Of a stretch of DNA of 57,949 nucleotides, positions 1 to 57,949 are shown in pieces (the stretch's first letter is position 1; each line of letters starts with the position of its first letter). The notes under the pieces are model-generated. The model did no database searches. It was not told where the DNA came from and worked only from the letters and a program-made list of their open reading frames with translations. Source of the DNA: a bacterium. GTDB lineage: Bacteria > JACRDZ01 > JAQUKH01. The position numbers were made by a program, and so were the translations under genes. The stretch is from NCBI GenBank assembly GCA_028719205.1, contig JAQUKH010000014.1, forward strand, positions 1 through 57,949. The letters are read 5' to 3'.

Positions 1-358
1 CAAGTGTGTTAATGACCATATCGACATCCTCTTTAACACCGCGGCACATCGCCAATATCTCTACATCTTTTCTTATCTCTCCGCGTTTTTGGGCTTGAAC
101 GATCAACTGCAGGGCCTTACAATCGGATTCGCCGTTCACAGGGAACGCGACATCCATTACATGGACGCCCATATCACTCAAAAATTTTGCCATCTCCAGT
201 TTACCTTCAGGGCTGAACGCCACACCAGGCATCTGCTCGCCGTCACGAAGCGTATCATCATAAATACGAATATCTGAAGGATTTGGAAATTTTAATTTTT
301 TGGTGAATGTTTTTGGTAATCTGACTAATTTATCAATTGGTTCACGAAATTCGATCAT
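1..358 (-). CDS. homocitrate/2-isopropylmalate synthase family enzyme, N-terminal part (runs off the window)
   Basis: The reverse strand from the ATG at 356-358 translates without a stop to the window edge (119 codons). It contains the DRE-TIM metallolyase signature: a strand reading IRIYDDTLRDGEQMPGVAF (residues about 27-45) and then VMDVAFPVNGESD. In this superfamily (isopropylmalate, homocitrate and citramalate synthases) the RDGEQ segment holds catalytic and metal-binding residues for acetyl-CoA-dependent aldol addition to a 2-oxo acid. A GGGAG ribosome site 6-7 nt upstream supports the start. Which 2-oxo acid is used cannot be read from this fragment. It is downstream of, and in the same direction as, the RuBisCO-like gene, separated by a palindromic repeat of about 50 bp, so the two could be cotranscribed. 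Confidence 0.85.
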   Translation of the reverse strand, partial: MIEFREPIDKLVRLPKTFTKKLKFPNPSDIRIYDDTLRDGEQMPGVAFSPEGKLEMAKFLSDMGVHVMDVAFPVNGESDCKALQLIVQAQKRGEIRKDVEILAMCRGVKEDVDMVINTL

Positions 359-368
359 TGAAACTCCC

Positions 369-419
369 GTAGGGGCATCTGCCCAAATTAAGAGGGCGAA
401 CACATGGGTTCGCCCCTAC
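369..419. repeat. GTAGGGGC...GCCCCTAC composite palindromic element, intergenic copy
   Basis: Two adjoining hairpins, GTAGGGGCATCTGCCC and GGGCGAACACATGGGTTCGCCC, are bounded by GTAGGGGC and GCCCCTAC. The reverse complement matches, block for block, the longer element at 7221-7293 that lies inside the aminopeptidase gene. Here it sits between the stop of the RuBisCO-like gene and the start of the next gene. Confidence 0.85.
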
Positions 420-423
420 AATA

Positions 424-1731
424 TTATTTCGCCAGGTCATACCCTTTGCTTTTATCCCCGACAACGCCCCATTTTTGGATAGCCGCGTTTAATTCTTTAT
501 TTTTCTGACAGGCTTTCTCCAGCGGGATATTTTTCATTTCAGCTTCAATTGCCTGATGGAATGCCTTAACTCCTGCCTTAAGGCCCATCGGATGCCCGTG
601 AACTCCGCCGCCCGCCCCAATCAGAATATCAGTCCCGACATCATTCATCAATTTCCCGATCAAACCGGCATGAATCCCGGCCGAAGGGCATGGGAACACC
701 CTGTTCAGATGATAAAACGGCGAAAGTAATTCCTGCGCGATCCTGATGATCCTTTCTTTAAGCATTAACACCTTTCCGTAATGGCTCGGATAAACAACCA
801 TATCCGCCCCTGACAATCTCGCCAGTTTTCCGAGGACCAGATTTGAGCTCAATCCATAATTAGGCGATTCAAACATCGCACCGGCAAAATCCGGATGGCT
901 TAAGATCGGAACATTTATGCTTTTATCTTCAGCCAGCGCGCTCATCGCGGAAAAACCAACAGTATAAGTGTTGACCATCAGGGAATTCGCGCCGTTCTTT
1001 ATAGCCTTATGCGCCTTTTCAAACATCCTGTCATGGTTGTCGGTTATATTCACACTATACAAAACTTTTCTGCCGGTCTCGCTATAAATTTTTTCCGTCA
1101 TCTTTAAGCAGATCTCCAACCGCTCCGGAACAGTACAATAATCCGGATCAGCCAGCAGCTCATCATCCTTTATAATATCCACGCCCGCCATGCCTAATTC
1201 AAAAAACATTTTACCAAGCGCTTTAGGCGCCAGGCCCACACAAGGCTTAAACATAACCATAACCAGCGGCCGGTCCTTAACCTTCAATAACTTTCTCATT
1301 CCCTCAACCCCGAATTTAGGGCCGTTATAATTTTTAATATATGATAAAGGAAAATGGATATCCAGAAGCTTTAATTTCCCGGCCATGGAAATATTCCCGT
1401 AAAGCGCGGTTAAAACCTGCGGTATCTGCCCGTTTATATTTACAACCGGGAAACCGAGCATAAAAACAAAATTCCTGACCTTATTTTCAGGCAGGGCATC
1501 TTCATAATTCGGTATTTCATAAAGCCCAAGCACCCTTGCCCCGAATTTTTCAATTACATCTTCAGTCTCTTCAGGGACTTTGGTCCAGGTCCCGGTTGAC
1601 TGCTCTAAAGCCAGCGCCTCTACTTTTTTTAAAATATCATCCGTGGCAGTTTCGAGATGATATATGCCGATTATATAATCTTCCTGGTTTATGCCTTCTT
1701 TAATAGTAAAAAGTTTGCTGTTCAGATACAT
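424..1731 (-). CDS. RuBisCO-like protein (form IV type)
   Basis: 435 residues, the usual length for a RuBisCO large chain. The fold is clear from GTWT (47-50), MFKPCVGL (160-167), GVDIIKDDE (183-191), ILSHPDFAG (276-284), YGK (318-320) and AGIHAG/GAGGG (351-376). Compared with carboxylating RuBisCO, the carbamylated Lys and the metal ligands are kept (K188, D190, E191), as are equivalents of K175 (K162), H294 (H279) and K334 (K320), but the K177 position is Cys164 and the R295 position is Pro280. Loss of these substrate residues is typical of form IV proteins such as the 2,3-diketo-5-methylthiopentyl-1-phosphate enolase MtnW, which enolise rather than fix CO2. A GGAG site precedes the ATG. 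No other methionine-salvage gene is in view, so the substrate is open. Confidence 0.88.
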   Translation of the reverse strand: MYLNSKLFTIKEGINQEDYIIGIYHLETATDDILKKVEALALEQSTGTWTKVPEETEDVIEKFGARVLGLYEIPNYEDALPENKVRNFVFMLGFPVVNINGQIPQVLTALYGNISMAGKLKLLDIHFPLSYIKNYNGPKFGVEGMRKLLKVKDRPLVMVMFKPCVGLAPKALGKMFFELGMAGVDIIKDDELLADPDYCTVPERLEICLKMTEKIYSETGRKVLYSVNITDNHDRMFEKAHKAIKNGANSLMVNTYTVGFSAMSALAEDKSINVPILSHPDFAGAMFESPNYGLSSNLVLGKLARLSGADMVVYPSHYGKVLMLKERIIRIAQELLSPFYHLNRVFPCPSAGIHAGLIGKLMNDVGTDILIGAGGGVHGHPMGLKAGVKAFHQAIEAEMKNIPLEKACQKNKELNAAIQKWGVVGDKSKGYDLAK

Positions 1732-1740
1732 ATTTTCTCC

Positions 1741-1994
1741 TATAATAAGTCACAAGTTTTAAAGTCACCAAGTCACCAGTTAAAAACAATAACTCGTATT
1801 TTGTGATTTGATATTATATCAATAAAATCCAAAAATAATCTATTATTAATTTTCCCAAATATAATTTTATTAATTTTTGTAAAAATTCAATATACAAAAC
1901 AATCATTTTTTATTACAATATATGGAAAATAAGTTACAAAACCACCAGCTTTATTACTTGCTTGTGACTTGTGACCTTGTAACTTGCAACTTTT
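1741..1994. repeat. intergenic spacer with TTGTGAC-type heptamer repeats at both ends
   Basis: Between the RuBisCO-like gene and tRNA-Ala the spacer is AT-rich. Degenerate heptamers lie at 1747-1784 (GTCACAA/GTCACCA orientation) and 1957-1994 (TTGTGAC, TTGTAAC, TTGCAAC orientation). The same repeat family recurs in at least eight other spacers of this window. No coding signal is seen. Confidence 0.75.
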
Positions 1995-1997
1995 AGT

Positions 1998-2073
1998 GGG
2001 GCTGTAGCTCAGTTGGGAGAGCGCCTCGTTCGCAACGAGGAGGCCGTCAGTTCGATCCTGATCAGCTCCACCA
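1998..2073 (+). tRNA. tRNA-Ala (anticodon CGC)
   Basis: 76 nt with encoded CCA. The acceptor stem GGGGCTG pairs with CAGCTCC and contains the G3:U70 wobble pair that is the alanine identity determinant. D arm GCTC/GAGC, anticodon stem CCTCG/CGAGG with loop TTCGCAA (anticodon CGC at 2031-2033, reading GCG), and T arm GTCAG-TTCGATC-CTGAT all fold. Confidence 0.97.
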
Positions 2074-2098
2074 GATTTTCTGCCTCCGGCAGAAAATC
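2074..2098 (+). terminator. 11-bp hairpin immediately after tRNA-Ala
   Basis: GATTTTCTGCC, loop TCC, then the exact complement GGCAGAAAATC, starting at the base after the tRNA CCA. There is no T-run after it, so it may be a processing or weak termination structure rather than a full intrinsic terminator. Two further inverted pairs follow (2102-2112 with 2140-2150; 2112-2124 with 2166-2178). Confidence 0.4.
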
Positions 2099-2200
2099 AG
2101 AGCAATCGAAAATTGAAAATCGATATTTGAACAAAAAGTTTTTCGATTGCGGTCAACTTTCGATTATCGATTTTCAATAATACGGGATCGCATTTTTTTT

Positions 2201-3142
2201 ATGAAAAGAATATTCCTGCCTATTATTTTCTTTACTTTCCTTACAAACATCGCTTACCAGCAAACATCCTCAAGTATTATAATCGGCAGAATTATCGAGA
2301 CAGAAGGTGAATATGTTTTTTTAGAAATAGATAAAAACAAAAAAATCGCACTGGGCATGATCTTTGGTATTTATAACTCTGAGAATGAAGCCGTTGGGGT
2401 ATGCGAAATAAGCAAAATCGATAAAAATAATAATTATATTGCCCGTATTTTAACACAAACCGAAGAAATAAAAAAAGACTACACCGCGCTCGCGGATATC
2501 GAAAAAGAATATAAACTGAGAGAAAAAATAAAAGACCTGAAAACTTCCGCTAATTATTTGGACTCATATAAAAAATTTGAAGCCTCTTTAAATAAACCGA
2601 TCAACATGACAAATTCTGATACCCCGGCGATAAAAGACAAAATACTGTGTAAAATATTTAATCAATCATTGACATATGTTGGCCTCCAGATCTATAAATT
2701 TTCCAATCCCTTAATGACAGAAAAAGAAGAAACTGAGATCACGCCTTTAAACATTTACAGGGATATAATAGATGAATCCAGCAAATTAAAAATAGATAAT
2801 GTTAATAATAAAGTCAATATGGAAGCCAGTATTAATATCGGCAAACTGAAAAGACGGCTGCAAAGCAATGGATTTACATTAAAACCAAAAATTGTACGCC
2901 TGGTCTTCCCGACTGAAAATAACGCGGAAGTCATCAAACAGATCATTGATAAAATATTAAAATACTCAAATTACGCCTCGACAGAAAACGAAGATATAAA
3001 GGATATTACAAGCCCTGTTTCATTTATTATATATACTACTCCGAAAATTTTTGCCGATGAAATAAATACCTTTGATTTTGAGGATATCCGTATCACGCCT
3101 TCAAAAGTTTATGAAGATACAATTGAATTAAAAACCTGGTAA
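2201..3142 (+). CDS. secreted protein of unknown function, tandem paralogue A
   Basis: 313 residues from the ATG at 2201; a TTG at 2147 would add 18 residues but the inverted repeats there make it unlikely. A signal peptide (KRIFLPIIFFTFLTNIAYQQ) leads into a small beta-rich segment (IIIGRIIETEGEYVFLEID, then LGMIFGIY, VGVCEISKI, ARILT). This resembles the G-x-V ... I-x-x-G ... V-G-x-x-x-V pattern of C-terminal domains in FlgT-like surface proteins, an inference only. The rest is charged and helical. It is clearly homologous along its length to the next gene, 40 nt downstream, so this is a tandem duplication. Probably periplasmic or surface-attached, and likely an operon with the following paralogue and lipoprotein. 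Confidence 0.8.
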   Translation: MKRIFLPIIFFTFLTNIAYQQTSSSIIIGRIIETEGEYVFLEIDKNKKIALGMIFGIYNSENEAVGVCEISKIDKNNNYIARILTQTEEIKKDYTALADIEKEYKLREKIKDLKTSANYLDSYKKFEASLNKPINMTNSDTPAIKDKILCKIFNQSLTYVGLQIYKFSNPLMTEKEETEITPLNIYRDIIDESSKLKIDNVNNKVNMEASINIGKLKRRLQSNGFTLKPKIVRLVFPTENNAEVIKQIIDKILKYSNYASTENEDIKDITSPVSFIIYTTPKIFADEINTFDFEDIRITPSKVYEDTIELKTW

Positions 3143-3182
3143 AACTTGACTGGAACCCATTTTAGGGATAGAATGTTGCTTC

Positions 3183-4115
3183 ATGAAAAAATTACTGTTA
3201 ATCCTGATCATTTTAGTTATTTTTACGAACGTCACCATCGGGCAAACATCCCCGACTATTATTCTTGGTGAAATTATAGATACAGAAGGTGAATATGTAT
3301 TTATTGATATTGATAAAGATAAAGAAATTGTTTTAGGCATGATCTTTGGTATTTACAACCTCGAGAACGAGGCTATTGGCGTATGTGAAATAAGCAAGGT
3401 CATAAAACAAGGAAATTATATCGCCCGCCTTTTGACACAGAGCGATGAGATAAAAAAAGGTTATTCTGTGCTGGCAGACATTGAAAGAGAATATAAACTT
3501 AGAGAAAAAATAAAAGAATTGAAAACTTCCACTTATTATTTAGATTCATTTAAGAAATTTAATGAATCGGAAAATAAACCGGTTGATATGAGAAACTCGG
3601 ATATCCCGGCAATAAAAGATAAAATACTTCGTAAAATATTCTGTCAATCAATGCAGTATCTGGGTATAGAAATTTCTAAATTTTCAAATCCATTTGAAAA
3701 GGAAGAAGAAATTATACCTCTGAACATTTATAGAGATATTCTGGATGAATCCAGTAAATTGAAAATTGATAATATTAATAACAGGATTAATATTGAATCT
3801 ACAATAAATATCGGAAAACTGAAAAGACGGCTGCAAATTAAAGGATACTCATTTAAACCAAAAATTATCCGCCTGGTTTTTCCGAATGAAAATAACGCGG
3901 AAATTATTAAACAAGTCATTGATAAAATGTTAAAATATTCGAATTATATCGCGAAAGAAACTGAAGAGATAAGGGATGTTACAAGCCCTGTTTCATGCAT
4001 CATATACACTACACCGAAAATTTTTGCCGACGAAATAAATACTTTTGATTTTGAAAACTTAGGCATTTCGGCATCAAAAGTTTATGAAGACACAATTGAA
4101 TTGAAAATCTGGTGA
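3183..4115 (+). CDS. secreted protein of unknown function, tandem paralogue B
   Basis: 310 residues with a signal peptide (KKLLLILIILVIFTNVTIGQ). It aligns almost without gaps to the preceding protein: shared blocks include DTEGEYVF, LGMIFGIYN, EREYKLREKIKELKTS, YRDILDESSKLKIDN, GKLKRRLQ, IYTTPKIFADEINTFDFE and the terminal SKVYEDTIELK-W. Its stop codon overlaps the GTG at 4112 that could begin the next gene, so it is probably translationally coupled to the discoidin lipoprotein. No enzyme motif is visible; a structural or envelope role is inferred. Confidence 0.8.
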   Translation: MKKLLLILIILVIFTNVTIGQTSPTIILGEIIDTEGEYVFIDIDKDKEIVLGMIFGIYNLENEAIGVCEISKVIKQGNYIARLLTQSDEIKKGYSVLADIEREYKLREKIKELKTSTYYLDSFKKFNESENKPVDMRNSDIPAIKDKILRKIFCQSMQYLGIEISKFSNPFEKEEEIIPLNIYRDILDESSKLKIDNINNRINIESTINIGKLKRRLQIKGYSFKPKIIRLVFPNENNAEIIKQVIDKMLKYSNYIAKETEEIRDVTSPVSCIIYTTPKIFADEINTFDFENLGISASKVYEDTIELKIW

Positions 4116-4117
4116 CA

Positions 4118-6859
4118 ATGAAAAATAAACTTATTTGGTTAGTTTTTATCTTTTTTGTCTTTACCTCCTGTTATCAGGCAAGCGAATGGTATCAGACGCT
4201 CGAAAGTGATTTCAATATAGGGCTAAAAGAAAATATAGATACCCAAACTGATCCCGACCAGATCCAGCTTGCGATCAAAAACACGGGGAAAAAAGTATAT
4301 AACCTGTTATCCAGAAAAAATGGCGCGATAACCCAGTTTTTCCCGAGTGAATATACAAAAAGTTTTGACTCGGGCCCGGGCCAATTCCTTTTTGTTAATG
4401 ACGGCATAACTGACGCGGGGCTGAACAAAAATGCCAACTACCAAATAAGCGCTTACCTTTCAGATGACCTATCCGCTTATTCAAATCCTTTTCCTCAGGA
4501 TTTTATATTTAGCCTTCCCGAAAAGCAAACGATCTCCACATTTGTCCTGTATAACGGGCCGGGCAGCGACGCGGGCGGCGCGGATTCTGAAATTAATAAT
4601 TTCAAGCTGTATAGCAACAACGATGTTGTCACGCCGGACGATATACTTTCTATTGAAGAAGACGGAGGAGGCTGGTGTTATAAAGGTGTTTCAGGAGAGG
4701 ATATTGTTTTTCAGCCGCTTTCGCCAAAAAATGTTTTTGGCGACATTCCATTCGCTTCAAAACAAAAAAGCAAAGAGTTCTCGCGCGATACATGGGTTCA
4801 ATCTAAAGACCTGGAATTTAATTTAAATAAAGAAAATCCGAAATGGATCAAAATATATTTTAAAAAACCCACGGAAATTTCAAGTATATTTATCATGAGT
4901 GATGATGGGGCTAATGTTGACAATTTAGAAACAGATATATTCAATTTAGAAATTATCGTTCATTCTAACTCCTACGGGGACGAATCAGTATATGATAACA
5001 GCGATAATAAAATTGTGCAAAATGACTATTCCAAGGGCTTTTATAAAATATTCAATCCCGTATTGGCAAACGCGGTTACTATTAAATTCCACAGCCCAAA
5101 ATATGTTGAATGGCAAAAACTGATCATTTTTAAATCCCCATGGAAGGAAATAGTATCCGCAAAAGCCGATATCAAAGACAAGGATTACTCTCCTCAAGTA
5201 TTTACCTTTAATGCCACTGAACCATTTCAATATTTCAGATTATCGGTAGAAAGTAATCACGGAAACAAACGCTGGTTATCTTTTGGAGAAATAGAGGCGT
5301 ATTCTATCCTTCCCAAAAATATTGCCTCCTCTAAGAACGGAAGGGCTAAAATAATGTATACCACGCGCGGAGAAGGAAAAGAAATGCCTATGTCCGTGCT
5401 CAATAACGGGAAAATAACCTATAATGAAGGTTTTAATTTCGGTTTAGAACGGCCTGATACACTGCAATACGCTATTCTTGACCTCGGCGGAAGAAAAACA
5501 TTCAATCAGATCGCGCATTGGAATTGCGGCTGGTATGGGGCGCGTTCTGTAACGATTTATGCAAGCATGGACCTGGAAAATTGGAATAAAATAGGTTTGT
5601 ATGAAAACCTGAATTTAAGCAGGCCTCAAGCTGTTAATAAAGACACCTTTAACTTTGAACCTGTATCCGCGCGTTATGTAAAATTTGAATATAACTCAAA
5701 CAGCTGGAATTCTTATACCCTCAGAATAAGCGAATATGAAATTTTTTCCTGTCCGGTAGAATATGATCCATCCGGTTTGTATGTATCGCCTGTTTTAAAC
5801 TGCAAGCAGCCCGTAAAAATGGAATCGATCTCTTTCAACCAGGAACCGGAAGGCGATATTCCGTTAAATACTTCTATTGAACTTACCATAAAATCAGGAA
5901 CAAATAATAATTTATCCGGTACCCAAGCAATAAACACCTGGAAATTTGAAAATAATAACATCCCGAAAAGTATCTCTTTATCAGACAGCCATACAGGCAA
6001 TCAATATTTCCAATATCATGTAAAATTTAACACAAACATTCCGTTCATTACTCCGGTATTCAGCGATTTTAACCTTATTTACAAAACTCCGCAGGAACTT
6101 TACGCGGACGCGAATTATTGTTATGATATTGAAAAATATGAAGAGGCTTTAAAAAATATAAATATTTTCATCGAAAACTTTTCCGGGCAAACATGGATAG
6201 ACAAGGCTGCCGTTGACCTGAAAACCGCTATTTTACTCAAGATCGATGAAAAAGCTCAAAATATTTTTGATAAAGGAATGCAATCAGCCGGAGAAAATAA
6301 TCTGGAAATGGCGCAAAGAATATTACAATCAATTATCGCGCAATATCCGTCAAATAGTTTTAACGATAAAATTAAAATCCAGCTTGAAGAAATTGAAGCT
6401 CAAAAACAATATCAGGAATTAGTTTCTTCCTTTGAGAAAGATCCTGAGAACACAAGCATAAAATTAAAAGGCCTGTCAAATAATTTTCCTAAAACCAAAT
6501 GGGGGCAAACGGCTAAAGAAAAAGCTGAAGAATTTCTGGAAATAAAAATTAAAACATTATATGAACAAGGCATAGATCTTTTTAACGATAACAAATTCAT
6601 CGCGGCAAAAGGAATATTTGAAAAATTAATTGAAAAATTTCCTTTAAGTTCTTATGTCCAAAGAGCGGAGAACCAGATACTGGTCTGTAATGATAAAATT
6701 TTAGAGGATATGTTTTTCAAAGCATCTTCTTTATATAAAGAAGGCAATACGAAAGAGGCCGGCGAAATACTTTTTGATATGATCCAGATAAATCCCGGAT
6801 CCGAGTGGATAAAAAAATTACAAGGGATAATAGAAGAAAAAAATAATGAAAATAAATGA
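4118..6859 (+). CDS. lipoprotein with discoidin-like domains and C-terminal TPR-like repeats
   Basis: About 913 residues. It begins with a lipoprotein signal ending FTSC (lipobox Cys18). Residues about 90-350 hold jelly-roll-like segments of discoidin type (ISTFVLYNGPGSDAGGAD ... FKLYSNND). Residues about 400-550 are a clear F5/8 type C (discoidin) pattern: LDLGGRKTFNQIAHWN, ARSVTIYASMDLENW, SARYVKFEY, LRISEYEIF. The last 250 residues are helical repeats like YbgF/BamD TPRs (AQRILQSIIAQYPSNSF, AAKGIFEKLIEKFPLSSY). An outer-membrane-anchored carbohydrate-binding or envelope scaffold role is inferred. An in-frame GTG at 4112 overlaps the previous stop; ATG 4118 is preferred because it gives the compact signal peptide. 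The stop overlaps the aminopeptidase start. Confidence 0.8.
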   Translation: MKNKLIWLVFIFFVFTSCYQASEWYQTLESDFNIGLKENIDTQTDPDQIQLAIKNTGKKVYNLLSRKNGAITQFFPSEYTKSFDSGPGQFLFVNDGITDAGLNKNANYQISAYLSDDLSAYSNPFPQDFIFSLPEKQTISTFVLYNGPGSDAGGADSEINNFKLYSNNDVVTPDDILSIEEDGGGWCYKGVSGEDIVFQPLSPKNVFGDIPFASKQKSKEFSRDTWVQSKDLEFNLNKENPKWIKIYFKKPTEISSIFIMSDDGANVDNLETDIFNLEIIVHSNSYGDESVYDNSDNKIVQNDYSKGFYKIFNPVLANAVTIKFHSPKYVEWQKLIIFKSPWKEIVSAKADIKDKDYSPQVFTFNATEPFQYFRLSVESNHGNKRWLSFGEIEAYSILPKNIASSKNGRAKIMYTTRGEGKEMPMSVLNNGKITYNEGFNFGLERPDTLQYAILDLGGRKTFNQIAHWNCGWYGARSVTIYASMDLENWNKIGLYENLNLSRPQAVNKDTFNFEPVSARYVKFEYNSNSWNSYTLRISEYEIFSCPVEYDPSGLYVSPVLNCKQPVKMESISFNQEPEGDIPLNTSIELTIKSGTNNNLSGTQAINTWKFENNNIPKSISLSDSHTGNQYFQYHVKFNTNIPFITPVFSDFNLIYKTPQELYADANYCYDIEKYEEALKNINIFIENFSGQTWIDKAAVDLKTAILLKIDEKAQNIFDKGMQSAGENNLEMAQRILQSIIAQYPSNSFNDKIKIQLEEIEAQKQYQELVSSFEKDPENTSIKLKGLSNNFPKTKWGQTAKEKAEEFLEIKIKTLYEQGIDLFNDNKFIAAKGIFEKLIEKFPLSSYVQRAENQILVCNDKILEDMFFKASSLYKEGNTKEAGEILFDMIQINPGSEWIKKLQGIIEEKNNENK

Positions 6860-8051
6860 AATTAAACAAATTCATAATTTATTTTCTAAAAATCTTGCCG
6901 TTAAAAAGAATGAAAACATATTGATATTCACGGATGCGAATGATCTCCCGCCTGCCGTCCGCCTGCCGGACGGGCAGGGACGGGCAGGTTCGCCCCTGCA
7001 AGAAATCACACAATTGATCGCGGAGGAAGGAAAAAAATTCGCGAATATAATACTTCATGTTTATCCATCAACAGGATCACACGGAGCGGAACCCCCGTTA
7101 TCGCTGTGGGAAATAGCTTTTGGCAGAGAAATAACCGGTAAATTCAGAAAACAAAAAATTCTCCGGCCGTTATTAAATAAAACGGCCACAGAAAAACAAA
7201 TTAAAATGGCGCATCGTATTGTAGGGGCGAACCCATGTGTTCGCCCTGTACCATTACGCCCTGTTTTGGGCAGACACATGGATCTGCCCCTACATCAAAA
7301 AATAAACGCCGTCATCGCCCTGTCCCGGTTTTCAACCACGCATACAAATTTCAGAAAACTTCTGACACAGTCTCTTGGTGTCCGGTATGCCAGCATGCCT
7401 CTTTTTGACGCTGAAATGCTTTCCGGCCCGATGGCCGTTGATGTCAATAAAATGGCTAAGAAAACTATTTCCATGGCAACAAAGTTAAGCCGCGCGAATA
7501 AAGCTCTGATCACTTCTTCCGATGGAACAAATCTTCATTTTAGTTTAAAAAAACGCGCGGGACAAGCGGATACCGGAATATTAGTAAAGGCCGGCGCAAT
7601 GAGCAACCTTCCCGCGGGCGAAGCTTATATCGCGCCGGTTGAAGGAACTGCGGAAGGAAAGCTTGTTGCCAAATTCAGCCAAACCAGAAAATTAATAAAA
7701 CCTTTAATATTCGAAATTGAAAAAGGAATGGTTAAAAATATTTCCGGAGAAAAAAAAACCAGCGAAAGACTTGAAAAGATCTTTGATAAATTTCCTAAGG
7801 CTCGCGTTTTAGCTGAATTCGGCATCGGAACTAACGAAAAGGCCAAACGGCCGGATAACATCCTGGAGGCAGAAAAGATCCTCGGCACAATCCATATTGC
7901 CTTTGGAGATAACTCAACGTTCGGCGGGAAAAATAAAGTGCCGTTCCATGAAGATTTTGTAATCTTTAAACCAACCGTAAAACTCTATTTTCAAGGCAAA
8001 AAAACTTTAACACTGATCAACCAAGGAAAAATAAAACTACCGGCACGTTAG
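6846..8051 (+). CDS. M29-family aminopeptidase with two in-frame palindromic insertions
   Basis: 401 residues. The C-terminal half is a good match to family M29 (thermophilic aminopeptidase T/AmpS): NLPAGEAYIAPVEGTAEGKL (255-273) and LAEFGIGTN ... EAEKILGTIHIAFGD ... PFHEDFVIF (322-373). Candidate metal ligands E259/E267, E324, H350, H368 and D370 are present, so a two-metal cytosolic aminopeptidase is plausible. Residues about 35-51 (PPAVRLPDGQGRAGSP) and 126-150 (VGANPCVRPVPLRPVL...) are encoded by GC-rich palindromic repeats also found in intergenic DNA. The reading frame is kept through both. The N-terminal half matches the family less well, and the insertions may weaken the enzyme. The gene overlaps the lipoprotein gene by 14 nt. 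Confidence 0.82.
   Translation: MKINEIKQIHNLFSKNLAVKKNENILIFTDANDLPPAVRLPDGQGRAGSPLQEITQLIAEEGKKFANIILHVYPSTGSHGAEPPLSLWEIAFGREITGKFRKQKILRPLLNKTATEKQIKMAHRIVGANPCVRPVPLRPVLGRHMDLPLHQKINAVIALSRFSTTHTNFRKLLTQSLGVRYASMPLFDAEMLSGPMAVDVNKMAKKTISMATKLSRANKALITSSDGTNLHFSLKKRAGQADTGILVKAGAMSNLPAGEAYIAPVEGTAEGKLVAKFSQTRKLIKPLIFEIEKGMVKNISGEKKTSERLEKIFDKFPKARVLAEFGIGTNEKAKRPDNILEAEKILGTIHIAFGDNSTFGGKNKVPFHEDFVIFKPTVKLYFQGKKTLTLINQGKIKLPAR
6946..6999. repeat. coding palindromic element (CGCCTGCCGGACGGGCAGG type) in the aminopeptidase gene
   Basis: Nested palindromes built of CCTGCC/GGCAGG and CCGGACGG, ending GTTCGCCCCTGCA, are translated in-frame as part of the M29 aminopeptidase. A very similar core (CGCCTGCCGGACGGGCAGG) is intergenic at 39117-39135. 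Confidence 0.8.
7221..7293. repeat. coding GTAGGGGC...GCCCCTAC composite element in the aminopeptidase gene
   Basis: Starts GTAGGGGCGAACCCATGTG and ends GGATCTGCCCCTAC, with two inner hairpins. It is the reverse-orientation counterpart of the intergenic copy at 369-419. It is read through in-frame for about 25 codons. Confidence 0.88.
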
Positions 8052-8068
8052 TATACATATTAGTTCAT

Positions 8069-8175
8069 GCCCCTATGCTCCATGCTTTCTTCACTTGTGA
8101 CTTGCCTGCCCGCCGTAGGAGGGTGACTTTGCAACTTCCGACTCTTTTTAACGCCATGCTCTATGCCCCATGCTT
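8069..8175. repeat. mixed heptamer repeats between aminopeptidase and lptD
   Basis: ATGCYCY-type heptamers (8069-8092 and 8152-8174) flank TTGTGAC/TTGCAAC-type heptamers (8091-8140). The latter are themselves interrupted by a short GC-rich palindrome (GCCTGCCCGCCGTAGG). The aminopeptidase and lptD are convergent across this spacer. Confidence 0.8.
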
Positions 8176-8176
8176 T

Positions 8177-10810
8177 TTATATCTGATCCCGTACCTCAAG
8201 ATATCTTTCTTTGCCTATCACCCCGAATTTTTTATCCGGAAACGCCTTCAGAGAAAGCGTAAGCCAGAACTCCACGTCTTCCGGAATCCCAAGCTTCGCT
8301 ATTTGTTTCCTGATGGAAAATTCAGCCTCCCAGCAATGAAGGTCGCGTTTCAGGGCGACTTTATATTGATCCAGCTTAAAATCTCTCATACGCGGGACAT
8401 AAATATTATCGTTGCGAAAACTGCCGATGAAGCTGCCTTCCCAATACCGTGTAAGAGGAACCCTTACAAGTGAATCTACGGTAGCAAAACTATTATTCGG
8501 ATAAAAATAGGTAAGGTTATGTTTATAGGTAAGATCCAGATACGTGGCCGGCGCGTAGTGAAGAGTGCTTTCAATGGATTTCAATTTACCCTTTCTCAAG
8601 GCCTGGACATTACCGGGATAAGTCGTATCGCTGACAGGATAAGTTATATCGGTACTGTCGCAATAGATATCGTATATTATAACCGTCTGCAGGTCGAAAT
8701 AATCTTTAGGACGCGCGGTTATATTTATATTCAGGTCATTAAATTTTGATTTTCTGTTTTCAACCGGAACTTTTTCGTCTTCGATTATTATTTTTTTTTC
8801 AGTCGTGTCATAATGAGATTTACGTTTTCTTCTTATGTCATAACCGATGCCCGCGGTAATAGTCGTTCTATAAAAAATAGTCCTGGCATTAAACGGTGAA
8901 TTCAAGGTCAACGAAGTAGATAAAGTATTTGTAACTATTCCTTTATAGGGATCTTCCTCGATCTCCTGCCATTGCCGCTTATATGAATGCGTGTTCTGCC
9001 ATGTAATGTAATCTGTAATTCTTGTCGAAAGCGTTCCCTGTGTGTCAAAACTGCTCACACGCCGCTGATTAGGGTCAAGCAAGCTCTTTTTATCGCGCCA
9101 ATCTTCGTTATAACCGACAGCCGGCATAAAAGAAATATTTATCAGCCGGCTTTTAAAAATTTCAAAATTAGTCTGCAATTTTTGGTATAAATTCGCGGTC
9201 TGGGTGCTGAATTTAGTAGCATACTTTATTGTGATCCTGTCCCGAGGATCCAGCTTAAACGGCCCGGAAAGTTTTCTTACCGTAATTTGTTTTTTTTCAT
9301 AATCTATAAAAACTATTTCTACCGGAATGTTATATACTATTGGAGAATTAGGATTAATATTAAGATTCACAGAATTATCACTGGCAAACGCGGATATAGT
9401 TCCTGTAGAAGGAAATGTCGCAAGCGTGACAATATAAGTGTCAGTATTTCCCGCGTCCGGGTTAAGGTCATCTTTCACTACATCAAAGGACTCTCTTCTG
9501 TCGCCGCGGTCATAGTTTATTACATAAGTAGCGTTTAGACTGTAATTTATCGCCGGCGTTGTTCTCCCGACCTGCGTGGGTAAAAGAGTAAAAGAAACAT
9601 CAGGAAGCCTTTCTTCGGTTTTTTTAAATTTCTTCAGGTCATCATCCCATAAATTTCTCTGGAACGTGGCTACCCGAAAAACAATATTGGGATATTGAAC
9701 AGTCGTGATATCAAAACTGGAATTAATATCTTTCGTAGCGTCACTCGCGCTTTCAATTTCTTTTGTGTACGCCGTATTACTTCTATAATGCAGGTCTAAT
9801 TTCGAATCTACTGTTAATTTATTTTCCTTTACCGTTTCTTTTACTATTGTTGTTTCTATTATCGTTGTATCTATCGCTGTTGTATCTATTGCCGTTGTAT
9901 CTATTGTATTGTAGGTAGTTTCAAAACTTGTACTTTCATATAACATTTGTTCATAATTCGCGTCCGCCTTCCATTCTTCAGCTACAGGCCCGGTATATGA
10001 ATAATCATCATTAGGATTCTCTGTTATTACCTTGCTGAAATATATAAATACTTTTCCCTTCCCTTTCCCTGAAAATAAAGTAAAATTGTGATCAATACCT
10101 GTTCCCCAGCCGACAAACTGCCACCAATCAATATAATAATTACCGCTATTATTATTACTAAAAAAATAGTCATATTTTGCCCGCAGGATAAGCCCTTTTC
10201 GTTTGTTATAGCCTACTTTATAATGCCAGCGGTTTTTATCATCTAATTTCTTTGTATAAAAAGGGAAATAGATCGTAGGAACATCTTTTATCATAAAAGA
10301 TACTTCCCTGCATACTAACCTTTTTTTGGGATAAAGTATTATTTCTTTGGCCCTGAATTTATAATGTGGAGACGGATTATCGCAGGTAGTAAAAAGGCTC
10401 CTCCCTGAAGAATAAAACTCATTTTTATCCACCTGTTCCATTTCCTCATTGGTATATGACCACGGTTCTATCCTGGAACTGGATTTTTCCATTGTGCCCT
10501 GATTTTTCTTTATATTGTAATTCAATGCCTCGCCTTTAAGTGTATTATCTTTTTGAATAAGCGAAACATTTCCTTCCGCGTTGATATTATCAGTATCAAC
10601 ATAAAACTTCATATGATCTGCCTGGAGCCTTGTCTCCCCCTGGGACAGATCAACATTTCCCTCGCCGACAATAAGATTCTCCTCCTCAATGTATTCCAAT
10701 TTGTCTGCTTTGATCTTTACAGGAACGCTCTCCGATGTATCGAAAGCATAGATTGATGGTGAAACTAATAATATTAAAATAATAAATAGTTTTATAGTTA
10801 ATTTTTGCAT
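8177..10810 (-). CDS. lptD: LPS-assembly protein LptD / OstA family
   Basis: 877 residues from the ATG at 10808-10810, which follows directly on the folC 3' end. Signal peptide (KLTIKLFIILILLVSPSIYA), then an OstA/LptA-like beta-taco at about 25-140 with the typical repeats VKIKADKLEYIEEENLIVGEGN, LQADHMKFYVDTDNINAEGN and LKGEALNYNIKKNQG. LptD core blocks follow (FTTCDNPSPHYKFRAKEI, VPTIYFPFYTKKLDDKNRW), and a long C-terminal region of alternating residues suits an outer-membrane barrel. The family inserts lipopolysaccharide into the outer leaflet with LptE. Near position 9864-9908 three 15-bp tandem repeats encode a TAIDT-type low-complexity loop. Upstream in-frame ATG 10858 lies inside folC and is not preferred. 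Confidence 0.9.
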   Translation of the reverse strand: MQKLTIKLFIILILLVSPSIYAFDTSESVPVKIKADKLEYIEEENLIVGEGNVDLSQGETRLQADHMKFYVDTDNINAEGNVSLIQKDNTLKGEALNYNIKKNQGTMEKSSSRIEPWSYTNEEMEQVDKNEFYSSGRSLFTTCDNPSPHYKFRAKEIILYPKKRLVCREVSFMIKDVPTIYFPFYTKKLDDKNRWHYKVGYNKRKGLILRAKYDYFFSNNNSGNYYIDWWQFVGWGTGIDHNFTLFSGKGKGKVFIYFSKVITENPNDDYSYTGPVAEEWKADANYEQMLYESTSFETTYNTIDTTAIDTTAIDTTIIETTIVKETVKENKLTVDSKLDLHYRSNTAYTKEIESASDATKDINSSFDITTVQYPNIVFRVATFQRNLWDDDLKKFKKTEERLPDVSFTLLPTQVGRTTPAINYSLNATYVINYDRGDRRESFDVVKDDLNPDAGNTDTYIVTLATFPSTGTISAFASDNSVNLNINPNSPIVYNIPVEIVFIDYEKKQITVRKLSGPFKLDPRDRITIKYATKFSTQTANLYQKLQTNFEIFKSRLINISFMPAVGYNEDWRDKKSLLDPNQRRVSSFDTQGTLSTRITDYITWQNTHSYKRQWQEIEEDPYKGIVTNTLSTSLTLNSPFNARTIFYRTTITAGIGYDIRRKRKSHYDTTEKKIIIEDEKVPVENRKSKFNDLNINITARPKDYFDLQTVIIYDIYCDSTDITYPVSDTTYPGNVQALRKGKLKSIESTLHYAPATYLDLTYKHNLTYFYPNNSFATVDSLVRVPLTRYWEGSFIGSFRNDNIYVPRMRDFKLDQYKVALKRDLHCWEAEFSIRKQIAKLGIPEDVEFWLTLSLKAFPDKKFGVIGKERYLEVRDQI
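9864..9908. repeat. three tandem 15-bp units inside lptD
   Basis: Units GTTGTATCTATCGCT, GTTGTATCTATTGCC and GTTGTATCTATTGTA follow without gaps and code for a repeated T-A-I-D-T pentapeptide in the predicted barrel region. The 15-bp period keeps the frame, so copy number can vary without destroying the gene. Confidence 0.85.
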
Positions 10811-12162
10811 AACGCCTTTCTCGCCTCTCCCACCGTGTAAAGCGACCCGGTAATGCAAATAATCTCATTTTTTTGGACGACCCCTTGCAGGCGCCGGATC
10901 AACCCTACCATTCTTTTGATCGCCTTTCTTATCGGATAAACTGCTTCAACATCTTTATGATACTTTCTGACGATCTTCGCCTGTTCATCTAAAGAAGATG
11001 CCCTGTCGCAATGGGGAGAGGTAACTATGATTTTATCCGCAAGCGGCATAAGTTCTTTCACAATACCGGATATATCCTTATCCTTTAATATTCCCAAAAT
11101 AAAATTTATTTTTTTGTCAGGGAAATATCTTCTAAGGCTTTTAGCTAATACTGAAGCACCCGGTGGATTATGCGCGCCGTCTATTATTATCGTCGGGGCA
11201 CGGCAAACAATTTCAAAACGACCGGGCCATTTCGCGTTTTTCAGGCCTTTTCGGATATCATTCAAATTTATTGTAATGGCTCCGATTTCGGAGTCCCTAC
11301 CTAAGATTTCAATAACAGCAAGCGCCATTGAGGCATTTTGTATCTGATATTCACCTAAAAGGCTTATATCATAATCCGTTGAATTTTCATAAATACCTTT
11401 ATAAGAAAATTTCTGGCTTATAGGGACCCGAATCCCTTTTTTCAGGGCGGGCACCTGCCTGCCGGACAGGCGGGCAAGACCCGCCCCTACAAAATCTTTG
11501 CTTAAAAGATATATTTTGGAATTCTTTTTTTTACATATTTTTCTGATGACATTTAAAGGCTCTTTTTCCGTAACCCCACAAACAAGCGGCACATTTTTTT
11601 TGATTATCCCCGCTTTTTCAAACGCGATCTTTCCTAATGTATTACCTAATTCCTTTGTATGGTCAAACCCAATGCTTGTAATAATGGAAACTAACGGCGT
11701 AATTACATTTGTCGCGTCCAGCCTTCCGCCCATTCCAACCTCAATACAGGCAAAATCGACTTTTTCCTCTTTAAAATACTCGAACGCGATTGCCGTTGAA
11801 ACCTCAAAATAGGTAAGATCTCCCAATTTATTATTTGTTTTTCTCACCAGGGGGATCAGCTTTTCAACAATTTCCGTTAACTTTTTCCGGGGAATTAAAA
11901 CACCATTGATCTGGATCCTCTCGCGGAAATCAACCAGATGCGGAGAGGTATAAAGGCCTGTCTTTAAACCCGATTCTTTTAAAACCGAGGCGATAAAACT
12001 GGAGGTTGAACCTTTCCCGTTCGTCCCTGCAATGTGGATCGATTTGAAAGTGTCCTGGGGATCATTTAATAACGACAGGAGATAGGTTATCTTTTCTAAT
12101 CCGAACTGGATCCCAAACCTTTCAAGGCTGTATAAAAAATCGATTGCTTTATCATAATTCAT
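10798..12162 (-). CDS. folC: bifunctional folylpolyglutamate/dihydrofolate synthase
   Basis: 454 residues from ATG 12162 (MNYDKAIDFLYSLERFGIQFG, the usual N-terminus; ATG 12192 would add 10). P-loop AGTNGKGS (45-52), SPHLVDFRERI (73-83), EVGMGGRLDATN (141-152) and the C-terminal Mur-ligase motif IDGAHNPPGA (327-336) are all present. FolC adds glutamate to folates with ATP in the cytosol. Three GC-rich palindromes are translated in-frame: residues about 224-240 (VGAGLARLSGRQVP), 242-248 (KGIRVPI) and 287-296 (LGRDSEIGAI), all in or near the linker between ligase domains. The 3' end overlaps the lptD start by 13 nt, so the pair is one operon. Confidence 0.95.
   Translation of the reverse strand: MNYDKAIDFLYSLERFGIQFGLEKITYLLSLLNDPQDTFKSIHIAGTNGKGSTSSFIASVLKESGLKTGLYTSPHLVDFRERIQINGVLIPRKKLTEIVEKLIPLVRKTNNKLGDLTYFEVSTAIAFEYFKEEKVDFACIEVGMGGRLDATNVITPLVSIITSIGFDHTKELGNTLGKIAFEKAGIIKKNVPLVCGVTEKEPLNVIRKICKKKNSKIYLLSKDFVGAGLARLSGRQVPALKKGIRVPISQKFSYKGIYENSTDYDISLLGEYQIQNASMALAVIEILGRDSEIGAITINLNDIRKGLKNAKWPGRFEIVCRAPTIIIDGAHNPPGASVLAKSLRRYFPDKKINFILGILKDKDISGIVKELMPLADKIIVTSPHCDRASSLDEQAKIVRKYHKDVEAVYPIRKAIKRMVGLIRRLQGVVQKNEIICITGSLYTVGEARKALCKN
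11281..11490. repeat. cluster of three coding palindromes in folC
   Basis: On the coding strand: (i) GTAGGGACTCCGAAATCGGA (about 11283-11303, hairpin CTCCG/CGGAG); (ii) AGGGATTCGGGTCCCT (11422-11437); (iii) 11444-11490, a GTAGGGGCGGG start, CCTGTCCGGCAGGCAGG core and CCGCCCT end. All three are read in-frame. Their flanks GTAGGGRC match the intergenic elements of this window. Confidence 0.78.
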
Positions 12163-12301
12163 AAATTTTCTAGTATTATAGCTCAATTCCATGTTTTTTT
12201 TAAGAAATTATTGCCAAAATTCACAAAAATAATTAGCTTTACAATACACAAAATCAGGTATATACTATATTATTAGAAGTTAGGAAGTGTATAAAAGAAA
12301 A

Positions 12302-14296
12302 ATGAAGTTGTTATTGTCCTCAGTTTTTAAACCTTACGGGGTTGACGATGAATTCGGCCGTAAAGAAAATATTATGGAGCTTTTCCATAATCAGGTCACC
12401 AGAGAGCAGGGGATCTTTTCCTTCCGTTACCACCACAAAAGTTTTAACCTTTATTTATTAGCCGAAAATGTAAGCATACCAAGCACTGTTCTGGATTTCC
12501 CGTCAATAAAACGTTTTATCAGGGAGATCAAAAAAGGCTATGATTTTGTCGGCATTTCTTTTATCGCTCCGAATTACATAAAAGCCAAAAAAATGTGCGA
12601 ACTTATCCGCCAATATTCCCCAAGAACAAAGATAATCCTCGGCGGACACGGCACACAAATACCTGAACTTGAAAAGATAATAGATTGTGACCATATAGTA
12701 AAAGGCGAAGGTATAAGCGGCCTTAAGAAAATACTCGGTGAACCGGAAGACGCTCCGGTAAAACACGTTGTGCTTACTTCAGCGGACAACAAAAGAATTA
12801 TGGGTATACCTGTATCGGAAACCGCCGGCGTTCTTTTACCGGGGGTCGGATGTCCCAACGGATGCCGTTTCTGCTGTACAACCCACATGTTTAATTTTAA
12901 ATATACCCCCTTCTTTAAAGACGCCCTTGAGATGTTCAACGTAATGCGAAAAATTGAAAATGAGCTGGGCTGCAGTGATTTCTTTGTCATGGATGAAAAT
13001 TTCCTTAAATCCAAAGACCGGGCGATCGAATTATTGAATCTGATGAAAATCCACAAAAAAAATTATTATTTCGGAGTTTTCTCCTCAGCGGAAACTATTA
13101 ATGAGATAGGAGTTAAATTCTTGTTTGAGATAGGCATAAGGTTTATCTGGATCGGAGTGGAATCCAAAGAATACTGCTATACTAAAAATAAAAATATTGA
13201 CATGAAAAAACTTTTTACTGAATTAAGGAGCCATGGAATATCTATCTTGGCATCCACTATCCTGTTCCAGGAACATCATGACAAGAAAACCATTTGGGAA
13301 GACGTTGACTATACCCTGGATCTCAGGCCGGATTTTGTTCAATTCATGCAGCTTGGGCCTCTTCCTCAAACTCAATTATATCTTGATTATAAGGAAAAAG
13401 GGCTTTTACGCGAGGATATACCTTATGAGGAATGGCACGGGCAACATCAACTATGGTTTAAACACCCTAATTTTACATCAGAAGAGTCAGAAATATTCCT
13501 GCGCGACGCCTTTCTTAAAGACTACCGCGAATTGGGGCCTTCCATATTAAGAATGGCTGAAACATATATTCAGGGTTATTTTTACACCCAAAAATATCAG
13601 AATGATCCCTGGCTTAAAATGCGAAATGACCAGCTGAAAGAAAGCTGTATCAGGTATTATCCGCTTTTAAGTGTTTTAAAAACCTTTATGCCGAACGCCA
13701 AAACCAGAAACATAACGGAACAGGTTATCAGGTCATATGAGAAAGCCTTTGGGCCTAAAACTATAAAGCAGAACATATTAACACTTGGGGCATATCTATG
13801 CGCTATTAAGGAATATCTTAAAATAAATATAACCGGCGATATAAGGCAGCCTAAAACTTTCTTTACTAAATTTAATAAACCGGAATTTAAATTATTCCCC
13901 GCTGTATTAAAAGGAAAACTTCTTCCGGATCTTTCCCTGAACTTACTGGAGATCAAACAAAATTACGCCCTTTCCGGCAATAATATTTATCTGGAACTGC
14001 ACGGAATCCTTGATTCGATAAACGTAAATAATTTACAGCACAGGCTCGCCGGTTTATTCAATAAAGAAAAAAAAGCGAACATCGTTCTGGACATTATAAA
14101 TATTAATCGAATAGATGATAACAGCCTGTATAAATTACTGGAACATCTGAAGGATTTTCAATTCCGAACAAAGCTATGCTACTGCGCTAAAATTGAAAAT
14201 ATTTCCCAGATGGTCGAGGAAATAAAACTCAATTTTGACACAAAGCTTGAATGCCTGAAAGAAAATCTGATCCCGGAATCAAACACCGCGCGATAA
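12302..14296 (+). CDS. B12-binding-type radical SAM protein with C-terminal STAS-like domain
   Basis: 664 residues from ATG 12302; a GTG at 12287 is possible but the family begins MKxLLSSVFxPYGVDDExGRKEN. Residues about 75-150 form a Rossmann B12-binding-type domain (FVGISFIAP, IILGGHGTQ) without the DxHxxG base-off motif. The radical SAM cluster site is C184-x3-C188-x2-C191 (CPNGCRFC), followed by a TIM-barrel core (FFVMDENFL, IWIGVESK). The last ~100 residues (YLELHGILDSINVNNLQHRL ... NIVLDIININRIDD) resemble a STAS/anti-sigma-antagonist fold, an uncommon partner. Substrate unknown. It converges on, and overlaps by 18 nt, the acyl-CoA dehydratase activase gene. Confidence 0.82.
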   Translation: MKLLLSSVFKPYGVDDEFGRKENIMELFHNQVTREQGIFSFRYHHKSFNLYLLAENVSIPSTVLDFPSIKRFIREIKKGYDFVGISFIAPNYIKAKKMCELIRQYSPRTKIILGGHGTQIPELEKIIDCDHIVKGEGISGLKKILGEPEDAPVKHVVLTSADNKRIMGIPVSETAGVLLPGVGCPNGCRFCCTTHMFNFKYTPFFKDALEMFNVMRKIENELGCSDFFVMDENFLKSKDRAIELLNLMKIHKKNYYFGVFSSAETINEIGVKFLFEIGIRFIWIGVESKEYCYTKNKNIDMKKLFTELRSHGISILASTILFQEHHDKKTIWEDVDYTLDLRPDFVQFMQLGPLPQTQLYLDYKEKGLLREDIPYEEWHGQHQLWFKHPNFTSEESEIFLRDAFLKDYRELGPSILRMAETYIQGYFYTQKYQNDPWLKMRNDQLKESCIRYYPLLSVLKTFMPNAKTRNITEQVIRSYEKAFGPKTIKQNILTLGAYLCAIKEYLKINITGDIRQPKTFFTKFNKPEFKLFPAVLKGKLLPDLSLNLLEIKQNYALSGNNIYLELHGILDSINVNNLQHRLAGLFNKEKKANIVLDIININRIDDNSLYKLLEHLKDFQFRTKLCYCAKIENISQMVEEIKLNFDTKLECLKENLIPESNTAR

Positions 14297-17200
14297 ACGT
14301 CCTGCCCTTTTTTTCGGATATTTAATATACGGGATCAGTTTGTCATTTTGATTTTTTCCCGTCCCGTCATAAGTCAGAGAAACGATCGGAACACCGGTGA
14401 TCGATTCTATTGAAGAAGACATTGCTTCAGTGATCAAGCCCGCGCAGCAGAAAGCCGGGCTCAGCTGGACAAAAAGAGAAATGTCGGGGTATTGTTCAAG
14501 CAGGGAAAATACCGTAATAAGGTTATCCATTGATTCTCCCGCGTGTTCGGGCATTACATGAAAGTTATCCATAATATATTTAAGGTCAATAGGATTTTCC
14601 GCTTCCTTTTCCTGAAGTATCTCATTGAAATGTTTATAGTAAATATTTTCAATAGTACCCGCCATCATCATCGCGCCCTTGCTCGCTATGGCGTCTTTAA
14701 AACGCCCGTCCCAGAACCACCTTTTTACATACGAATTAGTGATCATTTTAGCGAGATCGCTTAAAGAAACAGTAATAACCTCACCGCCCGCGTCCTCAAT
14801 AAATTTAATAAGGTTCTGGTTCATAATATCGTTATCCCTGACATAAAGGTCACCAAATAACGCGATCTTAGGCCTTAATGTTTTCTCTGTTTTTATACTT
14901 TTGAAATTCTCGACAACTTCAACCACCGCTTTTTCCAAAGGTTTTTTACCCATAAACGCGTCGTAAAAGACAGTTACCGCTTTTTTTACCGCCTCATCAG
15001 TACTGCCTTTTTCTTTTTCGTAGGGCCTTATTTTACAGGACATTTTCCTAATCATCCCGCCGAACATATACGCGAAATATGTTTCAATACTCGCCCTTAA
15101 TGAAATGTCCAATAATGACAAGTTTCCGGTGTAAACAGAAATATGTTCCATCCCGTTACCGTAAGATTTGAACATGCTTTTTACAAGGTAAGGATAAAGC
15201 CTTATATTACAGGCAAGGCTGGAATTAAGCATCCAGACCATCGTATCCAGTGGATTTAAGTTGTTGTCTTTTATATAATCGATAAAACTCTGATATATAA
15301 TGCTGACCGGCAGGCACTGGCCTTTATTGCTTTTTAATCCAAGCTGAACGGAATGTTCCGTAACCGGCACTATCCTCGCGTCAATTCCTTCTTTAATAAG
15401 AACCGCCTCGACCAGTTTAACGGTGAGATCATCCCAGCTTGGAAATAAAAGAGTTTTATTGGCTATTTTTAATTCTGTTTCAGGATTCACAGAAAGATAA
15501 TTTTTAAAAACAACCGTTTTTTTCTGCTGATCAAAATGATTTCTGAACGCGCGTATGGCGGCCTCTATCCTGGTTTCATAACCTACATTTGATCCGTGTT
15601 CATCCAGGTCAAGAATAATATAAGGCTTTTCATAATCTTCCATGATCCGTTTAAAATATTCAAGGGCAAAAGAATCAGGTGAACATTTAAAACTTGAGAT
15701 ATACACAGGATATATCCCTTTTGTCTTCGCGACAATAACCGACGCCGCAAGGATCTTCGCGGTATAATTCCAATGGAACGCCTTTAATAAAGGTTCGATC
15801 TCCTTGACATCATCTTTGCTGTACGCGAGCATTTCATGATAGAAAGCCTTTGTTCTAAGATCGCTGAAAATACCGGGAATACCCTTATTCATATTATTAT
15901 CCAGCACAACATACGGCCTTCCAAGAAGCATTATTTTTATATCATCGCCCTGCTCTATCTCCCGCTGATATATGTTTTGTATTTGGGATTTACTCTCTTT
16001 AATAAATTCAAGCGCCGCGTCATAAGCGGACGCGATCGACCAGTAATCAATACCCGTAGAGGTCCTTAACGCCCTGTAAAGCTCGACTTTTGTAAGAAAA
16101 TCCCCGGGATGAATAGCCGGCATAATGGATTTATCAGCTAACTTTATACCTTTGGATGAAGATACCAGTGATACCGCGAATTGGGTATAATAACAATAGT
16201 GCCGGAATACATCCTTCTCTTTTTCTCTTGATTCAAAATAAACAGGTAAAAATACATAGTCCGCTTTCTCCGAAAGGTATTTGACCTGGCCGTAAAATTC
16301 CATTATCGGCACGCAGAACTCAGCTTTTGCTGTTTTCTTGCCAACCTTAAGCGTGTCTTTAGCCCCTTCACTTGAAATTGTTTTAATACCTAGCGTGTTA
16401 AAAAAATGGGTCCATAACACATTCTCTTCCGAAAGGTAAAGCCCGTGAGGTATACCGATAGTGATACCTGACTTGTATTTTTCGGGTTTATTATTGACTT
16501 TAAAGGCCTGCTTATATTCTTTAACAAGGTCAAAAACGGATCTTCTATTAACAGTATGTTTTGGACTGTTATAGTCCCTGCCGCATAAAAATCCGAAAGC
16601 GACTATTTCATTTTGAACAGTCACCTTTTTTATCTTGCAGTTATTATGGCAAAGGGAGCATACCTCCGACTCAACCGGTATCTCTTCTTTATAAAGCGAT
16701 ATACCGCGGAATTTTGACTGCCTGATGCTGCTTTCGGCAAGTATTAACGCGCATCCCAGAGCGCCCGTTAAATGGCAGTATTTTGAAACATGGATCGGTT
16801 TATTAAGCTTATTTTCAAACGCGGCAACAAGGGCCTTATTTCTCGCGGTCGCGCCCTGGAAAAATATTTTTTTCCCGATATTCGCTTCCCCCGCCACTTT
16901 GGAAAAATAATTATCCCTCACCGAATGAAGGACCGACGCGAGAATTTCATCAACCGCGTATCCGTCGCCGAGAAAATGATTAATATCGCGTTCCATAAAA
17001 ACCGTACAGCGGTTGCTCGATACCGGAGATGGTTTATTCAAAGCCCTGTCGGAATATTCGCTTAAAGCGCACCCCAGTTTCTGAGCCTGTTCTTCGATAA
17101 AACTGCCGGTCCCGGCGGCGCAGACATTATTCATAACGCAAAAAGTTACCATGCCGTTCTTCATGGTCGTGAACTTTGAATCCTGCCCGCCGATCTCGAT

Positions 17201-18475
17201 GATAGTATCAACCTCCGGGTCAAGTTTGAACGCCGCGCGCGCGTGTGAAGTAATTTCATCTATTATCTGGTCAGCCCCGATTATTTTGCCTATGAATTTT
17301 CTTCCGGCACCGGTCGCGGCAGCTCCCTTAAATTGAAAACTGATATTTTCCCGCGTTGAAATATTGTCGATCGCCTCAAAGATCAGTTGGGTTGCCTTTA
17401 AAGGCTGGCCCGCGGTCATCGTGTAAAATCCCGCGAGGATATCGGAGTTATCATCTATCAACACGGCCTTCGTGCTTGTAGAACCGATATCGATGCCCAT
17501 ATATACTTTACTTTCGGGTAAAAGTTTTTCATAGATATCAACTTCCACAGTACCGCCGTCTTTTTTTGAAGATACATAACTGAATTTCTCCAAACTTTTA
17601 AAATCAGGATAACCGGAAAGTTTCAATTCCAGCGGTTTATACCCGTATTCCAGTTTGGTTTTATTTTGAATTATAAAAGATTCGGGGGTGTTTAAATTCA
17701 GCGGGTTTAATTTTCTTTCATTTAAATATATCAGCGCCGCGCCTGCCGCGCCGTAAAGATAAGAATTTTCTTCCACAACCGGCGCGCTTCCCAAAAATTT
17801 AGTTAAATGTTTTATAACCGCTTTATTCCTGGAAACCCCGCCGGTAAAGATCACCGGTTTCCTGATATTCTCATCCCCGAAAAGCGTGTCAGCGATATTT
17901 TTTACCAATCCGTCGCACAGGCTGTCGCAGATCTGCTGTATCGAATACCCTTCCTGCTGGGCGTGAATGAGGTCGGTTTTCGCGAAAACAGCGCAACGGG
18001 AGGCGATCGGCGGGATAATATCTTTATTGGAAAAAGCTGTTTCACTGAACTTTTCGATACTTTCGATCTTAAGCCGCTTTACCTGCTGGTCCAGAAAACT
18101 GCCTGTCCCGGCCGCGCAGGTTGAATTTGTTTTATAACTCTCATATTCACCCGACTCGTTGAACGTAATTAACCCGAAATTCTCCCCCCCGACATTAAGG
18201 ATAGTCCTTGCTTCAGGATGATATTTCTTTACAGCGGTTATTAAAGCCAACTGATTGTCATATTTGAAAGCCTTTTTAATAATATCAGGCGTGGACGCCG
18301 TAGACGCCACCCCGCCAAGCGTACTTATATCAATATTTTTCAATATATTAACAATTGTTTCCCTGACCGCCCCGTGATGCAGGCGGTAATCGGTTTTAAC
18401 TATCTGCTGGCCTTCATTCATTAAAACAGCCGACACAGCCACGGAGCCGACATCAATTCCTAAAATCTGGAGCAT
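14279..18475 (-). CDS. double-headed 2-hydroxyacyl-CoA dehydratase activase (BcrAD/BadFG) fused to DUF2229-type region
   Basis: 1398 residues. Two ASKHA ATPase domains: residues about 1-275 (GIDVGSVAVSAV, NSTCAAGTGSFLDQQ with Cys120) and about 325-590 (GIDIGSTSTKAVL, NNVCAAGTGSFIEEQ). Each has a Cys in the CAAGTGSF loop that in archerase-type activators binds a shared [4Fe-4S]. From about residue 620 a Cys motif (CSLCHNNC) leads into the DUF2229/HgdB-like region with HGSNVGYETRIEAAIRAFRNH. Such proteins fire single electrons into dehydratases or are of unknown role when encoded alone; no HgdAB/BcrBC-type subunits are in the window. Start is at the ATG ending at 18475, with no better internal start. 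Confidence 0.88.
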   Translation of the reverse strand: MLQILGIDVGSVAVSAVLMNEGQQIVKTDYRLHHGAVRETIVNILKNIDISTLGGVASTASTPDIIKKAFKYDNQLALITAVKKYHPEARTILNVGGENFGLITFNESGEYESYKTNSTCAAGTGSFLDQQVKRLKIESIEKFSETAFSNKDIIPPIASRCAVFAKTDLIHAQQEGYSIQQICDSLCDGLVKNIADTLFGDENIRKPVIFTGGVSRNKAVIKHLTKFLGSAPVVEENSYLYGAAGAALIYLNERKLNPLNLNTPESFIIQNKTKLEYGYKPLELKLSGYPDFKSLEKFSYVSSKKDGGTVEVDIYEKLLPESKVYMGIDIGSTSTKAVLIDDNSDILAGFYTMTAGQPLKATQLIFEAIDNISTRENISFQFKGAAATGAGRKFIGKIIGADQIIDEITSHARAAFKLDPEVDTIIEIGGQDSKFTTMKNGMVTFCVMNNVCAAGTGSFIEEQAQKLGCALSEYSDRALNKPSPVSSNRCTVFMERDINHFLGDGYAVDEILASVLHSVRDNYFSKVAGEANIGKKIFFQGATARNKALVAAFENKLNKPIHVSKYCHLTGALGCALILAESSIRQSKFRGISLYKEEIPVESEVCSLCHNNCKIKKVTVQNEIVAFGFLCGRDYNSPKHTVNRRSVFDLVKEYKQAFKVNNKPEKYKSGITIGIPHGLYLSEENVLWTHFFNTLGIKTISSEGAKDTLKVGKKTAKAEFCVPIMEFYGQVKYLSEKADYVFLPVYFESREKEKDVFRHYCYYTQFAVSLVSSSKGIKLADKSIMPAIHPGDFLTKVELYRALRTSTGIDYWSIASAYDAALEFIKESKSQIQNIYQREIEQGDDIKIMLLGRPYVVLDNNMNKGIPGIFSDLRTKAFYHEMLAYSKDDVKEIEPLLKAFHWNYTAKILAASVIVAKTKGIYPVYISSFKCSPDSFALEYFKRIMEDYEKPYIILDLDEHGSNVGYETRIEAAIRAFRNHFDQQKKTVVFKNYLSVNPETELKIANKTLLFPSWDDLTVKLVEAVLIKEGIDARIVPVTEHSVQLGLKSNKGQCLPVSIIYQSFIDYIKDNNLNPLDTMVWMLNSSLACNIRLYPYLVKSMFKSYGNGMEHISVYTGNLSLLDISLRASIETYFAYMFGGMIRKMSCKIRPYEKEKGSTDEAVKKAVTVFYDAFMGKKPLEKAVVEVVENFKSIKTEKTLRPKIALFGDLYVRDNDIMNQNLIKFIEDAGGEVITVSLSDLAKMITNSYVKRWFWDGRFKDAIASKGAMMMAGTIENIYYKHFNEILQEKEAENPIDLKYIMDNFHVMPEHAGESMDNLITVFSLLEQYPDISLFVQLSPAFCCAGLITEAMSSSIESITGVPIVSLTYDGTGKNQNDKLIPYIKYPKKRAGRLSRGV

Positions 18476-18540
18476 ATATTTCCCCTGAATTCAATAACTT
18501 GTGGAAAATTTAATTCCAAGATCTATTTTTGCTTAAACCC

Positions 18541-18659
18541 GAAACGTTTTTGATAAATCTAAGGCTCACTGCAGGCAATTTTAAAACTCGCTCTTCGAGC
18601 TCAAACATTAAAATTGCTTATCTTCCGTTTCGCCAAGATTTATTAACAAAAAGCGTTTC
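18541..18659. repeat. 119-bp imperfect inverted repeat in the activase/glycosylase spacer
   Basis: Left arm GAAACGTTTTTGATAAATCT (18541-18560) pairs with AGATTTATTAAC...GCGTTTC (18636-18659). Inside, CAATTTTAA (18576-18584) pairs with TTAAAATTG (18608-18616) around GCTC-TTC-GAGC. The whole can fold as one long hairpin, like a MITE or transposon end pair. The small plus-strand ORF across it is not supported as a gene. Confidence 0.7.
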
Positions 18660-18744
18660 TATAGACGCAAAAACAGACCTTGAAATTAAACAATTTTCTA
18701 AACTCAAATCCTATGATCTATTTAAAAACATTGTATATCTGATT

Positions 18745-19263
18745 TTAGATAAAGTGTAGAATATTTAACCACTTTTTATATTTTTGCTCTTTCGTTAAAC
18801 TTGCCATTGCGGGGCTTGTTGAAGGGAGCCTATGGTATTCAAAATCGTGATGGCTATTTTTTAATTCTGGCAGGACCCGTTTTTTGAATTCTATTTCCGC
18901 CTTTACGCCATTAAAAAAAACATATCTAATACCCGGATATTTTGCGAACAAAACATTAAAATTGTTTATTGTTTGATTTTTAATAGCCTGATCACTGCTG
19001 CCTTCCCTCTCGCACGCTTTTAAAACATCCCATATCGCTAACCCGTTTTTTATCACTATATTTTTTTTATGTTCATAACCGGCTTGCGGATCTATATCCA
19101 GCAATTTACAAATAATATGCCAGAATGCATTCCGGTTATGAGCGTAATATTGACCTTGTTTTAAAGATTTTTTACCGGGAAAAGTTCCTAAAATTAGAAC
19201 CTTTGGGTTACCCCCTATTATTGGCGGAAAGCCTAAACAGCGAAAGCGCTCATTTTGCGTCAT
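18745..19263 (-). CDS. uracil-DNA glycosylase superfamily, DNA-deoxyinosine glycosylase type
   Basis: 172 residues from ATG 19263 (MTQNERFRCLGFPPIIGG); an upstream ATG at 19299 would run into the neighbouring small gene. Motif A, LILGTFPGKKSLKQGQYYAHNRNAFWHII, and the late motif LPSTSPAMASLTKEQKYKKW are those of the Mug-like family 6 glycosylases that excise hypoxanthine (deoxyinosine) from DNA. Length fits. Expected role: cytosolic base-excision repair of deaminated purine. It follows two other minus-strand genes within 230 nt. Confidence 0.85.
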   Translation of the reverse strand: MTQNERFRCLGFPPIIGGNPKVLILGTFPGKKSLKQGQYYAHNRNAFWHIICKLLDIDPQAGYEHKKNIVIKNGLAIWDVLKACEREGSSDQAIKNQTINNFNVLFAKYPGIRYVFFNGVKAEIEFKKRVLPELKNSHHDFEYHRLPSTSPAMASLTKEQKYKKWLNILHFI

Positions 19264-19276
19264 TATCTTTTTTATA

Positions 19277-19471
19277 TCAAAATTTATCCAAAAAAGCAAT
19301 ATTGCTTTTTAAGATATTTGTCAAACCGTCGGATAATTTCTGAAGCCGCCATTCCAGGATTATCTCATCCTTAAATAACCGGCCCGCGGACTTTTCTTCA
19401 TCGCTTAAAAAAGCGGTTTTTTGACAAGTTATTTTTTCAGATATTTTTTCAATTTTTTCTGTTGATCCCAT
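19277..19471 (-). CDS. small protein of unknown function
   Basis: 64 residues (MGSTEKIEKISEKITCQKTA ...). A GAGGA ribosome site 4 nt before the ATG supports translation. It lies 12 nt after the BI-1-family gene and just before the glycosylase, in the same direction, as expected of an operon gene. Amphipathic and charged, with no membrane segment or recognised motif. Confidence 0.5.
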   Translation of the reverse strand: MGSTEKIEKISEKITCQKTAFLSDEEKSAGRLFKDEIILEWRLQKLSDGLTNILKSNIAFLDKF

Positions 19472-19483
19472 AAATCCTCTTTT

Positions 19484-20209
19484 TTATTTTTTATCCCTCA
19501 TCTTAAACAGCAACCTGAGTATTTCAAGGTAAAGCCATATAAGCGTGACCATTAAACTGAAAGCCCCATACCATTCCATATACCCCGGGGCACCGGACTT
19601 AGCGCCTTTTTCGATAAGATCAAAATCGAGCACTAAATTAAACGCCGCGATAACTACTACAAATAAACTGAAAATGATCCCTAAAGGCCCGCTGTCATAG
19701 ATTAAAGGAACGCTTTTGCCAAAAAAGGAAAGAACAATGCCTATAAAATAATATAAAGCAATTCCTCCCGTTGCCGCAAAAACACCAAACCGGAAATTAT
19801 CCGTCACTTTTATAATACCTGATTTATAGATCAATAATAAGGAAAAAAGGGTCCCGAAAGTCAGCCCCACTGCCTGTAAAACCACACCCGGGTATAAGCG
19901 TTCAAGAAAAACAGATGTTGAGCTTAGAATCACGCCTTCCAGAAGGGCATATACAGGGGCAGTAACAGGAGCCCATTCGGTTTTAAAAATAGTGACCATC
20001 GCTATGACAAATCCGCCGATTAAAGCAGGCCAGAAAAGAGGCAGGTATTTCCCGGGATTGTTCCAGACAAAAGAGGCACTTAATAATAACAGGAATAACA
20101 GGATAAATGATTTATTTACAGTACCCTGTATGCTCATTACATCGGACGGGTCATAAGACCGCGATTCCGCGAAAGTATCTCTGCTTAATGCCGGATTTCC
20201 TGTTTTCAT
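19484..20209 (-). CDS. Bax inhibitor-1 / YccA-YbhL family membrane protein
   Basis: 241 residues with about seven hydrophobic helices (FILLFLLLLSASFVW, FWPALIGGFVIAMVTIF, VYALLEGVILSSTSVFLE, AVGLTFGTLFSLLLIY, GVFAATGGIALYYFIGIVL, GIIFSLFVVVIAAFNLVLDF, WYGAFSLMVTLIWLYLEILR). The F-x-L-V-LDFDLIE segment followed by a final YLEILRLL helix is the signature of the prokaryotic TMBIM (YccA-like) family, thought to act in ion/pH balance or membrane-protein quality control. A GGAGGA ribosome site precedes the ATG. Confidence 0.9.
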   Translation of the reverse strand: MKTGNPALSRDTFAESRSYDPSDVMSIQGTVNKSFILLFLLLLSASFVWNNPGKYLPLFWPALIGGFVIAMVTIFKTEWAPVTAPVYALLEGVILSSTSVFLERLYPGVVLQAVGLTFGTLFSLLLIYKSGIIKVTDNFRFGVFAATGGIALYYFIGIVLSFFGKSVPLIYDSGPLGIIFSLFVVVIAAFNLVLDFDLIEKGAKSGAPGYMEWYGAFSLMVTLIWLYLEILRLLFKMRDKK

Positions 20210-20263
20210 AAATTACTCCTCCTTTATGGAAATTTAATTATATATAAATTGATATTTTATTTT

Positions 20264-20299
20264 AATTGGCAGATTCAACTTTTTATTGACTTTTCCCCA
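20264..20299. repeat. 35-bp repeat, copy 1 of 3
   Basis: Consensus AATGGCTTGAATCAACTTTT then TATTGACTTTTTCCC. Copies are at 20264-20299, 21469-21503 and 23516-23550, all in the same orientation and all intergenic. Here it is between the BI-1 and Mut7-C genes. Confidence 0.65.
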
Positions 20300-20300
20300 C

Positions 20301-20362
20301 TCCATGCCCTATGCCTCATACTTTCTTCACTTATGACTGGTGCCTTTATAACTGGAGACTTT
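20301..20362. repeat. ATGCYCY plus TTGTGAC-type heptamers
   Basis: ATGCCCTATGCCTCATACTT followed by TTCACTTATGACTGGTGCC. This is the same composite order (ATGC heptamers, TTTCTTCAC, TGTGAC heptamers) as at 8069-8140. Confidence 0.65.
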
Positions 20363-20390
20363 TTTAAAAATTAGTGTTATTATTTATATT

Positions 20391-20855
20391 ATGGAACTTA
20401 AGTTTATCGTTGATAACATGCTTGGAAGATTAGCCAAATGGCTCAGGATCGCCGGTTATGATACGCTCTACTTCAATAGCATTGAAGATGATAAATTAAT
20501 AGACATCGCTTTAAAGGAAAATAGGATAATTCTTACAAGAGATACCCGCCTGATAAAAAGAAAACTTGTAAAAAATTATATTTTAATAAATAATGACTTT
20601 TGGAACAATCAGCTTAAAGAACTTTCAGAAAATATTAAATTAGATCTTTCCTCAAATATCCTGACAAGATGTGTTTTCTGCAATGACATTCTTTCTCAAA
20701 TCGAAAAAGAAAAAGTGATAAACAAAGTCCCGCCCTATGTCTTCGAAACACAAAACATTTTTTTGTCCTGCCCAAAATGCGAAAGGATCTTCTGGCAGGG
20801 AACACATTTCGCGGAAATAAAAAAGGTTCTTAATAATATCATTCCGTCATCATAA
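20391..20855 (+). CDS. Mut7-C RNase domain protein with zinc ribbon
   Basis: 154 residues. The N-terminal half is the PIN-fold Mut7-C domain: KFIVDNMLGRLAKWLRIAGYDT with catalytic-type Asp8, DDKLIDIALKENRIILTRDTRL with Asp in TRD. The C-terminal half carries two CxxC pairs (CVFCNDIL and CPKCERIFW), the zinc ribbon usual for this family (PF01927). A small cytosolic RNase is inferred; substrate not known. It stands alone on the plus strand. Confidence 0.87.
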   Translation: MELKFIVDNMLGRLAKWLRIAGYDTLYFNSIEDDKLIDIALKENRIILTRDTRLIKRKLVKNYILINNDFWNNQLKELSENIKLDLSSNILTRCVFCNDILSQIEKEKVINKVPPYVFETQNIFLSCPKCERIFWQGTHFAEIKKVLNNIIPSS

Positions 20856-20914
20856 AAAGGTTAACCGGATCACAGCGCTTTTTACTTCCGCCGGTCTTTT
20901 CCGGGCTGCCCCAT

Positions 20915-20993
20915 ATACAAGACTCAAGCGGAAGGTTCTGGCTGAAAGCCAGGTTCTTTCCGCTTCTAGTCCTTGTTATCCTCGTAGGGGATA
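20915..20993. repeat. ~80-bp palindromic element, copy A (forms the end of the VOC gene)
   Basis: On the minus strand: TATCCCCTACGAGGATAACA, then AGCGGAA ... TTCCGCT around an inner TGGCT-TTC-AGCCA hairpin. It matches copy B (25038-25118) at most positions. The VOC stop codon at 20966-20968 lies inside it. Confidence 0.85.
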
Positions 20994-21397
20994 TTATACG
21001 ATTGCATCATGCTTACATTGTTGCCTTCGGTGTCTATAAATGTAGCATAAAGCCCGACACCGGGAATATCATCAGGCTCTCCAGGCTTCTGCATCCCGCC
21101 AAGCACTTTTCCGCCTGCCGCTTCAACGTTTTTCATTGCCTTTCTGATATCATCCACGGCAATCGTTATCCTGGTATACTGGTCCGGTTTCGTTTTCTGG
21201 TAAAAACCCCCGTTAATGTTACCGGGATTTTTGACCATGCGGTTTTCATCAGTTTCGCTAGTCGTTACAAGCACATATTCTCCCATATCGGGCCCCAATT
21301 GGTTCGTTTGCCAGCCAAACGCCTTCTCATAGAACCTGGACATCCGCTTTCTATCATTCGCCGGCATTTCAAAATGGACTACTGGACTTATTTTCAT
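20966..21397 (-). CDS. VOC-family (glyoxalase/bleomycin-resistance fold) protein
   Basis: 143 residues from ATG 21397, chosen because a GGGGGG ribosome site lies 7 nt upstream. VOC fold: VVHFEMPANDRKRMSRFYEKAFGWQ, the mid strand GGFYQK, ITIAVDDIRKAMKNVEAAGG, and the C-terminal ATFIDTEGNNVSMMQ. Metal or ligand residues H7 and E123-type Glu are in the usual places, but substrate is not predictable. The last seven residues, PYEDNKD, and the stop codon are encoded by the ~80-bp palindromic element, so the natural C-terminus was replaced. Confidence 0.85.
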   Translation of the reverse strand: MKISPVVHFEMPANDRKRMSRFYEKAFGWQTNQLGPDMGEYVLVTTSETDENRMVKNPGNINGGFYQKTKPDQYTRITIAVDDIRKAMKNVEAAGGKVLGGMQKPGEPDDIPGVGLYATFIDTEGNNVSMMQSYNIPYEDNKD

Positions 21398-21468
21398 ATT
21401 TTTACCCCCCAATCTTAATTTAGTTAATTTTAAACTGCATAAATTTATCAAGTTTATTTTAGTATGAC

Positions 21469-21503
21469 AATGGCTTGAATCCGCTTTTTATTGACTTTTT
21501 TTA
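21469..21503. repeat. 35-bp repeat, copy 2 of 3
   Basis: AATGGCTTGAATCCGCTTTT then TATTGACTTTTTTTATTCC, just upstream of the VOC gene and covering the AlkD-like gene's stop. Confidence 0.65.
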
Positions 21504-22205
21504 TTCCATAGCTTTTTTTCTCATATTATCTGGCATTTTCTCTATCGCGTATCTTAACGCGGTGCGCGGCATTTTATTTTTGTGTTTGATGATGTATTCA
21601 AAAACTTCTTTTTGATGCAGCCGGCTTGCCTCCTTCAGCATCCAGCCGTAACCTTTCTGAACCATGTCATCCCCATCTAATAACAAAGCATCCGATATCT
21701 CAAATATATCTTTCAGGAACCTGCCCCTTCTGGCAGGGATAATTAATGACACCGCCGAGGCTCTTTTCAGCCAGCGGTTATCAGATTTTGTCCATATTTT
21801 TAATTTTTCAATTAACTTCGGATATTTATCAATAAAGTCAGCAACCGTATGATTGCAAAAGCTGTCACATTTCGCCCAGTTATCGATATATCTTTCGATC
21901 CATTTCTCACATATATAAAAATCTTTTTCTTCAAATTTATCTGACAGATTCGGAAGCCAATCCGCGGCAATAAACGCCTCTTCGCAAAAACCCGAAGAGT
22001 AAAGTTCTTCGCAAAGTCCGAATATCTCCTTTTTATCCAGCCCCTTTATTTCCTTCCAGTATTTTTTAGCTATCTTATTAACTATACCGGTCTTAACCCC
22101 ATAATATATGACTTTTTCCTTAAAAAACCGCTGGAAGCTTTTTTTTGTGGTTTCATCAGAGTTGTTTTTTAATTCGATGCGGATTTGAGTAATAATATGG
22201 TTCAT
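21501..22205 (-). CDS. DNA alkylation repair protein, AlkD/HEAT-like family
   Basis: 234 residues, the usual length. All-helical HEAT-like repeats with the family's landmarks: FKEKVIYYGVKTGIVNKIAKKYW near the N-terminus, IDNWAKCDSFC (about 109-119) and DGDDMVQKGYGWMLKEAS (about 178-195). AlkD-type enzymes remove 3- and 7-alkylpurines without base flipping; the W-x-K-C-D and K-G-Y-G-W segments border the DNA-binding groove. Whether this member is catalytic cannot be decided by eye. It is separated from the VOC gene by repeat copy 2. Confidence 0.87.
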   Translation of the reverse strand: MNHIITQIRIELKNNSDETTKKSFQRFFKEKVIYYGVKTGIVNKIAKKYWKEIKGLDKKEIFGLCEELYSSGFCEEAFIAADWLPNLSDKFEEKDFYICEKWIERYIDNWAKCDSFCNHTVADFIDKYPKLIEKLKIWTKSDNRWLKRASAVSLIIPARRGRFLKDIFEISDALLLDGDDMVQKGYGWMLKEASRLHQKEVFEYIIKHKNKMPRTALRYAIEKMPDNMRKKAME

Positions 22206-22301
22206 ATAATTAACCGGTCTTTTTGCACCACCCCTTTAATCCCCTCCTTATTATATTAAACAAAACAAAAAGGGCCAAGTATTATTTAAAAACGGCTTTC
22301 T

Positions 22302-23438
22302 TTAAATCTCAAGGAGCCGTCTCATAGCTTTAAGCAATGCGCCGAAACTGGCCGTGAATAAAATGAAAACAGCAACCCAGCCGATAAATGGAATTAGAGA
22401 AATAATGGTAAATGCCAGAGTACCCCACACAGCGTTCAGCCAGGTAACCCGGATCTCGCCGTTCTTCTTTAAGAGTTTTTCGATAATCGCGCCAAGGAAG
22501 AAAACCATTATCAAACATGAAATAAGAGTCAAAAGCAAAAATAACACGCCGAGTATAATTCCGGCATATGCGCCGATAAGCGTAATAATGAGCAGGACTA
22601 CCGCGATGGGAACAACCAAAAGTCCGGCTACGCCTACACCAAGATCGCTCCAAAAATTTTTGTAAGCGGAAGTCACCACTTCGGAAAGTTTTGCGCGGAA
22701 AAGCTTAATGAAAATAATTCCTGCCAAAAACAGAGCGAGCATTTTTAAAACAATAGCCACAGCACGGCCCGCGTATGGCATGTGTTTTTTTCCTTTCCAC
22801 TTTATGAATTCAATCGCACCGATCTTAGCGCCTTCCTGTACCTGGGCTTCCTGCCGGCCATAATATTTAATTGGCCCGGCTACGCGAGCCTCGGGCCCAA
22901 ACACAAGCTTTTTTCCCGCCCGGACTTCCAGCGGCCCTTCAATGGCGCCGTTGATAAAAATTTCACCGCCGGCAATCATCGCGGATTTGGCCACACTGCC
23001 GTTTAAATTAATAACACCGCCCGCCGCCCACAAATCGCCTCCAACTGTCGCGTTTTTTGAGATTGAGACCGTCCCGCCCGCCACAAGCAAATCTCCGGCA
23101 ACGGGCGCGGTTATGGAAACATTACCTCCGGCTAAACGCGCATCATCACCAACCCGGTTAGACACGTTCACGTTGCCCCCAGCCGCAAAAAGGTCTTTTT
23201 CAATTTGACCGGCCATGTTCACACTGCCGCCCGCAACGAACAAATCACCTGAAACGTCTTTGTTAACGGCCACCGATGCGCCGGCTACATATAAGTTATG
23301 AAAAGTTTCCGAACCGCCGACCACCACCAAATTGCCCGGGGTCTCAAGGCTTTTGGGCAAATACTGCGCTGCGTTTATAATCACGGTGTGTGAGACTATT
23401 AAAACCGCAATTACTGTCAGAAATAATTTTTTTGTCAC
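22302..23438 (-). CDS. polymer-forming (bactofilin-like) beta-helix membrane protein
   Basis: 378 residues from GTG 23438. An ATG 21 nt upstream exists, but the GGAGG ribosome site lies between the two and is 7 nt before the GTG, which decides the start. Signal peptide, then about 160 residues of short repeats of the type DLFVAGGSVNMAGQIEKD, giving a right-handed beta-helix as in polymer-forming cytoskeletal proteins. Four hydrophobic helices follow in the C-terminal half (VLKMLALFLAGIIFIKLF; GVAGLLVVPIAVVLLIITLI; LFLLLTLISCLIMVFFLGA; FTIISLIPFIGWVAVFILF). The protein probably displays the helix outside the cytoplasmic membrane. Function unknown. Confidence 0.85.
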   Translation of the reverse strand: MTKKLFLTVIAVLIVSHTVIINAAQYLPKSLETPGNLVVVGGSETFHNLYVAGASVAVNKDVSGDLFVAGGSVNMAGQIEKDLFAAGGNVNVSNRVGDDARLAGGNVSITAPVAGDLLVAGGTVSISKNATVGGDLWAAGGVINLNGSVAKSAMIAGGEIFINGAIEGPLEVRAGKKLVFGPEARVAGPIKYYGRQEAQVQEGAKIGAIEFIKWKGKKHMPYAGRAVAIVLKMLALFLAGIIFIKLFRAKLSEVVTSAYKNFWSDLGVGVAGLLVVPIAVVLLIITLIGAYAGIILGVLFLLLTLISCLIMVFFLGAIIEKLLKKNGEIRVTWLNAVWGTLAFTIISLIPFIGWVAVFILFTASFGALLKAMRRLLEI

Positions 23439-23515
23439 TTTAGCACCTCCATTTTTCATTTATAACCACCGGATAATGAACAGGTTTAATTTTATAATAT
23501 TATTACAAATAAAAT

Positions 23516-23550
23516 AATGGCTTAAATCAACTTTTAATTGATTTTTTCCC
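23516..23550. repeat. 35-bp repeat, copy 3 of 3
   Basis: AATGGCTTAAATCAACTTTT then AATTGATTTTTTCCC, in the spacer upstream of the bactofilin-like gene and directly before the truncated cupin. Confidence 0.65.
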
Positions 23551-23570
23551 GCTTATAACTTTTTTATTGA

Positions 23571-23783
23571 GTGAAAAAAGTCAAAGGCCAATTGCACAAC
23601 CATCCCAACGACCATGTTGTATATGTAAAAAGCGATGCACGGTTCAAATTAAGCTTTCCTGACGGAAAGAGTTCAGTATTTGACCTCAAGGCAGGACAAG
23701 TATTATGGCTAAAAGCAGGCCCTCACGAAACAGAAAATACAGGCACAACAGAGGGAGATAATCTTGTAATTGAAGTGAAATAA
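23571..23783 (+). pseudogene. cupin-fold protein lacking its N-terminal strands
   Basis: 70 codons from a GTG that directly follows a TGA in frame. The product begins at the first cupin motif (QLHNHPNDHVVYVKSD) and continues through FPDGKSSVFDLKAGQVLWLKAGPHETENTGTTEGDNLVIEVK. Single-domain cupins of this type usually have about 25-30 residues before the H-x-H motif; these are missing, and repeat copy 3 is just upstream. Either the 5' end has been lost or a very short cupin is expressed. No ribosome site is seen at the GTG. Confidence 0.5.
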
Positions 23784-23786
23784 GGA

Positions 23787-24356
23787 TTATATTTTTTTCC
23801 CGAGCGCTATTGCCTTTTCGCGAATGCCTTTCAATTTGAGTATTTCCCCTGATTCTCCCGCGTCAGGGACAAGGAGAGATTTGAATTTCATCTCACTATA
23901 TCCGGCTATCAGGGCAAAAGATTTTTTCACAATATCAAGCCCTATATTTTCGTAAGCGCTTAACAACAAAACCATAGTCTTTCCTCTCATCGGCGACTCA
24001 AACGTGTCAGTCGAATTATCCCATTTATAGAGTGAAAACATCCTGTCTATTATAAGCTTGAGCTGGGTGCTCGGCCCATAGAAATATAGCGGAGTGGCAA
24101 AAACAATCACATCAGCCTTTGCCATTTTCTTAAGAACCTCTTTTACATCATCATTAATAACGCACTCATACTCCTTGAGCTTTTGACATCGCCGGCAGGA
24201 TATACACCCATTTGATTTAGACTTAAGCAAAGCAGTTCGGATTATCTCCACCTTACCGCCATTTAAACTCGCGCCTTGAACAAACCATTCCACAAGCGTA
24301 GAAGTATTGCCGTTTTTTTTCGGGCTGCCATTAAGAATTAAGATATTTTTAACCAT
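23787..24356 (-). CDS. flavodoxin-fold NAD(P)H-dependent oxidoreductase
   Basis: 189 residues. FMN-binding start KNILILNGSPKKNGNTSTLV, then a Cys-rich loop NGCISCRRCQKLKEYECVINDD (residues about 48-69) like the iron-sulfur flavoprotein group, and the second FMN loop FATPLYFYGPSTQLKLIIDR. Probably a cytosolic FMN reductase or quinone reductase; the cysteines could hold a [4Fe-4S]. Its first ~45 codons and upstream DNA are duplicated at 26210-26388. Confidence 0.88.
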   Translation of the reverse strand: MVKNILILNGSPKKNGNTSTLVEWFVQGASLNGGKVEIIRTALLKSKSNGCISCRRCQKLKEYECVINDDVKEVLKKMAKADVIVFATPLYFYGPSTQLKLIIDRMFSLYKWDNSTDTFESPMRGKTMVLLLSAYENIGLDIVKKSFALIAGYSEMKFKSLLVPDAGESGEILKLKGIREKAIALGKKI

Positions 24357-24404
24357 GGGCTATATTATACTATTTTTTGATTTATTTAATGCGGATTTTA
24401 TTTC
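24226..24404. repeat. direct repeat of ~180 bp, copy 1 (flavodoxin gene start)
   Basis: Runs from AAGCAAAGCAG through the start codon and the upstream sequence TGGGCTATATTATACTATTT. It is nearly identical to 26210-26388, same orientation. Together the copies bracket the MNT/HEPN and RAYT genes. Confidence 0.88.
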
Positions 24405-24435
24405 GGGTGATGGAAAGATTTTTCGTTTGAAGCAT

Positions 24436-24762
24436 TTAAGCAATTCGTATACCTGTTTTTATTATTTCATTAACGAAAGGATTTCCGTCATTAAAATCTT
24501 TTTCAGATATTGGATGTGGCTCTATTATGGGATATTCAAATCTCGCGGCTATTCTCATTAGTTTAATTTGTTCATCAAAAATATCTTTAATTGAGTTATC
24601 AACGATTAGCGCCAAATCTATATCACTGTCTTTGCGATGCTTCCCTACAGCATAAGAACCAAAAAGATAAGCGCTTTTAAAATCAAGCCCCTCTGCCTTT
24701 ATAAATTGCATAAAGTTTTTTGCTATTTTGATCGCTATTTTTTGATTTCTGACTTTAACCAT
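24436..24762 (-). CDS. minimal nucleotidyltransferase (MNT) of a HEPN-MNT pair
   Basis: 108 residues. Pol-beta nucleotidyltransferase motif LFGSYAVGKHRKDSDIDLAL (GSY ... DSDID) gives two metal-binding Asp. In HEPN-MNT toxin-antitoxin modules the MNT neutralises the HEPN RNase by adenylylating it. The start lies within the end of the HEPN gene (28-nt overlap), the usual coupling. Its partner is interrupted here (see 24735-25205), so the antitoxin may now be an orphan. Confidence 0.88.
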   Translation of the reverse strand: MVKVRNQKIAIKIAKNFMQFIKAEGLDFKSAYLFGSYAVGKHRKDSDIDLALIVDNSIKDIFDEQIKLMRIAARFEYPIIEPHPISEKDFNDGNPFVNEIIKTGIRIA

Positions 24763-25205
24763 TTTCTAAATTCCTCAATTTTCTTGATGTATTTTTTAGA
24801 ATAATCCGCTGTGCATTTATTTTTAAAATTTGCTTTATAATTATCATATCGGGCATTAATATTAAAAGTAGTCAAATCCGCAAGAAAAGATAATTTTTCC
24901 GCAGTCATAGCTAAATTGGATTTTTTAGCTATCATAACCAAATTATGCGTATAAGGTATATTTTCATCTGCCATTTTAACATAAAATGATTTCAATAACT
25001 TTTCTATTACAATATGTCCCATAAATAACGCCCAGCTATAAACTTGAGTTAATCGGAAGGTTCTGGCTGAAAGCCAGGTTCTTACCGCTTTTACTCATTG
25101 TTATCCTCGCAGGGGATAATCTTTTGATTTAAACAAATGCTTCATAACTTTATAGTCGTTATCAGAAGATTTAGTCCAATATTCTATTATTTCTTCTTTT
25201 GTCAT
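24735..25205 (-). pseudogene. HEPN-domain toxin gene split by an ~80-bp palindromic element
   Basis: From ATG 25205 the frame reads MTKEEIIEYWTKSSDNDYK ... FKSKDY and then hits TAA at 25101-25103 inside the element. After the element the same frame continues YSWALFMGHIVIEKLLKSFY ... ARYDNYK to the stop at 24735. Removing 78 nt (25038-25115) joins KSKDY to SWALFMGH, the normal HEPN sequence, giving a 130-residue protein of standard length. TTAT is present at both junctions. The downstream ATG at 25022 could make a 95-residue fragment without the first helices. This is the toxin half of the HEPN-MNT pair. Confidence 0.88.
25038..25118. repeat. ~80-bp palindromic element, copy B (inside HEPN gene)
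   Basis: Minus strand: TATCCCCTGCGAGGATAACA, then AGCGGTAAGAACC-TGGCT-TTC-AGCCA-GAACCTTCCG, ending AAGTTTAT. Two hairpins with an internal bulge resemble REP sequences mobilised by RAYT enzymes. The RAYT gene starts 190 bp away. Confidence 0.88.
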
Positions 25206-25306
25206 GATTTGTATTTTAACATAATCCGCAATTGTAAACAATGGTAATTAAAGGGTTATGGATTTTGTCATAATAACAATTTTTGCAAAAATTCTAAATT
25301 AAAAAA

Positions 25307-26149
25307 CTATTTTTCAATCAATCTACTGATCGTTGAATAATGCATACGTAAATAGTCCGCTATTTCCTTCTGGCTGTAACCATATTTTTTTATCGCCTCA
25401 TTGATCAGCTCATTCCTGGTTTTTTTCTTAATATCTTTATTTCCAAATAAAACTTCCAAATCTGGCCTGGCCAGATATCTTTGTTTTTTTGGGATTTCCT
25501 TTATATCTTTATTGCCTGCCAGATATTCTATCAGTTTATCCGTGAATTTCTGCCCTCCCAATATACTCTGGCCTTTTACTTCTTCCCATATAGATCCCTG
25601 CCCTTTACCTTCCCTTACAAACTCCATATACTTTTTTCTCGCTTCCTTTTCCCTTTTCCCGAATTGGCTCAATATCCAATCCACAGTTAACCAATTCTCA
25701 GTTGTTTTCAGCCCCGCCGTACTATTGTAACTGCTCCAATTCCATTTTTTAGCTTTCTCTACCATTCCCGCTCTTACCGGATTCAACACTACATATCTGC
25801 TTACTTCCAATAAATAACTGTCTCTCTCTATCACTATTGCTTTATATCTCCCTTGAAATATATGCCCCGCGCTTTTATGCCGTTTATTATAAGCTTGCGT
25901 ATATACTCCATTTATATGCCTCATCCCTTTCGATAAATTACCATCCGGGGTTTCTAATATCAGGTGAAAATGATTATCCATTAAACAATAGCCGTGACAT
26001 ATCAGGTTGTAAGATATTACAGCCTGTTTTAATATTTTTATAAATGTATTCCGGTCAATATCATCCTTGAAGATATCTCTCTTAGCATTGCCTCTGGATG
26101 TTACATGATATATCGCTCCTTCATATTCTATTCTTATTGGTCTTGCCAT
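25307..26149 (-). mobile_element. REP-associated tyrosine transposase (RAYT, Y1/IS200-like) gene
   Basis: 280 residues. N-terminal ARPIRIEYEGAIYHVTSRGN, the HUH motif (CLMDNHFHLI, His60 and His62), and the Y1 region HIFQGRYKAI ... SYLLEVSRYVVLNPVRAGMV with Tyr119 as candidate nucleophile place it in the RAYT group of Y1 transposases. The C-terminal 40 residues are a DnaA-like helix-turn-helix (NEAIKKYGYSQKEIADYLRM HYSTISRLIEK). RAYTs bind and cleave single-stranded REP palindromes. Upstream, TCAGGTCTTTAATCTTGACA marks the joint with the truncated flavodoxin copy. The nearby ~80-bp palindromes are candidate substrates. Confidence 0.9.
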
Positions 26150-26158
26150 GTTTATATT

Positions 26159-26341
26159 TTATTCCTTCGATTGGAAAATGTCAAGATTAAAGACCTGACC
26201 CCAATATGAAAGCAAAGCAGCACGGATTATTTCCACCTCACCGCCATTTAAACGCGCGCCTTGAACAAACCATTCCACAAGCTTAGAAGTATTCCCGTTT
26301 TTTTTCGGGCTGCCATTAAGAATTAAAATATTTTTAGCCAT
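26159..26341 (-). pseudogene. truncated duplicate of the flavodoxin-fold reductase
   Basis: The first 45 codons (AKNILILNGSPKKNGNTSKL ... EIIRAALLS) repeat the N-terminus of the 23787-24356 protein with few changes; then the frame runs into unrelated sequence (YWGQVFNLDIFQSKE) at the edge of the RAYT element. The FMN-binding second half is gone. Confidence 0.85.
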
Positions 26342-26388
26342 GGGCTATATTATACTATTTTTTGATTTATTTAAGGCGGATTTTTATT
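26210..26388. repeat. direct repeat of ~180 bp, copy 2
   Basis: Partner of 24226-24404: same start codon context (ATGGGCTATATTATACTATT on the plus strand) and gene start. The left end abuts the RAYT element. Confidence 0.85.
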
Positions 26389-26461
26389 TTAGGAGATTGG
26401 TTAGGGGACAGACGGTTTAAACGGCTTTAGTAAGTTACTCTAGGAAACAACGGCCTATAAG

Positions 26462-27985
26462 TTACAATCCCTTGAGAATTCCCACTAAATATTTTTGTGA
26501 TCTTTTTGGATTATCCTCTGCTTTATTTGAAATTATGTTTATTGCTTTTTGATATTTATCGATTCCATATTCATTAATTAATGAAATTATATCCTCAACG
26601 ACAACGAGGTCGTTTTCTTCAAAAACAACTTTGGCGAATTCTCTCGCCTGATCGACCTTTTCCGCGCCGTACAAATTTTTTAAATTCTCGAATTTTTTAG
26701 CTTGTTCTATTGGATCGTATAGATCAAACAATCTATATTTCGATGGCCCTCTTGATTCATAACCGTCTTCAATATCAGAATATTCTATATCAATAATTTC
26801 AAATTTTTTTAATTCCGTCATACCGCTGCTTATAGTCTTTGTATTTGAATTAAAATGATTACTAAGGGTCTCGCGAGGGTAACTCCACCAAGGGATATCC
26901 TTGTTCAGGCTTGCTTCATATAGATTGATCAGGTAACAAAATTTACCGGTAAAAGAAAGCCTTCTGTCCCATCCATAACTGAAATATTCTCCGGGCAGGG
27001 TAAAATACTTTTCTTCGGGATATTTATATGGTTTATCATTATTTTCCGGATCGAGTAATGTAACTTTTGCGTTCTCTCCGTATTGCGTTTCATATTTTAT
27101 AAGATTATATGTGTCCTTTAACTTCTTTAATGTTTCGGTGATCAGGCTTCTGTAAGGAGTTTTACCCGTATCTTTATCGATTCCCAGATACTCTGCCATT
27201 TTTTCAAAATCAAAGTCAATAAAACCATCTCCCTTAAATTCCCGCAATAATAAAAGATAAAGGTCAAACGCCCTTTCATCATGTATATTTAGCATTTTGC
27301 CGGCTAAATTTTCATTTTCTAAAAAATATCTATATATTGCAAACGAAGGTTCCTTTTCTTTTATATCTCCGCTCATCTCATGATCAATAACAATTTCAGA
27401 AAAATCTTTAATTAGTGATCTTGCCAGTTCTTTTGATCTTATTACTACAGATGCCTCATTATTTTTATTAAGTGCGGAGTCCGACCAGTTGGTACTTCCC
27501 AATATAACTATATTTTCGTCCACGACTATGACCTTGCTATGTGTATGTATGGCCTTTGTATCATATAATACATCAATCTCATTTTTCTTGAAAAACCTGA
27601 AAGCATTTTGATTTCCCCCCTCATTCTGCCATTCATCCCCGCTATCCAACCGCTTGTAATCAATAGTCTGATCCAATATAACCTTAACTTTAACCCCGCG
27701 CTTTTTTGCATTAACCAGGCTTTCGCATAGTTGATATACTTCTGACTGCGTATTTTTTTCGTCAATGCTGACGAGGTACATGGCCATGGATATGGATTTT
27801 TGGGATTTATCAAGGATTTCTTTGACAGCGGGATAATATTTTCTGCCGCTGATATTGGTAATTTCCGCTTCCCGTAGGGGCTCAACATTTTGAGCCCTTA
27901 TTGAATTGGATGTAATTATGGATATTAGGAGAAATAGGATGATAAATATTTGTTTTGTATTTTTACACATTAGAATATTATACAT
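26462..27985 (-). CDS. exported phospholipase D-like protein with winged-helix-like C-terminal half
   Basis: About 507 residues. A hydrophobic N-terminus (QIFIILFLLISIITSNSIRA) looks like a signal peptide. Residues about 45-190 are a PLD domain with one HKD motif (HSKVIVVDE followed by GSTNWS), so catalysis would need dimerisation, as in Nuc-type nucleases. Residues about 200-507 look like helical/winged-helix DNA-binding repeats (EKMAEYLGIDKDTGKTPYRS, LSNHFNSNTKTISSGMTELK) of the type found in plasmid Rep or replication-related proteins. Start choice among TTG 28000, ATG 27985 and ATG 27970 is unclear, as no ribosome site is obvious. If the N-terminus is a true signal, a DNA-binding domain outside the cytoplasm would be odd. 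Confidence 0.72.
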   Translation of the reverse strand: MYNILMCKNTKQIFIILFLLISIITSNSIRAQNVEPLREAEITNISGRKYYPAVKEILDKSQKSISMAMYLVSIDEKNTQSEVYQLCESLVNAKKRGVKVKVILDQTIDYKRLDSGDEWQNEGGNQNAFRFFKKNEIDVLYDTKAIHTHSKVIVVDENIVILGSTNWSDSALNKNNEASVVIRSKELARSLIKDFSEIVIDHEMSGDIKEKEPSFAIYRYFLENENLAGKMLNIHDERAFDLYLLLLREFKGDGFIDFDFEKMAEYLGIDKDTGKTPYRSLITETLKKLKDTYNLIKYETQYGENAKVTLLDPENNDKPYKYPEEKYFTLPGEYFSYGWDRRLSFTGKFCYLINLYEASLNKDIPWWSYPRETLSNHFNSNTKTISSGMTELKKFEIIDIEYSDIEDGYESRGPSKYRLFDLYDPIEQAKKFENLKNLYGAEKVDQAREFAKVVFEENDLVVVEDIISLINEYGIDKYQKAINIISNKAEDNPKRSQKYLVGILKGL

Positions 27986-28076
27986 TATATGAATTTTCAA
28001 TGGTGGGATTTTTAACGAATACGGAAAGATTAAATTTTCTTTAATAACAAAATAAATTTAGATGTTCTTTATAAGA

Positions 28077-28181
28077 TTATTTTGTACTCTTTTTAGCCAG
28101 AACATTTTCAGGTCCGCCATGCCAGCCAAACACCGAGACTATAACATTTGTATCAATGACTACTTTTGTTTTCTTGCCCAC
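28077..28181 (-). pseudogene. truncated PIN-domain (VapC-like) toxin
   Basis: 34 codons from a GTG overlapping the antitoxin 3' end: KTKVVIDTNVIVSVFGWHGG PENVLAK, the first strand of a PIN domain with its catalytic Asp (VIDTN). The frame then ends after KSTK. A complete PIN toxin has about 130-150 residues, so all other active-site acids are missing. Confidence 0.78.
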
Positions 28182-28387
28182 TCAACAGCCTCCTCGACAA
28201 CAGCAGAGCTTAATTTCTGTTTTTCAATAACCTTTTTAGCTTTGGCTGAAACCTCTGTAAAATCAGGTTTTTTGAACAGCTTTTTTAAAAAAAGAGTGTC
28301 TATTATTTTTTTCACATCATCCTGCGGCAATTGTTCTAAAGCACCTAATAATTGTGAACTATCCAGTTCAATTACTGCTTTTCTCAT
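28160..28387 (-). CDS. antitoxin-like protein paired with the truncated PIN toxin
   Basis: 75 residues: MRKAVIELDSSQLLGALEQL, then a helical, charged tail (VIEKQKLSSAVVEEAVEWAR). The upstream AGGATG(TA) context gives a ribosome site before the ATG. It overlaps the PIN toxin remnant by 22 nt, the usual antitoxin-first order of VapBC-type modules. With the toxin broken it is probably an orphan. Confidence 0.7.
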   Translation of the reverse strand: MRKAVIELDSSQLLGALEQLPQDDVKKIIDTLFLKKLFKKPDFTEVSAKAKKVIEKQKLSSAVVEEAVEWARKQK

Positions 28388-28783
28388 TTATACATCCTCC
28401 ATAAAATATTTTCATTATTATAACACTAATTATAACGTCTATTAATCAAAATCTTTTAATAATTATACCACACTGATGGAATGAAATATCTTCTGCCCGA
28501 AAATCCCTGTTATTTAAAGAGATTTTTCTTGTAGGTGCATTTTAGCGGCTCAAGCTGTTTAAACGGTTCAAGCGGTTCAAACGGAATTTATTTAAAACAG
28601 TATATTTATTCCAACAGACACGCTGATATGGTTTTTAACCGCATCTGACACACTTTCACCTTTGAGGATACTTGCGATCGTTTTTTCTGTTCCTCAAACT
28701 TCCGACTTCTGATCTTATGACTTTTCCTAAACTCTATGCCCTATGCTCTATGCGCCATGCCTCTTCACTGGTGACTGGTGACT
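28388..28783. other. gene-free stretch with simple repeats
   Basis: About 400 bp. 28551-28590 holds a short run of the type GCGGCTCAAGCTGTTTAAAC / GGTTCAAGCGGTTCAAACGG. 28702-28783 holds both heptamer families (ATGCCCTATGCTCTATGCGCC and GACTGGTGACTTT). No ORF with a ribosome site was seen. Confidence 0.6.
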
Positions 28784-28894
28784 TTACAACTTGTGACTTT
28801 TTTTGTTGTCTATATTTTTTCTGATGAGTTTTTTAACTTCGTTCCCAACAAGCTTTGGGATTTGTTTTTTGATTTCATCGGTTATTTTTTCCAT
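28784..28894 (-). CDS. very small ORF whose 3' end is heptamer repeat
   Basis: 36 codons: MEKITDEIKKQIPKLVGNEV, then KKLIRKNIDNKKSHKL and stop. A purine-rich stretch (AGGAAGAACAGAAGAG) lies upstream of the ATG. The last codons, SHKL and the stop, come from a GTCACAAGTTG heptamer repeat. It may be the N-terminal remnant of a longer protein truncated by the repeat. Confidence 0.35.
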   Translation of the reverse strand: MEKITDEIKKQIPKLVGNEVKKLIRKNIDNKKSHKL

Positions 28895-28930
28895 TTATTT
28901 TTTCTCTTCTGTTCTTCCTAGCTTTTATCT

Positions 28931-29082
28931 TTACTTGTGACTTGTGATCTTGCAACTTGTAACTTTATTCCTGCTGGTGACTTGTGACCTGGTGCTCTGG
29001 CGACTTATTAATAGATTATATCAAAGATTTGGATTGGTATTAGAATATTTTTTATTCGTAGGGGCGATCCGGCGGGTCGCCC
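28931..29082. repeat. heptamer array plus GTAGGGGC palindrome
   Basis: 28931-29003 has TTGTGACTTGTGATCTTGCA and related heptamers. 29058-29082 is GTAGGGGCGATCC-GGCG-GGTCGCCC, an intergenic member of the palindromic family. The plus-strand ORF across this stretch is repeat-derived and not listed as a gene. Confidence 0.75.
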
Positions 29083-29166
29083 TTTTAATGTATTTTTTGA
29101 ATAATTTTGAAGCAGATTATAAAAAGTCAACTCTTTTAATCTCTTAGCTACGTGATACTTGATCTA

Positions 29167-29760
29167 TTATGTCTTTGGCAATTTATTTTTATTATTTTGA
29201 GACTCACTTAGATCATTATTGGTAAAAGTAGTGGTTTGGAAGTTCCGTATAACAAAATATATATAAAAAGGAAAAAGACTGGCATAAAAAAATCCCAATA
29301 CAATTGCACCCAAATTATCATATTTTTGAACTCTAAAAAAAGCTAATGTAGCACCCCCTGCATAATACAATGCAGATGCAATAATAACTGAACAGAGAAA
29401 ATACTTTTCAGCACTGCGATTATTTTCTCCGTGTTTTTCAAGAAATTCTTCCCATCCAATTATATGTTTTGATTTTAGTTTCGGTTCAATATGTATACGA
29501 ATATAACGTCCTGCTCTCATAATACTATTTTGTTCAAACGAAAGCATTAATACAACAACTGCTGTAATTATTGGACTTACAATTATTACAAAATCTAAAT
29601 TAAGTTTTTCTCCAGCAGCAACCAAAAGTGGAATTCCTGATATGGAGATTGTTTGAGTTCGAACAACTCTTTCTTTAAGCGCCAATATTTCTGTTCTTAG
29701 AGTATTAAACTGATTAATAAGAAATTCTCTATCTTTATCGTTTGCAATTTCGTGATTCAT
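29167..29760 (-). CDS. membrane protein of unknown function
   Basis: 197 residues. A short coiled-coil start (EFLINQFNTLRTEILALKER) is followed by four hydrophobic segments: TISISGIPLLVAAGEKL, FVIIVSPIITAVVVLMLSF, YFLCSVIIASALYYAGGATL and AIVLGFFYASLFPFYIYFVI. The middle part (RAGRYIRIHIEPKLKSKHII) is probably cytoplasmic. A GAGGTTG stretch precedes the ATG. It lies 13 nt after glk and could share its transcript. Family not recognised. Confidence 0.7.
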   Translation of the reverse strand: MNHEIANDKDREFLINQFNTLRTEILALKERVVRTQTISISGIPLLVAAGEKLNLDFVIIVSPIITAVVVLMLSFEQNSIMRAGRYIRIHIEPKLKSKHIIGWEEFLEKHGENNRSAEKYFLCSVIIASALYYAGGATLAFFRVQKYDNLGAIVLGFFYASLFPFYIYFVIRNFQTTTFTNNDLSESQNNKNKLPKT

Positions 29761-29773
29761 ACAACCTCTATTT

Positions 29774-30778
29774 TTAAAAACTCTTAATAAACTGCATCTT
29801 TTTTAGTCCATATGATGCTGCGCCAATTAAAGCTGATTCATGGTTAAGTACTATATACACTGGGATTTTTGATATTAGTTCTTTCATTTTCCCCTTTTGT
29901 TTAAAAGAATTCATAAATTGCCCATTCTTCAAAATTGATAGAATCCGGGGTGGAATCCCACCGCACACATAAAGACCAGCCGTAGATAATGTTTTCAAAG
30001 TTAAATTACCTGCTTCTGCCCCTAGAATAGAAATAAATATGTCCAACGCGGCTGTGCATATATCACACTTTTTATTTAGAGCAGCATCAATAATAATCGG
30101 AGTTATGTCAATATTGCTATTTTCATTTATTTGTTTAGTTAACCAATCGGGTTCTTTATACTTATCAGAATTTCTTAAAAAATAATAAATATTTGATATC
30201 CCTTTTCCGGAACAAACAGTTTCATAACTAACATGGTTTAATTGAGTTAATAGATAATTTAATAATTCTACTTCTATAGAATTGGTCGGAGCAAAATCAG
30301 TATGACCTCCCTGAGAAGGATAAATAAAATAACGATTTTTTCCCCATCCTAGAAAGGATTCACCTAATCCTGTACCAGGAGCAATAATGGAAATATTTCC
30401 ATTATGATTTTTTTCACCTAGGTTTAAAGTATATATTTCAGATTCTTTAAGATGTGGCAAAGCATAAGCTGTTGCTTCTAAATCATTTAATATTTTAACA
30501 TTTGAAATATTCAGTGATTTTTTAATATTATTTTCATCTATTGTCCAATTTAAGTTTGTTATTTTAGTTTTTCCTAACATTATAGGCCCTGCAACACCAA
30601 AACAGGCCATATTTATTTTGTAGTTTGTTTCGCTAAGAAAATCTTTTATTACACTTTCAAAATTGACATAATTTGAATTTTGATATAATTTTTTATTTAA
30701 GGTGTCTATAACTCCAGCTTTGAGCCTAAAAATCCCTAGTATTGTTTTTGTTGCACCAACATCGCCTGCAATTATCAT
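29774..30778 (-). CDS. glk: glucokinase (Glk family, ASKHA fold)
   Basis: 334 residues. ATP phosphate-1 loop AGDVGATKTILGIF (4-17), sugar-binding LNDLEATAYALP, second phosphate loop IIAPGTGLGESFLGWG, the glucose/His-containing QGGHTDFAPTNSIEVELL, and GLYVCGGIPPRIL near the C-terminus. These match bacterial glucokinase (COG0837), which phosphorylates glucose at C6 with ATP in the cytosol. An AAGGGA ribosome site precedes the ATG. Neighbours give no pathway; upstream is a livF remnant. Confidence 0.92.
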   Translation of the reverse strand: MIIAGDVGATKTILGIFRLKAGVIDTLNKKLYQNSNYVNFESVIKDFLSETNYKINMACFGVAGPIMLGKTKITNLNWTIDENNIKKSLNISNVKILNDLEATAYALPHLKESEIYTLNLGEKNHNGNISIIAPGTGLGESFLGWGKNRYFIYPSQGGHTDFAPTNSIEVELLNYLLTQLNHVSYETVCSGKGISNIYYFLRNSDKYKEPDWLTKQINENSNIDITPIIIDAALNKKCDICTAALDIFISILGAEAGNLTLKTLSTAGLYVCGGIPPRILSILKNGQFMNSFKQKGKMKELISKIPVYIVLNHESALIGAASYGLKKMQFIKSF

Positions 30779-30995
30779 TATTATTTTCCCTTTTTGATAT
30801 TTATTTTATAGTTGAAAATAAATTTATTTAATTTAGCTATTATTTCATTAATTAATCTTATCTAACAATAAATAAGATGTCAAGGAAAAATATAAAAACC
30901 AAAAGCTATTTATACAACTTTAATTTTCAAAAATATTCTTCCTTTTATATTAAAGTGTCTCGGAAATAGAGACCAATATAAAAGCTCAATATTTA

Positions 30996-31155
30996 TTAAT
31001 TCCCACCCAAAAATGACTTCCTTACTTCATCATTATTTAAAAGATTTTGACCGGTGTCTTCTAAAAATATTTTTCCAATTTGAAAAACGTATCCTCTGTG
31101 AGCATATTCTAAGGCTGTGTAAGCGTTTTGTTCGACGAGTAAAATAGTGGTTCTG
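30996..31155 (-). pseudogene. 3' remnant of a livF-type ABC transporter ATPase gene
   Basis: The minus strand reads RTTILLVEQNAYTALEYAHR, then GYVFQIGKIFLEDTGQNLL, NNDEVRKSFLGGN and stop. This is the C-terminal end of LivF (branched-chain amino acid transporter ATPase), including the VEQNA D-loop/H-loop region. The Walker A and signature motifs are absent: upstream (31156-31299) is unrelated sequence. The spacer from 30779 to 31299 holds no other gene. Confidence 0.82.
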
Positions 31156-31299
31156 ACCTACCCCCATCTATTATGCCACTAGCAGCTTAGTAATTCCACT
31201 TTCCAGGTTTTCTAAGACCGTCATTGATGTGAATAATCTTCTAAATTCGGGGACGATTGAAAGGCCTTTTTTTATTATATTTTATTGCAGGTATGGCAA

Positions 31300-32784
31300 T
31301 CAATTTATTATTGCTATAAGAAAATCGGCAAAATTTGTATGTATTTGATCTAATTTAATTTTCATTCCCTTTTGATTGATTATATTTTTTATTTCTTCTT
31401 CTTCGAATAATTTTTTAAATTCCTCACCTAATAAAAAATTTCTTCCAGTATCTTTTAAAAAATTTATATAATATTTATTTAATAATTTAGAAACCCGTCC
31501 TGTATGTTTTGGATCTTCACAATCAAGAATAATTATTTTATTTTTAGTTACTCTTATTAAATGTACAATTGTTTTACATATTTCGTTATAATCTCTCATA
31601 TGGTGAAGCGAATTTTTACAAATACTAATATCAAAATAATTATCAGTATAAGGTAAGTCTGGAGCAGCATGATTCGTCAAAAATATATTTTTTATTTTTT
31701 TTAGTATTTTATATTCAGTTAATATTTTTAGGGATACTAGGGACACGTCATTCCCAATTATTATACTATTTTTAGGTAATTTTTCATTTATATTAAAAAG
31801 AGATCTATCTTCCCCACAAGATACATCTAAATATTTTATAGGCTTATTATCTATTGTTGATTGCTTAATTTCATTATAAATAATATTTTTTATTTTTGAT
31901 TTTCTAAAAACAAAATTAAATATAGGTTTCATTATATAATTGTGGATTGCAATTCTATATTTTATAGATTGACTTGCTTCTGTTTCAATAGTATTTGGGT
32001 CAATATATTTATTTTTATGTATTTCTTTACCTTTAAGAAATGTTAATCGTTCGATTCCATGGCAAAATAAGTTATCATTTATTGAATTAATATCCACCAA
32101 AATACCTTCTGTTTTTTCTGATCTTTTATTGAAAAAATCATTCGAAGAATGACTCAAATAACATGTAAATGCAATACCTTCATGTGAATGATATTTATTA
32201 TCTGACGTATAATAATGATTTTCAAAATGCATTATTGGACGAGCTTCTCCAATAGAAGCACCTTTCAGTTCCTTATTGGCTATTCTTTGGACAGCCTCTA
32301 TAATAGATTCCCTCATATCATATATTTTAACTCCACCAGATGGTAGTGAATATATAGCCTGTTGAAAAAGGCTATTATTTAATGGTAAATCATTAAATAT
32401 TTGTGGACTCAAATGATTTAATAGAGGCGAACATATATCAATAGTATAATTTCCATTAGAAAAATTGTATTTATTATTTTCTTTTTTATCAGTAAGTTTC
32501 AGCATCATTTTTTCATAATTTGAATTTTGAGATAAGGTATCTTTTTCTGTTATAACAAATTTTGAATGTAATTTTGGAGCAACATAAATTTCATAGCGGT
32601 GTGTATAAATAAATAATATTATAAAAAAACGCCTTTTTTGACAATAAATAAAAAAAGGGTTTGGGGTATCCCTAATAAATGAATGTTTTGTGGGAAGAGA
32701 ATACAATTCTTTATATAGCTTAAACTCTTCCGCAACTTCTTTATCAAAAAATCCAGTGATTTGTTTATTATTATTTTTGTCCAT
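31300..32784 (-). CDS. class I SAM methyltransferase with N-terminal Nudix-like region
   Basis: 494 residues, very AT-rich. Residues about 310-494 form a methyltransferase: IKYLDVSCGEDRSLF (motif I), IIGNDVS, PDLPYTDNYFDISICKNSLHH (motif IV) and IIILDCEDP. Residues about 50-230 have a Nudix-like layout around SLPSGGVKIYDMRESIIEAV QRIANKELKG. The Nudix box GX5EX7REUXEEXGU is degenerate here (REUXEE reads RIANKE), so it may bind but not hydrolyse a nucleotide-like ligand. It is the last gene of a minus-strand trio with a GreA-like factor and a P-loop kinase (gaps of 61 and 31 nt). Substrate unknown; the Nudix assignment is an inference. Confidence 0.65.
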   Translation of the reverse strand: MDKNNNKQITGFFDKEVAEEFKLYKELYSLPTKHSFIRDTPNPFFIYCQKRRFFIILFIYTHRYEIYVAPKLHSKFVITEKDTLSQNSNYEKMMLKLTDKKENNKYNFSNGNYTIDICSPLLNHLSPQIFNDLPLNNSLFQQAIYSLPSGGVKIYDMRESIIEAVQRIANKELKGASIGEARPIMHFENHYYTSDNKYHSHEGIAFTCYLSHSSNDFFNKRSEKTEGILVDINSINDNLFCHGIERLTFLKGKEIHKNKYIDPNTIETEASQSIKYRIAIHNYIMKPIFNFVFRKSKIKNIIYNEIKQSTIDNKPIKYLDVSCGEDRSLFNINEKLPKNSIIIGNDVSLVSLKILTEYKILKKIKNIFLTNHAAPDLPYTDNYFDISICKNSLHHMRDYNEICKTIVHLIRVTKNKIIILDCEDPKHTGRVSKLLNKYYINFLKDTGRNFLLGEEFKKLFEEEEIKNIINQKGMKIKLDQIHTNFADFLIAIIN

Positions 32785-32845
32785 AACAATTTATTAATTA
32801 CACCATTTTCCCTATTATTACCTTCTAATTTATATCATAATATTT

Positions 32846-33367
32846 TTATTGTACAATTATTTCTTCAGATATTGATAAATGATGAATAAGCTGATAATAT
32901 TTAAACGAAACTGGATAAATTTCCAATATTTCTATCCTAATATCTTTACCTGCAATATTAATATTTTTCAAATCACCCTTTTTCATGCCCATCAAATTGT
33001 GTGCAAGAGGACTATCATAAGTAATTAATCCATTTATAGGATCAGACTCTCCGAAAGCTCCAATAGTAAATTCTTCTTCTTCTCCATTAAAAAGAATTTT
33101 AGCTGTAGCACCTATTCTTATTGCTTCCTTTTGCTCGTGTATTTCAATGATATTTACCCCATCTAAGAGTGATTTTAGCTTTTTTAAAATTGTTGATTCC
33201 ATTTCTAGTCTACGTTTTGCATCTTCATAACTAAAATTATCATGCCAATCGCAACTTATACCTGCAGCATCTCCCATTTCCTTACCAATATTTTTAACTT
33301 TTTCCTCTTGCTTTTTAATTTTTTTATTTACTAATTCTAACCCTTTTAGTGTAAAATATTTTTTCAT
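32846..33367 (-). CDS. GreA/GreB-like transcription elongation factor domain protein
   Basis: 173 residues. N-terminal coiled-coil with the acidic tip DWHDNFSYEDAKRRLE, comparable to the D-x-x-E-N-x-E-Y loop that GreA inserts into the RNA polymerase secondary channel. The C-terminal GreA domain has the typical FTIGAFGESDPINGLITYDS PLAHNLMGMKKGD. It is not likely the housekeeping GreA: it sits in an accessory operon between a P-loop kinase and a methyltransferase and shares their low GC. It could redirect RNA polymerase for this operon or for a mobile element; that is inference. Confidence 0.8.
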   Translation of the reverse strand: MKKYFTLKGLELVNKKIKKQEEKVKNIGKEMGDAAGISCDWHDNFSYEDAKRRLEMESTILKKLKSLLDGVNIIEIHEQKEAIRIGATAKILFNGEEEEFTIGAFGESDPINGLITYDSPLAHNLMGMKKGDLKNINIAGKDIRIEILEIYPVSFKYYQLIHHLSISEEIIVQ

Positions 33368-33398
33368 ATAATTACCTTTATAACAGAAACAACAAATA

Positions 33399-33992
33399 TT
33401 ATGATGATATTAATTTGAAACAATTGTTACTTATTTTTTGAATAGGTATATTTCCATCAATAATATTATCACACATGTCCATAACTTTAATTAACTGACA
33501 CCCATTATCAGTATCTGAGTTTTCTTTCTCAATATAATTAAGAATATTGTAATTATTATTCGAATCTATTTCCCTTTGTCTTTTTTTTATCCTAATAAGA
33601 CGTGTTGCTAAAGAAACTTCTACTCCAATAAGAAAGAAATCATAGAATTTATTTCTAAATAAAATAACTTCTTCGGTAGTTCTTATCCCATCAATAATAA
33701 ATCTTTCTATATTTTCACGTTTAATCTTTTCGATCGCCATTTTGGCAAGGATATCATTCCCCTTTTCTTCCCTCATTAAATTTGCAATTGTAAAATAATC
33801 TATTCTGTCGGATATTTTTATACCTTTAACATATGCCTCGTTTTTTATAAAATCCGAAAGAGAAATTATTGAATAATTTAGTCTAGATATTATTTCGCAA
33901 ATTGTTGATTTCCCAGATGCTATCCCTCCAGCAATACCTATATGTTTTTTTGTAATAATATTTGTTTCTATTCTTTCCATAAGCCACATCAA
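33399..33992 (-). CDS. P-loop nucleoside/nucleotide kinase-like protein
   Basis: 197 residues. Walker A GIAGGIASGKSTICEII, then LSDFIKNEAYVKGI and the lid-like FIIDGIRTTEEVILFRNKFY ... LATRLIRIKKRQRE. This resembles dephospho-CoA kinase and dNMP kinases (the DGIRTTEE segment is like archaeal dephospho-CoA kinase/UPF0237-type kinases). First gene of the trio with the GreA-like and methyltransferase genes; ends 31 nt before GreA-like. Several in-frame Met codons (33992, 33989, 33980) could start it; no clear ribosome site. Substrate unknown. Confidence 0.72.
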   Translation of the reverse strand: MMWLMERIETNIITKKHIGIAGGIASGKSTICEIISRLNYSIISLSDFIKNEAYVKGIKISDRIDYFTIANLMREEKGNDILAKMAIEKIKRENIERFIIDGIRTTEEVILFRNKFYDFFLIGVEVSLATRLIRIKKRQREIDSNNNYNILNYIEKENSDTDNGCQLIKVMDMCDNIIDGNIPIQKISNNCFKLISS

Positions 33993-34096
33993 TGATTTAT
34001 TTATGATTTAATTGTATGTTTATTTTTATTATAATCTAAATATTATTATTTATATTTTATTTTTATCAAATGCATTGTACAATCAACGCTTTAATC

Positions 34097-34774
34097 TCAC
34101 CGGTTCAAGGGAGTAGAAGACCGTAGTGGATCTGTTGTGGCAATTGTGTTAGCGACTTTAGACCCCGTAGCCTTAGTCTTTGCGAATGAAGTCTTTACTA
34201 GTTCATCGAACTCACTGTCTTTGATTCTTACGAGTGTCATATGTGTCTGTGTAAGAATATCAGCCATATCTACGAAGTATCCATTCCCATACTCAACATT
34301 CCCATTAGCATTTTTGTAGAACTTGATATACCCATAGTTGCGTATACGTTTACCATCTTTAAGTATGGTCGCATCAGAAGTAAACGACATCTCTTCTTTC
34401 TCTTCGTCATAATGAATGTCCCGGCTAGTCCATTCGGCACCAATCGTACCATCTGCATTTATCCCATACCCTTTATAGACATAGTCTCTGTGTGAAAAGT
34501 ATATCTTACATATACTGATGGGTCTTTCTTGGTTGTTAGTCATACTAATTATCCATGTTCCTTCAACCTTATTAAGAGGAGACAACCGACGCGCCAAGGA
34601 CTTACTACCACCAATAAGTTCATAAATCACCAGAAGTAGTACTCCTACAGCGACTGCACCTGTTAGCGCAGCAGAAACCGGCCATTGAAGGATTTTAGTA
34701 AAGAAATGGTCATAGGCTATTGGTACTAGTAAGCCAATTATAGCACCATATGCAGCAGCAATAGTTTTCTTCAT
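34097..34774 (-). CDS. two-TM protein with C-terminal beta-rich domain (Cap15/S_2TMBeta-like?)
   Basis: 225 residues. Two hydrophobic helices (IAAAYGAIIGLLVPIAY; SAALTGAVAVGVLLLVIYEL) are followed by a beta-rich domain beginning VEGTWIISM and running through ICKIYFSHRDYVYKGYGI, SFTSDATI, GYIKFYKN and MTLVRIKD. This 2TM plus barrel layout is that of the CBASS effector Cap15 (S_2TMBeta), but no CD-NTase gene is in view. A strong GGAGTGTG ribosome site precedes the ATG. Base composition is visibly higher in GC than both neighbours, suggesting separate acquisition. Could equally be an unrelated envelope protein. Confidence 0.6.
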   Translation of the reverse strand: MKKTIAAAYGAIIGLLVPIAYDHFFTKILQWPVSAALTGAVAVGVLLLVIYELIGGSKSLARRLSPLNKVEGTWIISMTNNQERPISICKIYFSHRDYVYKGYGINADGTIGAEWTSRDIHYDEEKEEMSFTSDATILKDGKRIRNYGYIKFYKNANGNVEYGNGYFVDMADILTQTHMTLVRIKDSEFDELVKTSFAKTKATGSKVANTIATTDPLRSSTPLNR

Positions 34775-35434
34775 TTTTCACACTCCTTTGAAACCGCCAA
34801 ACAACGAGTCATCTTAGTTCGGTGTTAATAAACGCAGTGTAAATACCATATAATATTAGAAAATAAGGTTTTTAAATATAAATTTAATACACTATTTTAA
34901 ACAATCACATTACTAATCGGTTTACTATAGCAAAAACTAATATACACAATATCTAGTCATTAATAATTTTAGATTATATCCACAAAATTTATCTCAATTT
35001 ATTGTAGTTAAGCATTTTGTAAATTTTTATTAGATTTAGACCTTCAACTTAACTTAAACATTTTATTTTAATTTATTTTATACCAGACTTTTTTAAAAAT
35101 TTATATATTCGTTTTATCTAAATACTAAAATTATGATTTTTTGCGAAAATATCTCGAGACTTGGCTGAAATGATAGACAAACCTGCTTACGGCAGGTAAG
35201 AATGAATAGATATGGCCACTTCTCGTCCGCCTTTGGCGGATTTACACAACGAAACAATTTTATAACTTATATCATAATTTTTATTTATGTTCAATAAAAT
35301 AATTTAACAATAGAGGCTTTAATTTGATTTGGATAGAAAGTCGAAAATAGTTTTTAAAATCAGAATCACATTTTGGTACACCAGTCTTGCATCTTTCCCA
35401 TGGGACTTGGTCTTGTTCATATCAAAAATAGCAA
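34775..35434. other. 660-bp gene-free AT-rich stretch
   Basis: No ORF with a ribosome site. Two small palindromes occur near 35191-35207 (CCTGCTTACGGCAGG) and 35229-35242 (TCCGCCTTTGGCGGA). The rest is low-complexity A+T. It separates the two-TM gene from the ASCH/PIN/kinase operon's 3' end. Confidence 0.6.
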
Positions 35435-35827
35435 CTAATATCCATTATCGACCGTGTTTCTAAGATACATATAGGATTGAGGTGGAGAAGCGTTAAAGTC
35501 TTGGCGTATACATAGTGGTTTTACATATTTTTTATTATCTCCAATTTTAATAGCATGGGCAACATTTCTATCAGTGAAGTATTCAAAGAAAAAGTCCTCG
35601 GAAATACCTGAATATTTTTTAGTCTTTTTCCAAAGCATATCAGGTGTTAGGCTGATTATATCTTCAATTTCGAATTCTCCGATAACTTGCTGAACTGGCG
35701 ATGATGCGTAAACAACTACAGTCTTTATGTTTGGATTTTTGAAAATGATTTTTCTAAATTCAAATTTCTTAGTGCCTTCAAAAATCTTGGAAGCATATTC
35801 GGGTTTTATTGATAGTAATACTCTCAT
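35435..35827 (-). CDS. ASCH-domain protein
   Basis: 130 residues: VLLSIKPEYASKIFEGTKKF EFRK at the N-terminus carries the ASCH G-x-K-x-x-E-x-R motif (GTKKFEFRK). It continues with VVVYASSPVQQVIGEFEIED, typical of the PUA-like ASCH beta-barrel that binds nucleic acids or modified nucleosides. Its ATG overlaps the stop of the PIN-GNAT gene by 4 nt (ATGA), so it is the third cistron of a tight operon. Confidence 0.85.
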   Translation of the reverse strand: MRVLLSIKPEYASKIFEGTKKFEFRKIIFKNPNIKTVVVYASSPVQQVIGEFEIEDIISLTPDMLWKKTKKYSGISEDFFFEYFTDRNVAHAIKIGDNKKYVKPLCIRQDFNASPPQSYMYLRNTVDNGY

Positions 35828-37347
35828 TTTTTGTAGGCAAATTTAACTAGTGAATTGAAATGTTCTCTATTCATTTTTATAAATCCTCTTGGCATATTTG
35901 TTATATCGGGTATTATTCCTAAAATATTTAAATCATTTAGTGTCGGCTTTGGTGTTGGAAATGAATGTGCGTAAAGAAAATTGATAACAAATGGTTTGTA
36001 ATCAGGATATTTGTCCCAATATTTCGTTTTTAATTCATCTTCTGAAATAACGGTTCTCTTCCTACAAATCGCGAGTAATTCTTCAAAAGATGTCAAATTA
36101 TTTTTTACATTTTCCACTATACAAATAGTTGTAACGGTACTCGAATATATTTTTGGAGTAGTTTCCCCCTTCCTATATATTACCAATATATCACCAGATT
36201 TTAGATATCTATCTTTCGAATGAGAAATATATACTTTGCTAATAGCATTTCTATATGGTTTATTTTCAATAAAGTCCTTTGGAGATTCGATAGTAAGAAT
36301 TGAATCAGGAAATAATTCGGTATGGTATTGTGGTTCAATTTTTATAATGTAAATGTTTGTTTCTTTCGAAAGAAAAGGAAAAGTATATTTAGGATTTTCA
36401 ATATTTGCCGGTAGGTTTTTATCAAAATGCCTTACATAAACTTTTTCTTCCTTATTTTGTGTAATCTTTATACCATGATATTTAAAACCCCATTCTTCTA
36501 GTAAAGCAATCAGCCTTTGATGTTCTTCCCTTTCATCAAAAATAGTTACATAAATTTCATTTACTTTTTGCTTAAGGGCATTATCAAAAATAATTTTTAA
36601 AAATCTTTCCCCGATTTTATAGCCATTATTTACAACTTTAAACGTTCCAATTTTCAGTCTTCTTTTCTTTATAAAAGTTGGTGTGATATCTGAATAGTTT
36701 TCATCTTCATTTTCAACTTTGATAAATAAAAAGGCTGATAAAATTTCGTCTTTATAACAGACATATGAAATTTCATCAGATTTTTTTCTGAACCATTTAT
36801 CAAAATCATGATAATCTTCCCTAAAACTGTCGAAGAAAGTATCAGATAGATTTACTTCCCCAAAAAATTGTTTTCTAACAGCCAATATCTTGTAGTCAAC
36901 AAGATCAGGGTTTTCGGCCGTAACTTTTTCGAGAAAAGTATCTATACTAAACACCTTTTCAGAAATATTCAGAATTTTTGCTTTTGTATGTATTTTTTTG
37001 TCTTCAGAGATGAGAATATCTACTCTCTCGCTAAATACTTCATTTAAAATTCTTGAATCACATACATCATTATCAGTTATATCAAATTTGTCACTAACTT
37101 GCTTTATGATTCCATTAAATGGCGTTTCAGTTTTTAAAAGATAATAATTTTTGATTTTAATGTTTATAGTTTTTACTGTTTCCAAATCTTTGCTACGATT
37201 CAATTCTTCGACTGTGATAGGATGAATACATTTGGTGATTTTTAGTTTCGTGTTGTCGAGCCAATGGAACAAATACCCAATATCTGGATTAACTACCTTA
37301 CTGGCTTCTCTGTGAATGATTATGTTAGTATCAAGTAATACTCTCAT
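35824..37347 (-). CDS. PIN nuclease - GNAT acetyltransferase - PUA-like triple fusion
   Basis: 507 residues. PIN domain at 1-140 with acid residues D6 (LLDTN), E48 (VEELNR), D97 (DVCDSRI) and D116 (ISEDKKI). GNAT-like domain at about 155-310 (ILSAFLFIKVENEDENY; FKVVNNGYKIGERFLKIIFD at the acetyl-CoA loop; EEWGFKYHG). A PUA/EVE/ASCH-like beta segment at about 330-420 (YIIKIEPQYHTELFPDS; SGDILVIYRKGE; TTICIVENV) and a helical tail. It overlaps the upstream kinase and downstream ASCH genes by 4 nt each. A stand-alone RNase plus acetyltransferase in one chain suggests tRNA or RNA targeting, possibly defence or toxin function; no antitoxin is obvious. Confidence 0.8.
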   Translation of the reverse strand: MRVLLDTNIIIHREASKVVNPDIGYLFHWLDNTKLKITKCIHPITVEELNRSKDLETVKTINIKIKNYYLLKTETPFNGIIKQVSDKFDITDNDVCDSRILNEVFSERVDILISEDKKIHTKAKILNISEKVFSIDTFLEKVTAENPDLVDYKILAVRKQFFGEVNLSDTFFDSFREDYHDFDKWFRKKSDEISYVCYKDEILSAFLFIKVENEDENYSDITPTFIKKRRLKIGTFKVVNNGYKIGERFLKIIFDNALKQKVNEIYVTIFDEREEHQRLIALLEEWGFKYHGIKITQNKEEKVYVRHFDKNLPANIENPKYTFPFLSKETNIYIIKIEPQYHTELFPDSILTIESPKDFIENKPYRNAISKVYISHSKDRYLKSGDILVIYRKGETTPKIYSSTVTTICIVENVKNNLTSFEELLAICRKRTVISEDELKTKYWDKYPDYKPFVINFLYAHSFPTPKPTLNDLNILGIIPDITNMPRGFIKMNREHFNSLVKFAYKK

Positions 37348-37901
37348 CTTGTAATATAATCTTTTAAGGCTTTAAAAATATCTGAAAAATCTGAATGATT
37401 TCCGATATTCAAAGTTATTCTCAATTTGTTAGATACTTCCTTGGCATAGTTAATTTCACTATTCTGCATTTTTTTTAACAATAAAATGTCATATGGCCGT
37501 TTATCTCTTTCTTCGAGTCTGTGTTTAATCTTAATTATATCATCTATTACTAAATTCAACGAGATAGGATTTATATTTCTAAACGTTTCAATTGGCACAT
37601 TTATAATATTACTTTCTTTATCAAACAGACAGTAATGACCATCAAGTAAATAGTAATGATTTTCCTTTACTTTGTTTATCAATCCTTGAATCAAAATATA
37701 TTGGGCATGAGGGATATCCATTACTTTTTTGTTTTTGGAGTCACTACTAATTTCTTTCCATTTTAGCACTTCGCTTGCTGATAAATAATCAATCTTTAAG
37801 TCATTGCATATTTGTCTGCAAATAGTGCTTTTTCCTACTCCGTGAATTCCTCCTAGAAAAGCAATATTTTTTAACATATCTGTCTTTTTTCTAGAAAACA
37901 T
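37344..37901 (-). CDS. P-loop kinase/AAA-like protein, first gene of the PIN-GNAT-ASCH operon
   Basis: 185 residues. Walker A GGIHGVGKSTICRQI (about 17-31), a helical centre, YYLLDGHYCLFD with an Asp at the end of a beta strand, and RLEERDKRPYD as an adenylate-kinase-like lid. Most like small nucleotide or metabolite kinases. An in-frame Met (37877) is a second start option. Its stop overlaps the start of the PIN-GNAT gene (ATGA). It might phosphorylate or sense a nucleotide for the operon. Confidence 0.78.
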   Translation of the reverse strand: MFSRKKTDMLKNIAFLGGIHGVGKSTICRQICNDLKIDYLSASEVLKWKEISSDSKNKKVMDIPHAQYILIQGLINKVKENHYYLLDGHYCLFDKESNIINVPIETFRNINPISLNLVIDDIIKIKHRLEERDKRPYDILLLKKMQNSEINYAKEVSNKLRITLNIGNHSDFSDIFKALKDYITR

Positions 37902-37955
37902 ATAATCGCTCTAATTGTTGATACTAATATGTTTTCTTAATATCCCTAAATATAT

Positions 37956-38972
37956 TTAGAAATTTTTGTAATATTCTTTAATAGCTTTAGTAACTCCATT
38001 TATATCGTGATCGAGTGGATTAAAAGTCTTTTCTGGTATCCACCTTTTAAGTTCATCAAAATTGAATATAGTTTTCCAATTCCCCCCGATAAGCGAACTT
38101 CTTAATAAGTTTATATAACTAATAACTTTTTCTGAAGCATCTTTTATTGATTCATCACCATTATTTATTATGAAATGAGAACTTTTGAATGTTTCGCCCA
38201 TTGATGAGTTTACAAATCCACTCCAAGCAGCAGCAATACATTGTGGTGCCTCAATTTGCTTTGAAATATTTTTTAGTTCAAGATAGTATCTAGGGAGTGT
38301 ATATTGTTTTAAAAATTGTTCTGGCACAAGCCGAATAAGATCTTTATTCCATTCAGAAGGAATTTCCGTCAATATACATTCTAAGTCCGCTTGCAAACAG
38401 TTTTGATATCTTTCAGCTTCAAGAATTTTGCTTTTATATGTTTTGTCATCAATTAGAATTGGCAATCCAGTAAATGTAAATGGGGTACTGCAGCAGAGAA
38501 GATGTCTATTGTTTCTTGAAAGAACACGAATGGATGCTACACCACTTTTGAATTTATATTCAGTATCAAAAAGCATTTTTGCTTCCACTTCACCATCTTC
38601 ATCTTCAACATATCTATCTAGTCGTTTGCTTTCTTTGTCAAGAGATTTTATTGCTTTTGAAAATATTTGTCCCGGAAGGACTGGAATCCATCTCGATAAT
38701 ATAGCATTATTAACACAAACAACATCCCCAGGATAAATCTTTTTAATATTGTCTGCTATCTTCCAGCCTTTCCAATAATTATCGCTTAGATAAAAATCTT
38801 TACCAAGTATACCTTTCCAAATATTGGCACTATCAATAGGATTAATAAAGTCAAATTCATGGAAATAACCCTTTCGTTTTTTCTCAGCCTTTTCTATCTC
38901 CCAATTAAAATAGTTTCTAATTTTTGAAACGATGTCAATGACTGTTGGTATATTCCAAATAAAATCTAACAT
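37956..38972 (-). CDS. protein of unknown function
   Basis: 338 residues, mixed alpha/beta, no signal peptide or clear membrane span. Features seen: SDNYWKGWKIADNIKKIYPG, the conserved-looking GDVVCVNNAI, HLLCCSTPFTFTGLPIL, and a helical C-terminus (WKTIFNFDELKRWIPEK). It is 54 nt upstream of the kinase/PIN-GNAT/ASCH operon in the same direction and may be its first gene. I do not recognise the family. Confidence 0.65.
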   Translation of the reverse strand: MLDFIWNIPTVIDIVSKIRNYFNWEIEKAEKKRKGYFHEFDFINPIDSANIWKGILGKDFYLSDNYWKGWKIADNIKKIYPGDVVCVNNAILSRWIPVLPGQIFSKAIKSLDKESKRLDRYVEDEDGEVEAKMLFDTEYKFKSGVASIRVLSRNNRHLLCCSTPFTFTGLPILIDDKTYKSKILEAERYQNCLQADLECILTEIPSEWNKDLIRLVPEQFLKQYTLPRYYLELKNISKQIEAPQCIAAAWSGFVNSSMGETFKSSHFIINNGDESIKDASEKVISYINLLRSSLIGGNWKTIFNFDELKRWIPEKTFNPLDHDINGVTKAIKEYYKNF

Positions 38973-39102
38973 TTCTTTCTATCCGGAAAAGCCGGGAATA
39001 TTATTGAAAACATTTACTTGTCCCTCTAATTTTAAGCAATTATTTAATTTCTATTTTATCCCTTTTCTCCTCATAATTCCATTCATTTTTAAATAATTAA
39101 GA

Positions 39103-39192
39103 GGGCGTATGCCACCCGCCTGCCGGACGGGCAGGTACGCCCCTACGAATTAAATACGGACAAAAAAGGGCGAGTTTAGAACTCGCCCCTAC
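39103..39192. repeat. two adjacent palindromic elements (GGGCG...CGCCCCTAC)
   Basis: 39103-39145: GGGCGTATGCCACC, CGCCTGCCGGACGGGCAGG, TACGCCCCTAC. 39168-39192: GGGCGAGTTTAGAACTCGCC then CCTAC. Both belong to the family also found inside coding genes. They lie in the 39-kb spacer. Confidence 0.85.
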
Positions 39193-39292
39193 AAAAACAA
39201 TAATTATCCAATTCCTTATAAAATTAAACTACCGCCCCCATCCTTATAATTCAAAACGCTCGCCAGCGTCAGCGGATTCGGGCCTAAAGGCT

Positions 39293-39434
39293 GATTACAC
39301 AGATTTCAATGCTCGATTACACAGATGCCTTACGGCTGATTACACAGATCCACCACGGCGGACAAGTTTAAATGCTCGATTACACAGATGCCTTACGGCT
39401 GATTACACAGATTTCAATACACGATTACACAGAT
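39293..39434. repeat. six copies of GATTACACAGAT
   Basis: Exact 12-mers at 39293, 39315, 39338, 39378, 39401 and 39423, same strand, spaced 22, 23, 40, 23 and 22 bp. Spacers alternate between TTCAATGCTC-like and GCCTTACGGCT-like sequences. It lies just past the antitoxin 3' end. No hairpin unit of CRISPR type and no cas gene are present. Confidence 0.9.
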
Positions 39435-39474
39435 TTTCAGGAACATTGTCCATTTTGTCTAATATATACCGGCA

Positions 39475-39780
39475 TTATGCTACTTTTAAATTAAGCCCTA
39501 ATGAATTAAGTATATGCATAACTGTTGAAAATTTGGGATCGCCGTCTTTGGATAACGCTCTGTATAAATGCTCTCGGTTTAATCCCGACGTTTTGGAAAG
39601 TTTTGTAAATCCGCCTTTTATTTTGGCAACAACCGCAAGTGAAGCAAGAAAAGCTTTTTCATTGCCGTCTTTTTGGTATTCCTCCAAAGCAACTTCAAGA
39701 TATTGTTTGATCTCTTTGGGATGCCTGGTAAAATATTCTTCTTCAATTTCGTTTAATGTTCTAAATTTTCTTTTGTTCAC
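39475..39780 (-). CDS. HigA-type antitoxin (addiction module antidote, XRE-like)
   Basis: 101 residues. Helical N-terminus (EEYFTRHPKEIKQYLEVALE), then the helix-turn-helix FLASLAVVAKIKGGFTKLSKTSGLNREHLYRALSKDGDPKFSTVMH ILNSLGLNL (split here for length), typical of COG3636 antidotes. It overlaps the 3' end of the toxin gene by 20 nt, giving the toxin-first order of HigBA-type modules. It should repress its own operon. Confidence 0.88.
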   Translation of the reverse strand: MNKRKFRTLNEIEEEYFTRHPKEIKQYLEVALEEYQKDGNEKAFLASLAVVAKIKGGFTKLSKTSGLNREHLYRALSKDGDPKFSTVMHILNSLGLNLKVA

Positions 39781-40084
39781 GGTATTCCTCCCAATATTCC
39801 AATGCCTTTTTTATATCCTTATCCTGTGTACTTTTGTCGCCGCCAACTAATAATAATACCAGATCATTTCCATCCTCACCGCAATATACTCTGTAACCTT
39901 TTCCGAAATCAAAACGCAATTCTAAAATTCCGCTAAATCTTTTATGATCGCCGTAATTACCCTGTTCAACTCTTTTTAGCCTTACAAGAATTCTCTTTTG
40001 GGATACTTTATCTTTTAAAGAATAAAGCCAATCTGTAAAAGGTTCTTCATTGTCTTGTGTTTTATATGAAATTATTGTTTTCAT
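39761..40084 (-). CDS. HigB/RelE-type toxin (addiction module killer protein)
   Basis: 107 residues. FTDWLYSLKDKVSQKRILVR, RFSGILELRFDFGKGYRVYC and LLVGGDKSTQDKDIKKALEYW are the standard blocks of TIGR02683-type killer proteins, mRNA interferases of RelE fold. It is the first gene of the pair with the antitoxin; a ribosome site is not obvious before the ATG. Confidence 0.88.
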   Translation of the reverse strand: MKTIISYKTQDNEEPFTDWLYSLKDKVSQKRILVRLKRVEQGNYGDHKRFSGILELRFDFGKGYRVYCGEDGNDLVLLLVGGDKSTQDKDIKKALEYWEEYREQKKI

Positions 40085-40263
40085 CAGTATTGTAGCTTAT
40101 AACCTACATTTTGTCAAGAGGAATAATCTTATCATTAAAATAATTCAACTAATCATTTGAGTTATTATTTTACCACTAAAACTCAATAATATTTTAATTT
40201 TTTTAATAATGTATGGGCAGGCAGGTTTCCCGTTCAAATCCTGAAATTGGAATTATATAATTC

Positions 40264-40545
40264 TTAATGATTTAATGATTCTTGAGAAAGATACTCTCTC
40301 AACATAGACTTAAGAGTGGTTTTACCTTTTGTGCTTTTAAGATATTTTTCTCTTCGCAAAGCATCGTATTTATTTCTGTAAGATTCATAAAATATTAATT
40401 TTAAAGGTAATCTTGGAGCCGTGGCAGGGACTTGTCCCTTTTGATGACGCAGAAATCTGGATTTTAAATCATCGGTAAAACCGATATAAAGATTTTTATC
40501 TTTTAAGCTCTGCAAAATATATACGTAATAAAATACATCACTCAT
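40264..40545 (-). CDS. GIY-YIG nuclease superfamily protein (UPF0213-like)
   Basis: 93 residues. YYVYILQSLKDKNLYIGFTD has the G-I-Y/Y-I-G-like pair (Y-V-Y ... Y-I-G), then LKSRFLRHQKG, Arg/His and the later YDALRREKYLKS with Glu. Stand-alone single-domain GIY-YIG proteins of this type are common and mostly uncharacterised, perhaps DNA-repair nucleases. It stands alone. Confidence 0.88.
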   Translation of the reverse strand: MSDVFYYVYILQSLKDKNLYIGFTDDLKSRFLRHQKGQVPATAPRLPLKLIFYESYRNKYDALRREKYLKSTKGKTTLKSMLREYLSQESLNH

Positions 40546-40875
40546 CGTTTAATTAAATTATTTTTTGATCCATCTATAGAAGAAGGATAGTTCAAATACA
40601 TTTTCGAATTATATACCTTTTAGATGGCTATGTCCAGAACCGTATGGTTCAAGAAGGAGCCCTGTACCATCTATAAATATCATATACAGATAAGATGGCG
40701 GAGCCCTGTACCGTACGGTACAGGGCGGAGAGATAGGGAGTTGAACTCGCTACGCTCTCCATAGGGGCTCAGCCCCTCTGGCGTTACGTCCCGATAAATC
40801 GGGACTCCACTGTCACCCCTTGAAGGAAACTCCCGTTTCCTCCAAACCTCTTTCCCGTTAAAATCCCTCTCTCCC
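40546..40875. repeat. palindrome-rich spacer with fragments of a tRNA-Ser 3' end
   Basis: A perfect 22-bp palindrome (CCCTGTACCGT and its complement) lies at 40704-40725. Directly after it, 40724-40748 (GGCGGAGAGATAGGGAGTTG) resembles the 3' end of the neighbouring tRNA-Ser gene; 40857-40874 (GTTAAAATCCCTCTCTCCC) is a similar piece in opposite orientation. Between them are AGGGGCTCAGCCCCT, GTCCCGATAAATCGGGAC and GGAAACTCCCGTTTCC. No gene is supported. Confidence 0.65.
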
Positions 40876-40917
40876 AAATAAAAAAGCCTCAAATGGTTTT
40901 TAACCACTTGAGGCTTA
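40876..40917 (-). terminator. intrinsic terminator of tRNA-Ser
   Basis: On the minus strand, AAGCCTCAAGTGGTT, loop, AACCATTTGAGGCTT and then TTTTTTATTT. It starts 4-5 nt after the tRNA 3' end, a textbook GC stem plus T-run. Confidence 0.88.
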
Positions 40918-40920
40918 TAC

Positions 40921-41010
40921 TGGCGGAGAGAGAGGGATTTGAACCCCCGGTGGACTTTCATCCACGCTAGTTTTCAAGACTAGAGCCATCAACCGCTCGG
41001 CCATCTCTCC
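40921..41010 (-). tRNA. tRNA-Ser (anticodon TGA)
   Basis: 90 nt with encoded CCA. Acceptor GGAGAGA/TCTCTCC with discriminator G, anticodon stem CTAGT/ACTAG with loop CTTGAAA (anticodon TGA), a long class II variable arm (GTGGATGAAAGTCCAC) and T loop TTCAAAT. A terminator follows, and serS is the third gene upstream on the same strand. Confidence 0.96.
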
Positions 41011-41014
41011 GGAG

Positions 41015-41155
41015 AAATAAGTCACAAAGTCACAAGTTACAATGTCACAAGTAACATAAATAAGGGCACAAGTCACAACGTCACAATGTCACAAGCAACA
41101 ATCAAAAAAAGTCACAAGTTTCAACGTCACAAGTGACATACAAAAACAGGTTACA
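41015..41155. repeat. array of GTCACAA-type heptamers
   Basis: About 140 bp of AAGTCACAAAGTCACAAGTT, ACAATGTCAC, AACGTCAC units, the reverse orientation of TTGTGAC. It fills the gap between tRNA-Ser and the next gene. Confidence 0.88.
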
Positions 41156-41561
41156 GGCTTTTATGGAAATTCCATAAAAGTTTTCCGACTTCCTGACGTA
41201 AGGCTTGCAACATTCTATTTGTTTTTTCGTCCAAATATCCCAACTTTAAAGAAAAATCTAATAGGTACTCAGTTTCCGCAAGAGAACCTAATGCTATATT
41301 TACAAACTGCTTTAACTCTTTCCTGCCTTGTCGGCCGGATCCTTCAACAATATTAGTTGGAACTGATAATGCGGCTCTTCGCAATTGTGAAGTAATCCCG
41401 TAAATTTCTTCCTTTGGAAATCTTTTTGTTTCTATATATACCTTAAATGCTAATTCGTCCGCCTTGTTCCAAACCAGCAAATTTTTATAACCATATTTTA
41501 CTACTTCTTTTTCTTGTTGTTGACCTTGTAACCTTGCTGTTTGTAACATTTCGATTTTCAC
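41151..41561 (-). CDS. four-helix bundle protein (23S rRNA intervening-sequence type)
   Basis: 136 residues. KNLLVWNKADELAFKVYIET, RFPKEEIYGITSQLRRAALS VPTNIVEG and KQFVNIALGSLAETEYLLDF are the four-helix bundle signature (TIGR02436 type, first seen in 23S rRNA intervening sequences). Found widely as a stand-alone gene of unknown function. The first ~16 residues (LQTARLQGQQQEKEV) come from a heptamer repeat, so the natural start seems to have been replaced by repeat-derived codons. It is followed on the same strand by tRNA-Ser and preceded by another small gene. Confidence 0.85.
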   Translation of the reverse strand: MKIEMLQTARLQGQQQEKEVVKYGYKNLLVWNKADELAFKVYIETKRFPKEEIYGITSQLRRAALSVPTNIVEGSGRQGRKELKQFVNIALGSLAETEYLLDFSLKLGYLDEKTNRMLQALRQEVGKLLWNFHKSL

Positions 41562-41575
41562 AACTTATTTCGTTC

Positions 41576-41670
41576 TTCACTCTTTACCGGTGACGTTGTG
41601 ACCTTGCAACTTTCAACTTTTCTTGCTGGTGACTTTGTGACCTTAAAACTTGTGACTTTGTGCCCTTGCC
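41576..41670. repeat. TTGTGAC-type heptamers overlapping a gene end
   Basis: TGACGTTGTGACCTTGCAAC and TTGTGACTTTGTGCCCTTG units. They encode the last residues (AQSHKF) and stop of the upstream gene. Confidence 0.82.
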
Positions 41671-42017
41671 AAATAATTAAAAGCAAAAAAATAATTCTGC
41701 CATAAGCGGTCAGAAGAACCGTATTCATTATTACAGGCAAAGTAATCGGCTAAGACTTCATTAAGCCGGGTTAATTCCCTGAGCCTGTTTTTATTTCTAC
41801 CATCGGAAATAGTTAAACTTAAGAGTTCTAAAGCGCGTTCAAAAGCCAGCCTGCTATATTCAGGATTATTTTTGTTTTTCCAGTTAATAGCCCTGAATAC
41901 TTCACTCCCGATATTTGCCATTTGTGATGGGAATGAAAGTTTAAACCATTTACCGTTTGCCAATTCCTTGTGCTGATAATTTCTATTAATCGTGATTTTG
42001 TCTTTTATAATTCTCAT
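41643..42017 (-). CDS. conserved small protein of unknown function, companion of the four-helix bundle gene
   Basis: 124 residues from ATG 42017, preceded by AAAGAG; upstream ATG 42056 lies in repeats and is rejected. Helical, with NWKNKNNPEYSRLAFERALE, LLSLTISDGRNKNRLRELTR LNEVLADYFA and a C-terminal FAFNYLARA. The HEAT/four-helix style and position next to the four-helix bundle gene suggest a two-gene unit. The C-terminal SHKF and stop are encoded by heptamer repeat. Function unknown. Confidence 0.65.
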   Translation of the reverse strand: MRIIKDKITINRNYQHKELANGKWFKLSFPSQMANIGSEVFRAINWKNKNNPEYSRLAFERALELLSLTISDGRNKNRLRELTRLNEVLADYFACNNEYGSSDRLWQNYFFAFNYLARAQSHKF

Positions 42018-42028
42018 TTTTTTCTCTT

Positions 42029-42120
42029 TGCCTGTGACTCCCGCCGCGGCGGGCAAGTGTGACTTTGCAACTTCAACTTTTCTTGCTGGTGACGTGGTGA
42101 CTTTGTGACTTGTGACCTAT
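42029..42120. repeat. heptamer array with an inserted palindrome, serS 3' spacer
   Basis: CTGTGACT, then CCCGCCGCGGCGGG (palindrome), then CAAGTGTGACTTTGCAACTT and further TTGTGAC units up to the serS stop. Confidence 0.8.
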
Positions 42121-42121
42121 C

Positions 42122-43435
<1,314 letters not shown>

Positions 43436-43488
43436 AAATAGATTTTGTAACCAAAAATATTTCAAACTTAAAGCAGATATTATATCAA

Positions 43489-44916
43489 TTATCTTGGCAT
43501 AATCCAACTTGAATTTATTTTTAATTTATTAAAATCGGTTTCGAGGTCCAAAAGCTTTGGCTCGTAATAAATTGTATACGGCAAAAACCCGAGGAAAATG
43601 AACGGTTTTTCATCAAGCATTATATTCTCGATCTCCTCGTAAGATTTAACCGCCTCATTTTTATCAACTGACTGCTCGGCAAGATGTAAAAAATTGGTTA
43701 TTTTTTCACTGCTGTAATACGTGTATGGTAAAAATTGATTAAATAAATACGCGTAGAAATTCTTCGGCTCTTTGTTCTCGATCGTAAACGCGGATAAGAA
43801 CAATCCCGGTTTATTCTCTGAAAGGGCCTGAAGGAAACTCTCTTTCGGTTTCAGCTCCATCTGGATATTAAATCCAGCCGCCGCCAATTCATTCCGGATT
43901 TCAGAGCCTATTTTCTCCAGTTCCGGTGAACCATCCGGAACATAAAGTGTTACCAGTTCATTTTTAACAGTGGAATATTCTTCGTGGTTCAAAATTGCCT
44001 TTGCCTCTTCCTGATTTAATATAAGGTCTTTTTTTGATAATTCCAATATATCAGGAGCGATCCCCCTGTTGGATATCTCAAACGAAGCAGAAACCGTATC
44101 CATAATTTTTTGCCTGTCAATAGATAATCCTGCCGCCTCTCTTAAATATGGTTTTTCAAACAGCTTGTTTTGATGATTAATACCCAGGAAAACCGTTGTT
44201 AACCTGTTTAGAACCAATGATTCGCTCGATTTGGTATTTTCTTCGGGAAAAATACTGAACCGTATATCATTCAAATACGGCCTGCCTTCAAAATACTCTT
44301 CATTCGCTTCCAATATTATTTCTTTTTCATCACTGCTTACAAACCTGAACGGCCCGCTTCCGACAGGCGCGTCCCAAAACTCATCCCCGGCCTCATTCAG
44401 GTTTTCAACCGGTAAAATGGACGCCGCGCAAAGCGAAAGATCCTGAAAGAAAGAATTATCAAGATATCTTAAATTTATTTCCAGAATGTTCTGGTCCAAA
44501 ACCCTGATACCCGCTATTTCACCGGCGGAACCCGAACGGTATTCATCCACACCCTGAACAGCGTTAAAGATATAACTGTAGGGCGAATTAGTTTTCGGGT
44601 TTGCCGCTCTTTCAAAACTGTATTTAACATCGTACGCGGTCAATATCCTGGAATTCTGGAATTGTATTCCCGGAAGAATATTAAACACCCACGACAAGCC
44701 GTCCTTAAGGCTGTTATAGGATTTAGCAACTTCAGGCAGTGTGTTATAGATTTTAGAACATACCTCTTTTTCATACGGGCTTACCGCCTTCGCCGGATCC
44801 AGACTTTGAGGCATCGACCCAACCCCTATTTTCAAAGTCCCGCCGTATCTGGGCAGGGAGGCGGCGCTGGCAGAACAAGTAAGTATTAAAAACAACATAA
44901 AAACTTTCTTCAACAT
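43489..44916 (-). CDS. extracellular solute-binding protein, family 5 (oligopeptide/nickel type)
   Basis: 475 residues from ATG 44916, which has GGAG 5 nt upstream. Signal peptide (LKKVFMLFLILTCSASA), then the SBP_bac_5 blocks: YGGTLKIGVGSMPQSLDPAK, AYDVKYSFERA, PVGSGPFRFVSSDEKEIILE, LREAAGLSIDRQKIM and the late AEQSVDKNEAVKSYEEIENI. Typical length is 500-540, and this one is short around the middle lobe. No ABC permease or ATPase genes are adjacent, so it may serve a transporter elsewhere or act as a chaperone-like binding protein. Confidence 0.87.
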   Translation of the reverse strand: MLKKVFMLFLILTCSASAASLPRYGGTLKIGVGSMPQSLDPAKAVSPYEKEVCSKIYNTLPEVAKSYNSLKDGLSWVFNILPGIQFQNSRILTAYDVKYSFERAANPKTNSPYSYIFNAVQGVDEYRSGSAGEIAGIRVLDQNILEINLRYLDNSFFQDLSLCAASILPVENLNEAGDEFWDAPVGSGPFRFVSSDEKEIILEANEEYFEGRPYLNDIRFSIFPEENTKSSESLVLNRLTTVFLGINHQNKLFEKPYLREAAGLSIDRQKIMDTVSASFEISNRGIAPDILELSKKDLILNQEEAKAILNHEEYSTVKNELVTLYVPDGSPELEKIGSEIRNELAAAGFNIQMELKPKESFLQALSENKPGLFLSAFTIENKEPKNFYAYLFNQFLPYTYYSSEKITNFLHLAEQSVDKNEAVKSYEEIENIMLDEKPFIFLGFLPYTIYYEPKLLDLETDFNKLKINSSWIMPR

Positions 44917-44946
44917 ATTTTCTCCAAAAAGGCCACTAGGCTTAAA

Positions 44947-45134
44947 AAGTCGCAAAGTCACCAGTCACAACGTCACCAGCAAATACAAAGAGGTCGCAAT
45001 GTCACCAGTTTTAAGAAGTCGCAAAGTCACAATGGTTGCAACGTCACCAGTATTAATTCTTACTTGTGACTTTGACACTTGTCACCTACGACTTATTGTG
45101 CTTGTGACTTGTGACTTTGAAACTTGTGACCTTT
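44947..45134. repeat. long array of TTGTGAC/GTCACAA heptamers
   Basis: About 190 bp of alternating-orientation units (AAGTCGCAAAGTCACCAGTC; CTTGTGACTTTGACACTTGT). It separates the solute-binding protein from the FlgO/VCBS gene and contains no ORF of its own. Confidence 0.88.
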
Positions 45135-45135
45135 T

Positions 45136-46572
45136 TTACTTTATTCCATACACCTGTATATAGTTCTTCTCACCCTTCCGGGTTATCGCCACAAACTCCA
45201 TACGTTTATTATTATCAATATCGCCCGGATGAAATTTTAAAATACTGCCCTCTATCTTCGGGCTTTTCCATAAAAGGACCGGCCCGATCTCGTTCCATTC
45301 AAGGATATATATATAGTCAAAAGATTCTTTTGTTACAGGCTCGTTGCTGGTCATGACTAATTCAGGCCTGCCGCTGTCGTCAAAATCGATTGACTCAAAA
45401 TAATTGCCGAACATATCCCCGCTCTGCCAGATCTTTTTCTTGTCTATATCAAATACTGTCAGGCTTCCGTTATTATCCAGAACGCACCATTTTTTTTCTT
45501 TAGATCTGTCAGGCGCTATCATCGCTAAAGAATAAAAATCCACCGGCAAATATATATCCGAAAACTGTAATTCACCCATTGAATCCGCCTGCAGATATTT
45601 TACCGCTTCGCCGCTGTAATAATTTCTACCGCCTAAAAAAGAACTCAGCAGCAGGAATGCGTAAGGTTTTTCACCTGTCCCGGCCACGATCTTATCATTA
45701 AGATCAGCTATCTTCTGAAATTTGCCTTCATTCCATTCAAAAACCTCTCCTCCATCGTCCTGGAACGAAGATAACGCTATTTCTTTTTTACCATTGTGAT
45801 TAAGGTCGGTTATAAAAATATGCCCTATTTTTTCCCTTGACCTTATTTTTATATCAGTATTTACTGAATATGGAAAAGACATGATCTCCTCAAAAGCCGC
45901 ATCCAGATGGAAGATCCTTATATAAGACGGTGTCAGAGCGATAAAATCGTTTATTCCGTCATTATCAATATCGCTGATCTCAAAATCAAGGATATCATAA
46001 GGGAAATGCACCTCTCTTTTCAGGGATAAATAATCTTCCGGCAGATTGAACCTCGGCATTTCGACCGCTGTCTGCAAAAGATAGGAGATCTTATCATCTT
46101 TTTTTATCTCTTTTTCCAGAATCGCGGATATATCTCCTGTTACCCCGTTAAATACCTGAAAATTAATATAAATATTTTCGCCCAGATCCATGATCCTGCC
46201 CGTGACTACAATTTCTGATCCTAAATTTTTGGCGACCTCTTTCGCGAATTCCGCGTTTATGAACCCGTTATACCTGTTAATTCCCAACTTGTTTTTAACC
46301 TCGATCAATTCCTTTTCATCCGGAAATATAAATTTACCTTCTCTTAATTTAGAAGCGAACATGTTCGACAGGGTACCCGAAAACACATCCATCCGGTTGG
46401 GATTAGCAGGCACCAATCCCAGAAAAACAACCTTGTTGCTTTTTATCTTTGATAACACCTCTTTAACAAGGCTGTCAGATAACTCCTGAAACTTTATTTC
46501 ATCCGCCGGTAATAAAGGGGTTAAACTAAAAAATAATATAATTAATAATGTTTTCGTTAAATTTTTCATCAT
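45136..46572 (-). CDS. exported FlgO-like protein with VCBS/FG-GAP repeats
   Basis: 478 residues. Signal peptide (KTLLIILFFSLTPLLPA), then residues about 25-165 of FlgO/CsgG-like layout (LVKEVLSKIKSNKVVFLGLV, LSNMFASKLREGKFIFPDE, AKNLGSEIVVTGRIMDLGEN). From 190 on, FG-GAP/VCBS-type beta-propeller repeats with Asp-rich calcium loops (ISDIDNDGINDFIAL, ITDLNHNGKKEIALS, DFDDSGRPELVM, GDIDNNKRMEFVAI). An envelope or surface protein is inferred. It starts at ATGATG overlapping the rsmA stop, so the two are translationally coupled. Confidence 0.8.
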   Translation of the reverse strand: MMKNLTKTLLIILFFSLTPLLPADEIKFQELSDSLVKEVLSKIKSNKVVFLGLVPANPNRMDVFSGTLSNMFASKLREGKFIFPDEKELIEVKNKLGINRYNGFINAEFAKEVAKNLGSEIVVTGRIMDLGENIYINFQVFNGVTGDISAILEKEIKKDDKISYLLQTAVEMPRFNLPEDYLSLKREVHFPYDILDFEISDIDNDGINDFIALTPSYIRIFHLDAAFEEIMSFPYSVNTDIKIRSREKIGHIFITDLNHNGKKEIALSSFQDDGGEVFEWNEGKFQKIADLNDKIVAGTGEKPYAFLLLSSFLGGRNYYSGEAVKYLQADSMGELQFSDIYLPVDFYSLAMIAPDRSKEKKWCVLDNNGSLTVFDIDKKKIWQSGDMFGNYFESIDFDDSGRPELVMTSNEPVTKESFDYIYILEWNEIGPVLLWKSPKIEGSILKFHPGDIDNNKRMEFVAITRKGEKNYIQVYGIK

Positions 46573-47360
46573 TTTTTTAAAACCAATTCTTTATACAAAT
46601 TATAAAAATCACCGGCCGAGAGATCTTCAGCCCGCAAATTAGTATCCAAATTTAATGAACCGAATACCTTTTCAACGTCCTCTTTTTCTTTTTCCAGATG
46701 CCCCGCTATAACCTTCGCGGCTTTTTTTCTCCTGAACTGGAACGATTTCCTGACAAAAGAAAAAAACGTTTCTTCATCATCCATAGCGATCAGCGGTTTT
46801 TCCCTGACCGATAATTTCACGATCGCGGATTCTACCTTTGGCGGCGGTTTAAACTTTTCCCTTCCGACAAAACCGACTATCTCAACATCCGTATAAAACT
46901 GCGTAAAAATGCTTAAGGAACCGTAATCTTTGGTCCCCGGTTTCGCGCCTAATCTTTCAGCCACTTCCCTTTGTATTAAAAATACGATATGGGTAAAATA
47001 TCTAATATTTTCAAGTAACTTAACTACCAGAGGGCTTGTAAGGTAATAAGGGATATTCCCTATAACTATCGCCTTTTCAAATCCATTTTTCTTTATCAAA
47101 GACGGAAGATCCAGTTCCAGGATATTTCCGGATATTATCTCTAAATTATCATGTTTTGTAAACGAAAGAACCCTGACCAGGTCTTCATCAAGCTCGACAC
47201 ATAAAACCTTTTTAGCCCGTGTTATCAGATGTTTTGTAAGCTGTCCCTTGCCCCCTCCGACTTCGATCACAAGATCATTTTTAGTTATCTCTGCCGCTTG
47301 CGCGATCTCTTCAAGCACGCTTTCATCACGTAAAAAATGCTGGCCCATCGGACTGCCCAT
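46569..47360 (-). CDS. rsmA: 16S rRNA (adenine1518/1519-N6) dimethyltransferase
   Basis: 263 residues from ATG 47360 (MGSPMGQHFLRDESVLEEIA). A longer frame to 47438 exists, but its N-terminus would be translated ATGCYCY heptamers (LHALCFSPHAPCSMRHA) and is rejected. SAM motif I IEVGGGKGQLTKHL, motif IV IGNIPYYLTSPLV, and the C-terminal helical domain FSFVRKSFQFRRKKAAKVI. RsmA dimethylates two adenines in helix 45 of 16S rRNA. It follows pdxA as in the surA-pdxA-rsmA order of proteobacteria. The ribosome site is inside a hairpin (47364-47385). Confidence 0.95.
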   Translation of the reverse strand: MGSPMGQHFLRDESVLEEIAQAAEITKNDLVIEVGGGKGQLTKHLITRAKKVLCVELDEDLVRVLSFTKHDNLEIISGNILELDLPSLIKKNGFEKAIVIGNIPYYLTSPLVVKLLENIRYFTHIVFLIQREVAERLGAKPGTKDYGSLSIFTQFYTDVEIVGFVGREKFKPPPKVESAIVKLSVREKPLIAMDDEETFFSFVRKSFQFRRKKAAKVIAGHLEKEKEDVEKVFGSLNLDTNLRAEDLSAGDFYNLYKELVLKK

Positions 47361-47363
47361 TAA

Positions 47364-47385
47364 TTTTTGCCTCCGGCGGCAAAAA
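47364..47385 (-). promoter_or_regulatory. hairpin holding the rsmA ribosome binding site
   Basis: On the minus strand TTTTTGCC, loop GCCGGA, GGCAAAAA, then ATTA and the rsmA ATG. The Shine-Dalgarno GGAGG (plus positions 370-374) straddles loop and 3' stem, 9 nt before the start, so folding would mask it. It could be a thermosensor-like or attenuating hairpin, or simply one of the many palindromes in this genome. Confidence 0.5.
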
Positions 47386-47654
47386 GCATGGCGCATAGAG
47401 CATGGAGCATGGGGGGAAAAGCATAGAGCATGGAGCATAGAGCATGGCGTTTAGGTTTATATGTTAAACCATACGCCATGCTCCATGCACTATGCGCGTT
47501 ACCTTTGTCTCTTGCTATTTGCACCATATTTTTATTCTTTACTTTTAACTCTTTGCGCAATGCGCTTGCTTTTCTCTCTTTACTCCATGCGCCATGCCCT
47601 ATGCTCCATGCGCTTTTCTCTTATCTTCACCCTATGCTCTATGCGCCATGCTCT
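47384..47654. repeat. ATGCYCY heptamer array between rsmA and pdxA
   Basis: Period-7 units such as GCATAGAGCATGGAGCATGG (47384-47459) and ATGCTCCATGCACTATGCGC (47470-47500), with a third block at 47585-47654 (ATGCGCCATGCCCTATGCTC). The pdxA C-terminal residues (SMAHRA) and stop are inside the last block. Confidence 0.88.
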
Positions 47655-48591
47655 TTACCATTTGTGTTGCGAGCTTGATCGCCGCTTCCATACTCCCCGT
47701 ACCCGCGATGCCTTTTCCGGCGATGTCGAACGCGGTCCCGTGGTCAACGGAAGTCCTTATGAACGGGAGGCCCAAGGTTATATTTACCGCGTTGCCGAAA
47801 GACGCCATTTTCAAGGGGATCAAACCCTGGTCGTGATACATCACTATCACCGCGTCATACATACCCTGATTTGCCTTTACAAATAAAGTATCTGACGCAA
47901 ACGGGCCTTCCACGCGGATATTTTCTTTTTTCGCTTTTTTAATGGCCGGCTCGATAAATTCAGCTTCTTCCCCGCCAAACAACCCGCCTTCACCTCCATG
48001 AGGATTTAAACTGCAAACAGCGATCAGCGGCTTTTTTTTACCGAACCACTTGGTCAATCCCGCGTTCGCTATTGAAATCTTCTCATAAATTTTATCCGCG
48101 GTAATATTACGCGCGACATCCCTTAGTGCCATATGGGTCGTAACCAGCACCACCCTGATCTTTCCGCCCGCGAGCATCATCGCGAATTTTTTAGTCTTTG
48201 TTAAATGCGCCAGATATTCCGTATGCCCGGGGAATTTCAGCCCCGCAAGGCTAACCGATTCTTTATTTATCGGGGCCGTTACCATTGCCTGGATATCGCC
48301 TTTTCTAATTAATTCCACGGCTTTATCAATATATTCTATAGAGGCTTTCCCGGCTTGAGCGCTTATTTTACCAACAGGTATTTTTTTGGGATCGGCATTT
48401 TTCAGGTCAATAATATTTATTTTGCACAAGGGCGAACGGCCGTTCGCCCCTACAACAAAAAACCTTTTATCGCCAATAACCAGAGGAACACATATCCTGT
48501 TAATATTTTTGTTTAATAATATTTTGCCGATTATTTCAGGCCCGATCCCGGCGGGATCGCCCATTGTTATGCCAATAACAGGTTTACCCAT
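47632..48591 (-). CDS. pdxA: 4-hydroxythreonine-4-phosphate dehydrogenase
   Basis: 319 residues. KPVIGITMGDPAGIGPEI at the N-terminus, TAPINKESVSLAGLKFPGHTEYLA (metal His), VTTHMALRDVARNI, NPHGGEGGLFGGEE and YHDQGLIPLKM cover the PdxA signature and its Zn ligands. It makes the amino-ketone precursor of pyridoxal phosphate with NAD. Residues about 47-57 (VGANGRSPLCK) are encoded by a perfect 20-bp palindrome with a GTAGGGGC flank, inserted in-frame near the N-terminus. The start overlaps the foldase stop by 1 nt; C-terminal residues come from heptamer repeat. Confidence 0.95.
   Translation of the reverse strand: MGKPVIGITMGDPAGIGPEIIGKILLNKNINRICVPLVIGDKRFFVVGANGRSPLCKINIIDLKNADPKKIPVGKISAQAGKASIEYIDKAVELIRKGDIQAMVTAPINKESVSLAGLKFPGHTEYLAHLTKTKKFAMMLAGGKIRVVLVTTHMALRDVARNITADKIYEKISIANAGLTKWFGKKKPLIAVCSLNPHGGEGGLFGGEEAEFIEPAIKKAKKENIRVEGPFASDTLFVKANQGMYDAVIVMYHDQGLIPLKMASFGNAVNITLGLPFIRTSVDHGTAFDIAGKGIAGTGSMEAAIKLATQMVKSMAHRA
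48430..48455. repeat. coding palindrome in pdxA
   Basis: GGGCGAACGGCCGTTCGCCC (48430-48449) is a perfect 20-bp palindrome, followed by CTACAAC, so on the coding strand it begins GTAGGGGCGAACGG. Same family as 369-419 and 7221-7293; read through in-frame. Confidence 0.9.
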
Positions 48592-49817
48592 TATTCCACC
48601 AACTTTATTTCAATAACCGCTTCTTTCTTTAATTTTTCGACCCACGCGGAATAAACTTTTTCCATTTTATCCTGCGTAAGCTTATTTTTTATATTAAGCT
48701 TAACGGCGGCAACCTGATCTGGAGAAAGGGTTTCTTTGCTTACCACCTTAATAATATGGTAACCATAATCAGTTTTAACAATATCGCTTAATTCCCCGAT
48801 CTTTAAATTAAAAGCCACATTTTCAAATTCAGATACCATATCCCCGCGTTTAAAAAATCCCAAGTCCCCGCCGTCCTTAGCGGAAGGCCCTATGGATTTT
48901 TCTTTCGCGAGTGTTTCAAAATCCTCTCCCTTCTTCAACCTTTCAAGCAGGTCCTTTGATTCTTCAAGGGTTTTAGACACAATATGAAACGCGTGAATTC
49001 TTTCCCCGGGCTCAATTGTTCTTCTGTCCTCAAGCTTGATAATGTGATACCCGAACTGAGTCTTTACCGGGCCCGCGATTTCGCCCTTCTTCATTTGGAA
49101 TACCTTATCTTCGAATTCCGGAAGCATATCGCCTTTGCGGAAATATCCGAGGTCACCGCCTTTTTCAGCCGAAGGCCCCTTGGATCTTTCTTTCGCGAGT
49201 TCATCAAAATCCCTGCCGTTATTAAGTTCATTTAAAACCGCGTTTGCCTCTTCTTCTGTGTTAAGCAGGATATGTTTCGCCCTGAGTTCTTCCTTCTGTT
49301 TTTCAAAATAATCGTCTATTTCTTTTTCACTTACCTCTATCTTTGATTTAACCTCCTGCTCAACATATCTTTGAATTACCAGCTCTTCCTCGATCCTGCT
49401 TCTATACGACCTGCGCAGTTCAGTTAAATTTGTCTGCCTTTCAACTAAAGCGTCTTCAAACGCCTTTTCATCAGGAAAATTCTTTTTCATGTTGGTTATC
49501 GCTTCTTCAACATAACGGTTAACCTCAGCCGGAGAGACATCAATACCCGCCTTTTTAGCATTCTGTAAAATAAGTTTGTTTTCTATCAAAAGATTCAACA
49601 TCTTTTTCTGTTCAATTTTTAACGCGTTAGCCTGCTCTTCAGGAGGATAAACCTTCTTAACCTGTTCCCTGACCTGAACCAGTTCATTTTCCAGTTCACT
49701 CAGCGTAATGATCTCTCCGTTCACCTTCGCGGCTATCATTTCTACTATTTTAGCGGACAACGCCGTACTTAAAAAAATTATCATGCTTAAAATAATAAAT
49801 ATCCTGATTTTTCTCAT
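48591..49817 (-). CDS. peptidyl-prolyl cis-trans isomerase, SurA/PrsA type with two parvulin domains
   Basis: 408 residues. Signal peptide (RKIRIFIILSMIIFLSTALS), a SurA_N-like helical chaperone region to about 175, then two rotamase domains at about 178-265 (AKHILLNTEEEA; GGDLGYFRKGDMLPEFED; FGYHIIKLED) and 272-362 (AFHIVSKTLEES; GGDLGFFKRGDMVSEFEN; YGYHIIKVVS). A periplasmic foldase for outer-membrane proteins is expected. Position before pdxA and rsmA matches surA in the surA-pdxA-rsmA cluster; overlap with pdxA is 1 nt. Confidence 0.9.
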   Translation of the reverse strand: MRKIRIFIILSMIIFLSTALSAKIVEMIAAKVNGEIITLSELENELVQVREQVKKVYPPEEQANALKIEQKKMLNLLIENKLILQNAKKAGIDVSPAEVNRYVEEAITNMKKNFPDEKAFEDALVERQTNLTELRRSYRSRIEEELVIQRYVEQEVKSKIEVSEKEIDDYFEKQKEELRAKHILLNTEEEANAVLNELNNGRDFDELAKERSKGPSAEKGGDLGYFRKGDMLPEFEDKVFQMKKGEIAGPVKTQFGYHIIKLEDRRTIEPGERIHAFHIVSKTLEESKDLLERLKKGEDFETLAKEKSIGPSAKDGGDLGFFKRGDMVSEFENVAFNLKIGELSDIVKTDYGYHIIKVVSKETLSPDQVAAVKLNIKNKLTQDKMEKVYSAWVEKLKKEAVIEIKLVE

Positions 49818-49919
49818 AATTCCTCCGTTAAAAGTTCAACAACCCTGGATCTTTGACAAAATTATACCATATTCTTGACAAAAACCAAAATCTTGCATTT
49901 TTTTGAAAAGTTAAGGCTC

Positions 49920-50915
49920 TTAAGTCTTATCTTTTATTTGTTCGTAAATTTTTTCGAATAGGCCTTCAGTCTCTTTAAAGGCAGCTAAAACTTTCGGGTC
50001 AAAATGGCAGGGCATCAGCCTTTCATCTCCTTTAGTGATTATGTCACAAGCTGTTTTATGATCATAAGGAGGTTTATAGACGCGTTTATTTCTTATAGCA
50101 TCATAGCTATCCGCGATAATTATTATTCTTCCTTCAATCGGGATTTCTTCTCCTTTCATACCATATGGATAACCGCTTCCATCCCACTTTTCATGATGTG
50201 TAAGGGCGCCGGCCTTTCCAATAGCGAATCTTGCATGCTCCCCGATTATCTTTGCCCCAAAGAGAGTATGTTCTCTTATTATCTTCTGTTCCTCTTCAGT
50301 AAGCTTCCCCGGCTTTTTCAAAATGTTGGGAGGAATATGCAGTTTCCCTACATCATGCAATACGGACTGAAGCCTGATCGCTTTTATATATCCTTCTGAC
50401 ATGCCTAATTGCCTGGCAATAACCGCGCAATACTCGCCCAGTCTCAGAATATGGTTACCTGTATCTTCATCATTGACTTCAGCCGCCCTTGCTAAGGCAT
50501 AAATCGCGTAAACAAACCCTTCCTCAGCCTCTTTAGCCCGGACAAGCATTTTTATCCTCGCTAAGATCTCGTGCGCGTCAACCGGTTTTGAAATAAAATC
50601 CTCCGCACCGGCTTCAATACTTTCAATACGGTCTTCTTTTGACCTTAATACTGTTACCATAATTACAGGTATATTTTTAGTTTTATCATTTCCTTTAATT
50701 TTCTTACAGACCTCATAACCGTCCATGTACGGCATCACCACATCCAGCAAAATAATATCCGGATGGTAAACTTCAATTATTGATAAAGCTGTTTTTCCAT
50801 CCCTGGCAAGCTTTACTTTAAAACCTTTTGGAACTAATAATGCCTCTAAAAGCTCAAGGCTTTCCACATTATCATCAACACATAGAATTTTAACTATTTC
50901 AGTTTGTTCAAACAT
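49920..50915 (-). CDS. response regulator with HD-GYP phosphodiesterase output
   Basis: 331 residues from ATG 50915, which has GGGGG 6 nt upstream; a longer frame to 51017 overlaps the kinase gene and is rejected. Receiver domain 1-125: LCVDDN, phosphorylation site LLDVVMPYMDGYE, and ISKPVDAHE with the conserved Lys. HD-GYP domain from about 140: NHILRLGEYCAVIA, HDVGKLHIP, ITHHEKWDGSGYPYG-type motif (reading LTHHEKWDGSGYPYGMKGEEIP). HD-GYP domains hydrolyse cyclic di-GMP. It is 31 nt downstream of the histidine kinase and should be its partner. Confidence 0.93.
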   Translation of the reverse strand: MFEQTEIVKILCVDDNVESLELLEALLVPKGFKVKLARDGKTALSIIEVYHPDIILLDVVMPYMDGYEVCKKIKGNDKTKNIPVIMVTVLRSKEDRIESIEAGAEDFISKPVDAHEILARIKMLVRAKEAEEGFVYAIYALARAAEVNDEDTGNHILRLGEYCAVIARQLGMSEGYIKAIRLQSVLHDVGKLHIPPNILKKPGKLTEEEQKIIREHTLFGAKIIGEHARFAIGKAGALTHHEKWDGSGYPYGMKGEEIPIEGRIIIIADSYDAIRNKRVYKPPYDHKTACDIITKGDERLMPCHFDPKVLAAFKETEGLFEKIYEQIKDKT

Positions 50916-50946
50916 GTTAAACCCCCATGCCGCGTACAGTATTTCT

Positions 50947-52047
50947 TTAACAGGGAAAAATAAACTTAAATACCGACCCTTTTCCCGGGCCCTCAGACTC
51001 AACCCATATTTTTCCATTAAGTAATTTTATTAATCTTTTCGCGAGAGCCAGCCCTAATCCAATCCCTTTATATTCTTTTTTTATGGAAGAATTTACCTGA
51101 TTAAACGGTTGGAATAATTGATCCATATCCTTTTTTGCAATACCTATTCCCGTATCATAAACAGAAATTTCGATTTCCGAATTGATCCTTTTTGCCCGGA
51201 TACAAACCTTCCCTCCTTGCGGTGTAAATTTTATAGCGTTAGAAAGGAGGCTATATATTATTTGTGTCAATCTTTGTTCGTCGCAATTAATTTTCCCGAT
51301 ATTTTCATCCACTTCAAGGGAAACCTTAAGTCCATTATTAGCAGCCTTTTCTCTGGTAAGGATTAATAAATTATTTATTGTATTTTTTAATGAAAAAAAG
51401 GAAATATTCTGTTCATAATTATCTGTATCTATTAAAACAATGTCAAGGATAGCGTCTATTAATGAAATTAATTTTTTCCCGCTTGTAAAAATATGTTCAG
51501 CGTAATTTTTCTGTTTTTCATTGAGCGGGCCGAAATCCTGGCCGATCAAAACTTCTGAAAAACCGATTATTGAATTAAGCGGGCTGCGTAATTCATCCGA
51601 CATATTAGCGATAAATTCACTTTTCGCGCGGTTTGCCAGTTCAGCCTCTAATTGAGCCTGTCGTAATAGTACCTCCATTTGTTTCCGGTGTGTAATATCA
51701 ACCAAATAGCCGATGATGTCCGTGGGGTTGCCGTTTTTATCCCGAATTAAACGCATATCATCGAACATCCAGCGATATTCCCCGTCTTTTGAACGAAAAC
51801 GATATTCATAGGTATAACAATCTTTTTCGAATAACCTCGGTATCTCGGAAAGGACACGCATTTGATCTTCATAATGAATACGATTGCTCCAGAGGCCGGG
51901 ATTATTTATAAATTCTTCAGGCCTATAACCCAGGTATTGCGAAACATTGTTACTTATAAAATTAATACCATAGCCGGCATGGGGTTTGCGGGTATAAATT
52001 ATTGAAGAAGAAACTGACATGAGAAATTGCAATCGTTCTTTTTCCAT
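50947..52047 (-). CDS. PAS/HisKA/HATPase sensor kinase with the H-box His replaced by Asp
   Basis: 366 residues. PAS with PAC at about 10-120 (YRFRSKDGEYRWMFDDMRL ... GYLVDITHRKQ), then the dimerisation helix FIANMSDELRSPLNSIIGF. In essentially all HisKA kinases this reads S-H-E-L-R; here residue 151 is Asp (codon GAT at about 51600, one base from CAT). The ATPase domain is complete: N box LTQIIYSLLSNAIKFT, G1 DTGIGIA, F box, G2 GIGLGLALAKRL. Autophosphorylation on His is therefore impossible by the normal route. It may act as phosphatase or allosteric partner, or be newly inactivated. Soluble, with no membrane segment. Confidence 0.9.
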   Translation of the reverse strand: MEKERLQFLMSVSSSIIYTRKPHAGYGINFISNNVSQYLGYRPEEFINNPGLWSNRIHYEDQMRVLSEIPRLFEKDCYTYEYRFRSKDGEYRWMFDDMRLIRDKNGNPTDIIGYLVDITHRKQMEVLLRQAQLEAELANRAKSEFIANMSDELRSPLNSIIGFSEVLIGQDFGPLNEKQKNYAEHIFTSGKKLISLIDAILDIVLIDTDNYEQNISFFSLKNTINNLLILTREKAANNGLKVSLEVDENIGKINCDEQRLTQIIYSLLSNAIKFTPQGGKVCIRAKRINSEIEISVYDTGIGIAKKDMDQLFQPFNQVNSSIKKEYKGIGLGLALAKRLIKLLNGKIWVESEGPGKGSVFKFIFPC

Positions 52048-52070
52048 TATAAAACTCCCAATTTATTTCT

Positions 52071-52302
52071 TTAAAAGATCCGCCACAGAATAACATTTAT
52101 AAAGCTTACAGATATTTTCAATTCATGGCTCATATTGGTGAAAAACAGATTTGGCTGTATCATCTGAATTTGTTTGCAATGTCTTTAATTCTTTCGTGCT
52201 TTCTTCTAATTTTTCCTCCACTTGCCGCCGGCGAACCTGTTCTTCAGCCTCCTCCAATACCCGGTTAATCGCTGGAGTAATGTTTGATAAATTTTCTTTC
52301 AT
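52071..52302 (-). pseudogene. frameshifted histidine-kinase remnant
   Basis: From ATG 52302 (AAGGAG site 9 nt upstream) the frame reads MKENLSNITPAINRVLEEAE, a coiled-coil EQVRRRQVEEKLEESTKELK, and stops at 52123-52125. In the +1 frame the H-box continues as LFFTNMSHELK and ends at 52071. This is the linker and H-box of a kinase with normal His, but with a frameshift and no ATPase domain. The 59-residue coiled-coil product could still be made. Confidence 0.65.
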
Positions 52303-52702
52303 AGTTAGCCGCTCCTTAGGGCGTCAACAGCCCGTTTCATTTCAATTTAAAATTTTTATATCCCCACACCCAGAAAGATACTGATATTAGGCTGGAAAAC
52401 AACTCACAGCCATTTTCAAAAAAACCTTAAAAGCTCCAGTTCTCCTGAGTACAGAGGCATTAGATCCTATTTTTTTATATTGTAAACTATAATTTAGCAA
52501 TTTCAAGTAAAAATTAAGTATGGGTTATAAACATTAAGTATGATTTAACATTATACACAAAAAAATCACGGCTTTTTAAAAGATATTTCAAATAATTCGA
52601 CTAAAACTTTTAAAAATATTTTTATTCATATTTTTGCGATATAATTCCGTGATATAGAATGGTAATTTGCACATTATTTACTCTTTTAAAATGCCCAATA
52701 TT
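52303..52702. other. gene-free AT-rich spacer between the gas-vesicle and two-component genes
   Basis: No gene seen. The 10-mer ATTAAGTATG occurs twice (52513-52522 and 52533-52542), a possible operator or simple repeat. The gvp operon ends (minus strand) at 52703, so its terminator should be here; I did not find a clear GC hairpin with T-run. Confidence 0.55.
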
Positions 52703-53389
52703 TCATTCATTCTCTATTTTGGAAATAAGATATTTGCCTAATTCTTCAAATTGTTTTTTATTTTTGGAGTAGAAAGGAAGCAAGCGGTGATATTCTCTTA
52801 CCTTTTGAACATTCTTTATCTCATTAATTAGGATATCTTTGGATAATTTGCGTTCGGTATTATGATAAGCGCCGATAAAAAGTATTCCTGTCTGGCCGTC
52901 TTGCAAGGTATTATCTATCCTCCGGGCAATAAATTTGTCCCTTTTATTTAAAATAATATTTTTAGTTAATTTATATCTTATAAATCCAAATAATTCCTCA
53001 AACTTTGTCTTAGCCTGAGTCATCTTAAGCAAATTATCGCGTTCTTCCTTGACAAGACTGAAATCTTCAGTCTTTACTAAAATGGCTCCTCTTTTAAGAA
53101 GGCTCACGACTAATTCGTAATTCCTGCTTCCTGAATTCGCGACTTCTTTAGCTATTTTTTCTCCTATTTCCCCTTCAGCTGCCATTCCATCCTGATATAT
53201 TTTCATTTTTGATACATCTATTGAAGCAAAATAATCTATTATGACATCCCAGAAACCCTCAATTGTTCTGAGATGTGCTTTCCAAAATTCTTCCCCTAAA
53301 TCCGAAATACCTCTCTTAGTTATTTCCCCTGCCAAAGAACCAAGGTCTGCGTTTGTATGAATAATAGGAACCAATATTAATGTTCTCAT
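52703..53389 (-). CDS. gas-vesicle-cluster protein of unknown function
   Basis: 228 residues. N-terminal LILVPIIHTNADLGSLAGEI, a helical centre (YFASIDVSKMKIYQDGMAAEG), and a late GQTGILFIGAYHN followed by KLSKDILINEI. The G-x-Y-H-N strand recalls TraB/PrgY-type loops, but that is weak. It lies 3 nt after the GvpA/J-family gene in the same direction, so it is the last gene of the gvp operon. Proteins of this kind sit at the end of some gas-vesicle clusters; role unknown. Confidence 0.7.
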   Translation of the reverse strand: MRTLILVPIIHTNADLGSLAGEITKRGISDLGEEFWKAHLRTIEGFWDVIIDYFASIDVSKMKIYQDGMAAEGEIGEKIAKEVANSGSRNYELVVSLLKRGAILVKTEDFSLVKEERDNLLKMTQAKTKFEELFGFIRYKLTKNIILNKRDKFIARRIDNTLQDGQTGILFIGAYHNTERKLSKDILINEIKNVQKVREYHRLLPFYSKNKKQFEELGKYLISKIENE

Positions 53390-53392
53390 AGG

Positions 53393-53707
53393 CTACCGGG
53401 TTATTTTTTTATTTATCTTCGCTTCCAGATGCTCTACTCTTTTCTTCAACGTTACATTCTCTTTTTCCATCTCCGTGTTTTTTGCCTTTGTAGACAGATA
53501 CCCATCATCCTGCCACCAGTTTATACCCATCTCCATAGCCTTATCTACAGACGCGATCAAAAGCCTTATTCTGATAGTCAAAAGGTCTATATCAGCAATC
53601 TGGATCTTGATATCTCCGGCAATCACTATTCCTTTATCGAGAACACGTTCCAGGATATCAGCAAGATTAGTTGCCTCAGTAGCATGTGTCATTTTTTGTT
53701 CTGACAT
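53393..53707 (-). CDS. GvpA/J/M-family gas vesicle protein
   Basis: 104 residues. NLADILERVLDKGIVIAGDI KIQIADIDLLTIRIRLLIAS is the GvpA fold: amphipathic helix, beta-turn-beta and second helix, then WW and a charged coiled-coil tail (EMEKENVTLKKRVEHLEAKI). GvpA itself ends soon after the second helix; the extra tail points to the minor GvpJ/GvpM (nucleation) type. AGGAAA site before the ATG. It is followed at 3 nt by the unknown protein. Confidence 0.9.
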   Translation of the reverse strand: MSEQKMTHATEATNLADILERVLDKGIVIAGDIKIQIADIDLLTIRIRLLIASVDKAMEMGINWWQDDGYLSTKAKNTEMEKENVTLKKRVEHLEAKINKKITR

Positions 53708-53723
53708 AAGATTATTTCCTTTC

Positions 53724-54257
53724 TTACATTAAATTTCCTAATGGCCCTAAATCTAAATTCAACTCGTCATCTTTTATACCGAATATTGCCTGGATCTCTT
53801 TTATCTTCATTTTAACTGCCTTAAGGCTCAATCCTAATTTCTGGACCTCTACAGGAGAAAGTGTTTTCCCCTTTACCCTCCTGAATGCCTCTTTTTCCAT
53901 TAACCTTCTGATCAGTTCCACGATACTTAAAATTAATTTGGCCAGCCCCTGTTCTGTTTTCCCGGGGCAGTCAAAATCAATCAGTTTTGGAATATTTTCT
54001 TCCGCTTTTCTTATTTCTTTTTGTAATTTTTCGATATATTCCATATCTTCAAGGGTAAACTCTTTATCAGGGTCCCTAAAACTTTTACCTGATAATTCCT
54101 CCGCCCTGGAAATGGATGTCAAAATAATCCTAAGGCCCAAAAATACAAGGTCTACATCCGCGACCCTCAGGACTAACTCTCCGTTGATAACAGCTCCTTT
54201 TTCTAAAACTGTATCCAATACATCCACTAACGCGACTTTGTCATTTTTATTAATCAT
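53724..54257 (-). CDS. gvpK: GvpA/J-GvpK fusion protein
   Basis: 177 residues. N-terminal 75: VALVDVLDTVLEKGAVINGE, LVLRVADVDLVFLGLRIILTSISRA-type GvpA/J fold. Residues about 85-177: FDCPGKTEQGLAKLILSIVE LIRRLMEKEAFRRVKGKTLS ... LGLSLKAVKMKIKEIQAIFG ... LNLDLGPLGNLM, which is GvpK. The two families are normally separate adjacent genes. Fusion would tie a shell-like domain to the GvpK chaperone/assembly factor. It lies 1 nt before the GvpF/L gene, an operon position. Confidence 0.88.
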   Translation of the reverse strand: MINKNDKVALVDVLDTVLEKGAVINGELVLRVADVDLVFLGLRIILTSISRAEELSGKSFRDPDKEFTLEDMEYIEKLQKEIRKAEENIPKLIDFDCPGKTEQGLAKLILSIVELIRRLMEKEAFRRVKGKTLSPVEVQKLGLSLKAVKMKIKEIQAIFGIKDDELNLDLGPLGNLM

Positions 54258-54258
54258 A

Positions 54259-55074
54259 TTAAAACTCTAATGTTGTAAAATTATATGCCGGCCAGGGCCC
54301 GCTATATCTGAGGGAAAACCCTTTCGCCTGAATTTTATGATTTAAATTTTCGACTTCTTTTTTAAAATCTCCGATTTCACGCTCAGAAACCAAATATGCG
54401 GCATTTAAAACCATGGTTTCGCTTTTGCCGGTTAACTCTTTCTGCAATATTTTACATTTGGTTGAATTTACCGCGTATTTTTTTAAATCTTCAAAAATGG
54501 ATTCTGTAATATTATCTAATTCTTTACTCACTTCTTTGGAAATAATATCCTTTAATTCCTCTTCCATAAAATAAGCCGTACCTTCCGGCAAAGAACTTAT
54601 CTGCGCTTCTTTTATTTTTATCAGCGTATTTTTCCTTCTTATGTTTCCCCTGAATATTTCCTTATTTTCTAAAAAAATCTTTAAACCCCATTCCTGTTTT
54701 CCGCGAATTTTATCTAACACACCCATTATCCCGTCATAATTCTTTTCTAATGATGCTTTTAGCCCTGTTTCATCCTTATAAATAATACCGAATCTCATTG
54801 GTATCAGGCTCAAGAACCTCCCGTCCATCTTCATCGCTTCGTCTATAACCCGTCCATGAATAACTGCCTTTCCCTTGATCCAATTTAAATCCTCTCGAGC
54901 GCTTTTTTGGATCTTACTCGATGCAAATTCTTCCAGCGGGACCTTGCTTACCACAGCCTCTAACTCGCGACAGAATAAAATATAAATATCATTTTCCTCA
55001 TCGATACCTTTTATCGCTAATGTCTTTTCACCGTCAGTTTTTTCTCTGATACAATAAAGATATAATCCGTCCAC
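54259..55074 (-). CDS. gvpL/F: GvpL/GvpF family gas vesicle protein
   Basis: 271 residues. LYLYCIREKTDGEKTLAIKG at the start, AVIHGRVIDEAMKMDGRFLS LIPMRFGIIYKDE in the first domain and YSGPWPAYNFTTLEF at the end are GvpL/F hallmarks (two-domain protein, ferredoxin-like plus helical). GvpF/L coat the shell edge and bind GvpA during assembly. It is the most divergent of the four family members here. Start 2 nt after gvpO. Confidence 0.92.
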   Translation of the reverse strand: MDGLYLYCIREKTDGEKTLAIKGIDEENDIYILFCRELEAVVSKVPLEEFASSKIQKSAREDLNWIKGKAVIHGRVIDEAMKMDGRFLSLIPMRFGIIYKDETGLKASLEKNYDGIMGVLDKIRGKQEWGLKIFLENKEIFRGNIRRKNTLIKIKEAQISSLPEGTAYFMEEELKDIISKEVSKELDNITESIFEDLKKYAVNSTKCKILQKELTGKSETMVLNAAYLVSEREIGDFKKEVENLNHKIQAKGFSLRYSGPWPAYNFTTLEF

Positions 55075-55076
55075 AA

Positions 55077-55325
55077 CTATTCTCCACGAAGCCCATATGA
55101 TTGAACCTCTAAATTTTCATCTAATTTAACCGCATAGATATTCCTGTCCTGCACTCTTGTAGAAAGACCAAGAGATTTTATAAAAGAACTCTCCTCATAT
55201 GCCTCTGCCTCGACATCCCAACCTGAACCTGCCCTTGCCGCCTTAATAACCTTTACATCTTTAACATTAAGAATTTTTCTCAAAAATTCACTAACTGTCT
55301 TTCTGACTGACTCCATATTAGCCAT
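55077..55325 (-). CDS. gvpO: gas vesicle protein GvpO
   Basis: 82 residues: KTVSEFLRKILNVKDVKVIK, AARAGSGWDVEAEAYEES and NIYAVKLDENLEVQSYGLRG form the compact GvpO fold (helix, strands, Y-x-V-x-L-D strand). GvpO is an accessory protein needed for vesicle formation in halophiles and actinomycetes. GGAG precedes the start. It sits between gvpG and a gvpF/L gene with 2-nt gaps. Confidence 0.9.
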   Translation of the reverse strand: MANMESVRKTVSEFLRKILNVKDVKVIKAARAGSGWDVEAEAYEESSFIKSLGLSTRVQDRNIYAVKLDENLEVQSYGLRGE

Positions 55326-55327
55326 AT

Positions 55328-55567
55328 TTACACTCCTCCATCTTTTAGTTTTCTTATATCATCCAACTGTTTTAAAATCACCTTTTCCTTTTCATCATAT
55401 TCTTTTTCACTTATTTCATCCAGTTCAAAACGCAGCTGCAGTTCCATAAGTTTTTCTTTTACAAGCCCCTCATCAGATGCCTCTTTTTCTATAACACCAT
55501 TAATCTTTTCACCTATCCAGATTATGCCTTTTATTGGTGACAGTAAAATACTGTCAATTAAAAACAT
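55328..55567 (-). CDS. gvpG: gas vesicle protein GvpG
   Basis: 79 residues: FLIDSILLSPIKGIIWIGEK INGVIEKEA and LMELQLRFELDEISEKEYDE KEKVILKQLDDI are the GvpG pattern (short hydrophobic start, then an acidic helical hairpin with E-Y-D/E-x-x-E-x-x-L). Its ATG overlaps the stop of the upstream gvpF/L gene by 1 nt. GvpG works with GvpF/L during assembly. Confidence 0.92.
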   Translation of the reverse strand: MFLIDSILLSPIKGIIWIGEKINGVIEKEASDEGLVKEKLMELQLRFELDEISEKEYDEKEKVILKQLDDIRKLKDGGV

Positions 55568-56334
55568 TAATGGCTCCCAGTTTCTATTACCAAATTAATA
55601 AAATTAAACGGCGGCAGTGTCCCGACATACTTAAATTTTATTTCACTGCCATATCTTTTATCCAACTGCTGAACCTTTAAATCAAATTCTGCTTCTTTAG
55701 ATTTATCCACTAAAAAAGCGGCATTGATAATCATCAACTCGCCGTATGTATTATTGACTTTCGAATCACAACAAAGCGGTAAGAGAGTATTAAAAATATC
55801 ATCTTTACAAATCTCTTTCTCTTTTTGCAGCGCCTCCTCAACCATTCTTCCAATTTCCACTTGTTTATAATATGTTTTTTCAGGAGCTAGATTTACTAAT
55901 TTTTCTTTCAACGTGCGGATATCCTGATATTTTTCCAATATTTTGCCATAGATAATATCTTCTTTAAAAATCGCCTTTAATCCCAGCTCCCTTTTCCCAA
56001 TAAACTTTTCCAGTAAATTTTTAAATTTATCATATTCTTTAGATAAAATCTTATTAATCCCTTCTTCATCTTCGGCAATGGTACAAAAACGGACCGGCAA
56101 AACCGTATGTTCTTTCATTACTTCTTCAATGGCCTTCTCATGTGAAATCATATTTTCTCTCGACACAGGATACTTTGTTATTGGAGAATTGCTCACAACC
56201 GCGGATATATCTTTAAAACAAATACTGTATAATTCATCGCCCCTGCCGCCAATCCCAAAATGGCCAAAAGACTTCGATTTTGAGCCCTGGATCATACAAT
56301 AAATATATTTACCTTCCTTAATATTTTTGTCCAT
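55567..56334 (-). CDS. gvpL/F: GvpL/GvpF family gas vesicle protein
   Basis: 255 residues from ATG 56334 (GGGAG site upstream); the longer frame to 56367 overlaps the preceding gene. KYIYCMIQGSKSKSFGHFGI GGRGDELYSICFKDISAVVS, KEHTVLPVRFCTIAEDEEGI and KYVGTLPPFNFINLVIE are family hallmarks. It resembles the next paralogue upstream more than the 271-residue one, so a recent tandem duplication is likely. Confidence 0.92.
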   Translation of the reverse strand: MDKNIKEGKYIYCMIQGSKSKSFGHFGIGGRGDELYSICFKDISAVVSNSPITKYPVSRENMISHEKAIEEVMKEHTVLPVRFCTIAEDEEGINKILSKEYDKFKNLLEKFIGKRELGLKAIFKEDIIYGKILEKYQDIRTLKEKLVNLAPEKTYYKQVEIGRMVEEALQKEKEICKDDIFNTLLPLCCDSKVNNTYGELMIINAAFLVDKSKEAEFDLKVQQLDKRYGSEIKFKYVGTLPPFNFINLVIETGSH

Positions 56335-56335
56335 T

Positions 56336-57106
56336 TTATTTCTCCCATTCCTCAGGATAAATAACAATATTCACAAAATTAAACACTGGCAGAGGCCCGG
56401 TGTACATAAACTTTATCCTGCCCTTATATTCCTCACTTAGATCACTCATTATATTATCAAATTCCTTCTCCCTGCCTCTATCCACCAGGAACGCCGCATT
56501 CATAAACATCTCATCACCCATAGTCTTGTTAACTTTATGATCACAGGCACTTCTTCTTAGAAGGTCTATTATAGTGTCTGCCTCTTTACCTTTTTTATTC
56601 TGCAGCGCCTCTTCCACCATCTTACCGATTTCCATTTTAGCCGGAACATTTTTATTTTTGCTGTCTTTCTGTATCTTTTTTTTTAATTTTTTTATTTCTT
56701 CATTTTCCCGCGTGATCTCCTTAAAAATATCATCCATATTTTCCCAGATCCCTTTAACACTTAACTCTATCCTATGCTCCACATTGACCAGCGCGTTTTT
56801 AAATTCTCTATATCTCCTGTCTAAAAGGTTTCTTGTTTCATCGCAGGTCGCGGCTACAGTCCCGAACCTGACAGGAAGCACACTATCGAACTCCTTCATT
56901 ACCTCTTCAATTACCAGCTCATGGGCCAGCATATTTTCCCTGCTTACAGTAAACTTAATTATTGGATGGCTGCTTACAACCATGCTTAAATCCTCGTGGC
57001 CGATGGTCAAAACTTCATCTCTTCTGCCGCCTATGCCTATGGGGCCGAAATTTCTTTCCTGCGAAGTTTTAATGATACAATAAATATATTTACCTTCTTT
57101 TGCCAT
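56336..57106 (-). CDS. gvpL/F: GvpL/GvpF family gas vesicle protein
   Basis: 256 residues. KYIYCIIKTSQERNFGPIGI GGRRDEVLTIGHEDLSMVVS, SVLPVRFGTVAATCDE, KMEIGKMVEEALQNKKGKEA and YTGPLPVFNFVNIVIYPEEW. Head half of the tandem pair with the 56334 gene (spacing 1 nt). Standard full length for GvpF. AGGTAAATATG supplies the start context. Confidence 0.92.
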   Translation of the reverse strand: MAKEGKYIYCIIKTSQERNFGPIGIGGRRDEVLTIGHEDLSMVVSSHPIIKFTVSRENMLAHELVIEEVMKEFDSVLPVRFGTVAATCDETRNLLDRRYREFKNALVNVEHRIELSVKGIWENMDDIFKEITRENEEIKKLKKKIQKDSKNKNVPAKMEIGKMVEEALQNKKGKEADTIIDLLRRSACDHKVNKTMGDEMFMNAAFLVDRGREKEFDNIMSDLSEEYKGRIKFMYTGPLPVFNFVNIVIYPEEWEK

Positions 57107-57113
57107 ATTTACC

Positions 57114-57949
57114 TCACCCTTTTAACCTTACTAATAAGGAATTATTATTAAATTCCTCCTCTATAAAAGAGCAGGAATCGTATTGACCTGCCTGTTCGGC
57201 AGACAGGCAATATTCTTTTAAGATCTCATGCGCGTTTGTTATATCTTCAAATTGAGTTTCAATGCCGGGAACATTCGGATTATTATCAGGATGGAAAGTA
57301 ACAGCCAGTGTCTGATACGCCTTTTTTATCTCGTCCTTAGTTACAAAATTATTCATAAGCAGCATTTTCCTCCTTGCCCAATCAATTTTCCCAAAATTCA
57401 ATTTTTTTATCTCAAGGGTATAAAAACTATAAGGAGGTAACGGCCCTATGCATTTAAAATTTAATTTATTTTCATATTTAATATTTAATAATTCAATCCC
57501 TTCCTCAAAATCTTTCAAATTTCGTTTATTTATTAAAAAGGCGGAATTTAAAACCATCCTATCATCCATAACATCATGGGCTCTCATATCCTCGCTGATC
57601 TTGTTCAAAAAACAATGTATCCCTGAAGAATATTCTTCCCTTTTTCCTTCTAATCTCTTGCTAATCATTTTTCCTATTATTATCCGATCTTCTATGGCTA
57701 TTTCTGCAGAGTGAGCTAGAAGCCTGTCTTTAAATTCCCTGATTTCACTTTCTTCGCCTATCTCTTTTATGAATGAAGGAAAATCATTCCACGTAACAGC
57801 GACATCAATCTCTATCTTATCGTTTATTTTATCCAAAACATCTTTTATGAGGTTATATCCTTTATCTAAAACATGTTTGATCTCTCCCTCATCCTGAATA
57901 AAGGTCCTTATCTTTACAGGGATAACCGTGATCCCGGAATTCATGATTC
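57114..57949 (-). CDS. gvpL/F: GvpL/GvpF - DnaJ J-domain fusion (5' end outside window)
   Basis: The frame is open to the window edge; the Met at 57944 is internal (SGITVIPVKIRTFIQDE aligns with HTVLPVRFCTIAEDE of the paralogues), so about 80 residues are missing. After the GvpF C-terminal motif CIGPLPPYSFYTLEIKK comes a J-domain of about 65 residues (KDEIKKAYQTLAVTFHPDNN P) with an intact HPD, needed to stimulate DnaK. Residues LSAEQAGQYDS near the end come from a palindromic repeat. A shell-assembly protein that recruits its own Hsp70 is the obvious inference. Confidence 0.88.
   Translation of the reverse strand, partial: IMNSGITVIPVKIRTFIQDEGEIKHVLDKGYNLIKDVLDKINDKIEIDVAVTWNDFPSFIKEIGEESEIREFKDRLLAHSAEIAIEDRIIIGKMISKRLEGKREEYSSGIHCFLNKISEDMRAHDVMDDRMVLNSAFLINKRNLKDFEEGIELLNIKYENKLNFKCIGPLPPYSFYTLEIKKLNFGKIDWARRKMLLMNNFVTKDEIKKAYQTLAVTFHPDNNPNVPGIETQFEDITNAHEILKEYCLSAEQAGQYDSCSFIEEEFNNNSLLVRLKG
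57187..57209. repeat. coding palindrome in the GvpF-DnaJ gene
   Basis: CCTGCCTGTTCGGCAGACAG G: inverted CCTGCCTG/CAGACAGG around TTCGG, related to the CCTGCC...GGCAGG cores in the aminopeptidase and folC. It is translated in-frame after the J-domain. Confidence 0.75.

Follow-up and report, generated by a model that had tools for sequence, protein, structure and literature searches.

The window, the whole 57,949-nt stretch analysed here, is contig 14 (C14) of a 2.59-Mb bacterial genome in 68 contigs (G000); places on other contigs are written as, for instance, C26:1628-2209. As a sequence-only reading of the window had proposed, one family of palindromes lies both in spacers and inside genes, namely an M29-like aminopeptidase gene, folC and pdxA. 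Its tag, GTAGGGGC/GCCCCTAC, matches ten times in the window (at 369, 412, 7221, 7286, 11483, 27874, 29058, 39139, 39185 and 48446) versus 0.76 expected, and ten matches were reached in 0 of 100 shuffles. The units, which we call REPs, and their surroundings are as follows:

369-384, forward strand: truncated REP, partner of the full REP at 393-419
393-419, reverse strand: GTAG REP of the GAACCCATGTGTTC stem class, intergenic, full unit
6846-8051, forward strand: host gene, M29-family aminopeptidase-like, 401 aa (Pfam PF02073, 1.1e-9)
6949-6999, reverse strand: degenerate REP of composite type that encloses a CCTGCCGGACGGGCAGG palindrome; lies in frame within the M29-like peptidase gene (PPAVRLPDGQGRAGSPLQ)
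7221-7293, forward strand: BIME, composed of REP 7221-7247 (+) and inverted REP 7268-7293 (-)
10798-12192, reverse strand: host gene folC (PDB 1o5z, 1.2e-81; Mur ligase domains)
11278-11300, reverse strand: degenerate REP GTAGGGACTCCGAAATCGGAGCC in folC, peptide GRDSEIGA
11444-11490, reverse strand: folC REP enclosing a second palindrome (11449-11478); reads VGAGLARLSGRQVPAL
25307-26149, reverse strand: RAYT of the window, a 280-aa protein of the long form bearing a C-terminal HTH (NCBIfam NF047646, REP-associated tyrosine transposase, 87 bits)
27874-27898, forward strand: REP close to the N-terminus of a PLD-domain gene (26462-28000)
29058-29083, forward strand: lone intergenic REP
39102-39146, reverse strand: REP in a spacer, enclosing a CCTGCCCGTCCGGCAGGCGGG palindrome
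39167-39192, reverse strand: lone intergenic REP
47632-48591, reverse strand: host gene pdxA (Pfam PF04166, 1e-109; PDB 2hi1)
48429-48453, reverse strand: lone REP in pdxA, read VGANGRSPL

Each REP unit consists of GTAG at one end only plus GGGCNNNN-loop-NNNNGCCC, with an 8-bp stem whose outer four pairs are near-constant and whose inner four vary with pairing preserved. Three G-C pairs form the base of the stem. The window REPs fold as single-stranded DNA hairpins (DNA z-scores of -2.5 to -6.6), and the GTAG foot stays unpaired in seven of the eight predicted folds. The elements had been described as GC-rich hairpins bounded by GTAGGGGC and GCCCCTAC: the hairpin is there, but a single unit has no second foot, and the two-ended elements are either inverted pairs such as 7221-7293, which reads in frame as VGANPCVRPVPLRPVLGRHMDLPLH, or ‘double-foot’ REPs. 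The copies named in that reading proved real; those at 6949-6999 (aminopeptidase) and 27874-27898 (PLD-domain gene) had been missed. Likewise, the element placed at 369-419 resolves into one full and one truncated REP, and the single element assigned to folC 11283-11490 is in fact two, the nested-palindrome REP and the degenerate one, 143 bp apart. The nested palindrome is a second one, CCCGCCTGCCGGACGGGCAGG, seen in the loops of several REPs (window 6953-6982, 11449-11478 and 39110-39139; C18:29520-29565). The PLD-domain gene has a relative at C7:82597-84111 with a REP at the matching N-terminal place, as if the two had been co-duplicated.

The family extends well beyond the window, as had been anticipated. 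The pattern GTAGGGGC-N6-30-GCCC gave 92 genome matches, 46 per strand, against four for a reversed-pattern control, and a covariance model trained on 50 units identified 96 REP units. The invariance of GTAG in the alignment is built into the selection pattern, and the covariation of the inner stem pairs (0.684 vs 0.142 shuffled) was computed on input already filtered for hairpins. The unbiased figure is the count of complementary inner bases, on which the pattern made no demand: 82 of the 84 units with sufficient loop had four of four. Many REPs form inverted dimers (BIMEs), the commonest combination being GAACCCATGTGTTC with AGACCCATGTGTCT. A search with a strict double-ended pattern of fixed spacing returned no matches because loop lengths vary and most units are one-footed.

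Using DNA fetched around each match, we merged the pattern matches into 65 loci, at most 19 of which lie inside long ORFs. Given a coding density of 85%, as measured in the window, REPs are strongly depleted within genes. Nine loci fall within conserved genes: the three window genes, a sulfatase (C13:716), hisF, dnaX, a B12/radical-SAM protein, valS and ackA. At two further loci, a gene on C23 and a lipA-like gene, the REP forms the C-terminus, and RAYT genes hold three. The remaining five are close to annotated N-termini, a setting for which the main text of Di Nocera et al. 2013 (PMC3733652) advises caution; by our own choice of start, three of the five probably precede the true start codon.

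Every coding copy is stop-free, and in the aminopeptidase, folC and pdxA genes we found neither stop nor frameshift, in agreement with the sequence-only reading. This is no proof of targeting, since copies that broke the frame would disappear; we infer that the open frames reflect survivorship, and that REPs landing in genes would persist solely in tolerant loops where the frame stays open. Of the 11 copies that are clearly coding, eight use the VGA frame (p = 2e-4 under equal use of five frames), a preference to which we give no weight, as the cases are few and RAYT copies use several frames.

We then compared the units with known systems. As described in the main text of PMC3733652, members of the GTAG REP superfamily have a GTAG foot at one end, a 6-13 bp stem, complementary stem variants and inverted dimers; they are mostly intergenic near gene ends, with some in frame in conserved genes, and occur in many phyla. 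The units here share this anatomy: an unpaired GTAG at one end, covarying stems, and tens to hundreds of dispersed copies and inverted dimers. The string GTAGGGGC and the lineage of the window were not found in the main text of that paper. The long REPs, the stem base of three G-C pairs and the double-foot form further match the subclass 2.4 REPtrons of Quentin et al. 2018 (PMC6006769), and from the description given there we found no defining difference; here REPs also sit in housekeeping genes.

A Y1_Tnp family search returned three proteins in the genome. By its motifs (NHFH, FQ, YVVLNP) and its length, the RAYT of the window resembles subclass 2.1, which appears without REPs in the account of Quentin et al. 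2018 (PMC6006769). It lacks the features of subclass 2.4 (YIxNNP, ~194 aa, a REP inside or adjoining the gene), and we found no internal or flanking REP at 25307-26149. Its closest homologues among 41 genomes come from hosts with 0-4 REPs. On this check it was rejected as the enzyme that moves the REPs, and we consider that it is probably not the cognate one.

The short RAYT P0001 (193 aa, C26:1628-2209) behaves differently. It matches TnpA_REP subclass 2.4, published as short RAYTs of ~194 aa with NH[IFV]H, WQ and YIxNNP (PMC6006769): its own motifs are PNHFH, LWQRNYYEH (WQ) and YIINNP. It also matches the solved TnpA_REP structure 4er8. According to the same paper, subclass 2.4 tnpA_REP genes carry REPs in frame between HuH and Y, and in the C26 gene, too, the segment separating the HUH and Tyr motifs contains an in-frame REP dimer, with the reading VGADPCVCP...GEHMGSPLP. 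The sequence-only reading had named the same peptides at the same positions in unrelated phyla as a refutation; for the RAYT gene itself this is what we found, but owing to the known habit of REPs lying in RAYT genes. All three RAYT genes of the P0001 clade in the genome hold an internal REP between the motifs, and at least 54 of 80 P0001 homologues from many phyla have a REP hairpin in the stretch that separates HUH from the W/Y motifs, a lower bound given a strict hairpin detector. The TAG-closed GTAG frame is used in none of 83 readings of RAYT-internal REPs. At C40:6961-7535 we noted a third RAYT gene of subclass 2.4 type with an internal REP, apparently split into two frames.

Enzyme and element also co-occur. 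Of the 41 genomes, 12 encode a P0001-type RAYT and 11 of these carry REPs, against five of the 29 RAYT-negative genomes (Fisher p = 1.4e-5). For those five (G006, G018, G024, G035 and G037), loss, incompleteness or another enzyme has to be assumed. The covariance model found 98 copies in G003, a genome of the same phylum, and 113, 103, 95, 73, 54 and 37 in six genomes of other phyla. The reach of GTAGGGGC REPs, and likewise of RAYT genes with internal REPs, is extended to many phyla. Altogether, we are confident that the elements are GTAG REPs of the subclass 2.4 kind, present as single units, double-foot units and BIMEs, and that the C26 RAYT is the likely mobilising enzyme. Judging by the published biochemistry of other RAYTs, this enzyme, encoded outside the window by a gene that itself bears REPs, would bind the GTAG hairpin as single-stranded DNA, cleave near it and then transfer it.

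This leaves very little room for the proposal that the window holds mobile, protein-coding palindromes of a family that is independent and restricted to its lineage, comparable to the Rickettsia palindromic elements (RPEs) and spread by the window RAYT. In-frame copies in several conserved genes and a RAYT encoded in the window spoke for it, and like RPE-4 and RPE-6 of Rickettsia the units are short palindromes found in frame in many genes and between genes. However, the main text of Di Nocera et al. 2013 (PMC3733652) places RPE-4/RPE-6, which lack an associated transposase, in a separate CGTC group, whereas the units here carry GTAG and track a RAYT. The claim of a structurally different family fails on the anatomy, on the 37-113 copies in other phyla and on that publication, which defined GTAG REPs and described in-frame intragenic copies in several species; the window RAYT, with its subclass 2.1-like motifs, REP-free flanks and homologues in REP-poor genomes, is a poor agent for it. 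What stands is the suggestion that a Y1 enzyme spreads the elements, with the C26 RAYT, which tracks the REPs, in place of the local one. Thus neither the element nor its in-frame habit is new: an apparently exotic ‘protein-coding palindrome’ falls into a known system, and the probable enzyme is not the nearest one.

One result is less ordinary: at many sites, two related species both retain a REP but with the stem sequence swapped. We compared the sites with one congener, G001, whose compared proteins are 62-90% identical. In hisF, the radical-SAM gene and the C23 gene the REP is absent from G001, and the valS site has a different filler. Where a coding site is empty in G001, the REP is never the sole difference: flanking low-complexity DNA changes too. 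A G001 palindrome with a different stem occupies the same place at both M29 peptidase sites, at two sites in folC, and in ackA and lipA. At the peptidase site 6949-6999 G001 carries GGGGCGAATGATTATCCGCCCC; at 7221-7293 it has just one REP, at the same codon but with an unrelated stem; and at the folC site 11278-11300 it has GCAGGGGTGTTTCACGAACCGCCCCTGC. Both dnaX REPs are kept, and in pdxA a REP with another stem lies nearby, read in another frame. Between genes, where the comparison was run using 38 short flanks, the REP is missing from G001 at 17 of 25 compared sites. Four sites keep their stems at least partly (C4:54009, C32:765, C47:553 and C13:48826), and at four more (C2:82035, C3:78773, C13:18027 and C29:3930) G001 also has a REP in that place, but its stems are unrelated. 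Over coding and intergenic shared sites, about half of the REP units have stems that are unrelated yet palindromic in G001. The 16 units that were aligned show 27 differing stem pairs: in 18 both sides have changed and still pair, in four one side has changed, and five are broken. This is unlike point decay alone, which would give chiefly one-sided changes.

From the aligned sequences, in-place replacement of one REP by another seems the preferred reading of the shared sites. We tentatively propose, as a possibility we hold with some reserve, that REP positions, coding ones included, are long-lived slots in which the resident is swapped for another REP, so that stems turn over while the frame is kept. 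The swap could come about through action of the RAYT on REPs already present, or through hairpin-templated copying. If this is true, REP sites are conserved like slots while their occupants change. A precedent is the REP orthoswitch of Pseudomonas and Stenotrophomonas (Nunvar et al. 2013, PMC3686654), where the REP class changes at an orthologous place; as described there it concerns RAYT-flanking REPs and old dispersed copies decay, whereas here dispersed copies appear to be exchanged. Site-by-site stem exchange was not found described in the main text of PMC3733652. Shared sites with exchanged stems predict REP-by-REP replacement, which gives a handle on how REPs spread and can be checked in close strains.

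The two-sided changes with pairing kept, and C13:48826b, where a single compensated pair differs, would also be expected if the sites were old and fixed and acquired new stems by mutation and hairpin-templated (quasipalindrome) correction. We regard this as rather unlikely: at the second M29 site, C3:78773 and C29:3930, stem, loop length and monomer/dimer state differ jointly, which fits whole-unit exchange better. Less likely still are independent insertions in both species at a common preferred target. RAYTs and their relatives do have short target preferences (PMC8266576), and many sites lie directly after stop codons; however, several coding sites agree to the codon with their flanks aligned, and repeated coincidence of such precision would require very strong site specificity. 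That the peptides are conserved functional segments, with palindromes arising from codon bias, is scarcely credible: some sites are occupied in both species, but the peptides differ between them, G003 folC and solved homologues lack them, and the same DNA is also found between genes.

Finally, REPs share some places with short-period repeats. At the 393-419 site (C14:392) G001 has no REP and an AAACCGTTTAAACCG repeat instead, and this site is among five intergenic REP gaps (with C9:47856, C31:4581, C5:45056 and C6:11120) where G001 has a AAACCGTTTAAACCGTTTGAAC repeat with a period of ~9. These gaps look like slots open to some repeat. In the window, short-period CTTGTGACTTGTGACC-type repeats occur at 1947-1993, 28754-28966, 41016-41145, 41503-41656 and 45049-45133, and such repeats also accompany REPs as in-frame sequence in hisF (KKVTSHKLPVTSEKQ), valS and dnaX. 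Short-period GCATAGAGCATGGAGC-type repeats lie at 8071-8179, 28735-28766 and 47381-47657; those at 47381-47438 overlap the predicted N-terminus of an rsmA/ksgA-like ORF (MLHALCFSPHAPCSMRHAFC).
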